The position numbers and the translations under genes were made by a program. Below, in pieces: positions 1 through 52,981 of a DNA stretch of 52,981 nt; position 1 is the first letter of the stretch, and the number at the start of each line of letters is the position of its first letter. The stretch spans positions 1-52,981 of the forward strand of contig JAFYPH010000041.1 of NCBI GenBank assembly GCA_017547585.1, read 5' to 3'. A model generated the notes under the pieces. The model was not told the DNA's origin. It worked only from the letters and a program-made list of their open reading frames with translations, and ran no database searches. Source of the DNA: Bacteroidaceae bacterium (GTDB lineage Bacteria; Bacteroidota; Bacteroidia; Bacteroidales; Bacteroidaceae).

Positions 1-216
1 ACGCTTGGGCCTCTCGTCCCCCTTGCGGACAAAGGGGACAGTTTGTTTCGTTACTATTGCTTGCAAGAACTCTCCCCTTTTCCAAGGGGGAGTGCCCAAC
101 GGGCGAGGGGGATTGTAATTGTGTGTGTTTTATCCTCCTCCGAGGCTTCGCCTCTCGCCCCTCTAATCTTAGAGTGGCAGTTTATTTGCCGGGAGCGTTC
201 GATTGTTTATTCTTTT
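1..216. repeat. GC-rich hairpin repeat block downstream of the last permease
   Basis: No gene is convincing here. The stretch contains three short repeat units that recur between genes up to 17.9 kb. One is a TCCCCCTTGCGGACAAAGGGGA-type unit near 3-43. The second is a CTCCCCTTTTCCAAGGGGGAG hairpin near 70-92. The third is a CTCCGAGGCTTCGCCTCTCG unit followed by CCCCTCTAATCTTAGAG at 133-200. The block lies 3' of the permease ending at 217, so the repeat pattern probably continues past the left edge of the window. Open frames through the repeats are judged spurious. Confidence 0.7.
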
Positions 217-1503
217 TTACTCCTCTCTCAATGCATCGGCGGGCAGGATGCGTGTTGCGCGGTAGACTGGAATCCACGTGCCGACGATAGTAATGAGCAG
301 CATTGCTGCGTAGGTTATTGCCGTAACCCATGCAAAGTGAATATAGAAATTGTTTATTCCATATTCGGGGTTGGGCGCGAAATTCTTTTTATCGAAACTG
401 CACACCTCCGGAGCTGCGAAGCCCTCGGTGACTACAAAATGCAGCACAATGGGCATTGCTGCGGCGAATGCGAGTGTCAGCAGAATGATGGCCTCGGTAA
501 TATATTGACGCACGACGCGACTGCGCGAGGCGCCCATGCTGCGCATGATTCCAATGTCGCTGCGGCGGTTGTCCATACGTGTCCAGAATGTGCCCAGCAT
601 GCACAGAAATATGCAGACGAGGGCGAAGGTGCAGAAAATGAATTTCGGGCGTAGCGTGCTCGCTGCAATTTTGCTTGCGGAGCTGTTTTTCAGGTACTCC
701 TCCATGCTGATGAGTTCAATCGCATCTATGAATTTGCTTAATTTGTCCTCCTTCAGCAGGTTATTGAGTTTCTGGGCAAAGAGCTTTCTGTTTGTGCCAT
801 TTTTCAGTTTCACAATAATCTTGTTAGACGCGCTCGAATAGAACCAATCTTCTTCTATGTTTCTAAGATATATTATCGACGGCAACGGCTCTACGTAATC
901 GTTTATCTTATAATCCTCGTACACTCCTATAATTTCGTAATCCTCTTTGGGCTTTCTACCAATGACATTTGCTGTTCCGTAAGTGTTTATTGCTGCCGCT
1001 CTTGAAACAAATATTTGTGTTGCGGGATTCATTTTTTCGGGAATTGTGAGCAGTTTTCCTCTGTTTGCATCCTTCAGCCCTAATGTGTACAGCGCATCAT
1101 ATTTGTCCCATTTCCAATAATAATAAAATGCTTGCACGGGTACATATGCCTCAATGCTTTTTTCGGGGTTGGGGTACAGTGCGTCGCTTACGAATGTGCC
1201 TGCGTCGTTGAAATTGCTTGTCATCGAAGTGGTAATATGATTTTCAACCTCGGGCATATTCTCTATCTTATGCAGTATGTTTCTGAATACGTCTATATTA
1301 GTCTCTCCATTATTGTTGCACTTTAATTCTATAAAATATCTATCCTTCTTTTCGTAGTTGTCGGGGATTGCTTTTGTGGCGTAGACAATATAGAGTGGGT
1401 CGATGAGCATCCACAGAAAGATGGCAATTACAAGAAGTTCGGCAAATATCCAACTATTGTGCCAACGCTGATTCCATATTTGGTGAAAAATCTTTGTCAT
1501 CAT
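217..1503 (-). CDS. FtsX/MacB-like ABC transporter permease, type B (pair 5)
   Basis: 428 aa inner-membrane permease. The layout is one TM near residues 18-42, a periplasmic MacB-like core domain to about 285, and three C-terminal TMs. The cytoplasmic coupling motif SDIGIMRSMGAS lies after TM2, near 315-325, and the protein ends LPADALREE. It has no ATPase domain, so it must use a separate ATPase, most likely the one at 10993-11658. Family knowledge: such permeases act mechanically on periplasmic substrates or extrude them through TolC rather than pumping across the inner membrane. It follows the type A permease 1510-2829 by 6 bp, suggesting a heterodimer. The last roughly 135 residues are nearly identical to those of 5204-6508, while the periplasmic domains differ strongly. 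Substrate unknown. The start agrees with the paralogues (MITK/MIKK). Confidence 0.9.
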   Translation of the reverse strand: MMTKIFHQIWNQRWHNSWIFAELLVIAIFLWMLIDPLYIVYATKAIPDNYEKKDRYFIELKCNNNGETNIDVFRNILHKIENMPEVENHITTSMTSNFNDAGTFVSDALYPNPEKSIEAYVPVQAFYYYWKWDKYDALYTLGLKDANRGKLLTIPEKMNPATQIFVSRAAAINTYGTANVIGRKPKEDYEIIGVYEDYKINDYVEPLPSIIYLRNIEEDWFYSSASNKIIVKLKNGTNRKLFAQKLNNLLKEDKLSKFIDAIELISMEEYLKNSSASKIAASTLRPKFIFCTFALVCIFLCMLGTFWTRMDNRRSDIGIMRSMGASRSRVVRQYITEAIILLTLAFAAAMPIVLHFVVTEGFAAPEVCSFDKKNFAPNPEYGINNFYIHFAWVTAITYAAMLLITIVGTWIPVYRATRILPADALREE

Positions 1504-1509
1504 GGCTCT

Positions 1510-2829
1510 CTACTTTCTTTTGTTGAGTGAATATACAATGCTGTGGCGCAGTGCCGCTACAAGGGGAATGAATGCCGACACAATGTTTATGACCATGCAC
1601 AGCAGCAGCGTGGCAATGAACAGGGGTACGTTGAAGAGCGATGCAACAGGCAGTTGCGGAGTACCCATCATTCTTCTATAGTACATATCCTGCGAAATTA
1701 ATTCGCTTGTGTCGTAGAGGTGGATTATCCACTCCTCTGTACAGTTTACAATGGCAATGCTCAGCAGAAGTCCCAATGTACCACCAATAAGTGTGAGTAT
1801 CATATTTTCGCACAGAATTTGCAGTGCGATGCTTTTGTTAGTTGCGCCGTAGGCCTTGCTGACGCCAAACTCCACCATGCGATTCTCCATGCGCGAGAAT
1901 ATCATATTGCCAAGGTTAAGCGCAGGAATAAGCAGAAAGGCTGCAATCATAATCACTATTTCCGTGAGGAATTTTCTGAGTGCATCCTTGCCGTATATAT
2001 GCTCAATGTGGGTGTCTATACTCTCTATTCTATGTGTGTATTTTTCGTTGCTCTCGTTTATGCGTTCGATAACATTCTCAATCTCCTTTTTCAGCGCCTC
2101 TCGTTCGCTGGCACTCTTTGCAGTGGCGTAAATTTTACAACTACCCAGCAGGGTGTTTGTCGCATGCTCTTTGTCGAGGTACACATTCTCTTCGGGCTTC
2201 AGGCTCATAGGCATATACATTGAAGCGGATGTGTTGGGGGTGATGCTTGTAACATCCTCGACCACTCCCGCGACAATATAATTATTGCCATTGATGATTA
2301 TCTGTTGCCCTGCAACCTTGCTGTCGGCGAACAGTTCCATTGCGAGGCTGCGCGAGATTACCACCATCGGCGACAGGCTTTTCTCTTCTTCGTCGTTGAA
2401 GGGGCGGCCATCGATAAAGTCGAAATTGTATATTCGCCAGAATGGTGCATCGACATATTTTGCGGGTAGTTTCAAGCGCTTTTTGTTGTCGATTGTGGTT
2501 ACGGGGGTGGTGAATGCAGTGTATCCTCCGCCAGTACAGCATACTTCGTCAAGATGCTTGCAATTCCCTTTTATTATTGTTGCGAGCTTGGGCGAACAGT
2601 TTCTTTGTATCCATTGGTCGCCATCTTTTTCTTTGAAGCTGATGTCTTTTATTATGAGTGTCCGTTCGCGATTCTCTTCGGGGTAGATGGGCGCGAATTT
2701 TATGTACAGCACTGCGAAGGTTATCATTATCATTGTTACCGAGAGTGCTGTGCCGGCAATGTAGATGCTTGTGAACAGCCGATGCTGCTTCATCATCGTA
2801 AGTGCTTGGCGTAGGATTTTTTTTATCAT
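1510..2829 (-). CDS. FtsX/MacB-like ABC transporter permease, type A (pair 5)
   Basis: 439 aa. It begins with the type A signature MIKKILRQALTMMKQHRLF, followed by TM1 near 19-44 and a large periplasmic region. Three C-terminal TMs carry the coupling segment RMENRMVEFGVSKAYGAT near 315-332, and the end is SIVYSLNKRK. Within the coupling segment this copy has Ser where the other type A proteins have Arg (GVRKAYGA or GIRKAYGA), which could affect ATPase docking (inference). It is the first permease after the tolC gene and is separated from it by a repeat block. It lies 6 bp upstream of its type B partner. The first roughly 60 residues are almost identical to 6515-7846, supporting recent duplication of the pair. 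Expected product location: inner membrane. Confidence 0.9.
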   Translation of the reverse strand: MIKKILRQALTMMKQHRLFTSIYIAGTALSVTMIMITFAVLYIKFAPIYPEENRERTLIIKDISFKEKDGDQWIQRNCSPKLATIIKGNCKHLDEVCCTGGGYTAFTTPVTTIDNKKRLKLPAKYVDAPFWRIYNFDFIDGRPFNDEEEKSLSPMVVISRSLAMELFADSKVAGQQIIINGNNYIVAGVVEDVTSITPNTSASMYMPMSLKPEENVYLDKEHATNTLLGSCKIYATAKSASEREALKKEIENVIERINESNEKYTHRIESIDTHIEHIYGKDALRKFLTEIVIMIAAFLLIPALNLGNMIFSRMENRMVEFGVSKAYGATNKSIALQILCENMILTLIGGTLGLLLSIAIVNCTEEWIIHLYDTSELISQDMYYRRMMGTPQLPVASLFNVPLFIATLLLCMVINIVSAFIPLVAALRHSIVYSLNKRK

Positions 2830-2857
2830 ATGCGTTTGTTTTTATTTTTCTTTTTAG

Positions 2858-3138
2858 CTCTCCCTCTTGGGTAAGAGGGAGTACCCGTAAGGGGGAGGGA
2901 GTTTGTAATTGTGTATGTTTTTTATCCCCCTCCGAGGCCTTGCTTACGCTTGGGCCTCTCGTCCCCCTTGCGGACAAAGGGGACAGTTTTGTGGGAGTTT
3001 TTACTCCCCCTCTTGGTTAAGAGGGGGTGGCCGTAAGGTCGGGGGCGTTCGTTTTTAGTTGTTGTTCAGACTCCCTCCGAGGCTTCGCCTCTCGCCCCTC
3101 TAACCTTAGAGGGGCAGTTTATTTGCCGAGGGCGTTCG
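2858..3138. repeat. Hairpin repeat block between tolC and permease pair 5
   Basis: The gap of about 340 bp between the tolC gene and pair 5 is almost wholly repeat. An inverted CTCCCTCTTGGGTAAGAGGGAG unit lies at 2858-2909 and a TCCCCCTTGCGGACAAAGGGGA-type unit at 2947-2989. At 3003-3050 there is a CCCCCTCTTGGTTAAGAGGG unit with its GGTCGGGGGCG tail. A CTCCGAGGCTTCGCCTCTCG unit with an AGAGGGGCAG tail fills 3069-3138. In RNA these form GC-rich stems without a clear U tract, so they look like intercistronic hairpins rather than classical terminators. Confidence 0.75.
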
Positions 3139-3173
3139 AATGTTGCTTTTTTATAATTTTTATGCGTATAAAT

Positions 3174-4652
3174 TTACATCTTTCTTACAATCTTCTCAAT
3201 GTCAGCGTCGATATTTGTGTTTCGCTCCCAATCCCACAGGGTGATGCTGCGTATCTTGTAGTAATAGTACCAATAGTACATAAGCTCCGAAATGTGGTTG
3301 CGGCGCGCCTGGTCTTTACTCACTTGGGCGTCGTTGAGGTCGAGGGTGCTTATCTTTCCTATCATGAATGTCTCGACGTTTGTCATGTAGCGGCGGCGGG
3401 CAATGGTGTCGGCCTCTTGTGCTATGTTCAGCTGCGTGCGCTGGTTGTTGAACTGCTCAACGAGGATGAAGAGATTCTGCTTGAAGTTACGCAACTCCTG
3501 CTCTATGCGTGTGAGGGTAATCTCGCGGTTGCTCTCGGCCATGCGCAGTCTGCCGCGACGTTTGCCCCAGTCGAGCAGCGGAATCTGCAGCCCCACCTGC
3601 ACATATTGGTTGTCGTTCAGGCGGTCGTAGGCAGGCTCGATGTCTCTGTCCACTCCGCTGAGGCCCACCTGTGCCGTTAGGTTAATCTGTCTGAGGTTGC
3701 CGCGTGCCCCGGCGACGTCGTAGTCTGCTTGCAGACGGCGGCGTTCGAGGTTTTTAGTCACGGAATTGTTTGCGAGGGCTTTTCCAAGCACTTCGTCGTA
3801 TATAAGGCCTATGGCGCCGAGGGTGTCGGGCAGCAGCGGCTCAATCTCTGTATTTTCGTCGATGGCGAGGAACGATCGCAGGCTGAACATTGCGTTTTTC
3901 AGGGAACTCTCGTTGTTGGTGAGGCTCGAGCGGGCGTTCAGCGTGTTCAGACGCAGCTGCAAAAGGTCGTTGTCGCTTATCTTGCCCATTTCGTGCTTGC
4001 TGCGCGCAACCTCGTAGAGCTTCTCGGCATTGTTAAGGTTCTGCTTGGCGATGCTCACATTCTCCTTTGCCAGCAGCAGATTGAAGAAATAGTTTATGGC
4101 GCTCATGGTAACCTGTTCCGTCGCGGTGAGGAATTCGGCTTTTGCCTCGGCGTAGCGTATGGGCTCTATGCGTCGGTTCCACTTTGCGCTGTTCACGCCG
4201 AAGATTGGCTGGTTGAGGGTGAGTGCTACGGGGGTGCTCATGTAACGGCGCTGCTTCTCGCCGCTGAGGGTTTTCAGGTAGTCGAGCGATGAGTTCAGCG
4301 ACAGGGTACCGCCTGTGAGCCATATACTCTGCTGCACCGACAGCTTGCCGTTCATCTGCATGTAGTTGTTGCGCACAAAGGTGTATGTTCCGTCGCTATT
4401 CTGATAGCTGTTGTAGCTTTTGCTGTAGCTTGGCGTTGTTGCTTGGAAATTTACTTCGGGCAGCAGTCCCGCGCGGTAGATGCGGTACTCCCAATAGGCG
4501 GCGCGCAGTTCGTTCAGGGCTACGGCGGCGTCGAGGCTCTGCGTGCGGGCGAGCAGTATTGTCTCTTCGAGGGTCAGTTGACGTATGTTTCCGCTTGCGT
4601 GCAGGATGGTTGCCACAAGGAGTATCAGGATTGTTGTTACACTCTTTTTCAT
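3174..4652 (-). CDS. TolC-family outer membrane efflux protein
   Basis: 492 aa with a Sec signal peptide (MKKSVTTILILLVATILHAS) followed by a typical outer membrane efflux protein sequence. It has two repeated halves rich in long helices, for example KENVSIAKQNLNNAEKLYEVARSKHEMG near 200-230 and the matching RTQLNIAQEADTIARRRYMTNVETFMIGK near 410-450. Length suits the family. Family role: a trimeric channel spanning outer membrane and periplasm that works with a membrane-fusion adaptor. Here the adaptor is at 17982-19229 and the motor consists of the permeases plus the single ATPase. It has its own sigma-54 promoter 28 bp upstream with the same palindromic upstream site as the adaptor gene, so channel and adaptor should be co-induced although 13 kb apart. 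Confidence 0.93.
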   Translation of the reverse strand: MKKSVTTILILLVATILHASGNIRQLTLEETILLARTQSLDAAVALNELRAAYWEYRIYRAGLLPEVNFQATTPSYSKSYNSYQNSDGTYTFVRNNYMQMNGKLSVQQSIWLTGGTLSLNSSLDYLKTLSGEKQRRYMSTPVALTLNQPIFGVNSAKWNRRIEPIRYAEAKAEFLTATEQVTMSAINYFFNLLLAKENVSIAKQNLNNAEKLYEVARSKHEMGKISDNDLLQLRLNTLNARSSLTNNESSLKNAMFSLRSFLAIDENTEIEPLLPDTLGAIGLIYDEVLGKALANNSVTKNLERRRLQADYDVAGARGNLRQINLTAQVGLSGVDRDIEPAYDRLNDNQYVQVGLQIPLLDWGKRRGRLRMAESNREITLTRIEQELRNFKQNLFILVEQFNNQRTQLNIAQEADTIARRRYMTNVETFMIGKISTLDLNDAQVSKDQARRNHISELMYYWYYYYKIRSITLWDWERNTNIDADIEKIVRKM

Positions 4653-4679
4653 TTTCTTTCTTCTTTTTGCTGATTATAT

Positions 4680-4696
4680 GCAAAAATCGTGCCAAA
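4680..4696 (-). promoter_or_regulatory. Sigma-54 (RpoN) promoter of the tolC gene
   Basis: Read on the minus strand the site is TTTGGCACGATTTTTGC: -24 box TGGCAC, spacer GATTT, -12 box TTGC. This is a full match to the TGGCAC-N5-TTGC consensus. The predicted transcription start is near 4668, about 16 nt before the ATG. The adaptor gene has the same element at 19264-19280. Confidence 0.88.
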
Positions 4697-4736
4697 CTTT
4701 TATTTTGTTGTTTTTCAGGTTTTTATCTGTTTTTGG

Positions 4737-4758
4737 CAGTGTCCGTTTTCGGACACTG
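4737..4758. promoter_or_regulatory. Palindromic upstream activator site for the tolC promoter
   Basis: A perfect inverted repeat, CAGTGTCCG-TTTT-CGGACACTG, is centred about 67 bp upstream of the -12 box. The core GTGTCCG-N4-CGGACAC is shared with 19317-19344, at the same distance from that promoter. This is the usual position for dimer binding by an NtrC-family enhancer-binding protein. No such regulator gene lies in the window. Confidence 0.82.
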
Positions 4759-4795
4759 TGTTCGCTTTTGTGGACGATTGTATAATTTTTCATAG

Positions 4796-5131
4796 GCCTT
4801 GCGGCCTACGCTGCACAATTTCGCCCTTACAGGGCTTTTATTTTCTTTTCATTTTAAACTCTCCCCTTTTTCAAGGGGGAGTGGCTGAAAACCGAGGGGG
4901 ATTTTTTGTTGTGGGCGTTGTTTTTTATCCCCCACCCGCAACTCACTTTAAGTTCGTTGCTCGTCCCCCTTAGTAAAGGGGACAGTTTTTTGCTTGCTAA
5001 AAGCTCCCCCTCTTGGTTAAGAGGGGGTGGCTGTAAGGCCGGGGGCGTTTGTTTATTTATTTATTACTTGTAGTGTTTCTAACTCCCTCCCCCTTTGGGT
5101 ACTCCCTCTTACAAAAGAGGGAGAGTTTTTT
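4796..5131. repeat. Hairpin repeat block upstream of the tolC regulatory region
   Basis: Between permease pair 4 (ending at 5204) and the tolC promoter there is no gene. It holds an AGGCCTTGCGGCCT hairpin near 4794, a CTCTCCCCTTTTTCAAGGGG unit near 4860, and a TCCCCCTTAGTAAAGGGGAC unit near 4966. A CCCCCTCTTGGTTAAGAGGG unit with tail lies at 5004-5050 and a CTCCCTCTTACAAAAGAGGG unit with its CTCCCTCCCCC lead at 5081-5131. Confidence 0.75.
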
Positions 5132-5203
5132 AGTTACTTTTTCAAAATGCTGTCCCTTATAAGAAAAGCTTGTTATTGTTATATAGAATATTTTTTCATT
5201 CTC

Positions 5204-6508
5204 TTACTCCTCTCTCAATGCATCGGCGGGCAGGATACGTGTCGCACGATAGACAGGAATCCATGTGCCGACGATTGTAATGAACAGCATTGCTACATAG
5301 GTTATTGCCGTAACCCACGCAAAATGGATATAGAAATTGTTCACTCCATATTCGGGGTTGGGCAAAAACATCTCTTTGTCGATGCTGCACACTCCCGGCT
5401 CGGCGAAACCCTCGGTGAGCACAAAATGCAGCACAATGGGCATTGCTGCGGCGAATGCGAGTGTCAGCAGAATGACGGCCTCGGTAATATACTGACGCAC
5501 GACGCGACTGCGCGAGGCGCCCATGCTGCGCATGATTCCAATATCGCTGCGGCGATTGTCCATGCGTGTCCAAAATGTGCCCAGCATGCACAGGAATATG
5601 CAGACGAGAGCGAAACTGTTGAGAATAATCTTTTGGTTGATTGTGTAGCGTGCTTCACGTTCAGTGTGCGTCTCTTCCTGAGTTTCGTCGAGCGTGAGCA
5701 CACTCACCTGAAAGTCGTTGTTCCTGTCAATCTGTGCCACAGCCTCTTTCACCTTTTGCGTGAAAGCATCGAGGCTCGTGCCCTCTTTCAGCTTCACTAT
5801 TCTCTTTGAACTGTAGCCCGCAATAGAGTAGAGGCTCGGCCTTTCGAACTTTATCATCGACGGCAACGGCTCTGTGTATGTGTCAAGCTGAAAATCGTCG
5901 TACACCCCGCGGATAGTATATTTTGATAGCGGGTCGCTGTGCGTTTTTCCGATAATCTCTGTGGTGCCGAAAAGTTTCATAGCCGCGTGGCGCGAAACAA
6001 AAATATCGTTTCCTGTATTTATATTCTCGGGCACGGTCAGCACTTTTCCGCTGTTTGCATCCTTAAGTCCCAATGTGGCGAACATATTGTGGTCGCCCTC
6101 CCAAACGTAGCAATACTGACATACATGTATTAACGAGTCTTTCTTTTCTGTATCGTAGTATATTTTGTCTATTAAGTGCATGTCGCTGTTGAACGCTCCC
6201 ACTCTCATATATGTGTCTATGCTGCTCTCGACCTCGGGTAGACTTTTTATTGCGTGTACGATGTTTGAGTGCAGGTTGTAAAGCGGTGAGTTCTCCTCGT
6301 CCTTTATCATTTCCGAGTAGTCAAAATCGAGCTTCACGCAGCATCTGTCGCGCTTTTCGTAGTTGTTGGGGATTGCTTTTGTGGCAAAAATTACATATAT
6401 GGGGTCGCTTATCATCCAAATGAAAATAGATGTCAGCAACAACACTCCGAATACTAAGCAGTTGTGCTTGCGTTCGTTCCACGCTTGATGTAAAATCTTT
6501 GTAATCAT
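5204..6508 (-). CDS. FtsX/MacB-like ABC transporter permease, type B (pair 4)
   Basis: 434 aa. It has the type B start MITKILHQAWNERKHN, TM1 near 18-40, and a periplasmic domain to about 290. Three C-terminal TMs carry SDIGIMRSMGASRSR and the end is LPADALREE. It lies 6 bp after its type A partner 6515-7846. Compared with 217-1503, the membrane C-terminal part is nearly identical in protein and roughly 90% alike by eye in DNA, while the periplasmic part is clearly different. This suggests duplication followed by diversification of the substrate-facing domain, or gene conversion of the membrane part. No ATPase domain. Substrate unknown. Confidence 0.9.
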   Translation of the reverse strand: MITKILHQAWNERKHNCLVFGVLLLTSIFIWMISDPIYVIFATKAIPNNYEKRDRCCVKLDFDYSEMIKDEENSPLYNLHSNIVHAIKSLPEVESSIDTYMRVGAFNSDMHLIDKIYYDTEKKDSLIHVCQYCYVWEGDHNMFATLGLKDANSGKVLTVPENINTGNDIFVSRHAAMKLFGTTEIIGKTHSDPLSKYTIRGVYDDFQLDTYTEPLPSMIKFERPSLYSIAGYSSKRIVKLKEGTSLDAFTQKVKEAVAQIDRNNDFQVSVLTLDETQEETHTEREARYTINQKIILNSFALVCIFLCMLGTFWTRMDNRRSDIGIMRSMGASRSRVVRQYITEAVILLTLAFAAAMPIVLHFVLTEGFAEPGVCSIDKEMFLPNPEYGVNNFYIHFAWVTAITYVAMLFITIVGTWIPVYRATRILPADALREE

Positions 6509-6514
6509 ACTCTT

Positions 6515-7846
6515 CTATTTTCTTCTGTTAAGTGAATATACAATGCTGTGGCGCATCTTTGCAGTCACCGGCAACAGTGCCGACACAATGTTTATGAACA
6601 TGCACACGATGAGTGTTGCCGCAAACAGTGTGGGGTTGAAAATCATTGAAAAATCTACTATCTGCTCTCCCCAATTGTCCATGTCCCAAATACTGCTGCT
6701 CAATACCTCTCCCGAATCGAACAAGAAGAGCATCCATCTGCTTGCTGTGAAAAGCAGCGTTGCGCTTATGGCAAAGCCCAGAATACCGCCGATGAGTGTA
6801 AGCAGCATATTTTCGGACAGCACCTGAAATATGATGCTTCCGGTGGTTGCGCCGTAGGCCTTGCGCACGCCCATTTCCACCATGCGGTTTTCCATGCGAG
6901 AGAATATCATTATACTTAGGCACAGTGCGGGTATCAGCAGAAAGGCGGCGATTATAAGTACAATTTCTTTTATGAAATTTCTGTACGCGTCGTTGCCATA
7001 ATATTCGCGGTCGTACACGCTCTCGACGTGTGTGAGAATGTGGTCGGCAATTTCGTATTTGCATGTTGCGCTGCCGGCATTGTAGCGGGCAATTTTCTCT
7101 TCAATCTCCTTTTTCAAAAGCTCTTTTTCCGATGCTTTTTTTGCCGTTGCGATAATCTTGTACATTCCCGCAAGTTCTTTTTTTGTGTTATCGAACCAAG
7201 GTTTATCTTTATCCAGTCCAAAAGGCATATATATTGCATAAGTCCTTGTTACGGCACTCGGTGCTTCTTTTATTACTCCCACGATAGTATGTTCCTCGCC
7301 ATCGACGTATATGTGCTTGCCTGCGACCTTATGTGTTGCGAAAAGTTCCATTGCTGTGCTGCGCGAGATTACCACCACGCGATTGTTGCTTTTAACATCC
7401 TGCTCACTGAACGGGTGACCGTCGATGAATCTGTATGTGTGCACTTTCCAGAACTGTTCGTCGGTGTACACAGCATATTCCTTTATCCTCTTTGAGCTTT
7501 TATCTGCTGTTGCCGACAATTTCATGAGATTCGATGTGCTGTAGCACGAAAGGTTGTCGAGGTATTTGCACTCATCTTTTATAAGTTCAGCAAGTTTCGG
7601 GGAGCAGCGATGGGTGTTTTTCTGCTCTCCATCTTCCTGGTGGTTTGTTATGGCGGTGATATTTCTTATATGCAGTGTTCTTTCGCGGTTCTCTTCGGGG
7701 TAGAGTGGTGCGAATTTTATGTACAGCACTGCAAAGGTTATCATTATCATTGTCACCGAGAGTGCTGTTCCTGCAATGTAGATGCTTGTGAACAGCCGGT
7801 GCTGCTTCATCATCGTCACTGCTTGGCGTAAAAATTGTTTAATCAT
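6515..7846 (-). CDS. FtsX/MacB-like ABC transporter permease, type A (pair 4)
   Basis: 443 aa. The type A N-terminus MIKQFLRQAVTMMKQHRLF is followed by TM1 near 19-44, a periplasmic MacB-like region and three C-terminal TMs. The coupling segment reads RMENRMVEMGVRKAYGAT near 318-335 and the end is SIVYSLNRRK. It is most similar to 1510-2829, and its type B partner is likewise most similar to 217-1503, so A and B seem to have been duplicated together. A repeat block of about 170 bp separates it from pair 3, while only 6 bp separate it from its own partner. Confidence 0.9.
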   Translation of the reverse strand: MIKQFLRQAVTMMKQHRLFTSIYIAGTALSVTMIMITFAVLYIKFAPLYPEENRERTLHIRNITAITNHQEDGEQKNTHRCSPKLAELIKDECKYLDNLSCYSTSNLMKLSATADKSSKRIKEYAVYTDEQFWKVHTYRFIDGHPFSEQDVKSNNRVVVISRSTAMELFATHKVAGKHIYVDGEEHTIVGVIKEAPSAVTRTYAIYMPFGLDKDKPWFDNTKKELAGMYKIIATAKKASEKELLKKEIEEKIARYNAGSATCKYEIADHILTHVESVYDREYYGNDAYRNFIKEIVLIIAAFLLIPALCLSIMIFSRMENRMVEMGVRKAYGATTGSIIFQVLSENMLLTLIGGILGFAISATLLFTASRWMLFLFDSGEVLSSSIWDMDNWGEQIVDFSMIFNPTLFAATLIVCMFINIVSALLPVTAKMRHSIVYSLNRRK

Positions 7847-7867
7847 ATGTTTTTATTTTTCTTTTTT

Positions 7868-8004
7868 ACTCCCCCTCTTGGTTAAGAGGGGGTGACCGTA
7901 AGGTCGGGGGCGTTTGTTTTTAGTTGCTGTTCAGACTCCCTCCGAGGCTTCGCCTCTCGCCCCTCTAAGATTAGAGGGGCAGTTTATTTGCCGTGGGGCG
8001 TTCG
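7868..8004. repeat. Hairpin repeat block between permease pairs 3 and 4
   Basis: Two adjoining repeat units fill the gap. One is the CCCCCTCTTGGTTAAGAGGG hairpin with GGTCGGGGGCG tail (7868-7912). The other is the CTCCGAGGCTTCGCCTCTCG unit with the CCCCTCTAAGATTAGAGGGG hairpin (7934-8004). The same two units occur in the same order at 3003-3138, so this two-unit block itself appears duplicated along with the permease pairs. Confidence 0.75.
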
Positions 8005-8014
8005 TCGTTTTTTT

Positions 8015-9343
8015 CTACTCCTCCTTCAATGCATCGGCAGGCAGAATCTTCGTTATTCGCCATGCGGGGATTGCTGCTCCGGCAATGGCAAAGAGCATCA
8101 GAATAATATATGTTGCGGCCGTCACCCATGCAAAGTGCAACGGGCCTCCAATGTCTACAAACTTAATATTAATCTGTCCATCCAAAGGATTCGTAAAGCC
8201 GTTCACATAGAGATAGTGCAGCACAAATAGCATTGCAACCGCAAAGCCAATGTTCACCAAAAGGGCAACCTCGGTAACAAACTGTTTGATGATAGCCTGC
8301 CTCGATGCACCCACACTGCGCATGATTCCAATTTCGCTCTTGCGTGCCGATGTTCTTATCCAGAATGCGCTTAACATTCCCAAAAACACGGTGAACAACG
8401 AGAAGAGTGCCATGCTGTTGTACATTGTCAGTTTGCTGGGAATCTCTCTTGTTTCGTTCATCTGCTCTCTAAAAATTTCGTTTGGAGTAAAACTCTGGCA
8501 GTATGCGTTTCCGGCTTTTAGCTCGGGCATAATCTCCTCTTTGAATCTCTTCTCGAACGCAACTCTGTCCACTCCCTTTTTCAGACGTATGTGAAGATTA
8601 ATCATCCTATATTCGGCAGGTTGCACATTTTTGCATCTGATAATAGTCTGTGGGGGAGTGCAGTAGTCTATAAGTTGCATATCTTTGAAAACCCCGCTTA
8701 TTGTCTGCCCGGCGTCCCCATAGTATATTTTCTTGCCGATAGCCTCGCTTGCACTGCCATAGAATTCCTTGGCTAAATTCTCGGAAACATATATGTTGCC
8801 CTCTGTATCATCTTTGCGAGGCTTGAATATTTCCCCCGTGAGAGCATCTTTCACCCTGAAAGTAGTAAAATAGTTGTTGCCCTCGATGTTGTACACTTCG
8901 TGTGTGTTGAAAGCGAGAGACTCTTTTCTTATAATCTCCCTTAGTTTTTCTTGGTCGCCACCGAGGTTTATGCTGTCTCTAAAATATCCCATAGTAAAGT
9001 ATGGTTGGTTTCCTCCCGGGAATTTTGTCTGTGTCGTAAAGCAGTAGCTCTCAACCTCGGGCAGGTTACGCACAATGTTGTGCAGGTGAATGTAACTCTC
9101 GCCTTTGAGCTCGGCCTGCTCGTTCGCACGCTTGAATCGGTAGTCGTAAGGCTCGTAGTGGGCGAAGTCTATCATATATGTGCCATCAATGTCGTAACCA
9201 TCTTCAATGTTGTCGTGACGCGCGAGTGTAAACAGTGGGTCGAACGCCATCCACAGCATGATGCTTGCAGCGATAATCTCTACCACTATCCAACTGTTCT
9301 CGCGACGTTCGTTGTATATTATGTGAAATATTTTCTTTATCAT
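8015..9343 (-). CDS. FtsX/MacB-like ABC transporter permease, type B (pair 3)
   Basis: 442 aa. The start MIKKIFHIIYNERRENSW is followed by TM1 near 18-38, then a large periplasmic domain and three C-terminal TMs. The coupling motif is ARKSEIGIMRSVGASRQ and the end is ITKILPADALKEE. The A-B junction is only 5 bp (partner 9349-10641), which favours translational coupling and equal amounts. It is more distant from the type B copies of pairs 4 and 5 than they are from each other. Inner membrane; no ATPase domain; substrate unknown. Confidence 0.9.
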   Translation of the reverse strand: MIKKIFHIIYNERRENSWIVVEIIAASIMLWMAFDPLFTLARHDNIEDGYDIDGTYMIDFAHYEPYDYRFKRANEQAELKGESYIHLHNIVRNLPEVESYCFTTQTKFPGGNQPYFTMGYFRDSINLGGDQEKLREIIRKESLAFNTHEVYNIEGNNYFTTFRVKDALTGEIFKPRKDDTEGNIYVSENLAKEFYGSASEAIGKKIYYGDAGQTISGVFKDMQLIDYCTPPQTIIRCKNVQPAEYRMINLHIRLKKGVDRVAFEKRFKEEIMPELKAGNAYCQSFTPNEIFREQMNETREIPSKLTMYNSMALFSLFTVFLGMLSAFWIRTSARKSEIGIMRSVGASRQAIIKQFVTEVALLVNIGFAVAMLFVLHYLYVNGFTNPLDGQINIKFVDIGGPLHFAWVTAATYIILMLFAIAGAAIPAWRITKILPADALKEE

Positions 9344-9348
9344 GGTGG

Positions 9349-10641
9349 TTATCTTTTATGGTACAACGATTGTATAATATCTTTTCTCAATGCAAACAGT
9401 GTGGGCACGAGTGCCGATGCAATGTTCAGCAAAGCGCACATTAGCAGTGCACAAAGGAAGATGGTGGGGTTCAAAAGCATTTCGACGCTCAACTGGTTGC
9501 CTTCCTCGCTATTGTAGAATATATTGCTGTCGAGCAAATTGGTCATGCGGTAGTTGAAAATGTACACTACGGCAAAAGAGAGCAGTAACCCTGCAACTGC
9601 TCCCAACAGCGTAAGTAACATATTCTCCCACAGCACTTGCGACACTATCGCTCGCTTGGTGGCACCGTATGCTCGGCGCACGCCTACCTCCACCAAGCGG
9701 CTGTTCATGCGCGAGGATATCATTCCTCCCAAGTTAAGCGCGGGAATGAAAAGCACGGCGAGTATTATGTAAACGTAAATTCTTATAGCGTCCCAAATGC
9801 CATCGTCTCCGTTAAGGAAAAGAGCATCCTGCCAATAGTTTTTAATGTACAGTTCATAGTCGCCCTTCTGCTCGTTTGGTTGATAGTATCGGTGGAATAT
9901 GCTTTCAATCTCTTGTTGCAGTGCTTCTCTTTTGCCATCGTGTGCGAGTGCGTATATGTGGAAATGCTTCTCGTCGTTGTTATATGGGTTAGTGTAAAAA
10001 CTCGCAAAAGGATTGTAGATAGACAGCCATACTCTTCCGTAGCTGTTGGGGGTGCATTGCGTAACATCCTGCACGACACCCACTATGCGGTGGTGTTGGC
10101 CGTTTATCTTTATCTCCCTGCCGACGACCTTTGTGGACGCGAAAAATTGCATGGCGAGCGACTCGCTCACTACTGCTACATTTTCGTGCATCTCCTTTTC
10201 GGTGAAGCCCTTTCCGTCGATGAATTTATAGTCGTATACCTGCCACCAGCCGTCGCTGACAAATTTTATTCTCTCTTCTATTTCTATGCTTTTGCCGTCT
10301 GCTGTTATCGGATGCCGGTTATACGAGGCGTAGACATCGTACAACGCCATAGCCTTCATGTGCTTACATTCGCTTTTAAGCGCCTCGACAAAGTCCAGAT
10401 TGAAAAAATCTGAACCATTGTGTTGATTCTTCCCGGGGTTTACCTTGTGATTTTCGCCGGTTAAATAGAGTATTTCGCCTCGGTGGTATTCGGGGTATAT
10501 TTTTCCTAAATTTATGTAGAAGACGATGAAAAGTACCATAGTAATGGCTATGCTGACGGCTGTTCCCGTGATGTATATTCCCGTGAACAACTTGTGCTGT
10601 TTCATCATTGTCAGCGCTTGACGCAGGGTTTGTTTAATCAT
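9349..10641 (-). CDS. FtsX/MacB-like ABC transporter permease, type A (pair 3)
   Basis: 430 aa. The start MIKQTLRQALTMMKQHKLF is followed by TM1, a periplasmic domain and three C-terminal TMs. The coupling segment is RMNSRLVEVGVRRAYGAT and the end is DIIQSLYHKR. The C-terminal ending matches the type A copies at 13401 and 16387 rather than those at 1510 and 6515, giving two type A subgroups. It is the first permease after the ATPase gene, separated by repeats and a long AT-rich hairpin. Confidence 0.9.
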   Translation of the reverse strand: MIKQTLRQALTMMKQHKLFTGIYITGTAVSIAITMVLFIVFYINLGKIYPEYHRGEILYLTGENHKVNPGKNQHNGSDFFNLDFVEALKSECKHMKAMALYDVYASYNRHPITADGKSIEIEERIKFVSDGWWQVYDYKFIDGKGFTEKEMHENVAVVSESLAMQFFASTKVVGREIKINGQHHRIVGVVQDVTQCTPNSYGRVWLSIYNPFASFYTNPYNNDEKHFHIYALAHDGKREALQQEIESIFHRYYQPNEQKGDYELYIKNYWQDALFLNGDDGIWDAIRIYVYIILAVLFIPALNLGGMISSRMNSRLVEVGVRRAYGATKRAIVSQVLWENMLLTLLGAVAGLLLSFAVVYIFNYRMTNLLDSNIFYNSEEGNQLSVEMLLNPTIFLCALLMCALLNIASALVPTLFALRKDIIQSLYHKR

Positions 10642-10668
10642 GGTTTTTGTTTTTGTTTCTTGTTTTTT

Positions 10669-10926
10669 ACTCCCCCTCTTGGATAAGAGGGGACAACGCG
10701 AGTGAGCGTTGTTTGCGACGACGGGAACTTTAGTTCCCCAAAGGAGTACCGAGTTTTCGAGGCTTCATAAGGTCGGGGGCGTTTGTTTGCTTGTCTTTTT
10801 TTCAAACTCCCTCCCCCTTTTACTAAACCTCGCCTTAGGCTCGGCACTCCTTTGGGAATATAAATATTCCGTCGTCGCAAACATTGCTCATTCGCAATGT
10901 CCCTTTTATCCAAGAGGGAGAGTCTT
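10669..10926. repeat. Composite hairpin repeat block between ATPase and pair 3
   Basis: The CCCCCTCTTGGATAAGAGGG unit starts at 10669 but is interrupted before its GGTCGGGGGCG tail by about 75 bp. That insert contains AACGCGAGTGAGCGTT and GGGAACTTTAGTTCCCC. From 10805 to 10926 a long form of the CTCCCTC...GAGGGAG unit carries an internal TCGGCACTCCTTTGGGAATA and AATATTCCGTCGTCGCAAAC segment. The long form recurs at 11913-12033 and 16120-16233. The two inserts are partly reverse-complementary to each other. Confidence 0.7.
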
Positions 10927-10943
10927 TGCTTGTTGTTTTTTAA

Positions 10944-10981
10944 GCATTTAAAGGCAATTTTTTGAAATTGCCTTTAAATGC
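10944..10981. other. Long perfect AT-rich hairpin just after the ATPase gene
   Basis: There are two 17-base arms (GCATTTAAAGGCAATTT and its exact complement) with a 4-base loop, starting 12 bp past the ATPase stop codon. It is unrelated to the GC-rich repeats. No U tract follows on either strand, so it is not a convincing terminator. A 3' mRNA-stabilising or processing hairpin for the adaptor-to-ATPase part of the message is a plausible role (inference). Confidence 0.7.
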
Positions 10982-10992
10982 CAATATTCAAT

Positions 10993-11658
10993 TTATTCTA
11001 CTTGACGACCGTCGAAGAAACGGATGGTGCGCGAGGTCTGTTTCGCTTGCTCCTCGTTGTGAGTAACCATCACAATGGTGCGGCCATCCTCGCGGTTGAG
11101 TTTGTGGAGAATCTCCATAACCTCGGCACCCATTTTTGAGTCGAGGTTACCGGTGGGCTCGTCGGCGAGGATAATCTCGGGGTTGCCGATGATGGCGCGG
11201 GCAATGGCTACACGCTGGCACTGACCACCCGACAGCTGTGTGGGCATGTGGAACATACGGTGGGTGAGTCCCACGCGGGCGAGCACCTCTTTGGCAAGGC
11301 GTGTGCGCTCTTTTGCGCTAATTTTGCGGTAGAGCAGGGGCAGCTCCACATTGTCGAGCACGTTGAGCGAGTTTATAAGATGGAAACTCTGGAATACAAA
11401 GCCCAGCGTGCGGTTACGGAAGGCTGCAAGCTCCTTTTCGTCCATCTGGTCCACTGTGGTGCCGGCAATCTCTATGGTGCCGCTTGTGGGCTTGTCGAGC
11501 AATCCCATGATGTTGAGCAGTGTCGATTTTCCGCATCCCGAGGGGCCCATGATGCTGAGGAATTCTCCCTTCTTTACTTCGATGTTTACATTCTCGAGTG
11601 CTTGTGTTTCAATGGAGTCTGTGCGATAAATTTTGTTTACTCCTGTAAGTTTAATCAT
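10993..11658 (-). CDS. ABC transporter ATP-binding protein, MacB/LolD type
   Basis: 221 aa, a complete single nucleotide-binding domain. Walker A is GPSGCGKST at 38-46, the signature [14 protein letters not shown] is near 140-155, Walker B with catalytic Glu is [13 protein letters not shown], and the H-loop is VMVTHNEE. It belongs to the LolD/MacB/FtsE group of cytoplasmic ATPases that dock under FtsX-type permeases. It is the only ATPase gene in this ten-permease locus, sitting between pairs 2 and 3. If nothing is supplied from elsewhere, it must power all five pairs. GC-rich repeats lie on both sides and the hairpin 10944-10981 follows its 3' end. Confidence 0.95.
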
Positions 11659-11710
11659 AATCGTAAATATTTAATTGTTTATAATGTTTTTAATTTTCCT
11701 TTCTTTATTA

Positions 11711-12033
11711 AACTCCCCCTCTTGGATAAGAGGGGGTGGCCTTTAGGCCGGGGGCGTTCGATGATTGTTATTTTTCTAACTCCCTCCCCCCTGCGGGGTA
11801 CTCCCTCTTACAAAAGAGGGAGAGTCTTTTAGTTGCCATTGCTTCTAACTCCCCCTCTTGGTTAAGAGGGGGTGGCCTTTAGGCCGGGGGCGTTCGATGA
11901 TTGTTGTTTTTCTAACGTCCTCCCCCTTTTACTAAGCCTCGCCTTAGGCTCGGCACTCCTTTGGGAATATAAATATTCCGTCGTCGCAAACATTGCTCAT
12001 TCGCAATGTCCCTCTTACAAAAGAGGGAGAGTC
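11711..12033. repeat. Four-unit hairpin repeat block between pair 2 and the ATPase
   Basis: Two CCCCCTCTTGG(A/T)TAAGAGGG units with GGCCGGGGGCG tails (11711-11760 and 11848-11896) alternate with two CTCCCTC...GAGGGAG units. The latter are a short form at 11778-11825 and the long form at 11913-12033. The alternation suggests tandem duplication of a two-unit module. No gene or promoter was seen in this gap of about 400 bp. Confidence 0.75.
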
Positions 12034-12059
12034 TTTCGGTTGGGGCATTTGCTATTTAC

Positions 12060-13370
12060 TTACTCTCTTAATGCATCGGCGGGCAGCGAACGTGTGATGC
12101 GCACAGCCGGAAGCAGCGACCCTGCAATGGCAATTGCGCTAATGAGCAGGTAGGCAATGGCTGTGACGATGGCAAAGTGGGGCAGTGCGCGGTTGTGCAG
12201 ATAACTTTGGTCGGGGGTCTCGTTGTGTACCCACGTGGGTACTTTGGCGAGCGGCTCGGCGAAGCCCTCGACGTATATGTAGTGCGCGATGAGAGGCATT
12301 GATACGACGAAGGCAACTGTGACGAGTATCATTGCTTCGGTGACAAACTGCCTCACGGCGCTGCTGGCGGTTGCTCCCATGCTGCGCATGATGCCAATGT
12401 CGCGGCGACGGCTGTTGGTGCGTATCCAGAATGCGCTGAACACTCCCATGAAGGCGCAGAAGAGCGCAAAGCCCGACAGCCCTGTATAGAGACGGTACTT
12501 GTTGGTGATGTTGTATTGCTTGTCGTACTCCTCTATGCAATCCATGTACGATTCCAATCCCATAATATGGTAGATGCCGTGGCTGTATTTGGGCATAAAT
12601 TCATTTTCGAACTTCTTCTTGAATTCATCTTCGTCGGCGCTATCCTTCAGCCTAAAATATATTTCGTCGCGGAAGGTGTGTTTGTCGACGTTGTTGTTGC
12701 AGTAAAGAACGATTGGGGTGTATTCGTCGTAGCTGATCATCTGTAAATCTTCGAACACTCCTAAAATTGTGAATGAATCGTGGTGTACATTTATGAATTT
12801 CTTTCCAACGACGTCTGTGGTGCCGAAAAGCGCCATAGCTTGTCGGCGCGACAGATAGGCGCCATCCTTTCCTGCATAATCGGCCTGTTGCAGCACCTTG
12901 CCTGTCTTTACATCTATTGCTCTCACCGTCTCGAAGAAGCGGCTTTTTTCGTTGGCTACAATATTGTAGACACGCGCATTCTTCCAATCTATGAGGCTGT
13001 CGGGCTTGTCGTCGGTAACAGCCACCATGGTCGATGAATATCCAGCGGGGTTGGGCTCCAGTCCAGCTTGAGACATGAAGCAGCATTCAATTTCGGGGAG
13101 ACTGTTTAATGCATTGGTTAATTGAGCCAGAAATTCTGCTTTGTTATTTTCACTTGCCTGGTAGCTTGATGGGTCGGTGACAAAAGCCTCGTACTTCACT
13201 CTATATACTTTTTCGGGGGTGTAGCCTTTGGGCAGGTTGCCGCGGCACACAAGAGTGAACAGTGGGTCGATGGCGAGCCACAGGAAGATGATGGCGACTA
13301 TAAGTTCTAGAAAGAGCCATGCATTTTGCTTGCGCTCGTTCCATATTTGGTGAATGATTTTTGTTATCAT
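12060..13370 (-). CDS. FtsX/MacB-like ABC transporter permease, type B (pair 2)
   Basis: 436 aa. The start MITKIIHQIWNERKQNAWLF is followed by TM1 near 18-40 and a periplasmic domain to about 290. Three C-terminal TMs carry RRRDIGIMRSMGATASS and the end is ITRSLPADALRE. The N-terminal segment WNERKQNAWLFLEL is shared with 14703-16028, so the two type B copies upstream of the ATPase form a subgroup. It follows its type A partner by about 30 bp. The segment between TM3 and TM4 (GFAEPLAKVPTWVH...) is variable among paralogues. Substrate unknown. Confidence 0.9.
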   Translation of the reverse strand: MITKIIHQIWNERKQNAWLFLELIVAIIFLWLAIDPLFTLVCRGNLPKGYTPEKVYRVKYEAFVTDPSSYQASENNKAEFLAQLTNALNSLPEIECCFMSQAGLEPNPAGYSSTMVAVTDDKPDSLIDWKNARVYNIVANEKSRFFETVRAIDVKTGKVLQQADYAGKDGAYLSRRQAMALFGTTDVVGKKFINVHHDSFTILGVFEDLQMISYDEYTPIVLYCNNNVDKHTFRDEIYFRLKDSADEDEFKKKFENEFMPKYSHGIYHIMGLESYMDCIEEYDKQYNITNKYRLYTGLSGFALFCAFMGVFSAFWIRTNSRRRDIGIMRSMGATASSAVRQFVTEAMILVTVAFVVSMPLIAHYIYVEGFAEPLAKVPTWVHNETPDQSYLHNRALPHFAIVTAIAYLLISAIAIAGSLLPAVRITRSLPADALRE

Positions 13371-13400
13371 GGTGGTTGTAATTTATGGTAGTTTTTATTG

Positions 13401-14648
13401 CTATCTTCTATGATACAGCGACTGAATAATATCCTTCTTCAGTGCTATGAGTGTGGGCACAAGAGCCGAAGCAATATTCAGCACAAACGTTAGAGCCACA
13501 ATGCAGATAATAACCGTAGGGTTCAGCAGCATGTCTGCATTTATTTCGCGGGGCGAGAGGTCGTTCACGCGTGTGTCGAAGAAGGCTGTTATCCAACTGC
13601 TGCCGGTGATGACGACAAGGTAACTGAGGGCTACTCCTAAAATGGTGCCGGCGATGGTCAGCATTAGATTTTCCCATAACACCTGTGTGATAATTTCGCC
13701 ATTGGTGGCGCCGTAGGCCTTGCGAATGCCTATTTCGTCCAAGCGGCTGTCCATGCGCGAAGAAATCATTCCGCTGAGATTAAGCGCGGGGATGAAAAGA
13801 AAAGCCAACAGAATGTAAAGATATTTCCCCATTGCCTCGAATGGGGTTGTCTCTGCGTCGCAGTCGAGCGCATTCTGCCAATATTTTTCAAGATCCATTG
13901 TGTAGGTAAAATTCTTGGGTCTCGTTTGAGTGTATCGGTTGAATGCATCGTTAATCTCGGCCATACATTTATCGATGTTGTCCGAAGTTATATATGCCTT
14001 ATAATGGCCAAGAAACTCATGTTCGTTGTAAAATGCATATGCGGTCCATATGTTGCCTTGTGTGATGGGGGTGCAACCGCTTGCTGCTTCCACCACTCCC
14101 ACTATTCTATAGGGCGTATCATAGATGTTAAGGCTTTTGCCGGCAACGTGTGTGTCGGCAAAGAGTTCCTTTGCAAGGGTGGTGCTGATTACTGCCACAT
14201 TTTCGTTCATCTGCTCTTTGGTGATGGGCTGTCCATCAACGAATCGGTAGTTGAACACCTGCCAATATTCGGCGTTTACATTGGCTACGTATTCTTCTGT
14301 TTTCTTGCTTTTGTCGGCTGTTTCGACATCTATTTTATTGCGTGTGAGCAGCGCTATCTTATCAATATTTTTAGCCTCGCTTTTCAATAGGTTGCAGAAT
14401 TTTTCTGATACCCCCATTGCGCGTGCGGTTGTGCAAACGTCGTTTTTCTCGCTTTCCTGTGTGCGTTCTATCACCACCATACGCTGGCGGTTGTACTCGG
14501 GGTAGATGGGGCCCAATTTAATGTAAAAGATGATGAACAGGGTCATTGCAAGGGCTATGCTCACGGCTGTGCCTATGAGGTACATTCCTGTGAACAGCCG
14601 TTGCTGTTTCATCATTGTCCATGCTTGTCGGAAAAATTGTCGTATCAT
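13401..14648 (-). CDS. FtsX/MacB-like ABC transporter permease, type A (pair 2)
   Basis: 415 aa, the shortest permease of the set, mainly because of a smaller periplasmic domain. The start MIRQFFRQAWTMMKQQRLF is nearly the same as that of 16387-17685. The coupling segment is RMDSRLDEIGIRKAYGAT and the end is DIIQSLYHRR. TM1 is near 19-44 and three TMs lie in the C-terminal 150 residues. It is separated from the type B permease of pair 1 by 54 bp holding a fragment of the repeat. Confidence 0.9.
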   Translation of the reverse strand: MIRQFFRQAWTMMKQQRLFTGMYLIGTAVSIALAMTLFIIFYIKLGPIYPEYNRQRMVVIERTQESEKNDVCTTARAMGVSEKFCNLLKSEAKNIDKIALLTRNKIDVETADKSKKTEEYVANVNAEYWQVFNYRFVDGQPITKEQMNENVAVISTTLAKELFADTHVAGKSLNIYDTPYRIVGVVEAASGCTPITQGNIWTAYAFYNEHEFLGHYKAYITSDNIDKCMAEINDAFNRYTQTRPKNFTYTMDLEKYWQNALDCDAETTPFEAMGKYLYILLAFLFIPALNLSGMISSRMDSRLDEIGIRKAYGATNGEIITQVLWENLMLTIAGTILGVALSYLVVITGSSWITAFFDTRVNDLSPREINADMLLNPTVIICIVALTFVLNIASALVPTLIALKKDIIQSLYHRR

Positions 14649-14673
14649 AGTTTGTTAATTTATAATTCTTTTT

Positions 14674-14700
14674 TTACTCCCTCCCCCTTGGGGCGTTTGT
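14674..14700. repeat. Truncated repeat unit between pairs 1 and 2
   Basis: ACTCCCTCCCCCTTGGGGCG is a remnant or minimal form of the CTCCCTCCCCC repeat. It shows that even the short inter-pair gap carries this element. Confidence 0.6.
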
Positions 14701-14702
14701 TT

Positions 14703-16028
14703 TTACTCTCTTAATGCGTCAGCGGGACGCTCTTTAACCGTTGCTGCTGTGGGGATTATTGCTCCTATTATGCTTATGAGCACCACAAAAAGGTAGCTTG
14801 CAATGGTAACTACTGCGAAACGTGGCAGGGGTTGGCTGTGCAAATATACCCCCTGTTGATACCCGACGCTTCTTAAATAACCTTCCAATGGATGTGCAAA
14901 GCCGCTAACATACACTTTGTGGGTGACGAGGGGCAGTGCAAGCACGAAGGCGACGGTCGACAGCATCACCGCTTCGGTTACAAACTGTCGCACAATGGTG
15001 GTGCGTGTGGCGCCTATGCTTTGCATGATGCCTATTTCGCGTCGGCGCGCCGAGGCTCGCAACCAAAATGTACCGAAGATACCCATAAATCCGCAGAGTA
15101 GGGCAAAGAGCGAGAGAATAATATTCTGTCGGTAGAGGTTGTTTATTCCGTATATTTCAGTAGCGCTTTCTATCTCTTTTTGTATCAATTCTATTCCCGA
15201 ACAATAGTAGTTGCCGACATTCAGCTTGGGTTGTACTTCGGCTGTGAAGCGTTTCACGAATTTATCGGCATCGACTCCATCCTTTAGCCTTATCGTCCAA
15301 GTGCGCATGAAAAGATAGTCGCCGCCTACATGGGTCAGCAGCCTCTCCATTACAACCATTATAGGCAAATGTTCGTCGTAGTTTTTGTATTGGAAATTTT
15401 CTATTACTCCCATTACTTTCCAACGGAAATTTTTGTCGCCTGCATCATAGAATTCTTCTCCCACACAGTCGGTTGTACCAAATAGTTCCATGGCTGCAAG
15501 TTCGCTGATGTAGCCATTCATAATGCCCGGTTGAATCTCGCCTTTATGCTCGACAACCTTGCCGGTTTTTGCGTCCTTTATCCTATAGGTCTTGAAAAAG
15601 TTGTAGTCATAGGCGTAGTAGTATTTCATCGGTACGGTTACTTTTTTACCGTCGGCACGCTGTGTGCTGTCTACACAGCATTTCCCTTCGAAGCCCGAAC
15701 CGCTTCCCGGATAAGAGAATGCAATGCTGTGTGCCTCTATTTCGGGTATTTCTTTTATTATGTTAATGCATTGCATATAGGCGTCGCCAATGCATTGCTT
15801 GTCTTCGAGCTTGGGGTCGTATTTTGTGCTGCCCTCAAGGTGTTTGTTGAATTTTATTCTATATACATTGTTGTTGTCGTAATTCCGGGGAATATTGCTA
15901 CGGCTGACAAGGTCGACTATGGGGTCGATGCTGAGCCACACGAAGAGGCTCACGACGAATAATTCTAGGAAGAGCCATGCATTTTGCTTGCGCTCGTTCC
16001 ATATTTGATGTAGGACTTTTTTTATCAT
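14703..16028 (-). CDS. FtsX/MacB-like ABC transporter permease, type B (pair 1)
   Basis: 441 aa. The start MIKKVLHQIWNERKQNAWLF is followed by TM1 and a large periplasmic domain. Three C-terminal TMs carry ARRREIGIMQSIGATRTT, and the end VKERPADALRE departs from the LPADALRE of the others. This A-B junction is unusual: a repeat block of about 360 bp separates it from its partner 16387-17685, where the other pairs have 5-30 bp. This suggests repeat insertion after the pair had formed (inference). Confidence 0.9.
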   Translation of the reverse strand: MIKKVLHQIWNERKQNAWLFLELFVVSLFVWLSIDPIVDLVSRSNIPRNYDNNNVYRIKFNKHLEGSTKYDPKLEDKQCIGDAYMQCINIIKEIPEIEAHSIAFSYPGSGSGFEGKCCVDSTQRADGKKVTVPMKYYYAYDYNFFKTYRIKDAKTGKVVEHKGEIQPGIMNGYISELAAMELFGTTDCVGEEFYDAGDKNFRWKVMGVIENFQYKNYDEHLPIMVVMERLLTHVGGDYLFMRTWTIRLKDGVDADKFVKRFTAEVQPKLNVGNYYCSGIELIQKEIESATEIYGINNLYRQNIILSLFALLCGFMGIFGTFWLRASARRREIGIMQSIGATRTTIVRQFVTEAVMLSTVAFVLALPLVTHKVYVSGFAHPLEGYLRSVGYQQGVYLHSQPLPRFAVVTIASYLFVVLISIIGAIIPTAATVKERPADALRE

Positions 16029-16046
16029 TGTGTTTCTATTTTTTTG

Positions 16047-16378
16047 TTTCCCGCTCTTGGTTAATAGGGGGTGACCGCAAGGTCGGGGGCGTTTGTTTGT
16101 TTATTACTTGTAGTGTTTCTAACTCCCTCCCCCTTTGGGGGCTTCACTAGTTCAGCACTCCTTTGGGAATATAAATATTCCGTCGTCGCAAACATTGCTC
16201 ATTCGCAATGTCCCTCTTACAAAAGAGGGAGAGTTTTTTAGTTGCCATTGCTTCTAACTCCCCCTCTTGGTTAAGAGGGGGTGGCCTTCAGGCCGGGGGC
16301 GTTCGATTGTTTACTTATTATTTTTCTCTAACGCCCTCCCCCCTTTCGGGGAGAGTTTTCAGGCCGGGGGCGTTTGTA
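16047..16378. repeat. Hairpin repeat block inside permease pair 1
   Basis: The gap holds a degraded CTCTTGGTTAATAGGGGGTG unit at 16047-16093, a long-form CTCCCTC...GAGGGAG unit at 16120-16233, and a CCCCCTCTTGGTTAAGAGGG unit at 16257-16305. At 16333-16378 there is a hybrid in which the CCTCCCCCCTTTCGGGGAG head joins the GGCCGGGGGCG tail of the other unit. The hybrid points to recombination between repeat types. No gene seen. Confidence 0.75.
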
Positions 16379-16386
16379 TATCTTTT

Positions 16387-17685
16387 CTATCTTCTATTAT
16401 ACAGTGATTCGATAATATTGGTGCGCAGGGCAAGCACCGTGGGCACAAGAGCCGAGGCAATGTTCAGCACCACTGTTACGAGCAGCACAATTGCAACAAT
16501 AGTGGGGTTCAGCAGCATTTCCATTGTGAGTCGCGACGTTGGTTGCTGGTGAATGCCTGTGTCGAGCAGAGTGAGTATCCAATTGTATCCGCCGGCTACC
16601 AACAGGTACGAGAGAAGAAGTCCCACGATTGCTCCTGCGAAGGTGAGTAGCAGATTTTCGTACAGCACCTGCGAAATTATCTGTCGGGTGGTGGCACCGT
16701 AGGCGCGACGCACGCCTATTTCGTCGAGGCGGCTGTTCATGCGTGTGGAAATCATTCCGCACAAGTTCAGGGCAGGGATAAAAAGGAATGCGAGTATCGC
16801 GTACAGGTATTTTGCAATGCCATCGAACAAATTTCCTTCCTTGCCGAATGTCTCGTATAGCTGGAAGGCATTTTCCCAATGCTTAATAAGCGACAGATGG
16901 AATTCAGAATCGTCGTAGCCCGAAAATTGCTGTATATATTTGTTGAAAATATCCTTTATTTCGTTTTTCAGTGCATCGACCTCATGCGCCGATTTTGCAA
17001 GCATAAACATTTGTTTGTTGCCAATAATCTCTTTGTCGCTATTTTGCAATTTGTCCATATAGTAGGCCGGTGCCCAAATGTTGCCTGACGTGTAACCCTC
17101 TACTCTGTCGGTGGTGGAGGGCTCCACGACGCCTACTATCTTGTGTGGGGTAGAGCCTATGCTCACATATTCGCCGCAGACATCGTGGCGGGCAAAAAGC
17201 TTGTCGGCGAGTGTCGAGGTTATTACTGCCACCGGCTCATACTCCTCGCTTTCGTTGAATCCGCGTCCGTGGATGAAACGAAAATCGAAGAAGCGCCAAT
17301 ATTCGCTATTGACGTATTCGAGCTCTTCGGCTGTGTCTGTGTTGTTTTTTACGTTTGTAATCAGCTGTTTATCATGTGTACTTTCCAATTGTATGCACAT
17401 TTTGTCTATCTGTTTGGCCTCTTTTCTTATGGCATCGACAAGCTGTTGCGTTGCTGCACCAAATTCGCTGTAGTCGTCGCTCTTGTGGAATTCCTGTATC
17501 CACACAAAGCTCAACATTCTACCACGATTGTATTCGGGGTACAAAGGCCCCAATTTTATATATAGGGTGATGATGACCGCCATTGCCATGGCTATGCTTA
17601 TGGCGGTGCCGGCTATGTACATGCCTGTGAACAGCTTGTGCTGTTTCATCATTGTCCATGCTTGTCGGAAAAATTGTCGTATCAT
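16387..17685 (-). CDS. FtsX/MacB-like ABC transporter permease, type A (pair 1)
   Basis: 432 aa. The start MIRQFFRQAWTMMKQHKLF is followed by TM1 near 19-44, a periplasmic MacB-like domain and three C-terminal TMs. The coupling segment is RMNSRLDEIGVRRAYGAT and the end is NIIESLYNRR. It is the first permease gene transcribed after the adaptor gene and is separated from it by a repeat block. Inner membrane; no ATPase domain; substrate unknown. Confidence 0.9.
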   Translation of the reverse strand: MIRQFFRQAWTMMKQHKLFTGMYIAGTAISIAMAMAVIITLYIKLGPLYPEYNRGRMLSFVWIQEFHKSDDYSEFGAATQQLVDAIRKEAKQIDKMCIQLESTHDKQLITNVKNNTDTAEELEYVNSEYWRFFDFRFIHGRGFNESEEYEPVAVITSTLADKLFARHDVCGEYVSIGSTPHKIVGVVEPSTTDRVEGYTSGNIWAPAYYMDKLQNSDKEIIGNKQMFMLAKSAHEVDALKNEIKDIFNKYIQQFSGYDDSEFHLSLIKHWENAFQLYETFGKEGNLFDGIAKYLYAILAFLFIPALNLCGMISTRMNSRLDEIGVRRAYGATTRQIISQVLYENLLLTFAGAIVGLLLSYLLVAGGYNWILTLLDTGIHQQPTSRLTMEMLLNPTIVAIVLLVTVVLNIASALVPTVLALRTNIIESLYNRR

Positions 17686-17717
17686 AGCTTATTTATTTTT
17701 ATTATCTTTTTATTCTA

Positions 17718-17961
17718 ACTCCCCCTCTTGGTTAAGAGGGGGTGGCTGTAAGGCCGGGGGCGTTTGTTTGTTTATTACTTGTAGTGTTTCTAACTCCCTC
17801 CCCCTTTGGGTACTCCCTCTTACAAAAGTGGGAGAGTTTTTTAGTTGCCATTGCTTCTAACTCCCTTACTTTGTAAAGGGGACTATTGTTGGGTGTTTAC
17901 AATCTAATCCTTTTTTGTCCGTTTTTTTGTGAACGGCGGCAACTTACAAAAAATCCGCCGT
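17718..17961. repeat. Hairpin repeat block between adaptor gene and pair 1
   Basis: A CCCCCTCTTGGTTAAGAGGG unit (17718-17766), a short CTCCCTC...GGGAGAG unit (17790-17838) and a degraded TTACTTTGTAAAGGGGAC unit near 17865 are present. A separate ACGGCGG/CCGCCGT hairpin (17933-17961) lies just after the adaptor stop codon. This is the rightmost repeat block; the units were not seen beyond 17.9 kb. Confidence 0.7.
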
Positions 17962-17981
17962 CCACTGTGCATTTATTAACC

Positions 17982-19229
17982 TTATTTTAATTTAATCTTT
18001 TCTTTGTAAGAGAATTCCGATGCGTCGGAGATTACAACCTCCTCGCCTTGGGCGAGTCCCTCGACAACTTCAACGTGGTCGAAGTTGGAACTGCCGAGAA
18101 TTACTTTGCGGCGTATAAGCTCGTTATTTTCGTTGCGCACAAAGAGGTTGTATGTGCCTTCGCCTACGTAGTACGAGGCATTTTTTATGCGCAGCACGTC
18201 GTCGTGAATGGAATTCATTATGTAGACGTCGGTGCGTAGTCCCGGGCGCAACTTCTTGTGGTTGTCGTGTGTGAGACGCACTTCGAACTGTATGCTTCCG
18301 TTGGTGCTCTTGGGTGAAACTGTTCCTATGCGACCTTCGAGCTTCTCGGTACCTACTTTCACAAGTACCTTCTTGCCGGGTGAGACATATTCGCTCATCA
18401 CGTCGGAGATTTGTGCTTTCACAATGTAGTGGTCGAGGTCGCTTATTATGGCTATCTGTGTACCGCTACCTACCTGCGCGCCTATCTGCTCGTTTATATG
18501 TGTGAGGATGGCTTTGCGGGGCGAGAGTATGCGTGCGTCGTCGAAGGTGCGTTTCATCTCTTCGAGCTTTTTGGTGAATATCGCAAATTCAAGCTCCTGC
18601 ACTTTTACGTTCGAGGCTTTTATCTCTTTGTCGTTTTTCAGCTGCTCGCGCTGCTGCTCCAAGCGCAGACGCGCTGTCTGCACGGCCATTTCTGCCTGAC
18701 GCACCTTGTCGGCTGTTCCCGAGCCTATGCTGTCGAGATAGCGTTCGTTGCGCAGTTCCGCCTCCAAGCGGTCGAGCTCCATCGCATTTATCTTGATGTT
18801 CATCTCCTGACTCGAAATTTCGGTCTTGTTTCTCAGACGCAGCTGTTCGAGCTGGTTGCGACGAATCTCTTTCTCGTCGAGCAGTTTTTTGTACTCATTC
18901 TCGGTGCTTGTGAGGTCGAGACGCAGCAGGGGAGTGCCTGCTTCCACGCTGTCGCCACTGTGGCAGTAGACTTCCACTATGCGCGAACTGATGGGCGAGT
19001 TTATAATCTCCTCAAAGGCGGGGTGTACCTCTCCCGAGGCTGTTACGCTGGTCTCAATGGTGCCTCGATCCACGGTGGAGAATGTGAGGCTTTTTGCATT
19101 CACGCTTCTGCGTGCGTAGTTTATTCCTGCAATGGCAATGATTGCAAGAAGCGCGAGGGCTCCCACTATTTTTCCTATGCGGGTAAACTGCTTTTTTCTT
19201 TGTTCTTTTTTTGGTATTGCTCTATCCAT
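17982..19229 (-). CDS. Periplasmic adaptor (membrane-fusion protein, HlyD/MacA type)
   Basis: 415 aa. An N-terminal cytoplasmic tail and a TM near 22-44 (GKIVGALALLAIIAIAGINY) are followed by a first half of a biotinyl-lipoyl-like domain near 70-105 (SRIVEVYCHSGDSVEAGTPLLRL). A long coiled-coil hairpin occupies about 110-225, then come the second lipoyl half and beta-barrel/membrane-proximal domains. Family role: it bridges the inner-membrane permeases and the TolC channel in the periplasm. It is first in the export operon and has a strong sigma-54 promoter with a palindromic upstream site. The only adaptor in the locus, it is presumably shared by all five permease pairs (inference). Confidence 0.93.
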   Translation of the reverse strand: MDRAIPKKEQRKKQFTRIGKIVGALALLAIIAIAGINYARRSVNAKSLTFSTVDRGTIETSVTASGEVHPAFEEIINSPISSRIVEVYCHSGDSVEAGTPLLRLDLTSTENEYKKLLDEKEIRRNQLEQLRLRNKTEISSQEMNIKINAMELDRLEAELRNERYLDSIGSGTADKVRQAEMAVQTARLRLEQQREQLKNDKEIKASNVKVQELEFAIFTKKLEEMKRTFDDARILSPRKAILTHINEQIGAQVGSGTQIAIISDLDHYIVKAQISDVMSEYVSPGKKVLVKVGTEKLEGRIGTVSPKSTNGSIQFEVRLTHDNHKKLRPGLRTDVYIMNSIHDDVLRIKNASYYVGEGTYNLFVRNENNELIRRKVILGSSNFDHVEVVEGLAQGEEVVISDASEFSYKEKIKLK

Positions 19230-19263
19230 ACTTTTTTGTGTGTACTTTCTACCTTTATATATA

Positions 19264-19280
19264 GCAAAAACCGTGCCAAA
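19264..19280 (-). promoter_or_regulatory. Sigma-54 (RpoN) promoter of the adaptor/export operon
   Basis: The minus strand reads TTTGGCACGGTTTTTGC: -24 box TGGCAC, spacer GGTTT, -12 box TTGC. The predicted start is near 19252, leaving a leader of about 23 nt. The element is nearly identical to the tolC promoter at 4680-4696, including flanking bases (AAAGTTTGGCACG). Confidence 0.9.
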
Positions 19281-19316
19281 CTTTTAAAGTGTTGATAATC
19301 AATAAAAATAAAAAAT

Positions 19317-19370
19317 CAGTAGTGTCCGATTTCGGACACTACTGTTCGGTTTTGCGTACACTTTTGTACG
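19317..19370. promoter_or_regulatory. Palindromic upstream activator sites for the export operon
   Basis: A perfect inverted repeat with 12-base arms (CAGTAGTGTCCG, ATTT, complement) lies at 19317-19344, centred about 66.5 bp from the -12 box. A second, smaller palindrome CGTACA-CTTT-TGTACG lies at 19355-19370. The first shares the core GTGTCCG-N4-CGGACAC and the spacing with the tolC site. A TGTTCG(G/C)TTTTG segment follows the palindrome in both places, hinting at a further weak half site. Expected binder: an NtrC-family activator. Confidence 0.82.
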
Positions 19371-19437
19371 GATGCAGTTATTTTGTGGATTTTTCCTGCT
19401 GTAAAAGATACTTGATTTTACCTTATATATTGGCGCA

Positions 19438-20301
19438 TCATTTTTTCATATTAGCCTCGTATTTTTTCAGTCCCGCGATGGTGTCGCAGAATTGAATGGC
19501 CCCGTCCGAGGCTGCGGCAACCTTCTTCATGGAAATGCTTATGTTGCGCTCGTGCTCGGGGAAACGTGCTTCGTCGGCAACGATAATGGCCTCTGCGTCG
19601 TGCCCCAAAAGGGTGCAGTAGGCGTGCGCCGTCTCGTAGGTGTTCAGTCTGTTCTCGGCGCCGAAATTATACACTCCTGCAGGCAACGAGAATGTGTGGG
19701 GAAGATTCTTGACAACCTCGTCTATCCATGTGATTCCGCGAAATTCGCGTGTGGCGAAGCGCAGGGGTGTCTGTTGCTCGATGGCTCTCTTGATGTTGGT
19801 TACAAAATTGGGGTGGGTGTACATCCCCTCTTTGGGCGAGTCGTACATCCATGTGGCGCGCAGCGCCACACTGCTGCTGCAAAGCTCGGCGGCGCGCTTC
19901 TCGGCGAGGAGTTTGTGACGGCCATAGTGGTTCTCGGGGGCGATGGGGGTATCTTCGTCCAAAAGGCCTCGCTGGCAGCAGCCATTATACACTTGGTCGG
20001 ACGAGAAAAAGACAAATTTCGCCCCTATGCGTTCGGCGGCAATGGCGAGGTTTTCCACGCCCTGCACATTTACTCGGTAGCTCTCGTCGGGGTGCTCCTC
20101 GCAGTAGCCTGTGTTAGAGATTGCCGCAAGATGCAGTATAATCTGCGGCTCGTTTGCGGCAATATATTTTTCCACGCTCATGGTGTCGGTAATCTCCATT
20201 TCGCTGTGCGTGGGTGTCAGCAGGCTGTATTTGTCCTTTAGTGCCTGTACCACGCGGCTGCCTACAAAGCCGCTCGCTCCTGTTACCAATAGTTTTTGCA
20301 T
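19438..20301 (-). CDS. NAD(P)-dependent SDR sugar reductase/epimerase (RmlD-like)
   Basis: 287 aa, extended short-chain dehydrogenase. The Rossmann glycine motif is TGASGFVGS near 7-15 and the catalytic pair is YGRHK near 145-149. The substrate-side region resembles dTDP-4-dehydrorhamnose reductase (RmlD) proteins. It probably acts on a nucleotide sugar in the cytoplasm, but the exact reaction is not set by the sequence and no rmlABC neighbours are present. It lies upstream of the export operon on the same strand with about 210 bp between, holding the sigma-54 control region, so it is likely a separate unit. Confidence 0.8.
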   Translation of the reverse strand: MQKLLVTGASGFVGSRVVQALKDKYSLLTPTHSEMEITDTMSVEKYIAANEPQIILHLAAISNTGYCEEHPDESYRVNVQGVENLAIAAERIGAKFVFFSSDQVYNGCCQRGLLDEDTPIAPENHYGRHKLLAEKRAAELCSSSVALRATWMYDSPKEGMYTHPNFVTNIKRAIEQQTPLRFATREFRGITWIDEVVKNLPHTFSLPAGVYNFGAENRLNTYETAHAYCTLLGHDAEAIIVADEARFPEHERNISISMKKVAAASDGAIQFCDTIAGLKKYEANMKK

Positions 20302-20320
20302 CGTCGTTGTTTGAAAATAT

Positions 20321-20352
20321 AGAGGGTGTGCCAGGAAAATGACACACCCTCT
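20321..20352 (-). terminator. Hairpin after the S9 peptidase gene
   Basis: AGAGGGTGTG and CACACCCTCT form a 10-bp stem with a 12-base loop. On the minus strand it is followed by ATATTTTC, a weak U-rich tail. It lies between the peptidase stop and the start of the SDR gene. Confidence 0.6.
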
Positions 20353-20367
20353 GCGATTGTTTGTAGA

Positions 20368-22854
20368 TTAGTCGTTGTTAATCTCTTTAATGTTAACCTC
20401 GGTTTTTGACTCTCCCAACAGGTAGCGGCAGAAGTGGTCGGCCATCTTCCAGAAGAAGTATTCGTCCATGCTGCCGAACGAGTGACGCTGTCCGGGCAAC
20501 AAGAGAATGTCGAAGCGTTTGTTTGCCTTTATCAGGGCGTCAATCACGCGGATGGTGTTCGCGGGGTTAACGTTGTTGTCCATGTCTCCGGTAACGAGCA
20601 TCAGGTGACCTTTCAGACGGCCCGCAAGCTCTTGGTTGTTGCTTATGCGGTAGGCGAATGTGGTGTCTGTCTCGTTGATAACCTCTTTAATTCCATGGTG
20701 CTTCTCGCTCCACCAGCGGTTGTAGATGCGGTTGTCGTGGTTACCTGCGCACGATACTGCTGCCTTGAAGAAGTCGGGGTAGTAGAGGATGGCTGCTGTA
20801 GACATGAATCCACCGCCCGAGTGTCCGTGGATACCTACGCGCTCGCCGTCGATGAACGAGTGGCGTGCGATGAGCTGCTGTGCGGCAACTTTCTTGTCGG
20901 CAAGGCCGTAGTCGCGCAGGTTACCGTAACCGAAGTTGTGGTACCATTTTGAGCGGTTGGGGTGTCCTCCGCGGTTACCGATGGTGATTACGATGAAGCC
21001 CATCTGTGCAAGGCGGTCGATACGGTTCATGCCCGATGACCAGCTTTCGTTCACTGCCTCTGTCTGGGGGCCGGGGTACACATACTCAATCAAAGGATAG
21101 CACTTTGTAGAGTCGAAGTCGAAGGGTTTGTACATCACTCCGTAGAGGTCGGTGATGCCGTCGGCTGCCTTCACCTTGAAACGCTCGGGGTATTTGTAGC
21201 CTGCGTCGAAGAGGCGCGAGAGGTCGGCTGTCTCCAAATGTGCAAGCTGTTTGCCCGATGCACTGTAAAGGATAGATGTGGGCACTGTGTCCACGCGTGA
21301 GCTGTTGGCTACGAACATATTACCACCCTCGACAACCGCGAAGCGTCCGTTGAGGTCGCCCTTGTCGAGCTGTTTCAGGCCTTTGCCGTCGTAACCTACG
21401 CTGAAGAGGTGAGCATAGTAGGGGTTCTCGCCCTCGTTGTAGCCGTTGGCTGTGAAGTATACTTTCTTCTCTTTGTCGTTAACTGCGAGAATCTCGTCTA
21501 CGTGGAACGCACCCTCGGTGATGGGGTTTACAAGGTTGCCGTCCATGTCGTAGAGGTAGAGCATTGCCCAGCCTGTGCGCTCGGACCACTGGATGAAGTT
21601 CTTGCCGTTGTTAACAACCTTTATCTGACGAGACTCGATAGAGGTGTTCATCTCCTCGTGTACGATTGTTATTGCGCTGTCTGTGTCGACGTTCACGCGG
21701 CACACCTCAATTTTCTTGAGGTCGCGGCTGGTGCGCTGGAAGTAGAATTCCTTGTCTGTTCCCAACCACACGCGTTTGCGGGGACGCTCGTACATCTCCT
21801 TGAGGGCACGGGGGCTCTGGAAAATCTCCACTGTCTGCTCCTTGAACTTTGCGATGTTGATAGACTTGCTGCTCTTCTTCTCAAAGTCGAAAAGCTCCAT
21901 TGTGACGATGGGGCCGGGCTCGCCGGGCATCTGATATTTGTAGGTCTCGAGGGTGGGGCGGGGCGAGCTCAGTGAGTTTATCACCCAGAAGTTTTTCACC
22001 ATTGAGTCCTTCTGATGCAACATTACAAAGTGGCGAGAGTCGGGCGACCAGATGGCGCTGACGCCGAAACGTGCGGTGCTGTCGACCTTTTCTGTGCCAA
22101 CGGGGTGCCATGCGTAGCATTTGCCGGGCTTTCCGTTGGTGGTGAGCTGATGCTCGACAACTGTAGAGTCTTTGTCCCAGATGCGCAGTTTTTCTACATC
22201 CTCCATTGACATGTACCACAAGTTCCAATTCTTCTCGTAGATGGCGTATTTACCGTCGGGCGACACGTTTGCCCATCCGGGGTAGCCGGGGTACAGGTCG
22301 TCAATCTCGTCCTGTGTGCGCTCGATAAGTTCGCCTGTCTCGAGGTCGTACTCGAAGTGGAAGTATTTATTCTCTTTCTGATTCTTTTTCTTAATATCGT
22401 TGATTTTGGTGCTGTCGTTGCGCTCCCAACGTTTCAGCTGCTTGGGAATTTCGAGCTTCGACTGAATGCCCATGCGCACGTAGCGATCCTCGCGCAACTG
22501 TACATTCTGAATGGGAAGGTGCTGCGCATCGTAGGGGTCGCCTGTTCTCTGGCTGATCTCTGCTGCGAGCTTGTTCATGTCCCACATCTCTTTTTTGTTG
22601 CCTTTGGCGTCTACAATGTAGTAGCGTGTGCCATCGGCGTATGTCCATGAGTACCAGAATCTTTTACCGTCCGAGAACCAATGGGGGGTCACAGAGGTCG
22701 ATTTTACCATGCGACCGATTTTGTTGGGCGAGAATCGCTCGGCGAGTGCGTAGTTGGGGCGCACGCGTTTGCTGTCGTCGCTTTTTGCCTCCTCTTTTGC
22801 CTGCAACGAGAGCGCAAGCAGGGGCAGTGTCATTAATAAAAACAGTTTCTTCAT
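20368..22854 (-). CDS. Dipeptidyl peptidase IV-like S9 prolyl oligopeptidase
   Basis: 828 aa, with a signal peptide (MKKLFLLMTLPLLALSLQA), then a DPPIV N-terminal beta-propeller and a C-terminal alpha/beta hydrolase. The nucleophile motif is GHSGGGFMS (near 660), the Asp lies in VTGDMDNNVNP (near 755) and the His in LPGQRHSFGS (near 790). Length fits the DPP IV family. Expected role: periplasmic or surface removal of N-terminal dipeptides, often X-Pro, from peptides for uptake. It follows the serine dehydratase gene by 17 bp in one operon, linking peptide breakdown with amino-acid catabolism. Exact substrate preference is not visible. Confidence 0.9.
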   Translation of the reverse strand: MKKLFLLMTLPLLALSLQAKEEAKSDDSKRVRPNYALAERFSPNKIGRMVKSTSVTPHWFSDGKRFWYSWTYADGTRYYIVDAKGNKKEMWDMNKLAAEISQRTGDPYDAQHLPIQNVQLREDRYVRMGIQSKLEIPKQLKRWERNDSTKINDIKKKNQKENKYFHFEYDLETGELIERTQDEIDDLYPGYPGWANVSPDGKYAIYEKNWNLWYMSMEDVEKLRIWDKDSTVVEHQLTTNGKPGKCYAWHPVGTEKVDSTARFGVSAIWSPDSRHFVMLHQKDSMVKNFWVINSLSSPRPTLETYKYQMPGEPGPIVTMELFDFEKKSSKSINIAKFKEQTVEIFQSPRALKEMYERPRKRVWLGTDKEFYFQRTSRDLKKIEVCRVNVDTDSAITIVHEEMNTSIESRQIKVVNNGKNFIQWSERTGWAMLYLYDMDGNLVNPITEGAFHVDEILAVNDKEKKVYFTANGYNEGENPYYAHLFSVGYDGKGLKQLDKGDLNGRFAVVEGGNMFVANSSRVDTVPTSILYSASGKQLAHLETADLSRLFDAGYKYPERFKVKAADGITDLYGVMYKPFDFDSTKCYPLIEYVYPGPQTEAVNESWSSGMNRIDRLAQMGFIVITIGNRGGHPNRSKWYHNFGYGNLRDYGLADKKVAAQQLIARHSFIDGERVGIHGHSGGGFMSTAAILYYPDFFKAAVSCAGNHDNRIYNRWWSEKHHGIKEVINETDTTFAYRISNNQELAGRLKGHLMLVTGDMDNNVNPANTIRVIDALIKANKRFDILLLPGQRHSFGSMDEYFFWKMADHFCRYLLGESKTEVNIKEINND

Positions 22855-22871
22855 TTACTTTTATGTTTATG

Positions 22872-24077
22872 TTATTTTTTCTTTTTAAGCTCGATTTTTG
22901 CGATTCCTCCGGTAGAGGTCTCTTTGTAGAGGATGGGAAGGTCGTGACCCGTGTCGTGCATAACCTCTACAATGTGGTCGAAGGTAATTTTGTGCTTGCC
23001 GTCCGAGAGTGTCGAGTAGGTGCAAGCGTCGAGGGCGCGCGATGCGGCGATGGCGTTGCGCTCGATGCAAGGCACCTGCACGAGTCCGCACATGGGGTCG
23101 CAGGTGAGTCCCAAATGGTGCTCGAGTCCCATCTCTGCAGCATATTCTATCTGGTTGATTGTTCCGCCGAACAGCTGGCAGGCTGCGGCAGCAGCCATTG
23201 CGCATGCAACGCCGACCTCGCCCTGACAACCAACCTCGGCTCCCGAGATTGATGCATTCTCTTTTACAATGTTACCGATGAGTCCCGCTGTTGCAAGGGC
23301 GCGCAGTATGCGTGCCTCGCTGAAGTGGTGCTCGCTGGCAAGGTGGTGCAGCACTGCGGGAAGTACTCCGCACGAGCCACAGGTGGGGGCTGTAACCACT
23401 GTTGCTCCGCTGGCATTCTCCTCGGATGTTGCGAGAGCGTAGGCATAGACGCGTGCCTTGCTGCGCACCGAAGAGCTGTACGAGTTTGACTTCAGAAGAT
23501 AGGTGCCGGCTTTGCGCTGCAGTCCCAGACCTCCGGGGAGCACTCCCTCGTGCTCGAGTCCGCGGGCGATGGTCTCTTGCATCGTGTACCACACGGTGCG
23601 CAGAAAATCCCAAATTTCGGGGCCTTCGCAACTCTCTACATACTCCCAGAATGAGCAGCCTGTGTCCTCGCTCCAATGCATAATGTCGTGCATGGTGGTG
23701 AGGGGGTAGATGTCCGCGTCGCTCTTTTGGGTATCTTCGTTGGCAAGCTCTCCGCCGCCTACGCTGTAAATTATCCATTCATCGATGACCTTGCCATCTT
23801 TTATTCCCTCGAATTTCATTCCGTTCGAGTGGAAGGGCAGGAACGTTTCGGGCTCCCAAACGATTTCCAATGGTGCAATGGGTTCAAGCACGTTGATGAT
23901 TGCGACGTCGGTCATATGGCCGCGTCCGGTGGCTGCGAGGCTACCGTAGAGTGTTACTCTGTAAGAGTCTACATTACTGCAACGTTCAGCAAATTTTATT
24001 GCTGCGCGGTTGGGACCCATTGTGTGGCTGCTCGAAGGGCCGAGTCCTATGCGAAAAAGTGAGCGAAGAGATTTCAT
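22872..24077 (-). CDS. sdaA: L-serine dehydratase (L-serine ammonia-lyase), iron-sulfur type
   Basis: 401 aa. The N-terminal motif GPSSSHTMGPNRAA is near 13-26. Conserved Cys segments PTCGSCGVLP and LTCDPMCGLVQVPC are the expected [4Fe-4S] cluster region, making this the single-chain form with fused beta and alpha parts. Reaction: L-serine to pyruvate and ammonia in the cytoplasm. The N-terminal part seems short relative to enterobacterial SdaA (about 455 aa). It is first in a two-gene unit with the S9 peptidase. A TATCTTTGC -7 box lies 26-34 bp upstream of the start. Confidence 0.93.
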   Translation of the reverse strand: MKSLRSLFRIGLGPSSSHTMGPNRAAIKFAERCSNVDSYRVTLYGSLAATGRGHMTDVAIINVLEPIAPLEIVWEPETFLPFHSNGMKFEGIKDGKVIDEWIIYSVGGGELANEDTQKSDADIYPLTTMHDIMHWSEDTGCSFWEYVESCEGPEIWDFLRTVWYTMQETIARGLEHEGVLPGGLGLQRKAGTYLLKSNSYSSSVRSKARVYAYALATSEENASGATVVTAPTCGSCGVLPAVLHHLASEHHFSEARILRALATAGLIGNIVKENASISGAEVGCQGEVGVACAMAAAAACQLFGGTINQIEYAAEMGLEHHLGLTCDPMCGLVQVPCIERNAIAASRALDACTYSTLSDGKHKITFDHIVEVMHDTGHDLPILYKETSTGGIAKIELKKKK

Positions 24078-24102
24078 AGTGTTGTATATATTTTCGTATC
24101 TT

Positions 24103-24111
24103 GCAAAGATA
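24103..24111 (-). promoter_or_regulatory. Bacteroidales-type -7 box upstream of sdaA
   Basis: The minus strand reads TATCTTTGC, matching TAnnTTTG. The box is part of the first copy of the AAAGATAGTGAAAGCC repeat. No clean -33 TTTG was found at the usual distance. Confidence 0.5.
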
Positions 24112-24347
24112 GTGAAAGCCGAGAGGAGAACAAAATAAATGCTAATTTATTTTTTCTTCCGAACTATCGTGCAAACGAGTGAACGAAAGTTTACTTGCGT
24201 TTGCAACGAGTGTAGCCGATTGTCGGCGAAGTCAACTGCGCCGCCTATTTTATCTAAAGATAGTGAAAGCCGAGCGCAATACAAAAAAAGTAGGCTTTTT
24301 TTTATTGCTGAGGCGCATCCTATGTTATTAAAAGATAGTGAAAGCTG
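24105..24347. repeat. Three copies of an AAAGATAGTGAAAGC(C/T)G element
   Basis: Copies lie at 24105-24123, 24256-24274 and 24331-24347. Copies 2 and 3 also share a GCGC...CTAT...TTAT lead and are about 75 bp apart, so the segment looks like a degenerate tandem repeat. Together with the terminator at 24391-24425 it makes up the 368 bp between sdaA and the AsmA-like gene. No gene was seen. Confidence 0.65.
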
Positions 24348-24390
24348 CTTTTTTTCAACAGCGAATCCTATGCTGTTTCCCCGGCAGAAT

Positions 24391-24425
24391 AAAAAAAGTG
24401 TAGCACCCGACGGGTGCTACACTTT
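24391..24425 (-). terminator. Rho-independent terminator of the AsmA-like gene
   Basis: Arms AAAGTGTAGCACCC and GGGTGCTACACTTT give a 14-bp perfect stem with a 3-base loop, followed on the minus strand by seven U. It lies 20 bp after the stop codon. Confidence 0.9.
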
Positions 24426-24445
24426 CTTGCAGTATGAAATTTTGT

Positions 24446-26953
24446 TTATTTCTTCTTGAGAAGGTCGAGAGCCTTGTTCAGCAACTTACCTTTTGTGTCA
24501 GTCTGGGTGGCAGTGCTGTCGGTTGTAGTCTCTTTAGAGCCTGTGCCCAAAAGTTTGTTTGCGATGTTCTCGACAGCATTGGTGGCAGCCTTCTTTGCGA
24601 GGCTCTCCATGTCTATGCTCACTTTGGGTGAGGTGAATGTGCCGCCGATGTTCATGTCCACTGTTCCAAGCTGTGCAACCTTTCCTGCCGAGGCGGGGAT
24701 TGTAATCTCGCCCTTGTAGTCGATGCTCTTGTCGAGGCCTGTTGAGCCCGAGAGATTCATCTTGTAGTCGCCCAATGTAAGGTCGAAGGGCTTTGTGTTT
24801 ATGCGGCCGTCGGCAATGGTAAAGTCGATGTTCAGGTCTTTAACCTTTGTCTCCTTCAGCGAGGGCTTCTTTACAATGTCTGCAACCATGTCAATTACCT
24901 TCACTCCGCTAAGGCTCAGGTCTTTGGTTGCGAGGCTTCCGCTACCGCTGAGGGTGTTCATCACAGGGCTCATTGTCTCGTCCAGCTCGGTGTTCACCTT
25001 GATGCTGCCCGAGAAATTGCCTTTGAGACCTTCGAAGATGGGAGCCATCTGCTGCACCATGTCCAGGTCGCGGTAGGCCTCGGCAAAGCCAATCTGATTT
25101 AGGCTGAAGCCTGCGTTCAGGCTGGGAGCGCTCTTTTCGGGTGTTGCGTATGCGCCGTTCACAACCACGTTGCCGCCCATGGTGTTGAGCGAGAGATTCT
25201 GCATGTCCACCTTGCTGTTCTTTACAATAAGAAGTCCGTTGAGGTTGTTGAACTTCATCTTGTTCATCAGCACTTCCTTCATCTTCACCTGCATGCGGAA
25301 GTCGATGTTGTTGGGGATTCTGATGATGCCCATTGCTGCAGTGTCGGCAGTAGTTGTCGCTGTCTCAGTCTCTACAGCAGTGCTGTCGCTTGTCATAAAG
25401 TCGTTAAGGTTGAGCTTGTTGCTTGCGATGTTCAGGTTGCCTTTGAGGGTAGTGCCCTTGAGCGCGAATCCAATGTAGTTTTCGAACTGGCTGTCGAATG
25501 TGAGGTCGTTCTCGCCGATGTTCACCGTTGTCTCGCTCAACTTCAGGTAACGGGGAGTGAAGCTGAATGTAGATTTCTTGATGTCAACTTCGGGGATAGC
25601 CTCCATCTGCAGTTTCATATTGCTCAGGTTGATGTTACCCGATGCCTGCATGCGGTCGTAGAGCTCCTTCTGAATGTAGGACATGCGGCCGTTCAGGCTC
25701 ATGTCTGCATCGATAAGGCCGTTGAGCTGCATATCTTCGAGGGGGTAAACGTCTTTAATCTTGCCGAGGTCGAGCTTTCCTTTTGCTGTTACGTTAAAGT
25801 CGAGGTCGCTCATGGGGGTCTTTACGTCAGCAGTCATGCTGAAGGGGTTGCCCGCCAATGTAAGGTTGAAGGGGTTGACCTTGATGGTTGTTGCGTCGAT
25901 GCTGCCGCCGGGGTTTTTCACGCTCGCTGCGATGTTGATGTTGTCGACACCTGCGGGCAACGAGGGGTAGCGGAACATTGCGTTCTTCACATTGAGATTA
26001 ACGTCAAACTCGGGCATTATGCTGTCGCCTACCATGCTTCCCTTGGCGTATGCTGCGAGAGTAGCCTCGCCCGATGTCTTGAGGCCGTCGAAGTCTTTTG
26101 CGTAGATTGCGGGGATGAGCGAGAGAATCTCTTTGAAGCTGATCTCGTTTGAGTTTAGCTTGATGTCCATGTCCATTCCGCTCTCGGTGAGTGCCACCCA
26201 ACCGTCGATGGTTGCGCGTATTGCGTTCAGCGACAATGTGTTCTCTTTCAGTGTGAACTTGTTAGCTGCAAGGTCGGCGTCGATGTCCATTTCTGCGCCG
26301 ATAGAGGCTTTGCTCAGGAAGGGAACGCCACCCATGCGGAAGGTTACCGAGGGTGTCTCGCTGTCGAGCTTGATGGTTGTGCGCTCGCTGCCGAGGTCGC
26401 CGCTGCACGATGCGTCGAGGTCGATAACCTCGGCGTACATTCCTGCCTGACGGTCGTCGTAGATGAGTGTGAGGTTATCGATGTTCAGTTTCTTCAACTG
26501 TATGCGGAAGGGACTGCTTGTGCTGTCCACTGTCTCTTCTGTGGTTGCGGTGCTGTCTACCTTCATTACGTCCCAGTTGGGGCGGCCATCCTCGAGTACG
26601 ATGGCTTTTGCCTTTGTGTCGTCGATGATGATTTTGCTTATTTCGTAGCCGCCGTCGCCGAAGAGTGACATAAGATTCACTGCGGCGGTCAGTTCGCAGG
26701 CCTGCAAAAGTGTGTCATTCTCGAAGTCGCCGATGCCCTTCAACCAAAAGTCCTCTAATGTGATGGATGCTTGGGGGAAGTTGCTCAAAAGGCTGATGTC
26801 GAGATTGTCAAAGTCGAATTGTGCGTTGAGCAGTTTGTTACCCTCCTGTTTCACGATGGTCTCTATCTTCCCTTTGAATGCCATGGGAAGCACCATCAAC
26901 AGGACGATAATTGCCACGATGGCAATACCTGTGATTTTGATAGCTTTTTTCAT
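24446..26953 (-). CDS. AsmA-like protein
   Basis: 835 aa. One N-terminal TM (IKITGIAIVAIIVLLMVLPMAF, about 5-26) anchors a long periplasmic beta-rich protein. The sequence is full of short repeats of the type LDL..NKLNLNDF and ends with an AsmA C-terminal-like region (GSLATKDLSLSGVKVIDMVADI). Family knowledge: AsmA/TamB-like proteins are periplasm-spanning and are linked to lipid transport and outer membrane integrity. Low-complexity Thr/Ala/Ser stretches near 545-560 and 805-820 are probable linkers. It is monocistronic, with a strong terminator. Confidence 0.85.
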   Translation of the reverse strand: MKKAIKITGIAIVAIIVLLMVLPMAFKGKIETIVKQEGNKLLNAQFDFDNLDISLLSNFPQASITLEDFWLKGIGDFENDTLLQACELTAAVNLMSLFGDGGYEISKIIIDDTKAKAIVLEDGRPNWDVMKVDSTATTEETVDSTSSPFRIQLKKLNIDNLTLIYDDRQAGMYAEVIDLDASCSGDLGSERTTIKLDSETPSVTFRMGGVPFLSKASIGAEMDIDADLAANKFTLKENTLSLNAIRATIDGWVALTESGMDMDIKLNSNEISFKEILSLIPAIYAKDFDGLKTSGEATLAAYAKGSMVGDSIMPEFDVNLNVKNAMFRYPSLPAGVDNINIAASVKNPGGSIDATTIKVNPFNLTLAGNPFSMTADVKTPMSDLDFNVTAKGKLDLGKIKDVYPLEDMQLNGLIDADMSLNGRMSYIQKELYDRMQASGNINLSNMKLQMEAIPEVDIKKSTFSFTPRYLKLSETTVNIGENDLTFDSQFENYIGFALKGTTLKGNLNIASNKLNLNDFMTSDSTAVETETATTTADTAAMGIIRIPNNIDFRMQVKMKEVLMNKMKFNNLNGLLIVKNSKVDMQNLSLNTMGGNVVVNGAYATPEKSAPSLNAGFSLNQIGFAEAYRDLDMVQQMAPIFEGLKGNFSGSIKVNTELDETMSPVMNTLSGSGSLATKDLSLSGVKVIDMVADIVKKPSLKETKVKDLNIDFTIADGRINTKPFDLTLGDYKMNLSGSTGLDKSIDYKGEITIPASAGKVAQLGTVDMNIGGTFTSPKVSIDMESLAKKAATNAVENIANKLLGTGSKETTTDSTATQTDTKGKLLNKALDLLKKK

Positions 26954-27067
26954 AAATATTCTCTTGATTGTTTTTCAGTTACATTTAAAAATGCCCTTCT
27001 GTGCCTCATTTTGGCTATCGAGTGGCAAATATTCTGCAAAAATAGTGATTTTTCGGCAAAAAATCCT

Positions 27068-27143
27068 TAAATTTGCACAATGATATTCTTGTGCGACGGA
27101 AATAAAAATGTTTCCGCCGTTTTTTTACTTTTTTCCGCACAAG
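27068..27143 (+). promoter_or_regulatory. Control region of the MFS gene: -7 box, GCACAA half sites, leader hairpin
   Basis: A -7 box TAAATTTG lies at 27068-27075. GCACAA at 27075-27080 is inverted as TTGTGC at 27089-27094, and CTTGTGCG at 27088-27095 pairs with CGCACAAG at 27136-27143. Inside that lies a CGGAAA/TTTCCG hairpin (27097-27116), shortly followed by a seven-T run. This looks like a terminator ahead of the gene, enclosed by a longer stem, so either attenuation or a repressor acting on GCACAA half sites is possible. Both are inference. Confidence 0.45.
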
Positions 27144-27184
27144 TGATGTGAATGCAAAAGTCTAATCTATAATATTTTATATTT

Positions 27185-28567
27185 ATGAGCACCACTGCGA
27201 AAAATAAAATCAAATTCAGTCAGGCCTTTTGGGTCGCAAACACAGTCGAGCTCTTCGAGCGCGCTGCTTACTATGGAGTGTTCATTGTAATCACTCTCTA
27301 CTTGAGCCGCATCCTCGGATTCGACGATATTCAGTCGGCGGCCATTGCCGGAGTCTTTTCTGCCTGCCTCTATCTATTGCCCACCTTTGCGGGTGCGCTG
27401 GCCGACAAAATTGGCTTCCGCAATTCTATGCTGCTGGCATTCTCGCTGCTCACATGCGGCTATCTGGGCCTTGCAATCTACCCCACGTGGCTCGAGTCGG
27501 CCGGACTTGTAGAGTATAGTACAACTACAAAATTTACGGGACTGCTCGAGAGTAATCTGCGCTACGGAATTATTCCCATCATGGTGCTCATCGTGTGTGG
27601 CGGTGCCTTCATCAAGAGTGTAATTTCTGGTACCGTGGCCAAAGAGACTACCCCCGAGACTCGTGCGAAGGGTTTCTCTATCTTCTATGCGATGGTGAAC
27701 ATCGGTGCTTTCTCGGGAAAGACTATCGTGAAGCCTCTGCGTGAGTGGCTGGGTAACGAGGGCCTCATCAACCTCAACTACTTCTCGGCTACGATGACTC
27801 TTCTTGCGCTCATTGCAATATGGTTTTTCTACAAAAGCTCGCAGCACTCGGGCGAGGGCAAGAGCTTCGGACAAATTTGGAATGCGCTCATTAAAGTGTG
27901 TACCAACGGCCGATTGATTACTCTCATTATTATTGTTACAGGCTTCTGGATGGTGCAGCATCAGCTGTATGCTACAATGCCCAAATATGTTCTTCGTCTG
28001 GCGGGCGAGGGTGCTTCTCCTTCGTGGTACGCAAACGTGAACCCTCTTGTGGTTGTTCTTGCGGTGAATTTCGTTACACAGATGATGCGCAAATACTCGG
28101 CCTTGACCTCAATGACTGTGGGAATGTTCATAATGCCCATTTCGGCGCTGTGTATGGCTTCGGGTAACATGCTCGACGGTGCTCAGACAATCCTTGGAAT
28201 GCACCCTGTGGCATTTATGATGGTTGTGGGTATTGTGTTCCAGGGCCTTGCCGAGACATTTATTTCGCCCCGCTTCCTCGAGTATTTCTCGTTGCAGGCG
28301 CCCAAAGGCGAGGAGGGACTCTACCTTGGCTTCAGCCACCTTCACTCTTTCCTCTCTTCAATCTTCGGATTCGGAATTTCGGGATTCCTTTTGAGCAAAT
28401 ATTGCCCCGAGCCCACACTCTTTGCTTCGCACGATGAGTGGGTGGCTGCAAGCGCCAATGCCCACTACATTTGGTACTATTTTGGTGCGGTTGCTCTTGT
28501 GTCGGCTGTGGCATTGATTATTTACGGTCAGGTGGTTAAGCGCCTCGATGCGAAAAAAGCAAATTAA
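27185..28567 (+). CDS. MFS transporter, POT/PTR-like (peptide type)
   Basis: 460 aa, about 12 TM helices. The N-terminal helix carries ELFERAAYYG, which matches the ExxERxxYYG signature of proton-coupled oligopeptide transporters. The first loop has the MFS A-like motif GALADKIGFRNSML. Expected role: proton-driven uptake of small peptides across the inner membrane; the substrate is not proven. It is divergent from the AsmA-like gene and is followed after 10 bp by an EamA transporter gene. The leader holds an unusual hairpin set (27068-27143). Confidence 0.8.
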   Translation: MSTTAKNKIKFSQAFWVANTVELFERAAYYGVFIVITLYLSRILGFDDIQSAAIAGVFSACLYLLPTFAGALADKIGFRNSMLLAFSLLTCGYLGLAIYPTWLESAGLVEYSTTTKFTGLLESNLRYGIIPIMVLIVCGGAFIKSVISGTVAKETTPETRAKGFSIFYAMVNIGAFSGKTIVKPLREWLGNEGLINLNYFSATMTLLALIAIWFFYKSSQHSGEGKSFGQIWNALIKVCTNGRLITLIIIVTGFWMVQHQLYATMPKYVLRLAGEGASPSWYANVNPLVVVLAVNFVTQMMRKYSALTSMTVGMFIMPISALCMASGNMLDGAQTILGMHPVAFMMVVGIVFQGLAETFISPRFLEYFSLQAPKGEEGLYLGFSHLHSFLSSIFGFGISGFLLSKYCPEPTLFASHDEWVAASANAHYIWYYFGAVALVSAVALIIYGQVVKRLDAKKAN

Positions 28568-28577
28568 AAATATTATT

Positions 28578-29516
28578 ATGAACGAAAAGACAAAAGGTTA
28601 CATCTATGGAGTGGTGGCGGCAGCAGCCTATGGCCTTAATCCGCTTTTTGCCGTTCCTTTGTACGACGCGGACATGGACGTCGAGTCGGTGCTCTTCTTC
28701 AGGTATCTGTTTGCGATTCCTATGGTGGCTGTGACGCTTCTTGCGCGCGGACGCGACTTCAGAGTACATAGCCGCGAGACGCTGCCTCTCATCATCATGG
28801 GAATATTGATGGCATTCTCGTCGATGGCTCTTTTTCACAGCTACAATTATATGGATGCGGGCATTGCCTCTACGCTGCTCTTTGTTTATCCTATAATGGT
28901 GACGTTCCTGATGGCTGCTTATTATAAGGAGAAGATAACCATGCACACGCTGCTGTGTCTGCTGATGGCTGTGGGTGGCGTTGCGCTGCTTTACGACCAT
29001 ACTACAGGCAAGGGATTCTCTATCCTGGGCGCGGCGCTGGTGCTGATTTCGGCCTTCTGCTACGCTGTCTATATTGTGGGAATAAACACTACACGTCTCA
29101 AGGGATTGGCCACACTGAAGGTTACCTTTTACGTGCTTCTCACGGGTGTTGTTATTTTTGCCGCTCGTCTTTATGTGAAGGGTGGGGTGACGCTGCCTGC
29201 CGAGTGGTACCAATGGGGCAATCTGCTGGCTCTCGCCTTCTTCCCGACACTTGTGTCGCTTGCCTGCACCACACGCGCGATACGTTACATTGGCTCCACT
29301 CCCACAGCTATCTTGGGTGCGTTCGAGCCTGTTACTGCGGTGTTCTTCTGCGTGACAATCCTGGGCGAGACTCTCAACGTGAAAGAGGTTGCAGGAATGA
29401 TGCTCATTGTTTTAGCTGTTACTCTCGTTGTCGAGGGTGGACATTTTACCGGAAAACTGACAAACTTCAAGCGAATGTTCCCCAAAATGCCTCTCGGCAG
29501 AAATAAAAAACAGTAA
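28578..29516 (+). CDS. EamA/DMT-superfamily transporter
   Basis: 312 aa with ten predicted TM helices in two EamA repeats, for example VVAAAAYGLNPLFAVPLY at the start of the first and VLISAFCYAVYIVGIN at the start of the second. Family members export or import small metabolites such as amino acids; the substrate is unknown here. The start at 28578 was chosen because it begins MNEKTKGYIYG, the normal EamA start. An in-frame ATG at 28548 lies inside the previous gene and would add ten Lys/Ile-rich residues. It is probably co-transcribed with the MFS gene. Confidence 0.85.
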   Translation: MNEKTKGYIYGVVAAAAYGLNPLFAVPLYDADMDVESVLFFRYLFAIPMVAVTLLARGRDFRVHSRETLPLIIMGILMAFSSMALFHSYNYMDAGIASTLLFVYPIMVTFLMAAYYKEKITMHTLLCLLMAVGGVALLYDHTTGKGFSILGAALVLISAFCYAVYIVGINTTRLKGLATLKVTFYVLLTGVVIFAARLYVKGGVTLPAEWYQWGNLLALAFFPTLVSLACTTRAIRYIGSTPTAILGAFEPVTAVFFCVTILGETLNVKEVAGMMLIVLAVTLVVEGGHFTGKLTNFKRMFPKMPLGRNKKQ

Positions 29517-29616
29517 ACACTTTGTTTTTGTTTGGTTAATCTGATTTTTTGCAATAAACGGGGCATTTACTGTTAAAAATCTCCAGTCGAGTTTAACATT
29601 TTTCGCTCCTTTATAC

Positions 29617-29624
29617 TATATTTG
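29617..29624 (+). promoter_or_regulatory. Bacteroidales -7 box for the cytochrome c peroxidase gene
   Basis: TATATTTG, followed by CAG, matches TAnnTTTG. The leader to the ATG would be about 107 nt, long for this group. No further structure was recognised in it. Confidence 0.5.
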
Positions 29625-29737
29625 CAGTGTCTATCTTGGTAGACGCTGCAAATTTTATTTTACGAACATCGGTTGCATTCGATGCGATAGAAAATTGATT
29701 TTCGCCGCTTGTATGCACCTGAAAATATTGAAAGATT

Positions 29738-31117
29738 ATGAGAAAAGTTGGAATTATTATCGGAGCCATCCTGTTGTTGGCTCTGTTCGGCGCAGTCTAC
29801 TATGTTGCTGAGGGCGCCCCCTCGGCCGAGGCCGGAAAAAATGAGCAGATGGCGGCAATAATCGTCGATGGCGGTTGCTTGGACTGCCACACTGCGTCGC
29901 CCGAGCTTCCTTTCTATGCGTCGTTCCCTGTGGCGGGCGACCTTGTGAAAAAGGATGCTGCCGACGGTTATCGTGCGTTTGACATTGAGCCTATGTACGA
30001 GGCAGTGAAGAGTGGCGAAAAGGTGAGCGAGGTCGATCTTGCAAAGGTCGAGAAGGTTATTGCCGACGGCACAATGCCTCCCGCAAAGTATTTTATGGCT
30101 CATTGGGGCGCATACATCAATGCCAAGGAAAAGGCTATTGCTCTCGACTGGATAAAGGAGTGTCGCGCAAAATTCTATCCTAACAAATTAGCTGCTGCCG
30201 AGTTTGCCAACGAGACTGTACGTCCCGTGGAAGATGCAGTGAAGGTTAATCCTGAAAAGGCTGCGCTGGGCGAAATGCTCTACCACGATACTCGTCTGTC
30301 GGTGGACAATACTGTCTCTTGTGCATCGTGCCACGCCCTGAACACAGGCGGTGTCGACAACAAGCAGTACTCTGAAGGCGTGAACGGCCTTAAAGGAGGC
30401 GTGAATGCTCCCACAGTGTTCAATGCACACTACAATTTCGTGCAGTTCTGGGACGGACGCGCGGCTACTTTGGCTGCACAGGCTGCCGGCCCTCCTCTCA
30501 ACCCCGTGGAGATGGCATCGACCTCTTTCGACGAAATTTGCGGCAAACTGAAGGCTGACGCCGATTTTGACAAGGCTTTCACTGCTGTCTACCCCGAGGG
30601 AATCACCGAACAGACAATTACTGATGCTATTCAGGAGTTTGAGCGCACATTGCTTACTCCCAATTCTGCATTCGACAAATATCTTAAAGGAAACAAGGCT
30701 GCCTTGAGCGCCGAAGAGGTCGCGGGCTACGAGCTTTTCAAAAAGTATGACTGCGCAACCTGTCACGTGGGCGAGAATCTTGGTGGTCAGTCGTACGAGC
30801 TTATGGGCCTCACTGCCGACTATTTTGGCGACCGTGGCACAGAGCTTACAACCGAGGATAATGGTCGCAACAAAGAGACTAAGCTGCCCCGCGACAAGCA
30901 CCGCTTCAAAGTTCCGGGCTTGCGTAACGTGGCTCTCACCGCTCCCTACTTCCACGATGGCACACAGGCTACTCTTGCCGAGGCTGTCGCTGCAATGGCA
31001 AAATATGAGGTTGGCGTTGAGCTTGGCGAGGGCGAGGTTGCAAAGATTGTGGCTTTCCTCAAGAGCCTCACAGGCGAGTATAAAGGAAAGATACTCACAA
31101 ACGACAATATGAAGTAA
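29738..31117 (+). CDS. Cytochrome c peroxidase (MauG/CcpA-like) with extra N-terminal heme domain
   Basis: 459 aa. An N-terminal anchor or signal (VGIIIGAILLLALFGAVYYV) precedes a heme-binding domain with CLDCH near 48-52, then a diheme peroxidase with CASCH near 194-198 and CATCH near 342-346. FKVPGLRNVALTAPYFHDG near 388-406 is the usual C-terminal peroxidase motif. Reaction: periplasmic reduction of hydrogen peroxide to water with electrons from the quinone/cytochrome chain. The added N-terminal heme domain may feed electrons directly, as in three-heme quinol peroxidases (inference). It stands alone with a bidirectional terminator after it. It implies exposure to peroxide or low oxygen. 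Confidence 0.9.
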   Translation: MRKVGIIIGAILLLALFGAVYYVAEGAPSAEAGKNEQMAAIIVDGGCLDCHTASPELPFYASFPVAGDLVKKDAADGYRAFDIEPMYEAVKSGEKVSEVDLAKVEKVIADGTMPPAKYFMAHWGAYINAKEKAIALDWIKECRAKFYPNKLAAAEFANETVRPVEDAVKVNPEKAALGEMLYHDTRLSVDNTVSCASCHALNTGGVDNKQYSEGVNGLKGGVNAPTVFNAHYNFVQFWDGRAATLAAQAAGPPLNPVEMASTSFDEICGKLKADADFDKAFTAVYPEGITEQTITDAIQEFERTLLTPNSAFDKYLKGNKAALSAEEVAGYELFKKYDCATCHVGENLGGQSYELMGLTADYFGDRGTELTTEDNGRNKETKLPRDKHRFKVPGLRNVALTAPYFHDGTQATLAEAVAAMAKYEVGVELGEGEVAKIVAFLKSLTGEYKGKILTNDNMK

Positions 31118-31136
31118 TCTTTTTTGGTTGCATTAT

Positions 31137-31178
31137 AAAAAATATGGCGCGTCGAATAATCGACGCGCCATATTTTTT
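31137..31178. terminator. Bidirectional terminator between peroxidase and sigma-factor operon
   Basis: ATATGGCGCGTCG and its complement form a 13-bp stem with loop AATAAT, flanked by A and T runs on the two sides. It serves both convergent genes. Confidence 0.92.
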
Positions 31179-31551
31179 ATTCGTTGAACTTTTTCCTTTG
31201 TATTGACCGCAGCTTGATGTCCAGCAGGAGCATCAGCATGAAGGCTGCGAAGAAGGGAAGGTAGATTCCCAATTCTTCGCTGTCGATGCTCACGCCTCTT
31301 GCGAATTCGGGCAGGCTGAATGTGTAATTTTCTATCATCGGGGCAATGATGCATGCGCCGACGGTAATCATCAGCAGCGACGCGGCAACAGCCATGAGAA
31401 ACATTATTCTATTTTCGCGTCTCTCGCGTGCCGCGGCAGCCTCGCGCAGTCGTTGCATTGTTGCGAATGTGAAGTTTGTAGAGAGCTTACTCTTGCTATC
31501 CTGCCTTTGCATAGCCATCTTCAGACTGCTGTATCTTTGCGGTTCTTTCAT
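31177..31551 (-). CDS. Two-TM protein coupled to an ECF sigma factor (candidate anti-sigma)
   Basis: 124 aa. The cytoplasmic N-terminus has the segment STNFTFATMQRLREAAAARE, followed by TM1 near 49-70, a short periplasmic loop (IENYTFSLPEFARG...) and TM2 near 95-113. Its start overlaps the sigma-factor stop by 4 bp (ATGA), so the two are translationally coupled. No classical zinc anti-sigma motif (HxxxCxxC) is visible. A membrane partner restraining the sigma factor is the natural guess from gene order and is inference only. Confidence 0.75.
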   Translation of the reverse strand: MKEPQRYSSLKMAMQRQDSKSKLSTNFTFATMQRLREAAAARERRENRIMFLMAVAASLLMITVGACIIAPMIENYTFSLPEFARGVSIDSEELGIYLPFFAAFMLMLLLDIKLRSIQRKKFNE

Positions 31552-32096
31552 ATTTCCTGCTCTTTTATAAGTAAATACAGTTTTTTACGCGTGCGGTGCA
31601 GCTTCACTTTTACGTTGCTCTCCTTCAGGCCTGTAATCTGTGCCGTCTCGGCAATGCTCCTCTCCTCTAAATGGTACAGAGTGACAAGCGCGCGTTCCTC
31701 GGCGTCGAGCATGCTGATGGCTCTTTCGAGGCGTTGCAGAAGCTTTTCGCCGGTGCTGTTCAGTGTCTCGTCCACCAGCGTGTCGTCGGTGTCGGCAAGA
31801 ATATCGTCGGCAATGGCAACGCTGTTGCATGGCCTTTTGCGCAGTGCCGAGATTGTGGTGTTGTAGGCTATGCGGTAGAGCCACGTAGAGAAACTGCTCT
31901 CTACATTGAAAGAGGATAATTTTTCGTATGCCTTTAGAAATACATCCTGTGTAATCTCTTCGGCATCTTCGCGGCAGTTAATCATGTGCGTCACAAGGGA
32001 AAAGACTGCCTCGCTGTAGCGCTCCACAAAGTGGGCGTAAAGGTGTGTCTCTCCCCTTAAAATTTCCTTGATTATCTCTCTCTCGTCGCGTTTCAT
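31548..32096 (-). CDS. RNA polymerase sigma factor, ECF (sigma-70 family)
   Basis: 182 aa. Region sigma-2 spans about 22-90 (AHFVERYSEAVFSLV, DAEEITQDVFLKAYEKL, FSTWLYRIAYNTTISALRK). Region sigma-4 spans about 125-178 (LVTLYHLEERSIAETAQITGLKESNVKVKLHRTRKKL). The middle linker is acidic. Its promoter is the same ECF-type element as on the divergent gene, implying autoregulation. The -10 element CGTCTAA ends 7 bp before the ATG, so the message should be nearly leaderless. No other Met occurs before residue 37, which supports this start. It is followed by the two-TM protein. Confidence 0.92.
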   Translation of the reverse strand: MKRDEREIIKEILRGETHLYAHFVERYSEAVFSLVTHMINCREDAEEITQDVFLKAYEKLSSFNVESSFSTWLYRIAYNTTISALRKRPCNSVAIADDILADTDDTLVDETLNSTGEKLLQRLERAISMLDAEERALVTLYHLEERSIAETAQITGLKESNVKVKLHRTRKKLYLLIKEQEI

Positions 32097-32103
32097 TTGT
32101 CCT

Positions 32104-32132
32104 TTAGACGCAAAAAATATTTTTTGGTTACA
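32104..32132 (-). promoter_or_regulatory. ECF promoter of the sigma-factor gene
   Basis: The minus strand reads TGTAACC, a 15-nt spacer, then CGTCTAA (continuing AGG). The same -35, spacer length and -10 occur on the plus strand at 32166-32194. The predicted start falls about at the ATG. Confidence 0.85.
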
Positions 32133-32165
32133 CTTTTTTCGATAGAATTTTTTTCTTCATTTTTT

Positions 32166-32194
32166 TGTAACCTTTTGCGTTACTCTGCGTCTAA
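32166..32194 (+). promoter_or_regulatory. ECF promoter of the divergent small membrane protein gene
   Basis: TGTAACC, a 15-nt spacer, and CGTCTAA (continuing AGGG), giving a leader of about 37 nt to the ATG at 32238. It is identical in both boxes and spacing to the sigma-factor promoter, so this gene is the likely direct target of that sigma factor. Confidence 0.85.
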
Positions 32195-32237
32195 AGGGTA
32201 CAAACGAACAAAATTTCTAACTTAAATATTTACAACT

Positions 32238-32657
32238 ATGATGGATTTTATTACTATCCCGCTTACTTTTGGTATTGTTACCTATGGCATTTACAAACTC
32301 TTCGAACTCTTCGTGTGTAAAAAGGAGAGATTGACGATTATCGACAGGATGAACTTCGACTCTCTCTCAACTGCCCCGCTGAACAATCTGTTCAAAGGCT
32401 ACGGCACTTCGTTGCCAACCTCTTTCTCCTCTCTTAAAATAGGTTGTCTGCTCATGGGCATGGGCCTTGGTATTGTATTGGGCATTCTTCTTTTTGCATT
32501 GAACGCCGATGCGATAAAAGCCTATGGCGAAATTACTAACCACAGTACATACACTTTGGCGGCTATGATAATATCTGCCGGTATTCTTTGCATGGGTGGC
32601 GCGGGCTTGGTGCTGGCTTTTGTCATCGAGAATATATGCAATAAGAAAAAGAATTAA
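32238..32657 (+). CDS. Small membrane protein (DUF6249-like), ECF target
   Basis: 139 aa, with three predicted TM helices near 4-24 (ITIPLTFGIVTYGIYKLFELF), 67-90 (GCLLMGMGLGIVLGILLFAL) and 106-130. A cytoplasmic loop contains KKERLTIIDRM. It resembles uncharacterised Bacteroidetes membrane proteins of the DUF6249 kind; this assignment is from memory of the family pattern and is not certain. It stands divergent from the ECF sigma gene with a matched promoter, so it is probably part of the sigma-factor response. A terminator follows. Confidence 0.75.
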   Translation: MMDFITIPLTFGIVTYGIYKLFELFVCKKERLTIIDRMNFDSLSTAPLNNLFKGYGTSLPTSFSSLKIGCLLMGMGLGIVLGILLFALNADAIKAYGEITNHSTYTLAAMIISAGILCMGGAGLVLAFVIENICNKKKN

Positions 32658-32678
32658 ATTAATAAGGTTAAATTCTCT

Positions 32679-32716
32679 CCTCTCCATCTGCCGAAAGGCG
32701 GGTGGAGAGGTTTTTT
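32679..32716 (+). terminator. Terminator of the small membrane protein gene
   Basis: CCTCTCCATCTGCC, loop GAAA, GGCGGGTGGAGAGG (with G-U pairs), then six T. Confidence 0.9.
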
Positions 32717-32904
32717 CTTGCGTTCCATTTCTACCGGCCGAACTTTAATCTCTTTTCGTGTTTTTCTCTTTCCATTGTTGCTGCAACTATATAGTGGAAT
32801 TAATCTTTTGCGCGATTGTCTGAAAAATGAGCTTGCTCACACTCAAAGTTAATAAGAAAGATTAATATGAATTCTTAAAATGGATGTTAATTAATATTAA
32901 AATC

Positions 32905-32913
32905 GGGGGGGGG
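32905..32913. repeat. Nine-G homopolymer tract
   Basis: A run of nine G sits in otherwise AT-rich intergenic DNA (32717-33100), four bases before the ATG of a short open frame. Tracts of this length can change length by slippage, and one so close to a start could act as, or disturb, a ribosome site. Nothing else was recognised between 32717 and 32904 apart from A/T-rich sequence. Confidence 0.7.
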
Positions 32914-32917
32914 TAAA

Positions 32918-33088
32918 ATGCAGAGTATCAACGAAATATGCGTATGCTTTATTCTATGCTTCATATTTTCCTCCATATTTTCTGCATATGAAAGATACGG
33001 AGGCAAAATGAAAGATTGGGATTTTCTGAAATTGGGCTCGATGCATCCAATTTATTGCAGAAAATCAAAGAAAATTCGTTGTTTTTGA
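32918..33088 (+). CDS. Candidate small membrane or secreted peptide
   Basis: 56 codons. The N-terminal part is hydrophobic and Cys-rich (ICVCFILCFIFSSIFSA, about 7-23) and could be a signal or TM segment. The basic C-terminus is YCRKSKKIRCF. No family is recognised. The G9 tract lies four bases before the ATG. Codon use is AT-rich and unlike the neighbours, so this may be chance. Confidence 0.25.
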   Translation: MQSINEICVCFILCFIFSSIFSAYERYGGKMKDWDFLKLGSMHPIYCRKSKKIRCF

Positions 33089-33107
33089 TGGTTGAAGATT
33101 AAACAAT

Positions 33108-33137
33108 AAAAGCAGCCCTTTTAAAAGGGCTGCTTTT
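33108..33137. terminator. Perfect palindromic terminator
   Basis: AAAAGCAGCCCTTTT and its exact complement (15-base arms, no loop spacer) lie 24 bp after the stop of the minus-strand chorismatase-like gene. The flanking A/T allows use on either strand. Confidence 0.85.
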
Positions 33138-33161
33138 AGTATAATTGATAATTGTGGAATA

Positions 33162-34253
33162 TTATTTTACGCTGGCTGTGCCTTCAATCTCCACGAGAAG
33201 CTCGGGGCGGCAGACGTCGGCCTCAAGATAGTGCTTGGGAACGTCGGGGTAGTTCTCCTCCATGAATCTGATAACCTCGGGCGCGTCCTTGCCATTCTTT
33301 ATATATGTGCGCAGCAGTGTATATGTGCCTCCTTTTGTTGGTACGGGGATATTCTCTGCCGCTACCAGCTGCTTGATAATCTGCATTGTCTCGGCCGACT
33401 GCTCGGCGGCGTTGTCGAGCGAGAGGCTGTCCTCGCCTTTGATGGCTGCTGTGCCCGAAATATATACTGTGTCGCCAACGATGCGCGCGCGCTCGAACTT
33501 GGGAGTGGTGCGCTGTGGCTCGTCGCTCTTGCCTGTGAGTACCTTCTGTGAATAGTTGTGGGCCGATGTCTGCAGGGGGTTGTCTATTGCGTGATTAACG
33601 ACCTTTTCGCCCTTTACTGCGTAGACCTCGACCATCACTCCGCCACACGCAGTGCCTATTCCTGTGGCTGCGGGGTAGCCACCATTCCATTCGGCGCTGT
33701 TGTAGAAGCGGCTGCGAGCGTCGTTGAACTCCTGATAATTTTGTCTGTCGTCGTGCATCGAGGTTATCTGCTCAATGTAGTTCCACTGACGGTAGATGTC
33801 GCTTATCTTGAAGTTGTTTTTCGCAAGAATATTGCCAAGCTGCGCAAAAATCTCTTCGGACTGCTCTCTGATGCTTCCGTCGAGCGAGTGGGGGGTGATT
33901 CCCTCGGTGACAAGCTCGCAGAATCCGTCGCCCTGCAAAAGGGTGTATCCTGCGTGGCGTTCGTGGCTGATATTTTCTTCCTCGGGAAGATAGGTGACCT
34001 CTGCTGCCATCTTCGCTGTCAGGCAGGGCTGCGCAACATAGGCTACGAGGGGGGCGCACTCGCCAAACTCTGTGGCTACAGACTCTTTTAACAAACTGAG
34101 GTTGCGTGCATACTCTTCGTTATCGGCGGGGGCGTTGAACACTGTCAGTTTCAGCATATTGCTTTTGCCGGCAATCTGCTGCAATAGTTCGCGGCACATT
34201 CCCTCGAATGTGTCTGCCGATGCAAAGAAAATCTCCTGTTTTTTGTTTGTCAT
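33162..34253 (-). CDS. Chorismatase-like protein (FkbO/Hyg5 type, RidA-fold)
   Basis: 363 aa from the Met at 34253 (MTNKKQEIFFASADTF). An in-frame ATG at 34292 would add 13 residues not typical of the family. The C-terminal half is RidA/YjgF-like (GDTVYISGTAAIKGEDS) and the end, LEADVCRPELLVEIEGTAS, resembles the end of chorismate hydrolases of the FkbO/Hyg5 group. The N-terminal half is a second, diverged domain, as in that group. Possible reaction: conversion of chorismate to a benzoate or dihydrobenzoate product. No aryl-polyene or resorcinol genes are adjacent, so the pathway is unknown. Monocistronic, or read together with the following editing gene. Confidence 0.6.
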   Translation of the reverse strand: MTNKKQEIFFASADTFEGMCRELLQQIAGKSNMLKLTVFNAPADNEEYARNLSLLKESVATEFGECAPLVAYVAQPCLTAKMAAEVTYLPEEENISHERHAGYTLLQGDGFCELVTEGITPHSLDGSIREQSEEIFAQLGNILAKNNFKISDIYRQWNYIEQITSMHDDRQNYQEFNDARSRFYNSAEWNGGYPAATGIGTACGGVMVEVYAVKGEKVVNHAIDNPLQTSAHNYSQKVLTGKSDEPQRTTPKFERARIVGDTVYISGTAAIKGEDSLSLDNAAEQSAETMQIIKQLVAAENIPVPTKGGTYTLLRTYIKNGKDAPEVIRFMEENYPDVPKHYLEADVCRPELLVEIEGTASVK

Positions 34254-34310
34254 TTGTCTGTTGTGCGTTCTTGGGGTGCGAAGATACAACAAAAGCCGCT
34301 TAGTTGCAAA

Positions 34311-34784
34311 TTATATTTTAGGCAATAGTTTGAATCTTAGGCGCAGAGTGCCATTTTCCCATGTGTGGCTGATGATTTTGAATGTTCCAATCTCGGATGT
34401 GTTCTCGACGTGCAGTCCCACGCAAGCGCATACGTCGTAGTCGCCGATGCGTACAAGGCGTATAGTCTCGCTGACGTCGTCGGGCAGTTTTTCGGTCTCA
34501 ACCTCTGCGGGGAGTTTGTCGATGGTCGTGTATTCTGTGGTCACGGGCAGGCACATTGCAATAACCTTGTTCACCTGCTCCTCTATGGCTGCTATCTGCT
34601 CTTCGGTGGGTGCTTCGGGCAGTTGGTAGTCGCATTTGCTCTTTTTGCGCTCAATGTGTGCGTTCTTGCTTCTCTTGCATCCGAACATGCGTATCATCGT
34701 CTGATTCAACAAATGTTCTACACTGTGCATTGGGGGATACTCCTGTTTGTTGTGTTCGTTAAGGATGGGTGTTTCGTTTGTCAT
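34311..34784 (-). CDS. AlaX-type alanyl-tRNA editing protein
   Basis: 157 aa. It carries both zinc-binding pairs of the threonyl/alanyl-tRNA synthetase second additional domain: HSVEH near 20-24 and CVGLH near 121-125. The surrounding ENTSEIGTFKIISH is typical. Role: hydrolysis of mischarged Ser- or Gly-tRNA(Ala) in the cytoplasm. Free-standing AlaX proteins are usually 150-240 aa, so this is a short form. Its first roughly 20 codons are repeated at 35461-35520, upstream of the LRR gene. Confidence 0.85.
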   Translation of the reverse strand: MTNETPILNEHNKQEYPPMHSVEHLLNQTMIRMFGCKRSKNAHIERKKSKCDYQLPEAPTEEQIAAIEEQVNKVIAMCLPVTTEYTTIDKLPAEVETEKLPDDVSETIRLVRIGDYDVCACVGLHVENTSEIGTFKIISHTWENGTLRLRFKLLPKI

Positions 34785-34798
34785 TTGGTTTCAAGTGT

Positions 34799-35413
34799 TT
34801 AATAGAATATTAATTTGCCGACAGTAGTACTTGGCCAACGCAAATAACCATAATTCACGCTGTCCAATTCGATTACCAATCTGTTGTATTTATTTAAAAA
34901 AGCAATATCTTTCCATTCCCTTGGTAAAATCAATGTTCCTATGTATGAATCCTTGAATTGTCTTCCATAGGGTGAATGCAATGAGGAGGGTATTTGCAAT
35001 GTCTCAATGTGCGTATGTCCAAAAGCAAAGGTTCCAATTTCTTTGACACTGTCGGGTATGATAACTGATGGCAGAATACAATTGGCAAATACGCAATGTT
35101 GGCTATGCTCGAAATCAAAAGAATTATTACCAATGCTCAATAGTCCATCGGGCAGTTCGAATTTTTCAATAACTCTGACTCCACGCATAAATTCCGAAGC
35201 AAACCCCTTTACTCCTTTGGGAACGATTAATGTCTTTATGGATTTATTGGGATGGTGTTGGTTGTATGTGTTCAACTCTGTCTCCTCAATGATATATTCA
35301 TTATCTTTAGAAGGTTCAAAACTCAGCGCAATGCCGTTGTTATCAACAAGAAATCTTCCTGATGAACTTTCAATGTATTTAGGTATGAACTTGAAAAAAG
35401 AAAATTTTGTCAT
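34799..35413 (-). CDS. Leucine-rich repeat protein (BspA/LRR_5-like)
   Basis: 204 aa with BspA-type repeats, for example IKTLIVPKGVKGFASEFMRGVRVIEKFELP, SVIIPDSVKEIGTFAFGHTHIETLQIP and GTLILPREWKDI. There is no signal peptide, so it seems cytoplasmic, unlike surface BspA proteins. It starts inside the stop of a 36-codon frame that copies the alaX 5' end (ATGA overlap), and it ends 14 bp before the real alaX start. The gene therefore sits between two copies of the alaX start, which suggests insertion by duplication. Base composition is more AT-rich than the neighbours. Function unknown. Confidence 0.75.
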   Translation of the reverse strand: MTKFSFFKFIPKYIESSSGRFLVDNNGIALSFEPSKDNEYIIEETELNTYNQHHPNKSIKTLIVPKGVKGFASEFMRGVRVIEKFELPDGLLSIGNNSFDFEHSQHCVFANCILPSVIIPDSVKEIGTFAFGHTHIETLQIPSSLHSPYGRQFKDSYIGTLILPREWKDIAFLNKYNRLVIELDSVNYGYLRWPSTTVGKLIFY

Positions 35414-35520
35414 AATTTTCGTTGTTCTTGATTAATTGGTGATATCTCAAACTCTCCGTTATGCATAGGAGGGCACTCCTGTTTGTTGTGCTCGTTTAGT
35501 ATGGGTGTTTCGTTTGTCAT
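35410..35520 (-). pseudogene. Duplicated 5' fragment of the alaX gene, 36 codons
   Basis: The frame begins MTNETPILNEHNKQECPPMH, against MTNETPILNEHNKQEYPPMH in the complete gene, then diverges after about 20 codons and stops. Zinc ligands are lost except the first His. About 60 bp of DNA match 34725-34784 with some substitutions, so the copy is not brand new. Its stop overlaps the LRR start (ATGA). It may therefore act as a translated leader, donating the old alaX translation start to the LRR gene. Confidence 0.8.
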
Positions 35521-35645
35521 TTGCTTGTGAAAATTAATCGTATATGCAAAGGTAGAAAAATTTCGTAGCAATGTGGCTCTTTTATGAATTTTGTTTCTCT
35601 GCGAAAATGTCGGTGGTTGCAAACGGATGTTTGTAGGCAAAATAT

Positions 35646-35653
35646 TATATTTG
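35646..35653 (+). promoter_or_regulatory. -7 box upstream of the GH78 gene
   Basis: TATATTTG (then C) matches TAnnTTTG, 25 bp before the ATG at 35679. No -33 box at ideal spacing was found. Confidence 0.5.
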
Positions 35654-35678
35654 CAATATTAATATTGGCGTAGAGTAT

Positions 35679-38381
35679 ATGAAATTTAGGAATATTTTGA
35701 TGGCGCTGCTTGTGTGTGCCGTGGCGGTGGCTGCGGTGCCGGCTTTTGCTAAAGGCCGACGTGCGACGATTGCGCCTGTGTCGCTTACTTGTGAATATGC
35801 GTCGAGCCCGTTGCTCGATATTCAGAATCCGCGGTTGTCGTGGGTGAATGAGAATGTGAAGAGTCGTCGGGGTGCGGCGCAGAGTGCCTATCGTGTGCGT
35901 GTGGCCGAGTCGCCTGATGGCTTCGACGCTCCTTTGTGGGACACGGGCAAGGTGGCGTCGGACGATTCTGCGTTTATCACTTATGCGGGCCCTGCGTTAA
36001 GGTCGCGCACCACATATTGGTGGCAGGTGATGGTGTGGGACGAGAATGGTTGCGCATCGCAGTGGAGCGAGCTTGCTTGCTGGCACATGGGTATTCTGTC
36101 GCAGGATGAGTGGTTGGGTAAATGGATAGGCGCTCCGTGGCAGGGCGAGGAGTCTTATGATGTGATGCGGAGCATGGACTTTCAGCCTGCGCCGCTGTTG
36201 CGTCGTGAGTTCAGTGTTTCGAAGCCTGTGAAAGAGGCGCGTTTCTATGGCACGGGCCTGGGCTACTTTGAATTATACGTCAATGGCGAGCGTGTGGGCG
36301 AGGATTATCTTTCGCCCAACCAGACGAACTATGATAAGCGCCCCACGCTGGACACGCGCGGCATTGTGGTTACCGATCCTTTTAATGAATATACTGTAAT
36401 GTATCTGTCGCACGACCTTACGGCTATGCTCGACGAGGGCGAAAATGCTGTGGGCGTGATTCTTGGAAATGGTTTTTATGATATTACCACTCATTGGGTG
36501 CTGGGCTACGGAACTCCGCGTTTCATGGGTCAGATTGAGCTTGTTTACGAGGATGGCTCGCGTGAGGTTATTGCTTCGGACGAGAATTGGCGCGTGGAGC
36601 GCAGTGCTATTGTGAGCGACCAAATTTACCATGGTGAGCATTATGATGCGCGACGCGAACATGATGGTTGGTGCACGGCAGGGTACGATGATTCGCAGTG
36701 GGCGTCTGCGGCATTGAAGCGCGCGCCCTGCGGAAAGCTTGTTCCACAGAATGGCCCTGCCGACCGCATCTGTGAGCGTTTCGCGCCGCTGAGTATTGAG
36801 AGAGGCGAGAATGGTGCTTTTCGCGTTAAATTTCCCGTGGAGGTGTCGGGCTGGGTGGCGTTGAAGAATATCGATGCTGCTGCGGGACAGAGAATCTCGA
36901 TAAAGTATTTGAGTGAGTCGCCGGGCAATGGCACGAATAGTTATACGGCAAAGGGCTCGGGCAATGAGTCGTATCATGCGCGCTTCACATGGTTCGTATT
37001 TTCCGAGGTTGAGATTTCGGGCATCGACAGCCTGACTGCCGCGCAGGTCGAGGCGCATGCTGTAAACTCGAACGTGCAGCCGTCGGGCCATTTTGCGACC
37101 TCCAATGAGCTTATAAATACTATTAACAGAATATGGCAGCGCAGCCAGCTTGACAATATGCACGGCTCGATTGCCAGCGACTGCCCCCACCGCGAGCGCT
37201 CGGCCTATACGGGCGATGGACAGATTGCCTGCGTCACGGTGATGCACAATTTCGATGCTCGCACATTCTATAATAAATGGATTCGAGACATCAGAGGCGC
37301 GCAGACAATGGACGGATACGTTCCCAATGGTGCGCCGTGGCAGCCGGGGTGCGGAGGCGGAGTAGGCTGGGGCGCTGCAATGGAGATTATGCCCTGGGAG
37401 TTCTATCGTCACTATGGCGACGAGCGTATGCTGGAGCAGAATTTCGAGGCTATGTGCAAGCACGTCCGTTGGATGACTACGTGGGTGAACGAGGATACAG
37501 GCATTATGCTGACGCAGGATGCTTGCCCGTGGAAGAACTTGGGCGATTGGTTGCCTCCGCGTGAATTGCCGCGCACGGAATTGGTGCATACATTCTTCTT
37601 GTGGATGTGTTCGGATATTGCCTCTTCGGTTGCCGAGAAGCTTGGCCGCACGGCCGAGGTCGAGGAGTTTGCTGCGTTGTGCGACCGCACGGCGGCAGCG
37701 TTCCACAAAGAGTTTTACGACCCGACGACAGGCTCTTATGGCAAGCATGGAAGCAATGTGCTTGCGCTGAAAATGGGTGTTCCGGCCGACCGCAAGGCAA
37801 GGGTTGTTGAGGCGCTGCGTGCAAATATTGCCGAGGTTAACGACCATCTTGACACGGGAATAGTGAGTACACGTTATCTGTTCGAGGTCTTGTGTGACAA
37901 TGGCCTTAAAGAGCTTGCGTATAAGATTATCAATCAGCGTGATTTTCCGGGATTCGGCTGGTGGATTGAGCAGGGCGCAACGACTACGTGGGAGCAGTGG
38001 GACGGTGGAAATTCGCGTAATCACCCGATGTTCGGTGGTGGCATCGGCTGGTTCTACCGCGACCTTGCGGGGTTGCGCCTGAAAGATGCGGGCTTCCGCT
38101 CGTTCGACGTAAAGCCGGTGATTCCCGATGGCCTTGAGTGGGTGAGCTATTCGCTGAACACCACTTATGGAAAGATTGAGCTTGATTGGACGTTGCGCAA
38201 CGGTCGCTTCACGCTCGAGTGTGAGGTTCCGGTGGGTGCGACGGCTACCATCTGGGTGCCGTATGGTGGCGATGCGCCGAAAATTAAGGAGAGTGAATTT
38301 GTGAGGGCCAAAGGATTGCGCGACGGAAACGCTCTTTATGAGGTTGCGTCGGGACGATACAAATTCAAGAGCAGTATGTGA
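35679..38381 (+). CDS. Alpha-L-rhamnosidase, GH78
   Basis: 900 aa. A signal peptide (ILMALLVCAVAVAAVPAFAKG) is followed by Fn3-like and N-terminal rhamnosidase domains, then the (alpha/alpha)6 barrel and a C-terminal beta domain. The motif ASDCPHRERSAYTGDGQ near 496-512 carries the catalytic acid region. GATTTWEQWDG near 767-777 holds the second catalytic Glu. Role: cleavage of terminal alpha-L-rhamnose from plant or bacterial polysaccharides or glycosides outside the cytoplasm. No SusC/SusD genes are near, so it is not in a standard polysaccharide utilisation locus. Monocistronic with a terminator. Confidence 0.93.
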   Translation: MKFRNILMALLVCAVAVAAVPAFAKGRRATIAPVSLTCEYASSPLLDIQNPRLSWVNENVKSRRGAAQSAYRVRVAESPDGFDAPLWDTGKVASDDSAFITYAGPALRSRTTYWWQVMVWDENGCASQWSELACWHMGILSQDEWLGKWIGAPWQGEESYDVMRSMDFQPAPLLRREFSVSKPVKEARFYGTGLGYFELYVNGERVGEDYLSPNQTNYDKRPTLDTRGIVVTDPFNEYTVMYLSHDLTAMLDEGENAVGVILGNGFYDITTHWVLGYGTPRFMGQIELVYEDGSREVIASDENWRVERSAIVSDQIYHGEHYDARREHDGWCTAGYDDSQWASAALKRAPCGKLVPQNGPADRICERFAPLSIERGENGAFRVKFPVEVSGWVALKNIDAAAGQRISIKYLSESPGNGTNSYTAKGSGNESYHARFTWFVFSEVEISGIDSLTAAQVEAHAVNSNVQPSGHFATSNELINTINRIWQRSQLDNMHGSIASDCPHRERSAYTGDGQIACVTVMHNFDARTFYNKWIRDIRGAQTMDGYVPNGAPWQPGCGGGVGWGAAMEIMPWEFYRHYGDERMLEQNFEAMCKHVRWMTTWVNEDTGIMLTQDACPWKNLGDWLPPRELPRTELVHTFFLWMCSDIASSVAEKLGRTAEVEEFAALCDRTAAAFHKEFYDPTTGSYGKHGSNVLALKMGVPADRKARVVEALRANIAEVNDHLDTGIVSTRYLFEVLCDNGLKELAYKIINQRDFPGFGWWIEQGATTTWEQWDGGNSRNHPMFGGGIGWFYRDLAGLRLKDAGFRSFDVKPVIPDGLEWVSYSLNTTYGKIELDWTLRNGRFTLECEVPVGATATIWVPYGGDAPKIKESEFVRAKGLRDGNALYEVASGRYKFKSSM

Positions 38382-38400
38382 TTTTGGGAATCATCAAATA

Positions 38401-38436
38401 AATATTGGGAGCCAATATTGGCTCCCAATATTTTTA
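38401..38436. terminator. Bidirectional terminator after the GH78 gene
   Basis: AATATTGGGAGCC, loop AATATT, GGCTCCCAATATT, then TTTT on the plus strand. The T run overlaps the stop codon of the convergent XRE gene. Confidence 0.9.
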
Positions 38437-38640
38437 TTGCCAATCACTCTCCTCTAATTGGAAAATGTCGTCGGTACTTTTCTTGAATACAGAGGCTATT
38501 TTCAATGCTAGCAGTGTAGAGGGGACGAATTTTCCCGATTCTATTGCATTGATTGTCTGCCTGCTGACGCCGACTGCGTCGGCTAATTGCTGTTGCGAGA
38601 TGCGCACTATGGCGCGCTCCACTCTTATATTATTCTTCAT
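38434..38640 (-). CDS. XRE-family transcriptional regulator
   Basis: 68 aa, essentially one Cro/C1-type helix-turn-helix (RISQQQLADAVGVSRQTINAIESGKFVPS). It resembles the small YozG-like regulators found next to membrane proteins. It overlaps the preceding TM-protein gene by 11 bp, so the two are made together. Probable autorepressor of the pair; a palindrome ATGTA-N5-TACAT lies inside their promoter. Confidence 0.9.
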   Translation of the reverse strand: MKNNIRVERAIVRISQQQLADAVGVSRQTINAIESGKFVPSTLLALKIASVFKKSTDDIFQLEESDWQ

Positions 38641-39043
38641 TTCTACATGAGTATTTATGAATGTTGTATCGGAAAATGATGATGTATGCTAACAGCACAA
38701 AATATTGGGTGATGGAGAGCGTATATATGTACCATCCACCGTAAATAATAAGCGAAGCTAATACTATAATAACGCAGTTTAGAATGATTGCTTTAATCAT
38801 TGCGTCCATGCGCAGTGAGTTTATAAATTCGTCCTCGATTTTCTCTTTGGAGAATGCTACCATGTAAAGGCCTATGAGTGTACCAATGATTGCAATGTTT
38901 GCCTTTAATGCCGGATAAAATTCAAATTCCAACGGTGTGTAATATTCTACAAAGATTAGGTAGAGTCCTAAAATTGCGCATGGGGTGAATACTGCCCAGC
39001 CTGCCTTGCGGCACCATGTGGGTAAAAGCCATAGATTTTTCAT
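38630..39043 (-). CDS. Membrane protein paired with XRE regulator
   Basis: 137 aa from the Met at 39043 (MKNLWLLPTWCRKAGWAVF). An upstream in-frame ATG at 39109 would add 22 residues with no hydrophobic or conserved character. Four predicted TM helices lie near 16-32, 47-62, 84-103 and 107-125, with a cytoplasmic KEKIEDEFINSLRMDA segment between helices 2 and 3. This matches a class of small membrane proteins regularly paired with YozG-like regulators. Function unknown. Confidence 0.75.
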   Translation of the reverse strand: MKNLWLLPTWCRKAGWAVFTPCAILGLYLIFVEYYTPLEFEFYPALKANIAIIGTLIGLYMVAFSKEKIEDEFINSLRMDAMIKAIILNCVIIVLASLIIYGGWYIYTLSITQYFVLLAYIIIFRYNIHKYSCRNEE

Positions 39044-39120
39044 ACGATTCTTTTTTAAGTTTATAAATTGATAAAAGATGTTGCTTATTGATTGCGCGCT
39101 ATTCAGCAACTATCTCCGCT

Positions 39121-39152
39121 GCAAATGTAATGTATGCTTTACATATAAGCAA
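39121..39152 (-). promoter_or_regulatory. Promoter and likely operator of the TM protein/XRE pair
   Basis: The minus strand has TTG (39150-39152), 20 bp, then TACATTTG (39122-39129), a good -33/-7 arrangement for Bacteroidales. Between the boxes lies ATGTA-TGCTT-TACAT (39130-39144), ideally placed for repression by the XRE protein (inference). Confidence 0.6.
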
Positions 39153-39232
39153 GTAAAATTTACAAAAAGTTTTGTTTGTGCGACATTTTAACCTTTGTAA
39201 ACAGTCTGTGGCTTTTAAGAATCATATAAATG

Positions 39233-39265
39233 AAAAGGCGCAAACACTTTTGTGATGCGCCTTTT
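39233..39265 (-). terminator. Terminator of the 5'-nucleotidase gene
   Basis: AAAAGGCGCA and TGCGCCTTTT form the stem, with an inner CAC/GTG pairing. On the minus strand this gives a U-ending stem 9 bp after the stop. Confidence 0.8.
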
Positions 39266-39274
39266 GTATGGTTG

Positions 39275-39721
39275 CTACATGAGCAGATATTTAAGGATAC
39301 TTTCCCAGTCGGGGAACTTCTCTGAGCCGAATTTTATAAGTTCACCCTTGAATTCGCTTGCTCCGTTCTTGTCGCGGTCGTCAATGAGGTAGTCGCCATC
39401 GAGAAGGTCTTTGCGGTGGGTGATTATCAGACGTTTGTGGAACATGTCGTCCATATATTTTTTTACCCACTGCACCTTGTCCGATGCGGCGGTGGGGTTG
39501 TTCCACGGCGAGGTTGTGAGGATGAATACGTCGTAGCTGCGTGCAAGCAGACGTACAACCTCGGCTGCGCCGGGGATAGGATCCATAAGGGCAAAGATTC
39601 CGGGAATTTCGTCTAATTTTCCTTTGTATTGCTCTTTTGTTGCTTCGTCGATTTTTGCAACGCCCGATTCAAAATCGACCAGCACTCCGTCCATGTCAAA
39701 GTATATTCTCTTTTTGTTCAT
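39275..39721 (-). CDS. 5'-nucleotidase, NT5C-like (HAD family)
   Basis: 148 aa. HAD motif I is YFDMDGVLVDF near 7-17, the motif II-like segment is VFILTTSPWNNP near 70-81, and a late motif is YLIDDRDKNGASEF near 122-135. Length and pattern suit the bacterial 5'(3')-deoxyribonucleotidase group. Role: dephosphorylation of (deoxy)nucleoside monophosphates in the cytoplasm, helping balance dNTP pools. It is 91 bp after the transglycosylase gene. Confidence 0.85.
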   Translation of the reverse strand: MNKKRIYFDMDGVLVDFESGVAKIDEATKEQYKGKLDEIPGIFALMDPIPGAAEVVRLLARSYDVFILTTSPWNNPTAASDKVQWVKKYMDDMFHKRLIITHRKDLLDGDYLIDDRDKNGASEFKGELIKFGSEKFPDWESILKYLLM

Positions 39722-39812
39722 AGCAATAATATGTATTTATGTTTGCGCTTTAGGCAAATATACGTGTTTTTTGTCGAGTTTCTATACTTTTTGCCGGAAA
39801 ATGTGAAAATCT

Positions 39813-40478
39813 TTATTCGAATTTTATCGGGCCGATATTTTTCATGTTTTTGAGAATGGCATTTTGTCGCTGCTTCATATATTTCGACGGCTTTGCCGAA
39901 TTGAATTTTCGGGGGTTGGGCAGGGTGGCGGCGATGAGTGCGCACTGCTCCTTTGTGAGCTTGTCGGGAGTGGTGTTGAAGTTGATTTTCGCGACGGCTG
40001 CTGCGCCGTATATTCCGTTGCCCATTTCTATGCAGTTGAGGTAGGCCTCCATTATTCTTTTCTTGCTCCACAGCTGCTCCATGAGCACCGTGAAATAGGC
40101 TTCGAGCCCTTTGCGCAGCCACGAGCGGCCCTGCCACAGGAAAAGATTCTTTGCTGTCTGCTGGGTGATGGTGCTTGCTCCGCGCAGACGTTTGCCAGCT
40201 TCTGCCTCGCGTCGCGCAATCTCTATCTGCTTAAAGTCGAATCCATCGTGCTCCATAAAAAGATTGTCCTCGGAGGCAACGACCGCCTGAACAAGGTTGG
40301 GCGATATTTTCTCTATCGGCGTCCATGTGTAGTTTATGGGTGTTCCCTCGTCGATGTTTCTTGTGAGCATCAGCGGGGTGACGGGCACGGGAATGTAGCG
40401 ATAGAGTGCAACCAGACATACGGGCAGCAATATTGCTGTCAGCAGCAGGCAAGCTATTATACGGAGAATCTTTTTCAC
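39813..40478 (-). CDS. mtgA: Monofunctional biosynthetic peptidoglycan transglycosylase
   Basis: 221 aa. One N-terminal TM (IIACLLLTAILLPVCLVALY) is followed by a GT51 domain. The catalytic motif is ASEDNLFMEHDGFDFKQIE near 68-86, followed by RGASTITQQTAKNLFL near 98-113. Role: polymerisation of lipid II into glycan strands at the outer face of the inner membrane. No transpeptidase domain is present, so it is the monofunctional form and of normal length. Confidence 0.92.
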   Translation of the reverse strand: MKKILRIIACLLLTAILLPVCLVALYRYIPVPVTPLMLTRNIDEGTPINYTWTPIEKISPNLVQAVVASEDNLFMEHDGFDFKQIEIARREAEAGKRLRGASTITQQTAKNLFLWQGRSWLRKGLEAYFTVLMEQLWSKKRIMEAYLNCIEMGNGIYGAAAVAKINFNTTPDKLTKEQCALIAATLPNPRKFNSAKPSKYMKQRQNAILKNMKNIGPIKFE

Positions 40479-40497
40479 GCTTGTGGTTTTTTATGAA

Positions 40498-40526
40498 GAT
40501 GGCTACCTTTTTGTGAGGTAGCCATC
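40498..40526 (-). terminator. Terminator of the fabD/GH13/DUF4919 operon
   Basis: GATGGCTACCT and AGGTAGCCATC form an 11-bp stem with a 7-base loop, starting 11 bp after the last stop of the operon. Confidence 0.8.
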
Positions 40527-40536
40527 GTTTATATTC

Positions 40537-41199
40537 TTATCTCTTTTTAGATGTGTGCGACAGGTAACGGCTGACGTCGAAATACATTGTGCGTGTGGGG
40601 AATTTCGCGCTGGGGGTGACGCTGATGATGTTGCACAATGTCTTTGTGTCGAGGCTGCGTGAGTGTACATTTTCAATGTCGAGCATTCCGTACATCACGT
40701 GATCCTGATCGTCGGGGTTGATTACGCGGAAGGGGCTTCTTGCGCTTTTGCCGTCGCCCATGGTTGTAATCATTTCCAGGATGCTCAAGTATTTGTAGAC
40801 GTAGGAATTGACCTCTTCCTCGGGCTTTGCGAGCTTCTGCGACGAGAGCCACGCATAGAAGAGCGCGTTCAGGCTGACGGGGTTGTACGAGAGAATCTTT
40901 TTCGATGTTTCGTACATCTTGGCAGCGTTGTTCTCGGCTACGTAGTTCTTGAGTGTCTTTTCGTTAACGTCGTTGCCGCCTTTGTACTCGGGAAGGTAAG
41001 AGTGGCCGTAGTACACAAGCGCAACGTCATCGGTGCGCAACAGTTTGTCGTCGGCAAGGTAGAGCTTGAGAATGTCGTTGAAGTAGGGTCTTTCATTGTC
41101 GACAATCTCCTTTACAAGCTTATAGTCGAACTTGTCCTGAGCCTGCGCTGTGCCCATCATCATAAAGAGGGCCGCAACTATAAAAAACAGTTTTTTCAT
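40537..41199 (-). CDS. DUF4919-like secreted protein
   Basis: 220 aa with a signal peptide (MKKLFFIVAALFMMMGTAQA). The mature part contains VALVYYGHSYLPEYKGG near 60-77 and a helical, TPR-like centre (YNPVSLNALFYAWLSSQKL). It matches the general pattern of the Bacteroidetes DUF4919 family as remembered; function unknown, probably periplasmic. It is last in a three-gene unit, 9 bp after the amylase gene. Confidence 0.7.
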   Translation of the reverse strand: MKKLFFIVAALFMMMGTAQAQDKFDYKLVKEIVDNERPYFNDILKLYLADDKLLRTDDVALVYYGHSYLPEYKGGNDVNEKTLKNYVAENNAAKMYETSKKILSYNPVSLNALFYAWLSSQKLAKPEEEVNSYVYKYLSILEMITTMGDGKSARSPFRVINPDDQDHVMYGMLDIENVHSRSLDTKTLCNIISVTPSAKFPTRTMYFDVSRYLSHTSKKR

Positions 41200-41208
41200 A
41201 TTCTCTTT

Positions 41209-42894
41209 TTAAAGTTTGAATTTCAAAATAATTCCACCGAGAGCGGGAAGGTCTACGGGGATTGTTGCGTTGGGGCTGAGCTTGCATTTTACGCTTTTGC
41301 CTGTGAGCAGTTCCGTTGCTTTTACGCTCTTCTCCTGAGGCTCGATCTTGTGGTAGGTGAATGCCTCGGTGGGGATTCTAATCTCCTGACGGCGAGTCTC
41401 TTTGCTGAAGTTTACAGCAATGAGCAACAGCTCTTTTTCGGTGCCGCGCAGATAAGAGTAGACGTTGCATGCGTCGTAGACTGCCGAATTGGGATTCGCG
41501 TACTGAAGGTCGTAGAATGTTCCGTCGCTGATGGCCTCCTCGCTGTTGCAAAGGTTGAGTATCTGAGAGTAGATACTCTGCAGCTCTTTCTCCTCTTTTG
41601 TGAGGCGCGCAGTGTCGTACTTGCCATCGTTGCACCAACGACGCAGTGTGTCCACGCTCCAATAGTCGAAGATGGTTGTACGACCGTCGACGCCACTGTA
41701 ACCCTCTTTGTCCATTCCCTTTTCGCCAAGTTCCTGTCCTGCGTAGAGCATGAAAGGCTGCACGCCCACGGTTGCCGAGACGATGAATGCGGGGATTGCG
41801 TTGAATCCGTCGCCAACGAAGAAGTCCGATGCGATGCGCTGCTCGTCGTGATTCTCGAGGAATGTGAGCATGTGCTTGCTGATGTCGGCAGTCTGCTGAA
41901 GGGTAGAGGTGATGTTGTATACGTTGCCGCGGTTCTCGCTGATGGCACGCAGTGTGTCGTAGAGTCCCACCTTGTCGTAAAGGTAGTCGAAGCCTCCCTG
42001 ATAGATGAAACTGCGGTAAAGATGGGGCTGGTAGATTTCTCCGATGAAGATGATTCCCGGATACTGGGCCTTCACCTGAGGCACTGCCCATTGCCAGAAG
42101 GCTACGGGGGTGAGCTCCACCATGTCGCAGCGGAAGCCGTCTACTCCCTGTGATGCCCAATAGAGAAGAATCTTCAGCATCTTTACCCAAGTGTCGGGTA
42201 TCGGGGTAAATTGGCACATTCCTGTGCTGTAGTCGACGCCGTAGTTGAGCTTCACTGTGTCGAACCAGTCGTTGCGGTGGGGAACGCCGAAACAGTCGTT
42301 ACCTGTTGCGCGCAGGGGGCTTTCGGTGTAGGGAACATCGGCATTTCCTTTGGTGTCGATGTCGTCGCCGAAGGGCTGCTCGCCCAGATAATAGAAGTTA
42401 TTGTGTCCCATGAAGAACTTGTCCTTCTCGTCGTTTGCGCCGAAGTCGAAGGTGCGCTTGGGGCGGTTGTCGCTCTCGTAGTGGCGTGCAACGTGGTTGG
42501 GGATGAAATCCATGATGACCTTCATTCCTGCCTCGTGGGTGCGCTCTACAAGTGCGCGGAACTCGTCTCTTCTATTGTCGATATTCTCGGCAAGGTCGGG
42601 GTCGACGTCGTAGTAGTCTTTGATTGCATAGGGCGAGCCTGCCACTCCCTTAATCATTGCGGGGTGGTCGGGGGTGATGCCGTGGGCACTATAGTCGGTG
42701 CATGTGGCGTGCTCGATGATGCCTGTGTACCATACGTGTGTGACACCCAGGTTGTGGATGGCCTCGAGAGCCTTGGGGGTAATCTTGTTGAACTTTCCGC
42801 AGCCGTTGGTGGCAATGTCTCCGCCGGGAACGCAATTTTCGGTGCAGTTGCCGAAGAGACGTGTGAACATCTGATATATTACTGTCTTTGACAT
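41209..42894 (-). CDS. Alpha-amylase family protein, GH13, cytoplasmic
   Basis: 561 aa. Four GH13 regions are visible: VIMDFIPNH near 134-142, GVDGFRCDMVE near 249-259 (nucleophile Asp), FIGEIYQPH near 283-291 (acid Glu) and FLENHDEQR near 345-353 (third Asp). There is no signal peptide, so it should act on imported or stored alpha-glucans in the cytoplasm. It is closely packed between fabD (10 bp) and the DUF4919 gene (9 bp), an odd partnership of fatty-acid and glucan genes. Confidence 0.9.
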   Translation of the reverse strand: MSKTVIYQMFTRLFGNCTENCVPGGDIATNGCGKFNKITPKALEAIHNLGVTHVWYTGIIEHATCTDYSAHGITPDHPAMIKGVAGSPYAIKDYYDVDPDLAENIDNRRDEFRALVERTHEAGMKVIMDFIPNHVARHYESDNRPKRTFDFGANDEKDKFFMGHNNFYYLGEQPFGDDIDTKGNADVPYTESPLRATGNDCFGVPHRNDWFDTVKLNYGVDYSTGMCQFTPIPDTWVKMLKILLYWASQGVDGFRCDMVELTPVAFWQWAVPQVKAQYPGIIFIGEIYQPHLYRSFIYQGGFDYLYDKVGLYDTLRAISENRGNVYNITSTLQQTADISKHMLTFLENHDEQRIASDFFVGDGFNAIPAFIVSATVGVQPFMLYAGQELGEKGMDKEGYSGVDGRTTIFDYWSVDTLRRWCNDGKYDTARLTKEEKELQSIYSQILNLCNSEEAISDGTFYDLQYANPNSAVYDACNVYSYLRGTEKELLLIAVNFSKETRRQEIRIPTEAFTYHKIEPQEKSVKATELLTGKSVKCKLSPNATIPVDLPALGGIILKFKL

Positions 42895-42904
42895 CTTCTC
42901 TCTC

Positions 42905-43768
42905 TTATGCTTGGATTTTCTTTATAAGGCCCTGAAGCACATTGCCGGGGCCGCACTCTGTGAACTCTGTAACGCCGTCGGCAAGCATGTTCTTCACCGA
43001 TGCTGTCCATTTTACGGGAGCTGTGAGCTGCGCTATGAGGTTGGCTTTAATCTCTTCGGGGTCGGTGTGGGGCAGTGCATCCACATTCTGATATACGGGG
43101 CAGCGGGGAGTGCTGAATGTTGCTGCCTGAATAGCTGCCTCGAGCTCCTCTTTTGCGGGCTGCATGAGGGGTGAGTGGAAAGCTCCGCTAACGCTCAAGG
43201 GGAGTGCGCGTTTCGCGCCTGCTGCCTTGAGAGCCTCGCATGCGAGCTTGATTCCCTCTTCTGTTCCCGAGATTACCACCTGTCCGGGGCAGTTGTAGTT
43301 GGCTGCAATTACAATGTTGCCGCCTTCGGTAATCTCCGCGCAGATTTTCTCGACTGTCTCGTCGGGGAGAGCGATGATTGCTGCCATTGTAGACGACTGC
43401 ATTTCGCAGGCTTTCTGCATTGCAAAGGCACGTGCCGACACAATCTTGAGGCCGTCCTCGAAGGTGAGTGCTCCGGCAGCTGTCAGTGCCGACAATTCTC
43501 CGAGCGAATGGCCCGCAACAACGTCGGGGTTGAACTCTTCGCCCATCGCAATTGCCGAAATTACAGAGTGCAGGAATACAGCAGGCTGTGTAACCTTTGT
43601 CTGTTTAAGTTCTTCGGCTGTTCCCTCGAACATAATGTCAGTGATGCGGAATCCCAATATTTCGTTTGCTTTTTCAAAAAGCTCTTTTGCTGTAGCGTTG
43701 TTTTCGTATAGCTCTTTGCCCATGCCCGTAAACTGCGAGCCTTGGCCGGGGAATACAAATGCTTTCAT
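42905..43768 (-). CDS. fabD: Malonyl-CoA:ACP transacylase
   Basis: 287 aa. The N-terminal motif is FPGQGSQFTGMGKEL, the catalytic Ser lies in AGHSLGELSAL near 92-102, the active His in SGAFHSPLMQPA near 196-207 and the oxyanion Gln in GQGSQ. Reaction: transfer of malonyl from CoA to acyl carrier protein for fatty acid synthesis. It is first in the operon, divergent from the exopolysaccharide genes, with a -7 box TATCTTTG about 110 bp upstream. Confidence 0.95.
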   Translation of the reverse strand: MKAFVFPGQGSQFTGMGKELYENNATAKELFEKANEILGFRITDIMFEGTAEELKQTKVTQPAVFLHSVISAIAMGEEFNPDVVAGHSLGELSALTAAGALTFEDGLKIVSARAFAMQKACEMQSSTMAAIIALPDETVEKICAEITEGGNIVIAANYNCPGQVVISGTEEGIKLACEALKAAGAKRALPLSVSGAFHSPLMQPAKEELEAAIQAATFSTPRCPVYQNVDALPHTDPEEIKANLIAQLTAPVKWTASVKNMLADGVTEFTECGPGNVLQGLIKKIQA

Positions 43769-43876
43769 TTTTTTATATTCAAATTAATGTTTGTACTGTA
43801 ATATTTTTCTCTTTTTCTCGTTATGAAACAAAGGGCTTTTTTGCCTTTTTGCAGCATAAACTCAATTTTTATTGTG

Positions 43877-43884
43877 CAAAGATA
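43877..43884 (-). promoter_or_regulatory. -7 box of the fabD operon
   Basis: The minus strand reads TATCTTTG (then C), matching TAnnTTTG. The leader is about 100 nt. The plus-strand promoter for the exopolysaccharide operon must lie in the same 257-bp gap but was not clearly recognised. Confidence 0.5.
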
Positions 43885-44025
43885 ACCTTTTTTTGCCATA
43901 AAAATGGGATTTTGAGCCTCAAAGTGTCTATTTTAGAAAAAATAGCATTACCTTTACAATATTTTACAGAAATGTAGCTTGTTGAACAATTAATTTTAGA
44001 CTTTTTTAATACTAAAAACACATAT

Positions 44026-46536
44026 ATGCGCAAGTTAAATATATTGCTTATAATGTCTCTTGTTGTGCAGTTTGCTTTTGCACAGAGTAATTCGGGAAGC
44101 GTCCGTCAGAATAACAATCTCAGAATGCAGGATGATAAAAATCTCTCTGAAAAGAGTAGGGGAACTTCATTTGTAATGACAGATGAGGAGATTATCGAAT
44201 ATATTAAGGAGGAGCAGAAGAAGGGTACCGACAATAATAAGATTGTTACCGATCTTATGCGTCGCGGTGTTACTACCGAACAATTGAATAATCTGCGTAA
44301 CAAATATATTAATGATAGTAAAAAACTGAAAGTTCAGAAGGATGATGATGAGTCTTTAGTGAGGCTGCGTGACAAGAATTCCATGGTCGATGACTTTGGC
44401 TATGTGCGCGACTCACTCGACGTGCTCTTGCCCGACTCGTTGGGATTGCTGAAATTGAAAGAAAAGATGGACGAGAAGATTAAGATTTTCGGCCATAATA
44501 TATTTAAGGATAAGGAGCTGAATTTTGAACCTAACTTGAATATTTCTACTCCCGCAAATTATAAACTTGGCCCCGGCGATGAAATTATCGTAGATATTTG
44601 GGGTGCAGCACAATCTTCGGCGAAGGATGTAATTTCTCCCGACGGCTATATAAATATTGAGAATCTGGGCCTCGTATATGTTAACGGAATGACCGTGAAA
44701 GAGGCCGATGCTTATATTAAGGAGCAGTTCAGTCAGATTCATGCGGGAATCAGCGGCGATTCTCCCAACGCCAACATCAAACTTACTTTGGGACAGATAC
44801 GTACCATTCAGGTGCGTGTGATGGGCGAGGTCGAGAATCCCGGAACATACTCTCTCTCGGCGTTCGCGTCGGTTTTCCATGCTCTTTATCAGGCTGGAGG
44901 AGTGAACGAGATTGGTACTCTGCGTGCAATTAAGGTGTTCCGCGGAAACAGCAAGATTGTTACTCTCGACGTTTACGACTATCTGTTGAACGGAAAAACA
45001 GGCGATGATGTTCGTCTCGAAGATGGCGATGTTATTACCGTGGATACTTACAACTGCCTCGTTAATGTTGAGGGTAAGGTGAAGCGCCCCATGTACTACG
45101 AAATGAAGCCCACTGAGACGGTTGCCGACCTTTTGCGCTATTCGGGTGGCTTTACACGTGACGCCTATCGCGGCGATGTACGCATTGAGCGTATGGGTGT
45201 GCGTGAGCGTCAGATTTTTACTCTCGACGACAATGAGCAGAAGAATTTTGCTGTGCGTGACGGTGACGTGATGAGCGTTGACTCTATCCGCGACACATAT
45301 GAAAATCTTGTAGAGGCCAAAGGTGCGTTTTTCCGTCCCGGTAAATTCCAGTGCGGTGGCGAGATTTCTACTGTGAAGCAGTTGATTGAGAAGGCCGGAG
45401 GATTGCGTCCCGAGGCATTTACCAATCGTGCATTGCTCAACCGTCGTCTGCCGGACATGACAATGGAGAATCTTTCGATAGATATTAAGGGTATCATGGC
45501 CGGAACTGCAAAAGATGTGGAGCTTCGCCCCAACGACGTGCTCTACGTGCAGAGTCTCGAAGATGTTGAGGAGGTGAAGATGCTTATGATCTATGGCGAG
45601 GTTGCCTTCCCCGGCAAATATCGCTTCGCAGAGAATACTACCGTCGAGGATCTTATCCTGCTTGCGGGAGGATTGAACGACAAGGCTTCTACGGTGAAGG
45701 TAGAGGTTGCGCGTCGCACATGCGACTCCGAGGCGACAGTTTCGGGTGATACATTGGCCGAGATTTTCACTTTTGCGATTGATAAAGGTCTTGTGGTTTC
45801 GGGCGATTCTGAATTTGTGCTGAAGCCTTACGACGCTGTTTACGTGCGTCGTTCGCCCAGATACTATGAGCAGCAGAATGTGATTGTGTCGGGTGAGGTT
45901 GAGTTTGCGGGAACATACGTGCTCGACCGCAAGGGTATCCGCCTCAGCGACATTATCAAAAATGCCGGAGGCCTCACAAACAAGGCATATGTAAAAGGTG
46001 CGCGTCTCGAGAGAAAGATGAGTGCCGAGCAGCGTGCGAGAATGCTCGATGCTTTGAAGACTGTACAGAAACAGATGGACTCTTTGGATATAAGCGAGAT
46101 TGACATTAAGCCTGTAATGCAGGTGGGTATCGAGCTTGACAAAGCTATCCAAAATCCCGGCAGTGATGCGGATATTGTACTCGAGGATGGTGACCGTCTC
46201 ATTGTTCCGCAGATTACAAACACTGTGAAGGTGGACGGTAATGTGATGTTCCCCAATGCTGTAGCATACAAAGAGGGCGCTAAATTGAAACACTATATTG
46301 AGCAGGCCGGAGGTTACGGAATGAATGCTAAAAAGTCAAAGGCTATCGTAGTATATATGAACGGTACGGTTGCCGAGGCAAGCAATAAAAAAGACCTTAT
46401 ACAGCCTGGCTGTCAGATTATTGTGCCCACGAAACTTGCACGCAAGGGAATGAGCACTTCGGAGATTCTGAGCCTCTCGTCAACGTCTGCTTCGTTGGCA
46501 ACGGTGGTGCTTGCATTGATTAATCTGTTGAAATAA
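44026..46536 (+). CDS. Polysaccharide export protein, Wza-like with multiple SLBB domains
   Basis: 836 aa. A signal peptide (LNILLIMSLVVQFAFAQ) is followed by a charged, helical stretch to about 150. The Poly_export domain spans about 175-255 (LGPGDEIIVDIWGAAQ). A chain of SLBB domains recognised by VxGEVxxPGxY motifs follows, at VMGEVENPGTYSL near 265, VEGKVKRPMYYEM near 347, IYGEVAFPGKYRF near 523, VSGEVEFAGTYVL near 622 and VDGNVMFPNAVAY near 737. The hydrophobic C-terminus is ASLATVVLALINLL. More than twice the length of E. coli Wza, as is usual in Bacteroidetes. Role: outer-membrane/periplasmic export channel for the polysaccharide. First gene of the operon. Confidence 0.9.
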   Translation: MRKLNILLIMSLVVQFAFAQSNSGSVRQNNNLRMQDDKNLSEKSRGTSFVMTDEEIIEYIKEEQKKGTDNNKIVTDLMRRGVTTEQLNNLRNKYINDSKKLKVQKDDDESLVRLRDKNSMVDDFGYVRDSLDVLLPDSLGLLKLKEKMDEKIKIFGHNIFKDKELNFEPNLNISTPANYKLGPGDEIIVDIWGAAQSSAKDVISPDGYINIENLGLVYVNGMTVKEADAYIKEQFSQIHAGISGDSPNANIKLTLGQIRTIQVRVMGEVENPGTYSLSAFASVFHALYQAGGVNEIGTLRAIKVFRGNSKIVTLDVYDYLLNGKTGDDVRLEDGDVITVDTYNCLVNVEGKVKRPMYYEMKPTETVADLLRYSGGFTRDAYRGDVRIERMGVRERQIFTLDDNEQKNFAVRDGDVMSVDSIRDTYENLVEAKGAFFRPGKFQCGGEISTVKQLIEKAGGLRPEAFTNRALLNRRLPDMTMENLSIDIKGIMAGTAKDVELRPNDVLYVQSLEDVEEVKMLMIYGEVAFPGKYRFAENTTVEDLILLAGGLNDKASTVKVEVARRTCDSEATVSGDTLAEIFTFAIDKGLVVSGDSEFVLKPYDAVYVRRSPRYYEQQNVIVSGEVEFAGTYVLDRKGIRLSDIIKNAGGLTNKAYVKGARLERKMSAEQRARMLDALKTVQKQMDSLDISEIDIKPVMQVGIELDKAIQNPGSDADIVLEDGDRLIVPQITNTVKVDGNVMFPNAVAYKEGAKLKHYIEQAGGYGMNAKKSKAIVVYMNGTVAEASNKKDLIQPGCQIIVPTKLARKGMSTSEILSLSSTSASLATVVLALINLLK

Positions 46537-46564
46537 ACTTACCCGTAATTTTGGAGGAATATTT

Positions 46565-47650
46565 ATGGAATTGGATATATATAAGAAGATTGATGACATA
46601 ATCCCTGTGTTGCGCAGAGTGTGGGGCGACCGCCGTCGTATGTTGCGCAACTGCGGCATTGCTGCAGTCGTAGCTATAGTGGTTGCATTCAGCATTCCCA
46701 AAGATTATGAAAGTATCGTGGTGCTTGCGCCCGAGTCTTCGAGCGGAAGCGCGCTCTCGGGATTAAGTTCGTTGGCATCGCTGGCGGGAGTGAATATGGG
46801 TAGCATTCAGAATGAGGATGCTCTTTACCCTGAACTCTATCCGCAGATTATCGGCTCGACAGTCTTTCTCTCGGACCTCTATGAGATGCAGGTAACATCG
46901 TCGGACGGCGAGATTAATACTACTCTTTACGACTATATTGCCAACAAGCAGAGCTCTGCGTGGTGGGAGTATATAATACTTTTGCCTTTGAAAGTGAAGG
47001 CGATGCTTATGCCCAAAAAGGCGCCCGTTGCCGGCGGAGAGGCTGAAGAGGTTTCCTACTATACTTACTCGGAACAGCAGTTCAGCGTGATAAATAAATT
47101 GCGCAAAAAAGTGTGGACCTCGGTGGATGTGGGTAACAATGTAATTACAATCTCTGTGGTGATGCAGGATGCGAAAATTGCTGCTCAGGTTGCAGACAAA
47201 GTAGCTTTCCTGTTACAGGAGTATGTTACAAAATATCGTACACAGAAGGCTCAGCAGGACTATATTTATAGTGAGCAGTTGCTTGCCGACGCTGAGAAAA
47301 ACTACCACGAAAAGCAGGCGGAGTATGCAAAATATATGGACAGCCATATGCTCGGTACTCTGAAAATGAAATATAAGGCCGAGGAGGAGCGACTGATGAA
47401 TGAGGCTCAGCTTGCGTTCAACGTATACAACCAGCTTGCACAGCAGAAGGAGATTGCCAAGGCTAAGGTGCAGGAGCGTACTCCCGTGTACACTACAATG
47501 CAGCCTGCAGTGGTACCTCAGTTGGCCATTGCTCCTCGTAAGATGTTCATCCTTGTAGGCTTTTTGTTCCTGACAATCTTCGGCCATATTACCTGGCTGC
47601 TGTTGGGAGCCAAGCTCAAGAGCACAATGAAAAGAATTGTCAAAGGATAG
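46565..47650 (+). CDS. Wzz-type chain-length determinant protein
   Basis: 361 aa. TM1 is near 36-50 (CGIAAVVAIVVAFSIP), then a periplasmic region with coiled coil (TQKAQQDYIYSEQLLADAEKNYHEKQAEY) near 220-275, a Pro-rich stretch, and TM2 near 324-347 (KMFILVGFLFLTIFGHITWLLLG). There is no cytoplasmic kinase domain after TM2, so tyrosine kinase control, if any, would come from a separate protein. Role: sets polymer length together with the polymerase and exporter. It follows the exporter gene by 28 bp with a GGAGG-like site (TTGGAGGAAT) before the start. Confidence 0.88.
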   Translation: MELDIYKKIDDIIPVLRRVWGDRRRMLRNCGIAAVVAIVVAFSIPKDYESIVVLAPESSSGSALSGLSSLASLAGVNMGSIQNEDALYPELYPQIIGSTVFLSDLYEMQVTSSDGEINTTLYDYIANKQSSAWWEYIILLPLKVKAMLMPKKAPVAGGEAEEVSYYTYSEQQFSVINKLRKKVWTSVDVGNNVITISVVMQDAKIAAQVADKVAFLLQEYVTKYRTQKAQQDYIYSEQLLADAEKNYHEKQAEYAKYMDSHMLGTLKMKYKAEEERLMNEAQLAFNVYNQLAQQKEIAKAKVQERTPVYTTMQPAVVPQLAIAPRKMFILVGFLFLTIFGHITWLLLGAKLKSTMKRIVKG

Positions 47651-47672
47651 TGACTGTGCCTCATAATCTATA

Positions 47673-48941
47673 ATGGATATACGCGCCTTTATAAACAGAT
47701 ACAAAAAGATAATAGAGAATTTTTTCTCTATTTCTTTGCTTAATGCAATCAGCCATCTGATAAGCTTTTTCATAATTCCTTATCTGGTGTCTGTGCTTGG
47801 ATTCGAAATGTATGGTGCCTACTTCTTTATGTACACGATTGCAATGTACATAAAGCTTTTCGGAATGTACGGCTTCTATCTTTCTGTTACCCGTCTCGTT
47901 TCTATTCATCGTGACGATAAAGAGAGAATAAATGAGATTTTCAATGCTACTCTCTTTTCGCGCATATTGCTGACTGCGGTTGCTTCGGTGATTGTGGGTA
48001 TTGCGGTGTTTGCGCTGATGGAAAAGGATGATATTCTGATGTTCCTCTTCTCGTTAGGCATTGTCTTTGGCGATGTTTTTATCCCCACGTGGCTGTTCCA
48101 GGGAATGGAAGAGATGCGCTACGTGACGGTGGTGAACGTTGTTTCAAAGATTGTTTTTGCGGTGCTCATCTTCGTGCTTATAAAGGAGCAGGGCGACTAT
48201 ATTTACGTGCTTGTTCTCAATTCCTGCGGATACATTGCTGCGGGAATCCTGAGTATGATAATTGCTTTCAAATGTTACAGATTGAACTTTGCGCTGCCAC
48301 GATGGAGTGTCGTTAAGGAACTTTTCAAGGATGGATGGCACATTTTCGTCTCTAACATAGGAATGGAACTCTACCGCAATTCCAACGGATTCCTGCTGGG
48401 AGTGCTTGTGGGCGACACTGCCAACGGAATATTCTCTTCTGTAGAGAAGGTCGTGAAGGTGGGTCAGGTGATTATAAATGCTCTTCCGATGGCTATCTTC
48501 CCTCATGCGAGCCGCATGTTCCACGGCGAGAATGTCAGCGAGAGTGTGGCGAAATTGTCAAAGATGCTGCGTGTGTCGTTTGCATTGCTGTTCTTTGTGG
48601 CAGTGGTCTTCGCATGCTCGCCTCGTCTGGTTGTATGGTACCTGCCCGAACTTGACTATAATATTGCGAAATATCTTGTGTGGCTGATGTCGCCTGTGGT
48701 GCTCTTCGGCTGCCTGAACTATATAATCGGTGTCGTGGGATTGATTAATCTTAAGGCATCGAACCTCTTCGAGCGCAATATTTGGATAACCGGCGCTCTT
48801 TCCATGGCATTGATGCTTATCTTCTGTAAAGAGTATTCCTATTATGCTGCCGCCGCTGTGTGGAGCATAAGCGAAATTGTGCTTTTCGCGCTGTGTGTGT
48901 GGTCGCTCGTGGTTGTTAAACGTAAGAGGGGGATTGCGTAA
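47673..48941 (+). CDS. Oligosaccharide flippase (Wzx-like, MATE/MOP fold)
   Basis: 422 aa, about 12 TM helices. It starts ISLLNAISHLISFFIIPYLVSVLGFEMYGAYF, the typical first two helices of polysaccharide flippases, and contains VFGDVFIPTWLFQGMEEMRY, common in Wzx proteins. Role: moves undecaprenyl-linked repeat units across the inner membrane. Its stop overlaps the next start (TAATG), showing tight coupling. Confidence 0.88.
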   Translation: MDIRAFINRYKKIIENFFSISLLNAISHLISFFIIPYLVSVLGFEMYGAYFFMYTIAMYIKLFGMYGFYLSVTRLVSIHRDDKERINEIFNATLFSRILLTAVASVIVGIAVFALMEKDDILMFLFSLGIVFGDVFIPTWLFQGMEEMRYVTVVNVVSKIVFAVLIFVLIKEQGDYIYVLVLNSCGYIAAGILSMIIAFKCYRLNFALPRWSVVKELFKDGWHIFVSNIGMELYRNSNGFLLGVLVGDTANGIFSSVEKVVKVGQVIINALPMAIFPHASRMFHGENVSESVAKLSKMLRVSFALLFFVAVVFACSPRLVVWYLPELDYNIAKYLVWLMSPVVLFGCLNYIIGVVGLINLKASNLFERNIWITGALSMALMLIFCKEYSYYAAAAVWSISEIVLFALCVWSLVVVKRKRGIA

Positions 48942-50215
48942 TGGGAATAACGGATTTTATACTGCTTCTGGGAATATACATTGAAATTGCGGTGCTGTCG
49001 TATTTCGATTATAAGTTGTGGGGTACGCTCTACACTCCGCTCAATTTCCTGATGTTGCCCTATGCGGTTATCCTTCTTTTCTGCGTGCTTGTTTGCGGTA
49101 ATTTCGGCGTTGCCGAATTCTATTATCCTAGTCTCATCCTATGGATGTGCGGGCTTTTGCTATTCGCTGTGCCCGGCTACGTGGTGGGGCTTGCCTGTCG
49201 TAAGGATATTATTTCCGAGGGGGCGCGCAGCATCGAGGAACGTCTGCCGATGAAGTGGATAAATATCTTTTCGTTTGTAATTCTCGCGCTTTTCTACCTG
49301 AGGCTGTGGCGACTGCTGCATACGAGTCCCAATCTTCCCGGAACGACCGACTTTGGAGTAGAATTCTGTGGCGTTGGAATATGGGGCCACCTGCACCGTC
49401 TGCTGCATGCTCTTGTGATATTGTACATATATAAATACGACAAAAAGCATTGGTACTATGCTCTTGTGGTGGGTGCAATGTTTGTGGTGAGCTTTCTCTA
49501 TGGCGTAAACTCGTGGGTGCTTATTCCTGCAATGGGTGGCCTTGCCATGCGTCTGTTCACGGGCAAGATGAAACTGAAACTCTCACTTTTTCTCAAGATT
49601 TTTATCTTTGCTTTCGCAGTATTCATAATAAGCTATTCGTTGGCTCTGGTACTCGGTAAAGGTGACGAGGCGGCCGACTATGCTGTCGTCTTCGAGTTTA
49701 TTTGCGATATTTTCATTCACTATTTTATAAGCGGTATTGTGGGGTGGAGTCAGGATTTCCAGCTGGGTATTCTGGAGCGTCCCGATTCGTTCTCCGTTAT
49801 TGCCTGCATAGTCAATCTTATAAAGGCTTTCACCGGTGGAGGAGACTTTGTAGAGGTCATCAACCCCCATTTTATATATAATGGAGTGAACGGCTCGAAC
49901 GTGCGCGCCTTCTTTGGTACATTGTATATAAATACCTCTCTTTTTGAATTTATAGCTTTGGTGCTTATTTTCTCGTTCATGATGTACCTGCTTAAAATAT
50001 GGCTCATGCGCAGCAAGAGTATTTTTGTTGCACTCGTATATTTCTTTTACGCAGGAATGTTGATTATGGGTTGGTTCGAATACTATTTCTACCATTTGCC
50101 GTTTTTGGAGGTTCCCGCATGGATTTTTATACTCTATATGCTTTTCAGGGAGCGTGGAGGCGAGAAAAAGGAGCTGCTTGCCGGTGGCGAGCCCGAGAAT
50201 AAAAGGATTTTATGA
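48941..50215 (+). CDS. Putative polysaccharide polymerase (Wzy-like)
   Basis: 424 aa, strongly hydrophobic, about 10-12 TM helices, with a large loop near 235-315 (VLGKGDEAADYA... GWSQDFQLGILERPDSF). No sequence signature of a named family is visible; Wzy proteins are very divergent. The call rests on topology and the position between flippase and glycosyltransferases. It overlaps the next gene by 4 bp (ATGA). Confidence 0.65.
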   Translation: MGITDFILLLGIYIEIAVLSYFDYKLWGTLYTPLNFLMLPYAVILLFCVLVCGNFGVAEFYYPSLILWMCGLLLFAVPGYVVGLACRKDIISEGARSIEERLPMKWINIFSFVILALFYLRLWRLLHTSPNLPGTTDFGVEFCGVGIWGHLHRLLHALVILYIYKYDKKHWYYALVVGAMFVVSFLYGVNSWVLIPAMGGLAMRLFTGKMKLKLSLFLKIFIFAFAVFIISYSLALVLGKGDEAADYAVVFEFICDIFIHYFISGIVGWSQDFQLGILERPDSFSVIACIVNLIKAFTGGGDFVEVINPHFIYNGVNGSNVRAFFGTLYINTSLFEFIALVLIFSFMMYLLKIWLMRSKSIFVALVYFFYAGMLIMGWFEYYFYHLPFLEVPAWIFILYMLFRERGGEKKELLAGGEPENKRIL

Positions 50216-51222
50216 TGAAGACCGCAATAATTGTATTGAATTGGAAAGGAGCGGATGTAACGATAGATTGTCTGCGTTCGCTTGTCGAGGCTGAAGGCGA
50301 TTTTTTCGTGGTCGTGGCCGATAATGGCTCGTGCGACGGCTCGGTTGAGAAGATTGCCGCGTGGCTCTCTTCTAACGGAGTGCCTTACAGAGAGGTTGCC
50401 GAAGGCGACGAGGATAATGTTACCTGTGAATGTGGCGGGGTGCTGCTCTATGCTCTCTCGCGCAACTACGGCTTTGCAAAGGGAAACAATATGGGTATTG
50501 GCCTTGCGTTACAGTCGTCGCCAGATAATGTTCTTTTGCTGAACAATGATACGGTTGTTTGTAAGGATTTTCTTGTTCGTCTGTGTGAGTTCCGCTCGGC
50601 CCATCCTGAATTTCAGGTCTTGACGCCTCTTATAAATTTCTATTCTGACAAGCAGCGTGTGTGGAACGCCGGTGGCCGTCTGCGCAACGGATTCCGTAAA
50701 TATTATTATGCTGGATGCAATGCCGCAGATATTGTAGAGAAAGAGTATAAAGAGATCTCCTTTGTCACAGGCTGTGCACTATTCGTTCCCGTCTCTTTGC
50801 TCGATGAGAAGCATTGTCTGCTCACTGAGCGTTTCTTCTTCGGAGAAGAGGACTTCGAATTCTCTATCAGAATGGCGAAGGGTGGGGTGAAGATGGCTTG
50901 TGTGGTCGATTCGCTTATCTATCATAAGGTGGGTACTTCGTTGAGTAACAAGCAGAATACCCCCGGAAAAGTGTATATTCACTATCTGAATCGCTTCATC
51001 GACGTGCGTCAATGCTATTCTCCGCTTTTCGTGGCTGCGTGGAGGGCATTTTACCTGCCTTATATAGCCTTGTTGCTGCATAAGAAGGGTTGTTCGTGCC
51101 GCGAGATTTTCTCGTTCCTGAAAAGATTGTACAGCGAGTCGCGCGTGAAAGAGGAGGTTACATATGATGATTTTATAAAGGCACTGTCGCAGGACTGGTG
51201 CGGAAAGGAGTTTGAAAAATGA
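50212..51222 (+). CDS. Glycosyltransferase family 2
   Basis: 336 aa, GT-A fold. It starts MMKTAIIVLNWKGADVTIDC, the usual GT2 beginning. NGSCDGS is near 38-44, NNDTVV near 107-112 takes the DxD role, and FFFGEEDFEFSIRMAKGG near 204-221 holds the ED catalytic pattern. It resembles rhamnosyltransferase-like GT2 enzymes that use a dTDP sugar, but the sugar is not fixed by sequence. Cytoplasmic face of the inner membrane. ATGA overlaps on both sides. Confidence 0.87.
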   Translation: MMKTAIIVLNWKGADVTIDCLRSLVEAEGDFFVVVADNGSCDGSVEKIAAWLSSNGVPYREVAEGDEDNVTCECGGVLLYALSRNYGFAKGNNMGIGLALQSSPDNVLLLNNDTVVCKDFLVRLCEFRSAHPEFQVLTPLINFYSDKQRVWNAGGRLRNGFRKYYYAGCNAADIVEKEYKEISFVTGCALFVPVSLLDEKHCLLTERFFFGEEDFEFSIRMAKGGVKMACVVDSLIYHKVGTSLSNKQNTPGKVYIHYLNRFIDVRQCYSPLFVAAWRAFYLPYIALLLHKKGCSCREIFSFLKRLYSESRVKEEVTYDDFIKALSQDWCGKEFEK

Positions 51223-52334
51223 AACTTTTTATAATGTCCGATGCGGGCAATGTACACACTCAGCGTTGGGTGACGGCGCTTGCTGCCAGAGGAGCCGAGA
51301 TTATGCTTTTCAGCCTCAGCGATGCGGGAATGGCTTTTTACGATGGAATTCCTAATGTGAAATGTCTCTCCTTCGCATATAATACGCTCACAAAGAAACA
51401 GTGTGGCGGAAACTCATTCAGTAAATTGAAATATTTGAATACCGTCTCTTTTATAAAGAAGGCGATAAAAAATTTTGCTCCCGATATTGTACATGCTCAC
51501 TTTGCGTCGAGCTACGGACTTTTGGGAGCATTGGCGGGCGTGCATCCTTATGTAATTTCAGTGTGGGGCAGCGATGTTTACTATTTCCCGCGTATTACTC
51601 CCCTGCATAAGCTCATTCTGAAGTATAATCTTTGTAAGGCCGATGTTGTGCTTTCTACAAGCAATATAATGGCCACTGAGACGAAGCTCTATACTTCGAA
51701 AGAGCCCGAAATTACCCCCTTTGGAGTGGATGTGGAAAAATTCCGTCCCATTGATGTTGAGCGCAATGGCGATGAACTTGTTATCGGTACGGTGAAGGCT
51801 TTGCGCACTGTCTATGGCATCGATATTCTTATCCGTGCATTTGCGAGGGTGAAGAGCGCGTTGCAGGGCAAACGTGTGAAGCTGATAATTGCAGGCGAGG
51901 GTGCAGAAAAGAATAATCTCGAGGCTTTGTGCGACGAGCTTGGCGTGCGCGAGAATGTGGAATTTGTGGGACGCATTCCCAATGCTGATGTCCCGCAGTT
52001 TATTTCGCGTATGGATGTCTTTGTTGCCCTTTCGCGCAACGAGAGTTTCGGCGTTGCTGCATTGGAGGCGATGGCCTGTGAGGTTCCTGTAGTAGTTTCG
52101 GATGCCGATGGATTTTGCGAGGTTGTTCCCGATGGTGTCACGGGCTACGTAGTTCCGCGTGGCGACGATGCTGCCGCTGCCGAAAAGATTATTCATCTGT
52201 TGCAGAATCCCCAGCTTGCTGTGGAGATGGGGAAAAAGGCCCGCGAACATGTGGTTGAGAACTACAGCTGGAGCGTCTCTGTGGATAAGATGATGAGTGT
52301 ATATGATAAAATAATGTCACAAAAAAACAGATAA
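51219..52334 (+). CDS. Glycosyltransferase family 4
   Basis: 371 aa, GT-B fold. The N-terminal half begins [21 protein letters not shown]. The C-terminal half has [19 protein letters not shown] near 188-206, [16 protein letters not shown] near 246-261 and the retaining-GT4 E-x7-E segment [18 protein letters not shown] near 270-287. Role: adds a sugar to the lipid-linked repeat unit. It overlaps the GT2 gene by 4 bp and precedes the acyltransferase by 1 bp. Confidence 0.9.
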
Positions 52335-52335
52335 T

Positions 52336-52854
52336 ATGACTTTTCTTTGTCTCATTTTGTACTATGCGATTCTGAAACATCTTCCATCGTCGGCAGGAAG
52401 CAATCCTGTGAAGCGACTGATAAGGAAAGTGCGCAGTGCTGTTGCCGTGCGTTGCATGGGAGAATGTGGAAGCAATGTGAATATAGAGAAAAATGCCGAT
52501 TTTGGCTCGGGCGCAAATATTAGCATTGGAGCAAATTCAGGTATCGGAATAAATTGTAAGGTCAGAGGACCTTTGACCATCGGCGAGAATGTGATGATGG
52601 GCCCCGATTGTGTAATTCTTACCTCTACCCATAATTTCGAACGCACGGATATTCCCATGATTGCGCAGGGTGGTGCGGTGAAAAAAGTAACCATCGGTAA
52701 CGATGTTTGGATAGGTACGCGTGCGATTATTCTTCCGGGAGTGACTATCGGCAATGGAGTGATCATTGGGGCGGGAGCGGTTGTCACGAAGGATGTTCCC
52801 GACTATGCGATTGTTGGCGGTGCTCCTGCGCGAGTGATACGTTTGAGAAAGTAA
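52336..52854 (+). CDS. Hexapeptide-repeat acyltransferase (sugar O-acetyltransferase)
   Basis: 172 aa with a left-handed beta-helix of hexapeptide repeats from about 50 ([20 protein letters not shown]) to the C-terminus ([20 protein letters not shown]). The active-site His lies in [13 protein letters not shown] near 95-107 and the end is GGAPARVIR. It belongs to the maltose/galactoside O-acetyltransferase-like group, using acetyl-CoA to acetylate a sugar of the polymer. It is the last gene of the operon, with a terminator 17 bp downstream. Confidence 0.9.
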
Positions 52855-52870
52855 TCTACTATTTTATAAA

Positions 52871-52906
52871 GCATCAGCAGCCGTGAATTCTCACGGCTGC
52901 TGATGC
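52871..52906. terminator. Strong terminator ending the exopolysaccharide operon
   Basis: GCATCAGCAGCCGTGA and its exact complement (16-bp stem, loop ATTC) are followed by TTTT on the plus strand and by TTTATAAAAT on the minus strand. It probably serves both converging genes. Confidence 0.93.
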
Positions 52907-52908
52907 TT

Positions 52909-52981
52909 TTAGTTGATGGTGATATTTTTGCTGATGCTCTTCTCCTCGGGCTTGTTCTTCTTGGGAATCTTTATGCAAAGA
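52909..52981 (-). CDS. 3' end of a gene, possibly a small heat-shock protein (Hsp20)
   Basis: Only the last 23 codons are in the window: LCIKIPKKNKPEEKSISKNITIN then stop. The IKIPK strand followed by a charged tail and a final I-x-I (ITI) is the pattern at the end of alpha-crystallin type small heat-shock proteins. With so little sequence the identity is only a guess, but the open frame ending right at the terminator makes a real gene likely. Confidence 0.4.
   Translation of the reverse strand, partial: LCIKIPKKNKPEEKSISKNITIN

Follow-up and report, generated by a model that had tools for sequence, protein, structure and literature searches.

Two probable sigma-54 promoters of a Bacteroidaceae exporter cluster and a candidate NtrC-type activator encoded with it

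Two paired box-and-operator elements, one upstream of an adaptor gene and one upstream of tolC, are very probably sigma-54 promoters of one exporter cluster under the control of a sensor kinase and NtrC-type regulator encoded on a second contig, C23. They lie in a 52,981-nucleotide stretch (the window; contig JAFYPH010000041.1, assembly GCA_017547585.1) with the following features, those given as unstranded being palindromic operators.

19344..19359, unstranded: distal imperfect operator GTTC-N8-GTAC of the adaptor promoter, 21 bp centre to centre from the proximal operator (sequence reading)
19322..19339, unstranded: proximal operator of the adaptor promoter, perfect palindrome GTGTCCG-N4-CGGACAC (window and genome scan)
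19317..19344, minus strand: 12-bp hairpin around the adaptor operator, then ATTTTTTATT on the coding strand, terminator-like (fold and flank covariation in relatives)
19285..19297, minus strand: IHF-like site TATCAACACTTTA (perfect WATCARNNNNTTR) of the adaptor promoter, W 19 nt upstream of TGGCAC (consensus match)
19264..19278, minus strand: sigma-54 -24/-12 box TGGCACGGTTTTTGC of the adaptor promoter (pattern match in the window)
17982..19229, minus strand: HlyD/MacA-type periplasmic adaptor gene, first in the cluster (profile matches)
12060..17685, minus strand: four FtsX permease genes, 16387-17685, 14703-16028, 13401-14648 and 12060-13370 (profile matches)
10993..11658, minus strand: LolD/MacB-type ATPase gene, the sole ATPase gene found in the cluster (profile matches)
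5204..10641, minus strand: four FtsX permease genes, 9349-10641, 8015-9343, 6515-7846 and 5204-6508 (profile matches)
4760..4775, unstranded: distal imperfect operator GTTC-N8-GGAC of the tolC promoter, 20 bp centre to centre from the proximal operator (sequence reading)
4739..4756, unstranded: proximal operator of the tolC promoter, perfect palindrome GTGTCCG-N4-CGGACAC (window and genome scan)
4701..4713, minus strand: IHF-like position AAACAACAAAATA of the tolC promoter, weak, two mismatches (consensus match)
4680..4694, minus strand: sigma-54 -24/-12 box TGGCACGATTTTTGC of the tolC promoter (pattern match in the window)
3174..4652, minus strand: TolC-type outer-membrane channel gene (profile matches)
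217..2829, minus strand: FtsX permease pair 3' of tolC, 1510-2829 and 217-1503 (profile matches)
1..136, minus strand: overlap of 136 bp, identical to the first bases of contig C23 (sequence match, gene order in relatives)
C23:6168-7529: NtrC-type regulator gene, after two more permease pairs on C23
C23:7548-8855: sensor kinase gene, after the regulator gene on C23

The sequence-only reading had paired a box with a palindrome at the adaptor and tolC genes, and both elements were recovered. The extended box TTTGGCACG(A/G)TTTTTGC has exactly two matches in the window, each on the minus strand (4680-4696 and 19264-19280; none in 100 shuffles), as has the palindrome GTGTCCG-N4-CGGACAC, perfect in both copies and joined by nothing further when up to two mismatches are allowed. 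TGGCAC-N5-TTGC lies 27 bp (tolC) and 34 bp (adaptor) 5' of the ATG, as in a sigma-54 promoter, and 44-45 bp separate the boxes from the perfect TGTCC-N6-GGACA palindrome at both promoters. The palindrome-to--12 distance, first given as 66.5-67 bp, stands for tolC (67.0 bp from the centre of the -12 GC) but comes to 66.0 bp at the adaptor. A TGTTCG(G/C)TTTTG segment is present at both promoters, as had been described; we take it to belong to a second operator, an imperfect one.

Across the 2.26-Mb genome, which is only 85% complete, the composite TGTCC-N6-GGACA-N28-48-TGGCAC-N5-TTG was found exactly twice, at the two window promoters; these also hold the only perfect copies of the palindrome, which in its perfect form never occurs away from the boxes. 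The genome encodes rpoN (contig C10, E 3e-47). With up to two mismatches the palindrome matches at 8 places, 2 of them perfect and 6 inexact, and the reversed control at 13; because inexact copies are not enriched over that control, only the perfect palindromes stand out, and a wider regulon of inexact palindromes was rejected. None of the six inexact loci (L011-L016) has a box with up to two mismatches within 120 bp. A one-mismatch palindrome on contig C36 was dropped as a regulon member: a T tract follows it on the minus strand, and it looks like an ordinary intrinsic terminator.

The gene content of the cluster is that of a MacAB-TolC-type tripartite exporter, with adaptor, ATPase, FtsX/MacB permease and TolC genes together, and it misses the equivalog cut-offs for MacA (62.9 against 342) and MacB (cut-off 966; ATPase 233.6, two permeases scanned 24.7-25.1). 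MacAB-TolC, LolCDE and the darobactin exporter DarBCD share these adaptor, ATPase, FtsX/MacB permease and TolC parts, and the ATPase matches the DarD and LolD models below those models' cut-offs; unlike those systems, the cluster combines one ATPase gene with many permease pairs.

Of 301 family genomes, 48 contain the composite and none contains its reversed pattern. A stricter family search returned 26 elements, 25 of them directly 5' of adaptor, TolC, ATPase or permease genes; the remaining element, L058, lies immediately 3' of the kinase gene. Wherever the DNA 5' of a congeneric adaptor gene is readable, in 17 of 17 cases, it carries the adaptor element (operator and box, at most one mismatch each), with a box ending in TTGA in 12 of the 17. 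The tolC element is absent from 11 of the 15 congeneric genomes with readable upstream DNA; tolC boxes deviate in G186, G317 and G252, that of G186 being degenerate (TGGTACGATTTTTGA). Since relatives lacking the tolC element have one adaptor element followed by the whole cluster, regulator and kinase included, the transcript division first proposed (adaptor to pair 4, tolC to pair 5) is probably wrong, and at tolC one clade appears to have added an internal promoter. Judged from gene order, the tolC transcript should run on into the regulator and kinase genes. A class-wide search of 295 Bacteroidia genomes, only 6 of them from this family, found the module in only two, G000 and one other; the element is thus rare, not general, in Bacteroidia.

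A scan of species genomes yielded at least 119 stretches, of which 80 are listed, so that counts are minimum values; among the matches listed the element occurs in laboratory Bacteroides such as B. clarus (L096) and B. gallinarum (L090), and also in Burkholderiales, Sphingomonadales and Xanthomonas. A transporter gene lies within 400 bp downstream at 55 of the 80 loci listed, 6 end too soon to tell, and among the 19 others two stand 5' of a pcm-tolC pair and a third 5' of an FtsX permease. The operator-box gap is 39-46 bp in 70 of 80 cases, with 30-50 bp allowed. All 12 Xanthomonas loci place the element 5' of genes for a small secreted protein and a SpoU-type methylase rather than a transporter, and only 3 have a second operator; the Xanthomonas regulator 4-5 kb away has a different helix, HRQLLYRKL (six rows), and was not assigned as the activator. 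With up to 2 mismatches in 10, a second operator accompanies 34 of 53 elements in Bacteroidota, where shuffles give about 0.9, and 28 of the 29 other elements from Proteobacteria, where they give about 0.8, in a scan that used N6 and does not score the adaptor promoter's own N8 distal site. These dyads lie upstream and are conserved with the regulator, as in tandem enhancers; the window's distal sites are N8 and imperfect. Shuffle comparisons throughout overstate significance because the sequences in all sets are related. Four probable chance loci (L086, L102, L128 and L130) were left out of the second-operator, T5 and extension groupings and kept in the spacing, GC-rich-interval IHF, downstream-gene and own-family extension counts.

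Between enhancer and box lies a WATCARNNNNTTR-like site, perfect at the adaptor, with two mismatches at tolC, and strong in relatives. Scored against the IHF consensus, it is perfect at the fixed position in 22 of 39 held-out intervals (shuffles 0.19) and within one mismatch in 35 of 39 (shuffles 2.9), and it was found within one mismatch in none of 39 GC-rich intervals, mostly proteobacterial with some Bacteroidota, among the loci listed. The genome holds two HU/IHF-family genes. A reading of TTGAT-N-ATCAA as FNR-like was set aside because its spacing, N1, is not that of FNR sites and because conservation extends to the TTR half. The available text of PMC3224663 quotes the IHF consensus and mentions IHF at glnA of Xylella.

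The regulator-kinase pair called for by the sequence-only reading was found on C23, the contig overlapping the window's end. Because the 136-bp overlap is repetitive intergenic DNA and the regulator sits on another contig, the join of window (C38) and C23 depends on gene order in relatives, where TolC is followed by regulator and kinase; TolC, permease pair, regulator and kinase are contiguous in congeners G186 and G317. The C23 regulator has the NtrC-type order of REC, sigma-54 activation domain and Fis-type HTH; it stays under the cut-off of every one of the 24 NCBIfam models listed at E 1e-40 (NtrC, AtoC, ZraR, GlrR and others), AtoC being the best equivalog (414 bits against 714). By hydropathy scan its kinase has almost no periplasmic loop, and two closely spaced N-terminal hydrophobic stretches occur in the C23 kinase, the C43 kinase and ten orthologues of the C23 kinase. 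BceS typifies the intramembrane-sensing kinases; the close N-terminal stretches are BceS-like, in what is here a PAS-type kinase acting via a sigma-54 activator. The position of the pair behind tolC in relatives, together with the conservation of the operator-box pair in other genera and in Proteobacteria, supports NtrC-type control, and the C23 regulator is likely the activator of both promoters. All the computational checks that the sequence-only reading had proposed turned out in its favour.

A paralogous module provides a comparison. It has the operator GTGC-N6-GCAC, C43-type regulators and its own operator-to-box spacing. Among loci with a regulator found, truncated ones (for example L115 and L154) being left out, the residue after the recognition-helix arginine is A, Q, G, P, S or T in 35 of 35 regulators examined at TCC elements and F or Y in all 24 readable of 29 rows at GTGC elements, six rows repeating a gene. 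By overall similarity, however, 18 of 19 TCC regulators from Proteobacteria resemble the GTGC-type C43 regulator more than that of C23.

Three other accounts of the elements were weighed against activation by the C23 regulator. That the boxes are chance or housekeeping-promoter sequences is highly improbable: the genome does contain 27 copies of TGGCAC-N5-TTGC, against 3 of the reversed control, mostly within repeat elements among the matches listed, and the box alone was rejected as evidence, but the other 25 boxes never form part of a TGTCC-N6-GGACA composite, and conservation and narrow spacing extend across genera. Binding of the operators by another regulator, such as that of C43 or a REC-less one on C20, is conceivable in a genome with three full sigma-54 activators found at 85% completeness, but is improbable, as C43-type systems have their own operator and spacing and the C23-type regulator travels with TCC elements.

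The palindromes might also be merely intrinsic terminators of upstream genes, with the sigma-54 boxes working without them or not at all. The pattern of a GC stem and coding-strand T tract is indeed present at the adaptor, where the palindrome forms the 12-bp hairpin listed above, and in own-family genomes the palindrome often grows, by covarying flanks, into a terminator-like hairpin. The Bacteroidota group of a first extension test held loci L155-L193, whose organisms were not seen; repeated on own-family loci only (n = 51), the test gave an inverted repeat extending on average 3.55 bp past the core, against 1.55 bp for swapped flanks (maximum 2.33 of 1000), and TTTT comes next in 11 of the 28 elements with three or more extra pairs. 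Yet at tolC no T tract follows the palindrome on the coding strand, among proteobacterial copies extension is not in excess and T5 occurs in only 1 of 30, and a terminator would require neither a conserved TGTCC/GGACA core and second operator nor a fixed distance to the sigma-54 box and IHF-like site; we therefore think a terminator alone unlikely. For the adaptor operator, a terminator is possibly a second function. In a refinement compatible with the promoter and activator reading, the core would be the activator's operator while, in many Bacteroidota, covarying flanks and a T tract would form a terminator shielding the operon from read-through. The conserved core found together with such flanks and T tract, and T5 within 20 nt of 21 of 53 Bacteroidota elements (4.6 in shuffles), favour this; against it, the extension was seen neither in Proteobacteria nor in GTGC-type elements, 23 of 51 own-family elements extend less than 3 bp, and TTTT comes next in only 15 of 51. 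We put its chances somewhat short of even. More speculative, and doubtful as a whole, is a cross-phylum code for sigma-54 activators of ABC exporters, in which the helix residue would correspond to a TCC or GTGC operator, each with its own operator-box distance, and the Bacteroidota TCC operator would be nested in a covarying terminator hairpin, an enhancer in DNA and a terminator in RNA.

Under control by the C23 pair, the kinase at the end of a cluster of adaptor, ATPase, many FtsX/MacB-type permease pairs and TolC would sense a signal, probably within the membrane, and phosphorylate the regulator, which would bind TGTCC-N6-GGACA operators arranged in tandem at a distance of about 20 bp. Bending of the DNA between operator and box by an IHF/HU-family protein would allow the regulator to reach sigma-54 RNA polymerase waiting at TGGCAC-N5-TTG and open the promoter. 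The tolC promoter would act as an internal booster; in this genus the closest relatives alone have it, and their cluster is very long, with many permease pairs. Because regulator and kinase sit in the same cluster behind tolC, induction would feed back on itself; such self-feedback is not general, since the regulator is divergent from the adaptor in congeners G101, G200 and G227.

NtrB/NtrC and its relatives (ZraSR, AtoSC, GlrKR/QseEF) share the REC-AAA-Fis regulator, PAS-type kinase, tandem palindromic enhancers, TGGCAC-N5-TTGC box and an IHF-like site between enhancer and box; here the operator differs, the target is an exporter and the kinase is almost without a periplasmic loop. GlrR/QseF of enterobacteria uses the operator TGTC-N10-GACA, which has the same TGTC/GACA half-site with a sigma-54 promoter at a spacing of N10 rather than N8, and the C23 regulator scores 321 bits against the GlrR model (cut-off 763). 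The string TGTC-N10-GACA occurs in PMC8745638. As far as its available text goes, PMC12316311 (PLoS One 2025) predicts sigma-54 regulons across phyla in silico, finds that in Gammaproteobacteria, Opitutia and Bacteroidia sigma-54 promoters are enriched 5' of FtsX-type permeases of COG0577, and presents this as the first evidence of such a link; for these transporters that text gives neither operator nor regulator, IHF-like site or recognition code. Sigma-54 promoters of Flavobacterium psychrophilum have been mapped by experiment, with -24/-12 boxes, one of them tested by mutagenesis, and three predicted activators that the authors pair with no promoters; the targets named cover protein quality control, envelope stress, gliding and exported proteins, and this exporter is not among them (PMC9723704, available text). 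No account of TGTCC-N6-GGACA serving ABC exporters as a sigma-54 enhancer emerged from the open-licence literature, in the portions available. The tandem second operator, the fixed-position IHF-like site and the paralogous GTGC-N6-GCAC module are new beyond the sequence-only reading.

For Bacteroidota sigma-54, the literature in its available portions has targets predicted and partly mapped, with activators not paired with operators. The present analysis puts names to the regulator, operator, probable bending site, promoter and target of one module that is found again in both Bacteroidales and Proteobacteria, and the paralogous system with its different operator is a built-in contrast. Together they offer a natural system for reading which Fis-type helix residues choose which operator. 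The recurrence of the element 5' of related pumps in many distantly related bacteria opens the proposed control mechanism to direct test, and the signal of such two-component systems and multi-permease exporters becomes a question for reporter assays.

The two sigma-54 boxes and two perfect palindromes described in the sequence-only reading are present at the positions it assigned, upstream of genes in an exporter cluster.

4680–4694, minus strand: sigma-54 box of the tolC promoter
4739–4756: palindrome GTGTCCG-N4-CGGACAC of the tolC promoter
19264–19278, minus strand: sigma-54 box of the adaptor promoter
19322–19339: the same palindrome at the adaptor promoter
Window, minus strand: adaptor gene, ten FtsX permease genes (five pairs), one LolD/MacB-type ATPase gene and tolC
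Window 4820–5080, 10660–10960 and 11700–12050, and the C23 ends: repeats (CTCCCCCTCTT...AAGAGGGGGAG and related) scattered through the intergenic DNA between permease genes

The palindrome centre lies 67.0 bp from the GC of the −12 box in the tolC promoter and 66.0 bp from it in the adaptor promoter. In the organism's own genome (2.26 Mb, 65 contigs, 85% complete) the perfect palindrome is confined to these two sites, as is the composite TGTCC-N6-GGACA-N28–48-TGGCAC-N5-TTG.

Two other sequence features came to light in the same genome. An intergenic palindrome copy with one mismatch (L020:4854–4871, contig C36) is followed by GTTTTTTATT on the minus strand and is a probable intrinsic terminator; its neighbours, read by eye, look like a gene for an FKBP-type isomerase and another small gene. 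Tandem repeats of ~77 bp, in 2 to 6 consecutive copies (loci L022–L048; C60:7062–7464, C52:35679–35845, C25:32479–32571 and C2:1683–1776), each terminate in TGGCACTAT(A/C)TTTGC or TGGCACCATATTTGC and imitate sigma-54 boxes. TAnnTTTG is a housekeeping-type promoter motif, and these could be housekeeping-type promoter repeats.

A regulator of the predicted NtrC type is encoded, with a kinase, on contig C23, whose start overlaps the left end of the window exactly over 136 bp, inside repetitive intergenic DNA. C23 carries, in order, two further FtsX permease pairs, a response regulator of 453 aa that combines REC, a sigma-54 activation domain and a Fis-type HTH, and a PAS kinase of 435 aa. The join between the window contig (C38) and C23 is inferred, and the intergenic repeats probably broke the assembly there. 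Gene order in relatives places the regulator in this kind of cluster: a single contig of the congener G186 runs from adaptor to TolC, permease pair, regulator and kinase; G317 has TolC, permease pair, regulator and kinase, with the adaptor ~14 kb off as in the window; and in other genera regulator and kinase directly follow TolC (G284, G008, G254) or stand with TolC as the only genes in the fetched stretches (G269, G245, G232). In the congeners G101, G200 and G227 the regulator diverges from the adaptor. A single ATPase gene accompanies five like permease pairs in the window and two more on C23 (window 217–17685, and L017); for an exporter of the MacB-like kind, one ATPase gene to so many permease pairs is unusual.

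We next consider conservation. A strict search (box ending TTGC) found the element in 25 of 301 family genomes and 9 of 30 genera, against 2 matches in total for a reversed control pattern. Of 26 strict elements listed, 25 lie directly upstream of adaptor, TolC, ATPase or permease genes, and the other (L058) lies just behind a kinase gene. The strict search undercounts because many boxes in the genus end in TTGA (12 of 17 adaptor promoters); relaxing the box end to TTG gave 48 of 301 genomes and 11 of 30 genera, with no control match. The adaptor gene is present in 19 of the 44 genomes of the genus, and all 17 with readable upstream DNA carry the element there (at most one mismatch each in operator and box). 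A TolC orthologue is encoded by 17 of the 44, with the element upstream in 4 of the 15 readable (G000, the organism itself, G186, G317 and G252); three of these four boxes deviate (TTGA), that of G186 additionally reading TGGTAC. The tolC promoter is therefore, within the genus, an addition of the nearest relatives; the element also precedes tolC in some other genera. Across Bacteroidia as a whole it is rare, with only 2 genomes of 295 carrying it, one being G000.

The promoters share further anatomy. The operator-to-box gap is 39–46 bp in 70 of the 80 loci listed (30–50 permitted), and this interval contains an IHF-like sequence whose first base usually lies 19 nt upstream of TGGCAC. A perfect site stood in 23 of 59 AT-rich intervals of the discovery set (0.2 in shuffles), and in none of its 39 GC-rich intervals was the site found with at most one mismatch. 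Among 39 held-out family elements from the relaxed search, 22 were perfect (shuffles 0.19) and 35 had at most one mismatch (shuffles 2.9). The window's site is perfect at the adaptor promoter and has two mismatches at tolC. Farther upstream, a second operator (at most 2 mismatches in 10) occurs in 34 of 53 Bacteroidota elements (shuffles ~0.9), 28 of 29 proteobacterial elements (~0.8) and 3 of 12 Xanthomonas elements (0.3). This set and the IHF sets hold related sequences, so that the shuffles overstate significance. The window's distal operator is imperfect, with a wider spacer outside what the N6 scan scores.

The adaptor palindrome folds, on the coding strand, into a stem of 12 bp with ATTTTTTATT after it; the tolC palindrome has no comparable tail. 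In the 51 elements of the own family the inverted repeat reaches past its core by a mean of 3.55 bp, compared with 1.55 bp when flanks were swapped (at most 2.33 in 1000), and the extended flanks differ in letters between elements yet remain complementary. TTTT comes next in 11 of 28 elements with at least three extra pairs versus 4 of 23 with fewer. The excess extension is absent from proteobacterial, Xanthomonas and GTGC elements. The simplest account is that such a palindrome may serve both as an operator and as a terminator.

A paralogous module on contig C43 comprises permeases, ATPases, adaptor and TolC, with regulator and kinase divergent from these; its box is preceded by two GTGC-N6-GCAC operators at gaps of 56 and 77, identical in G101. 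The GTGC pattern occurs in 56 of the 301 family genomes, against 4 matches for its reversed form, with a span of 81–86 bp in 61 of 69 matches listed (63–93 permitted); part of the remainder look like chance matches in coding DNA. Of 38 GTGC loci examined, 29 had a regulator and 24 a readable helix (six rows repeat a gene), and the residue after the recognition-helix arginine is F or Y in all 24, whereas it is A, Q, G, P, S or T at all 35 TCC loci examined (16 Bacteroidota, 19 proteobacterial). Overall, 18 of the 19 proteobacterial TCC regulators are nearer the C43 regulator than that of C23 yet retain the TCC-type helix, which supports, but does not prove, that this residue helps to choose the operator. 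Two loci (L303, G158:C29; L305, G116:C58) have elements of both types, GTGC and TCC, on one strand and ~0.4 kb from each other. The gene that follows the TCC element codes for a secreted-looking protein (at least 487 aa) with no match in a Pfam search; this adjacency may reflect cross-wiring between the systems.

That NtrC-type systems, together with IHF, control sigma-54 promoters is textbook knowledge. For Gammaproteobacteria, Opitutia and Bacteroidia, an in-silico study (PMC12316311, 2025) reports sigma-54 promoters upstream of FtsX-type ABC permeases, which it describes as the first evidence for this link; the portion of that paper considered here gives no operator, regulator or code for these transporters. 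The C23 regulator falls below the cut-off of all 24 NCBIfam models listed.

The C23 and C43 kinases and ten orthologues show two hydrophobic stretches with a short gap in a hydropathy scan, a layout that points to sensing probably within the membrane or via a partner. The phosphorylated regulator would then occupy the tandem operators, IHF/HU (two family genes in the genome) would bend the DNA between operator and box, and sigma-54 polymerase would start the cluster. As the transcript would include regulator and kinase, positive feedback would follow, and the tolC promoter would provide extra output towards the far end of this long cluster.

Outside the family, at least 119 stretches matched in a scan that took one genome for each species. 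Among the 80 listed, the element occurs in further Bacteroidales, Massilia and other Burkholderiales, Sphingomonadales, Xanthomonas, Azospirillum and Kordiimonadaceae; a transporter gene lies within 400 bp downstream in 55, 6 end too soon, and 12 of the 19 others are Xanthomonas loci. In all 12 (L138, L085, L093, L101, L103, L113, L117, L123, L129, L142, L145, L151) the element precedes genes for a small secreted-looking protein and a SpoU-type methylase; the small protein has repeated VQVRPSAEQ-like motifs, found no match in a Pfam search and is a possible exported peptide precursor, and no regulator was identified for these elements. Of the remaining seven, one lies upstream of an 800-aa MacB_PCD/FtsX permease (L133), one upstream of a DUF3836 protein (L131), two upstream of pcm-tolC pairs (L109, L144) and one in a divergent arrangement (L147); L102 and L130 are probably chance matches. 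In a few relatives (L292, L317, L131) it precedes DUF2807 adhesin-like, S41 peptidase and DUF3836 proteins, the last (L131) secreted, and such envelope or secreted targets suggest a small envelope regulon. At two proteobacterial loci (L109, L144) the element precedes a PCMT gene and then a TolC-type OEP gene (pcm-tolC), with no further exporter genes within the 8-kb L144 locus; a remote tolC may share the regulon.
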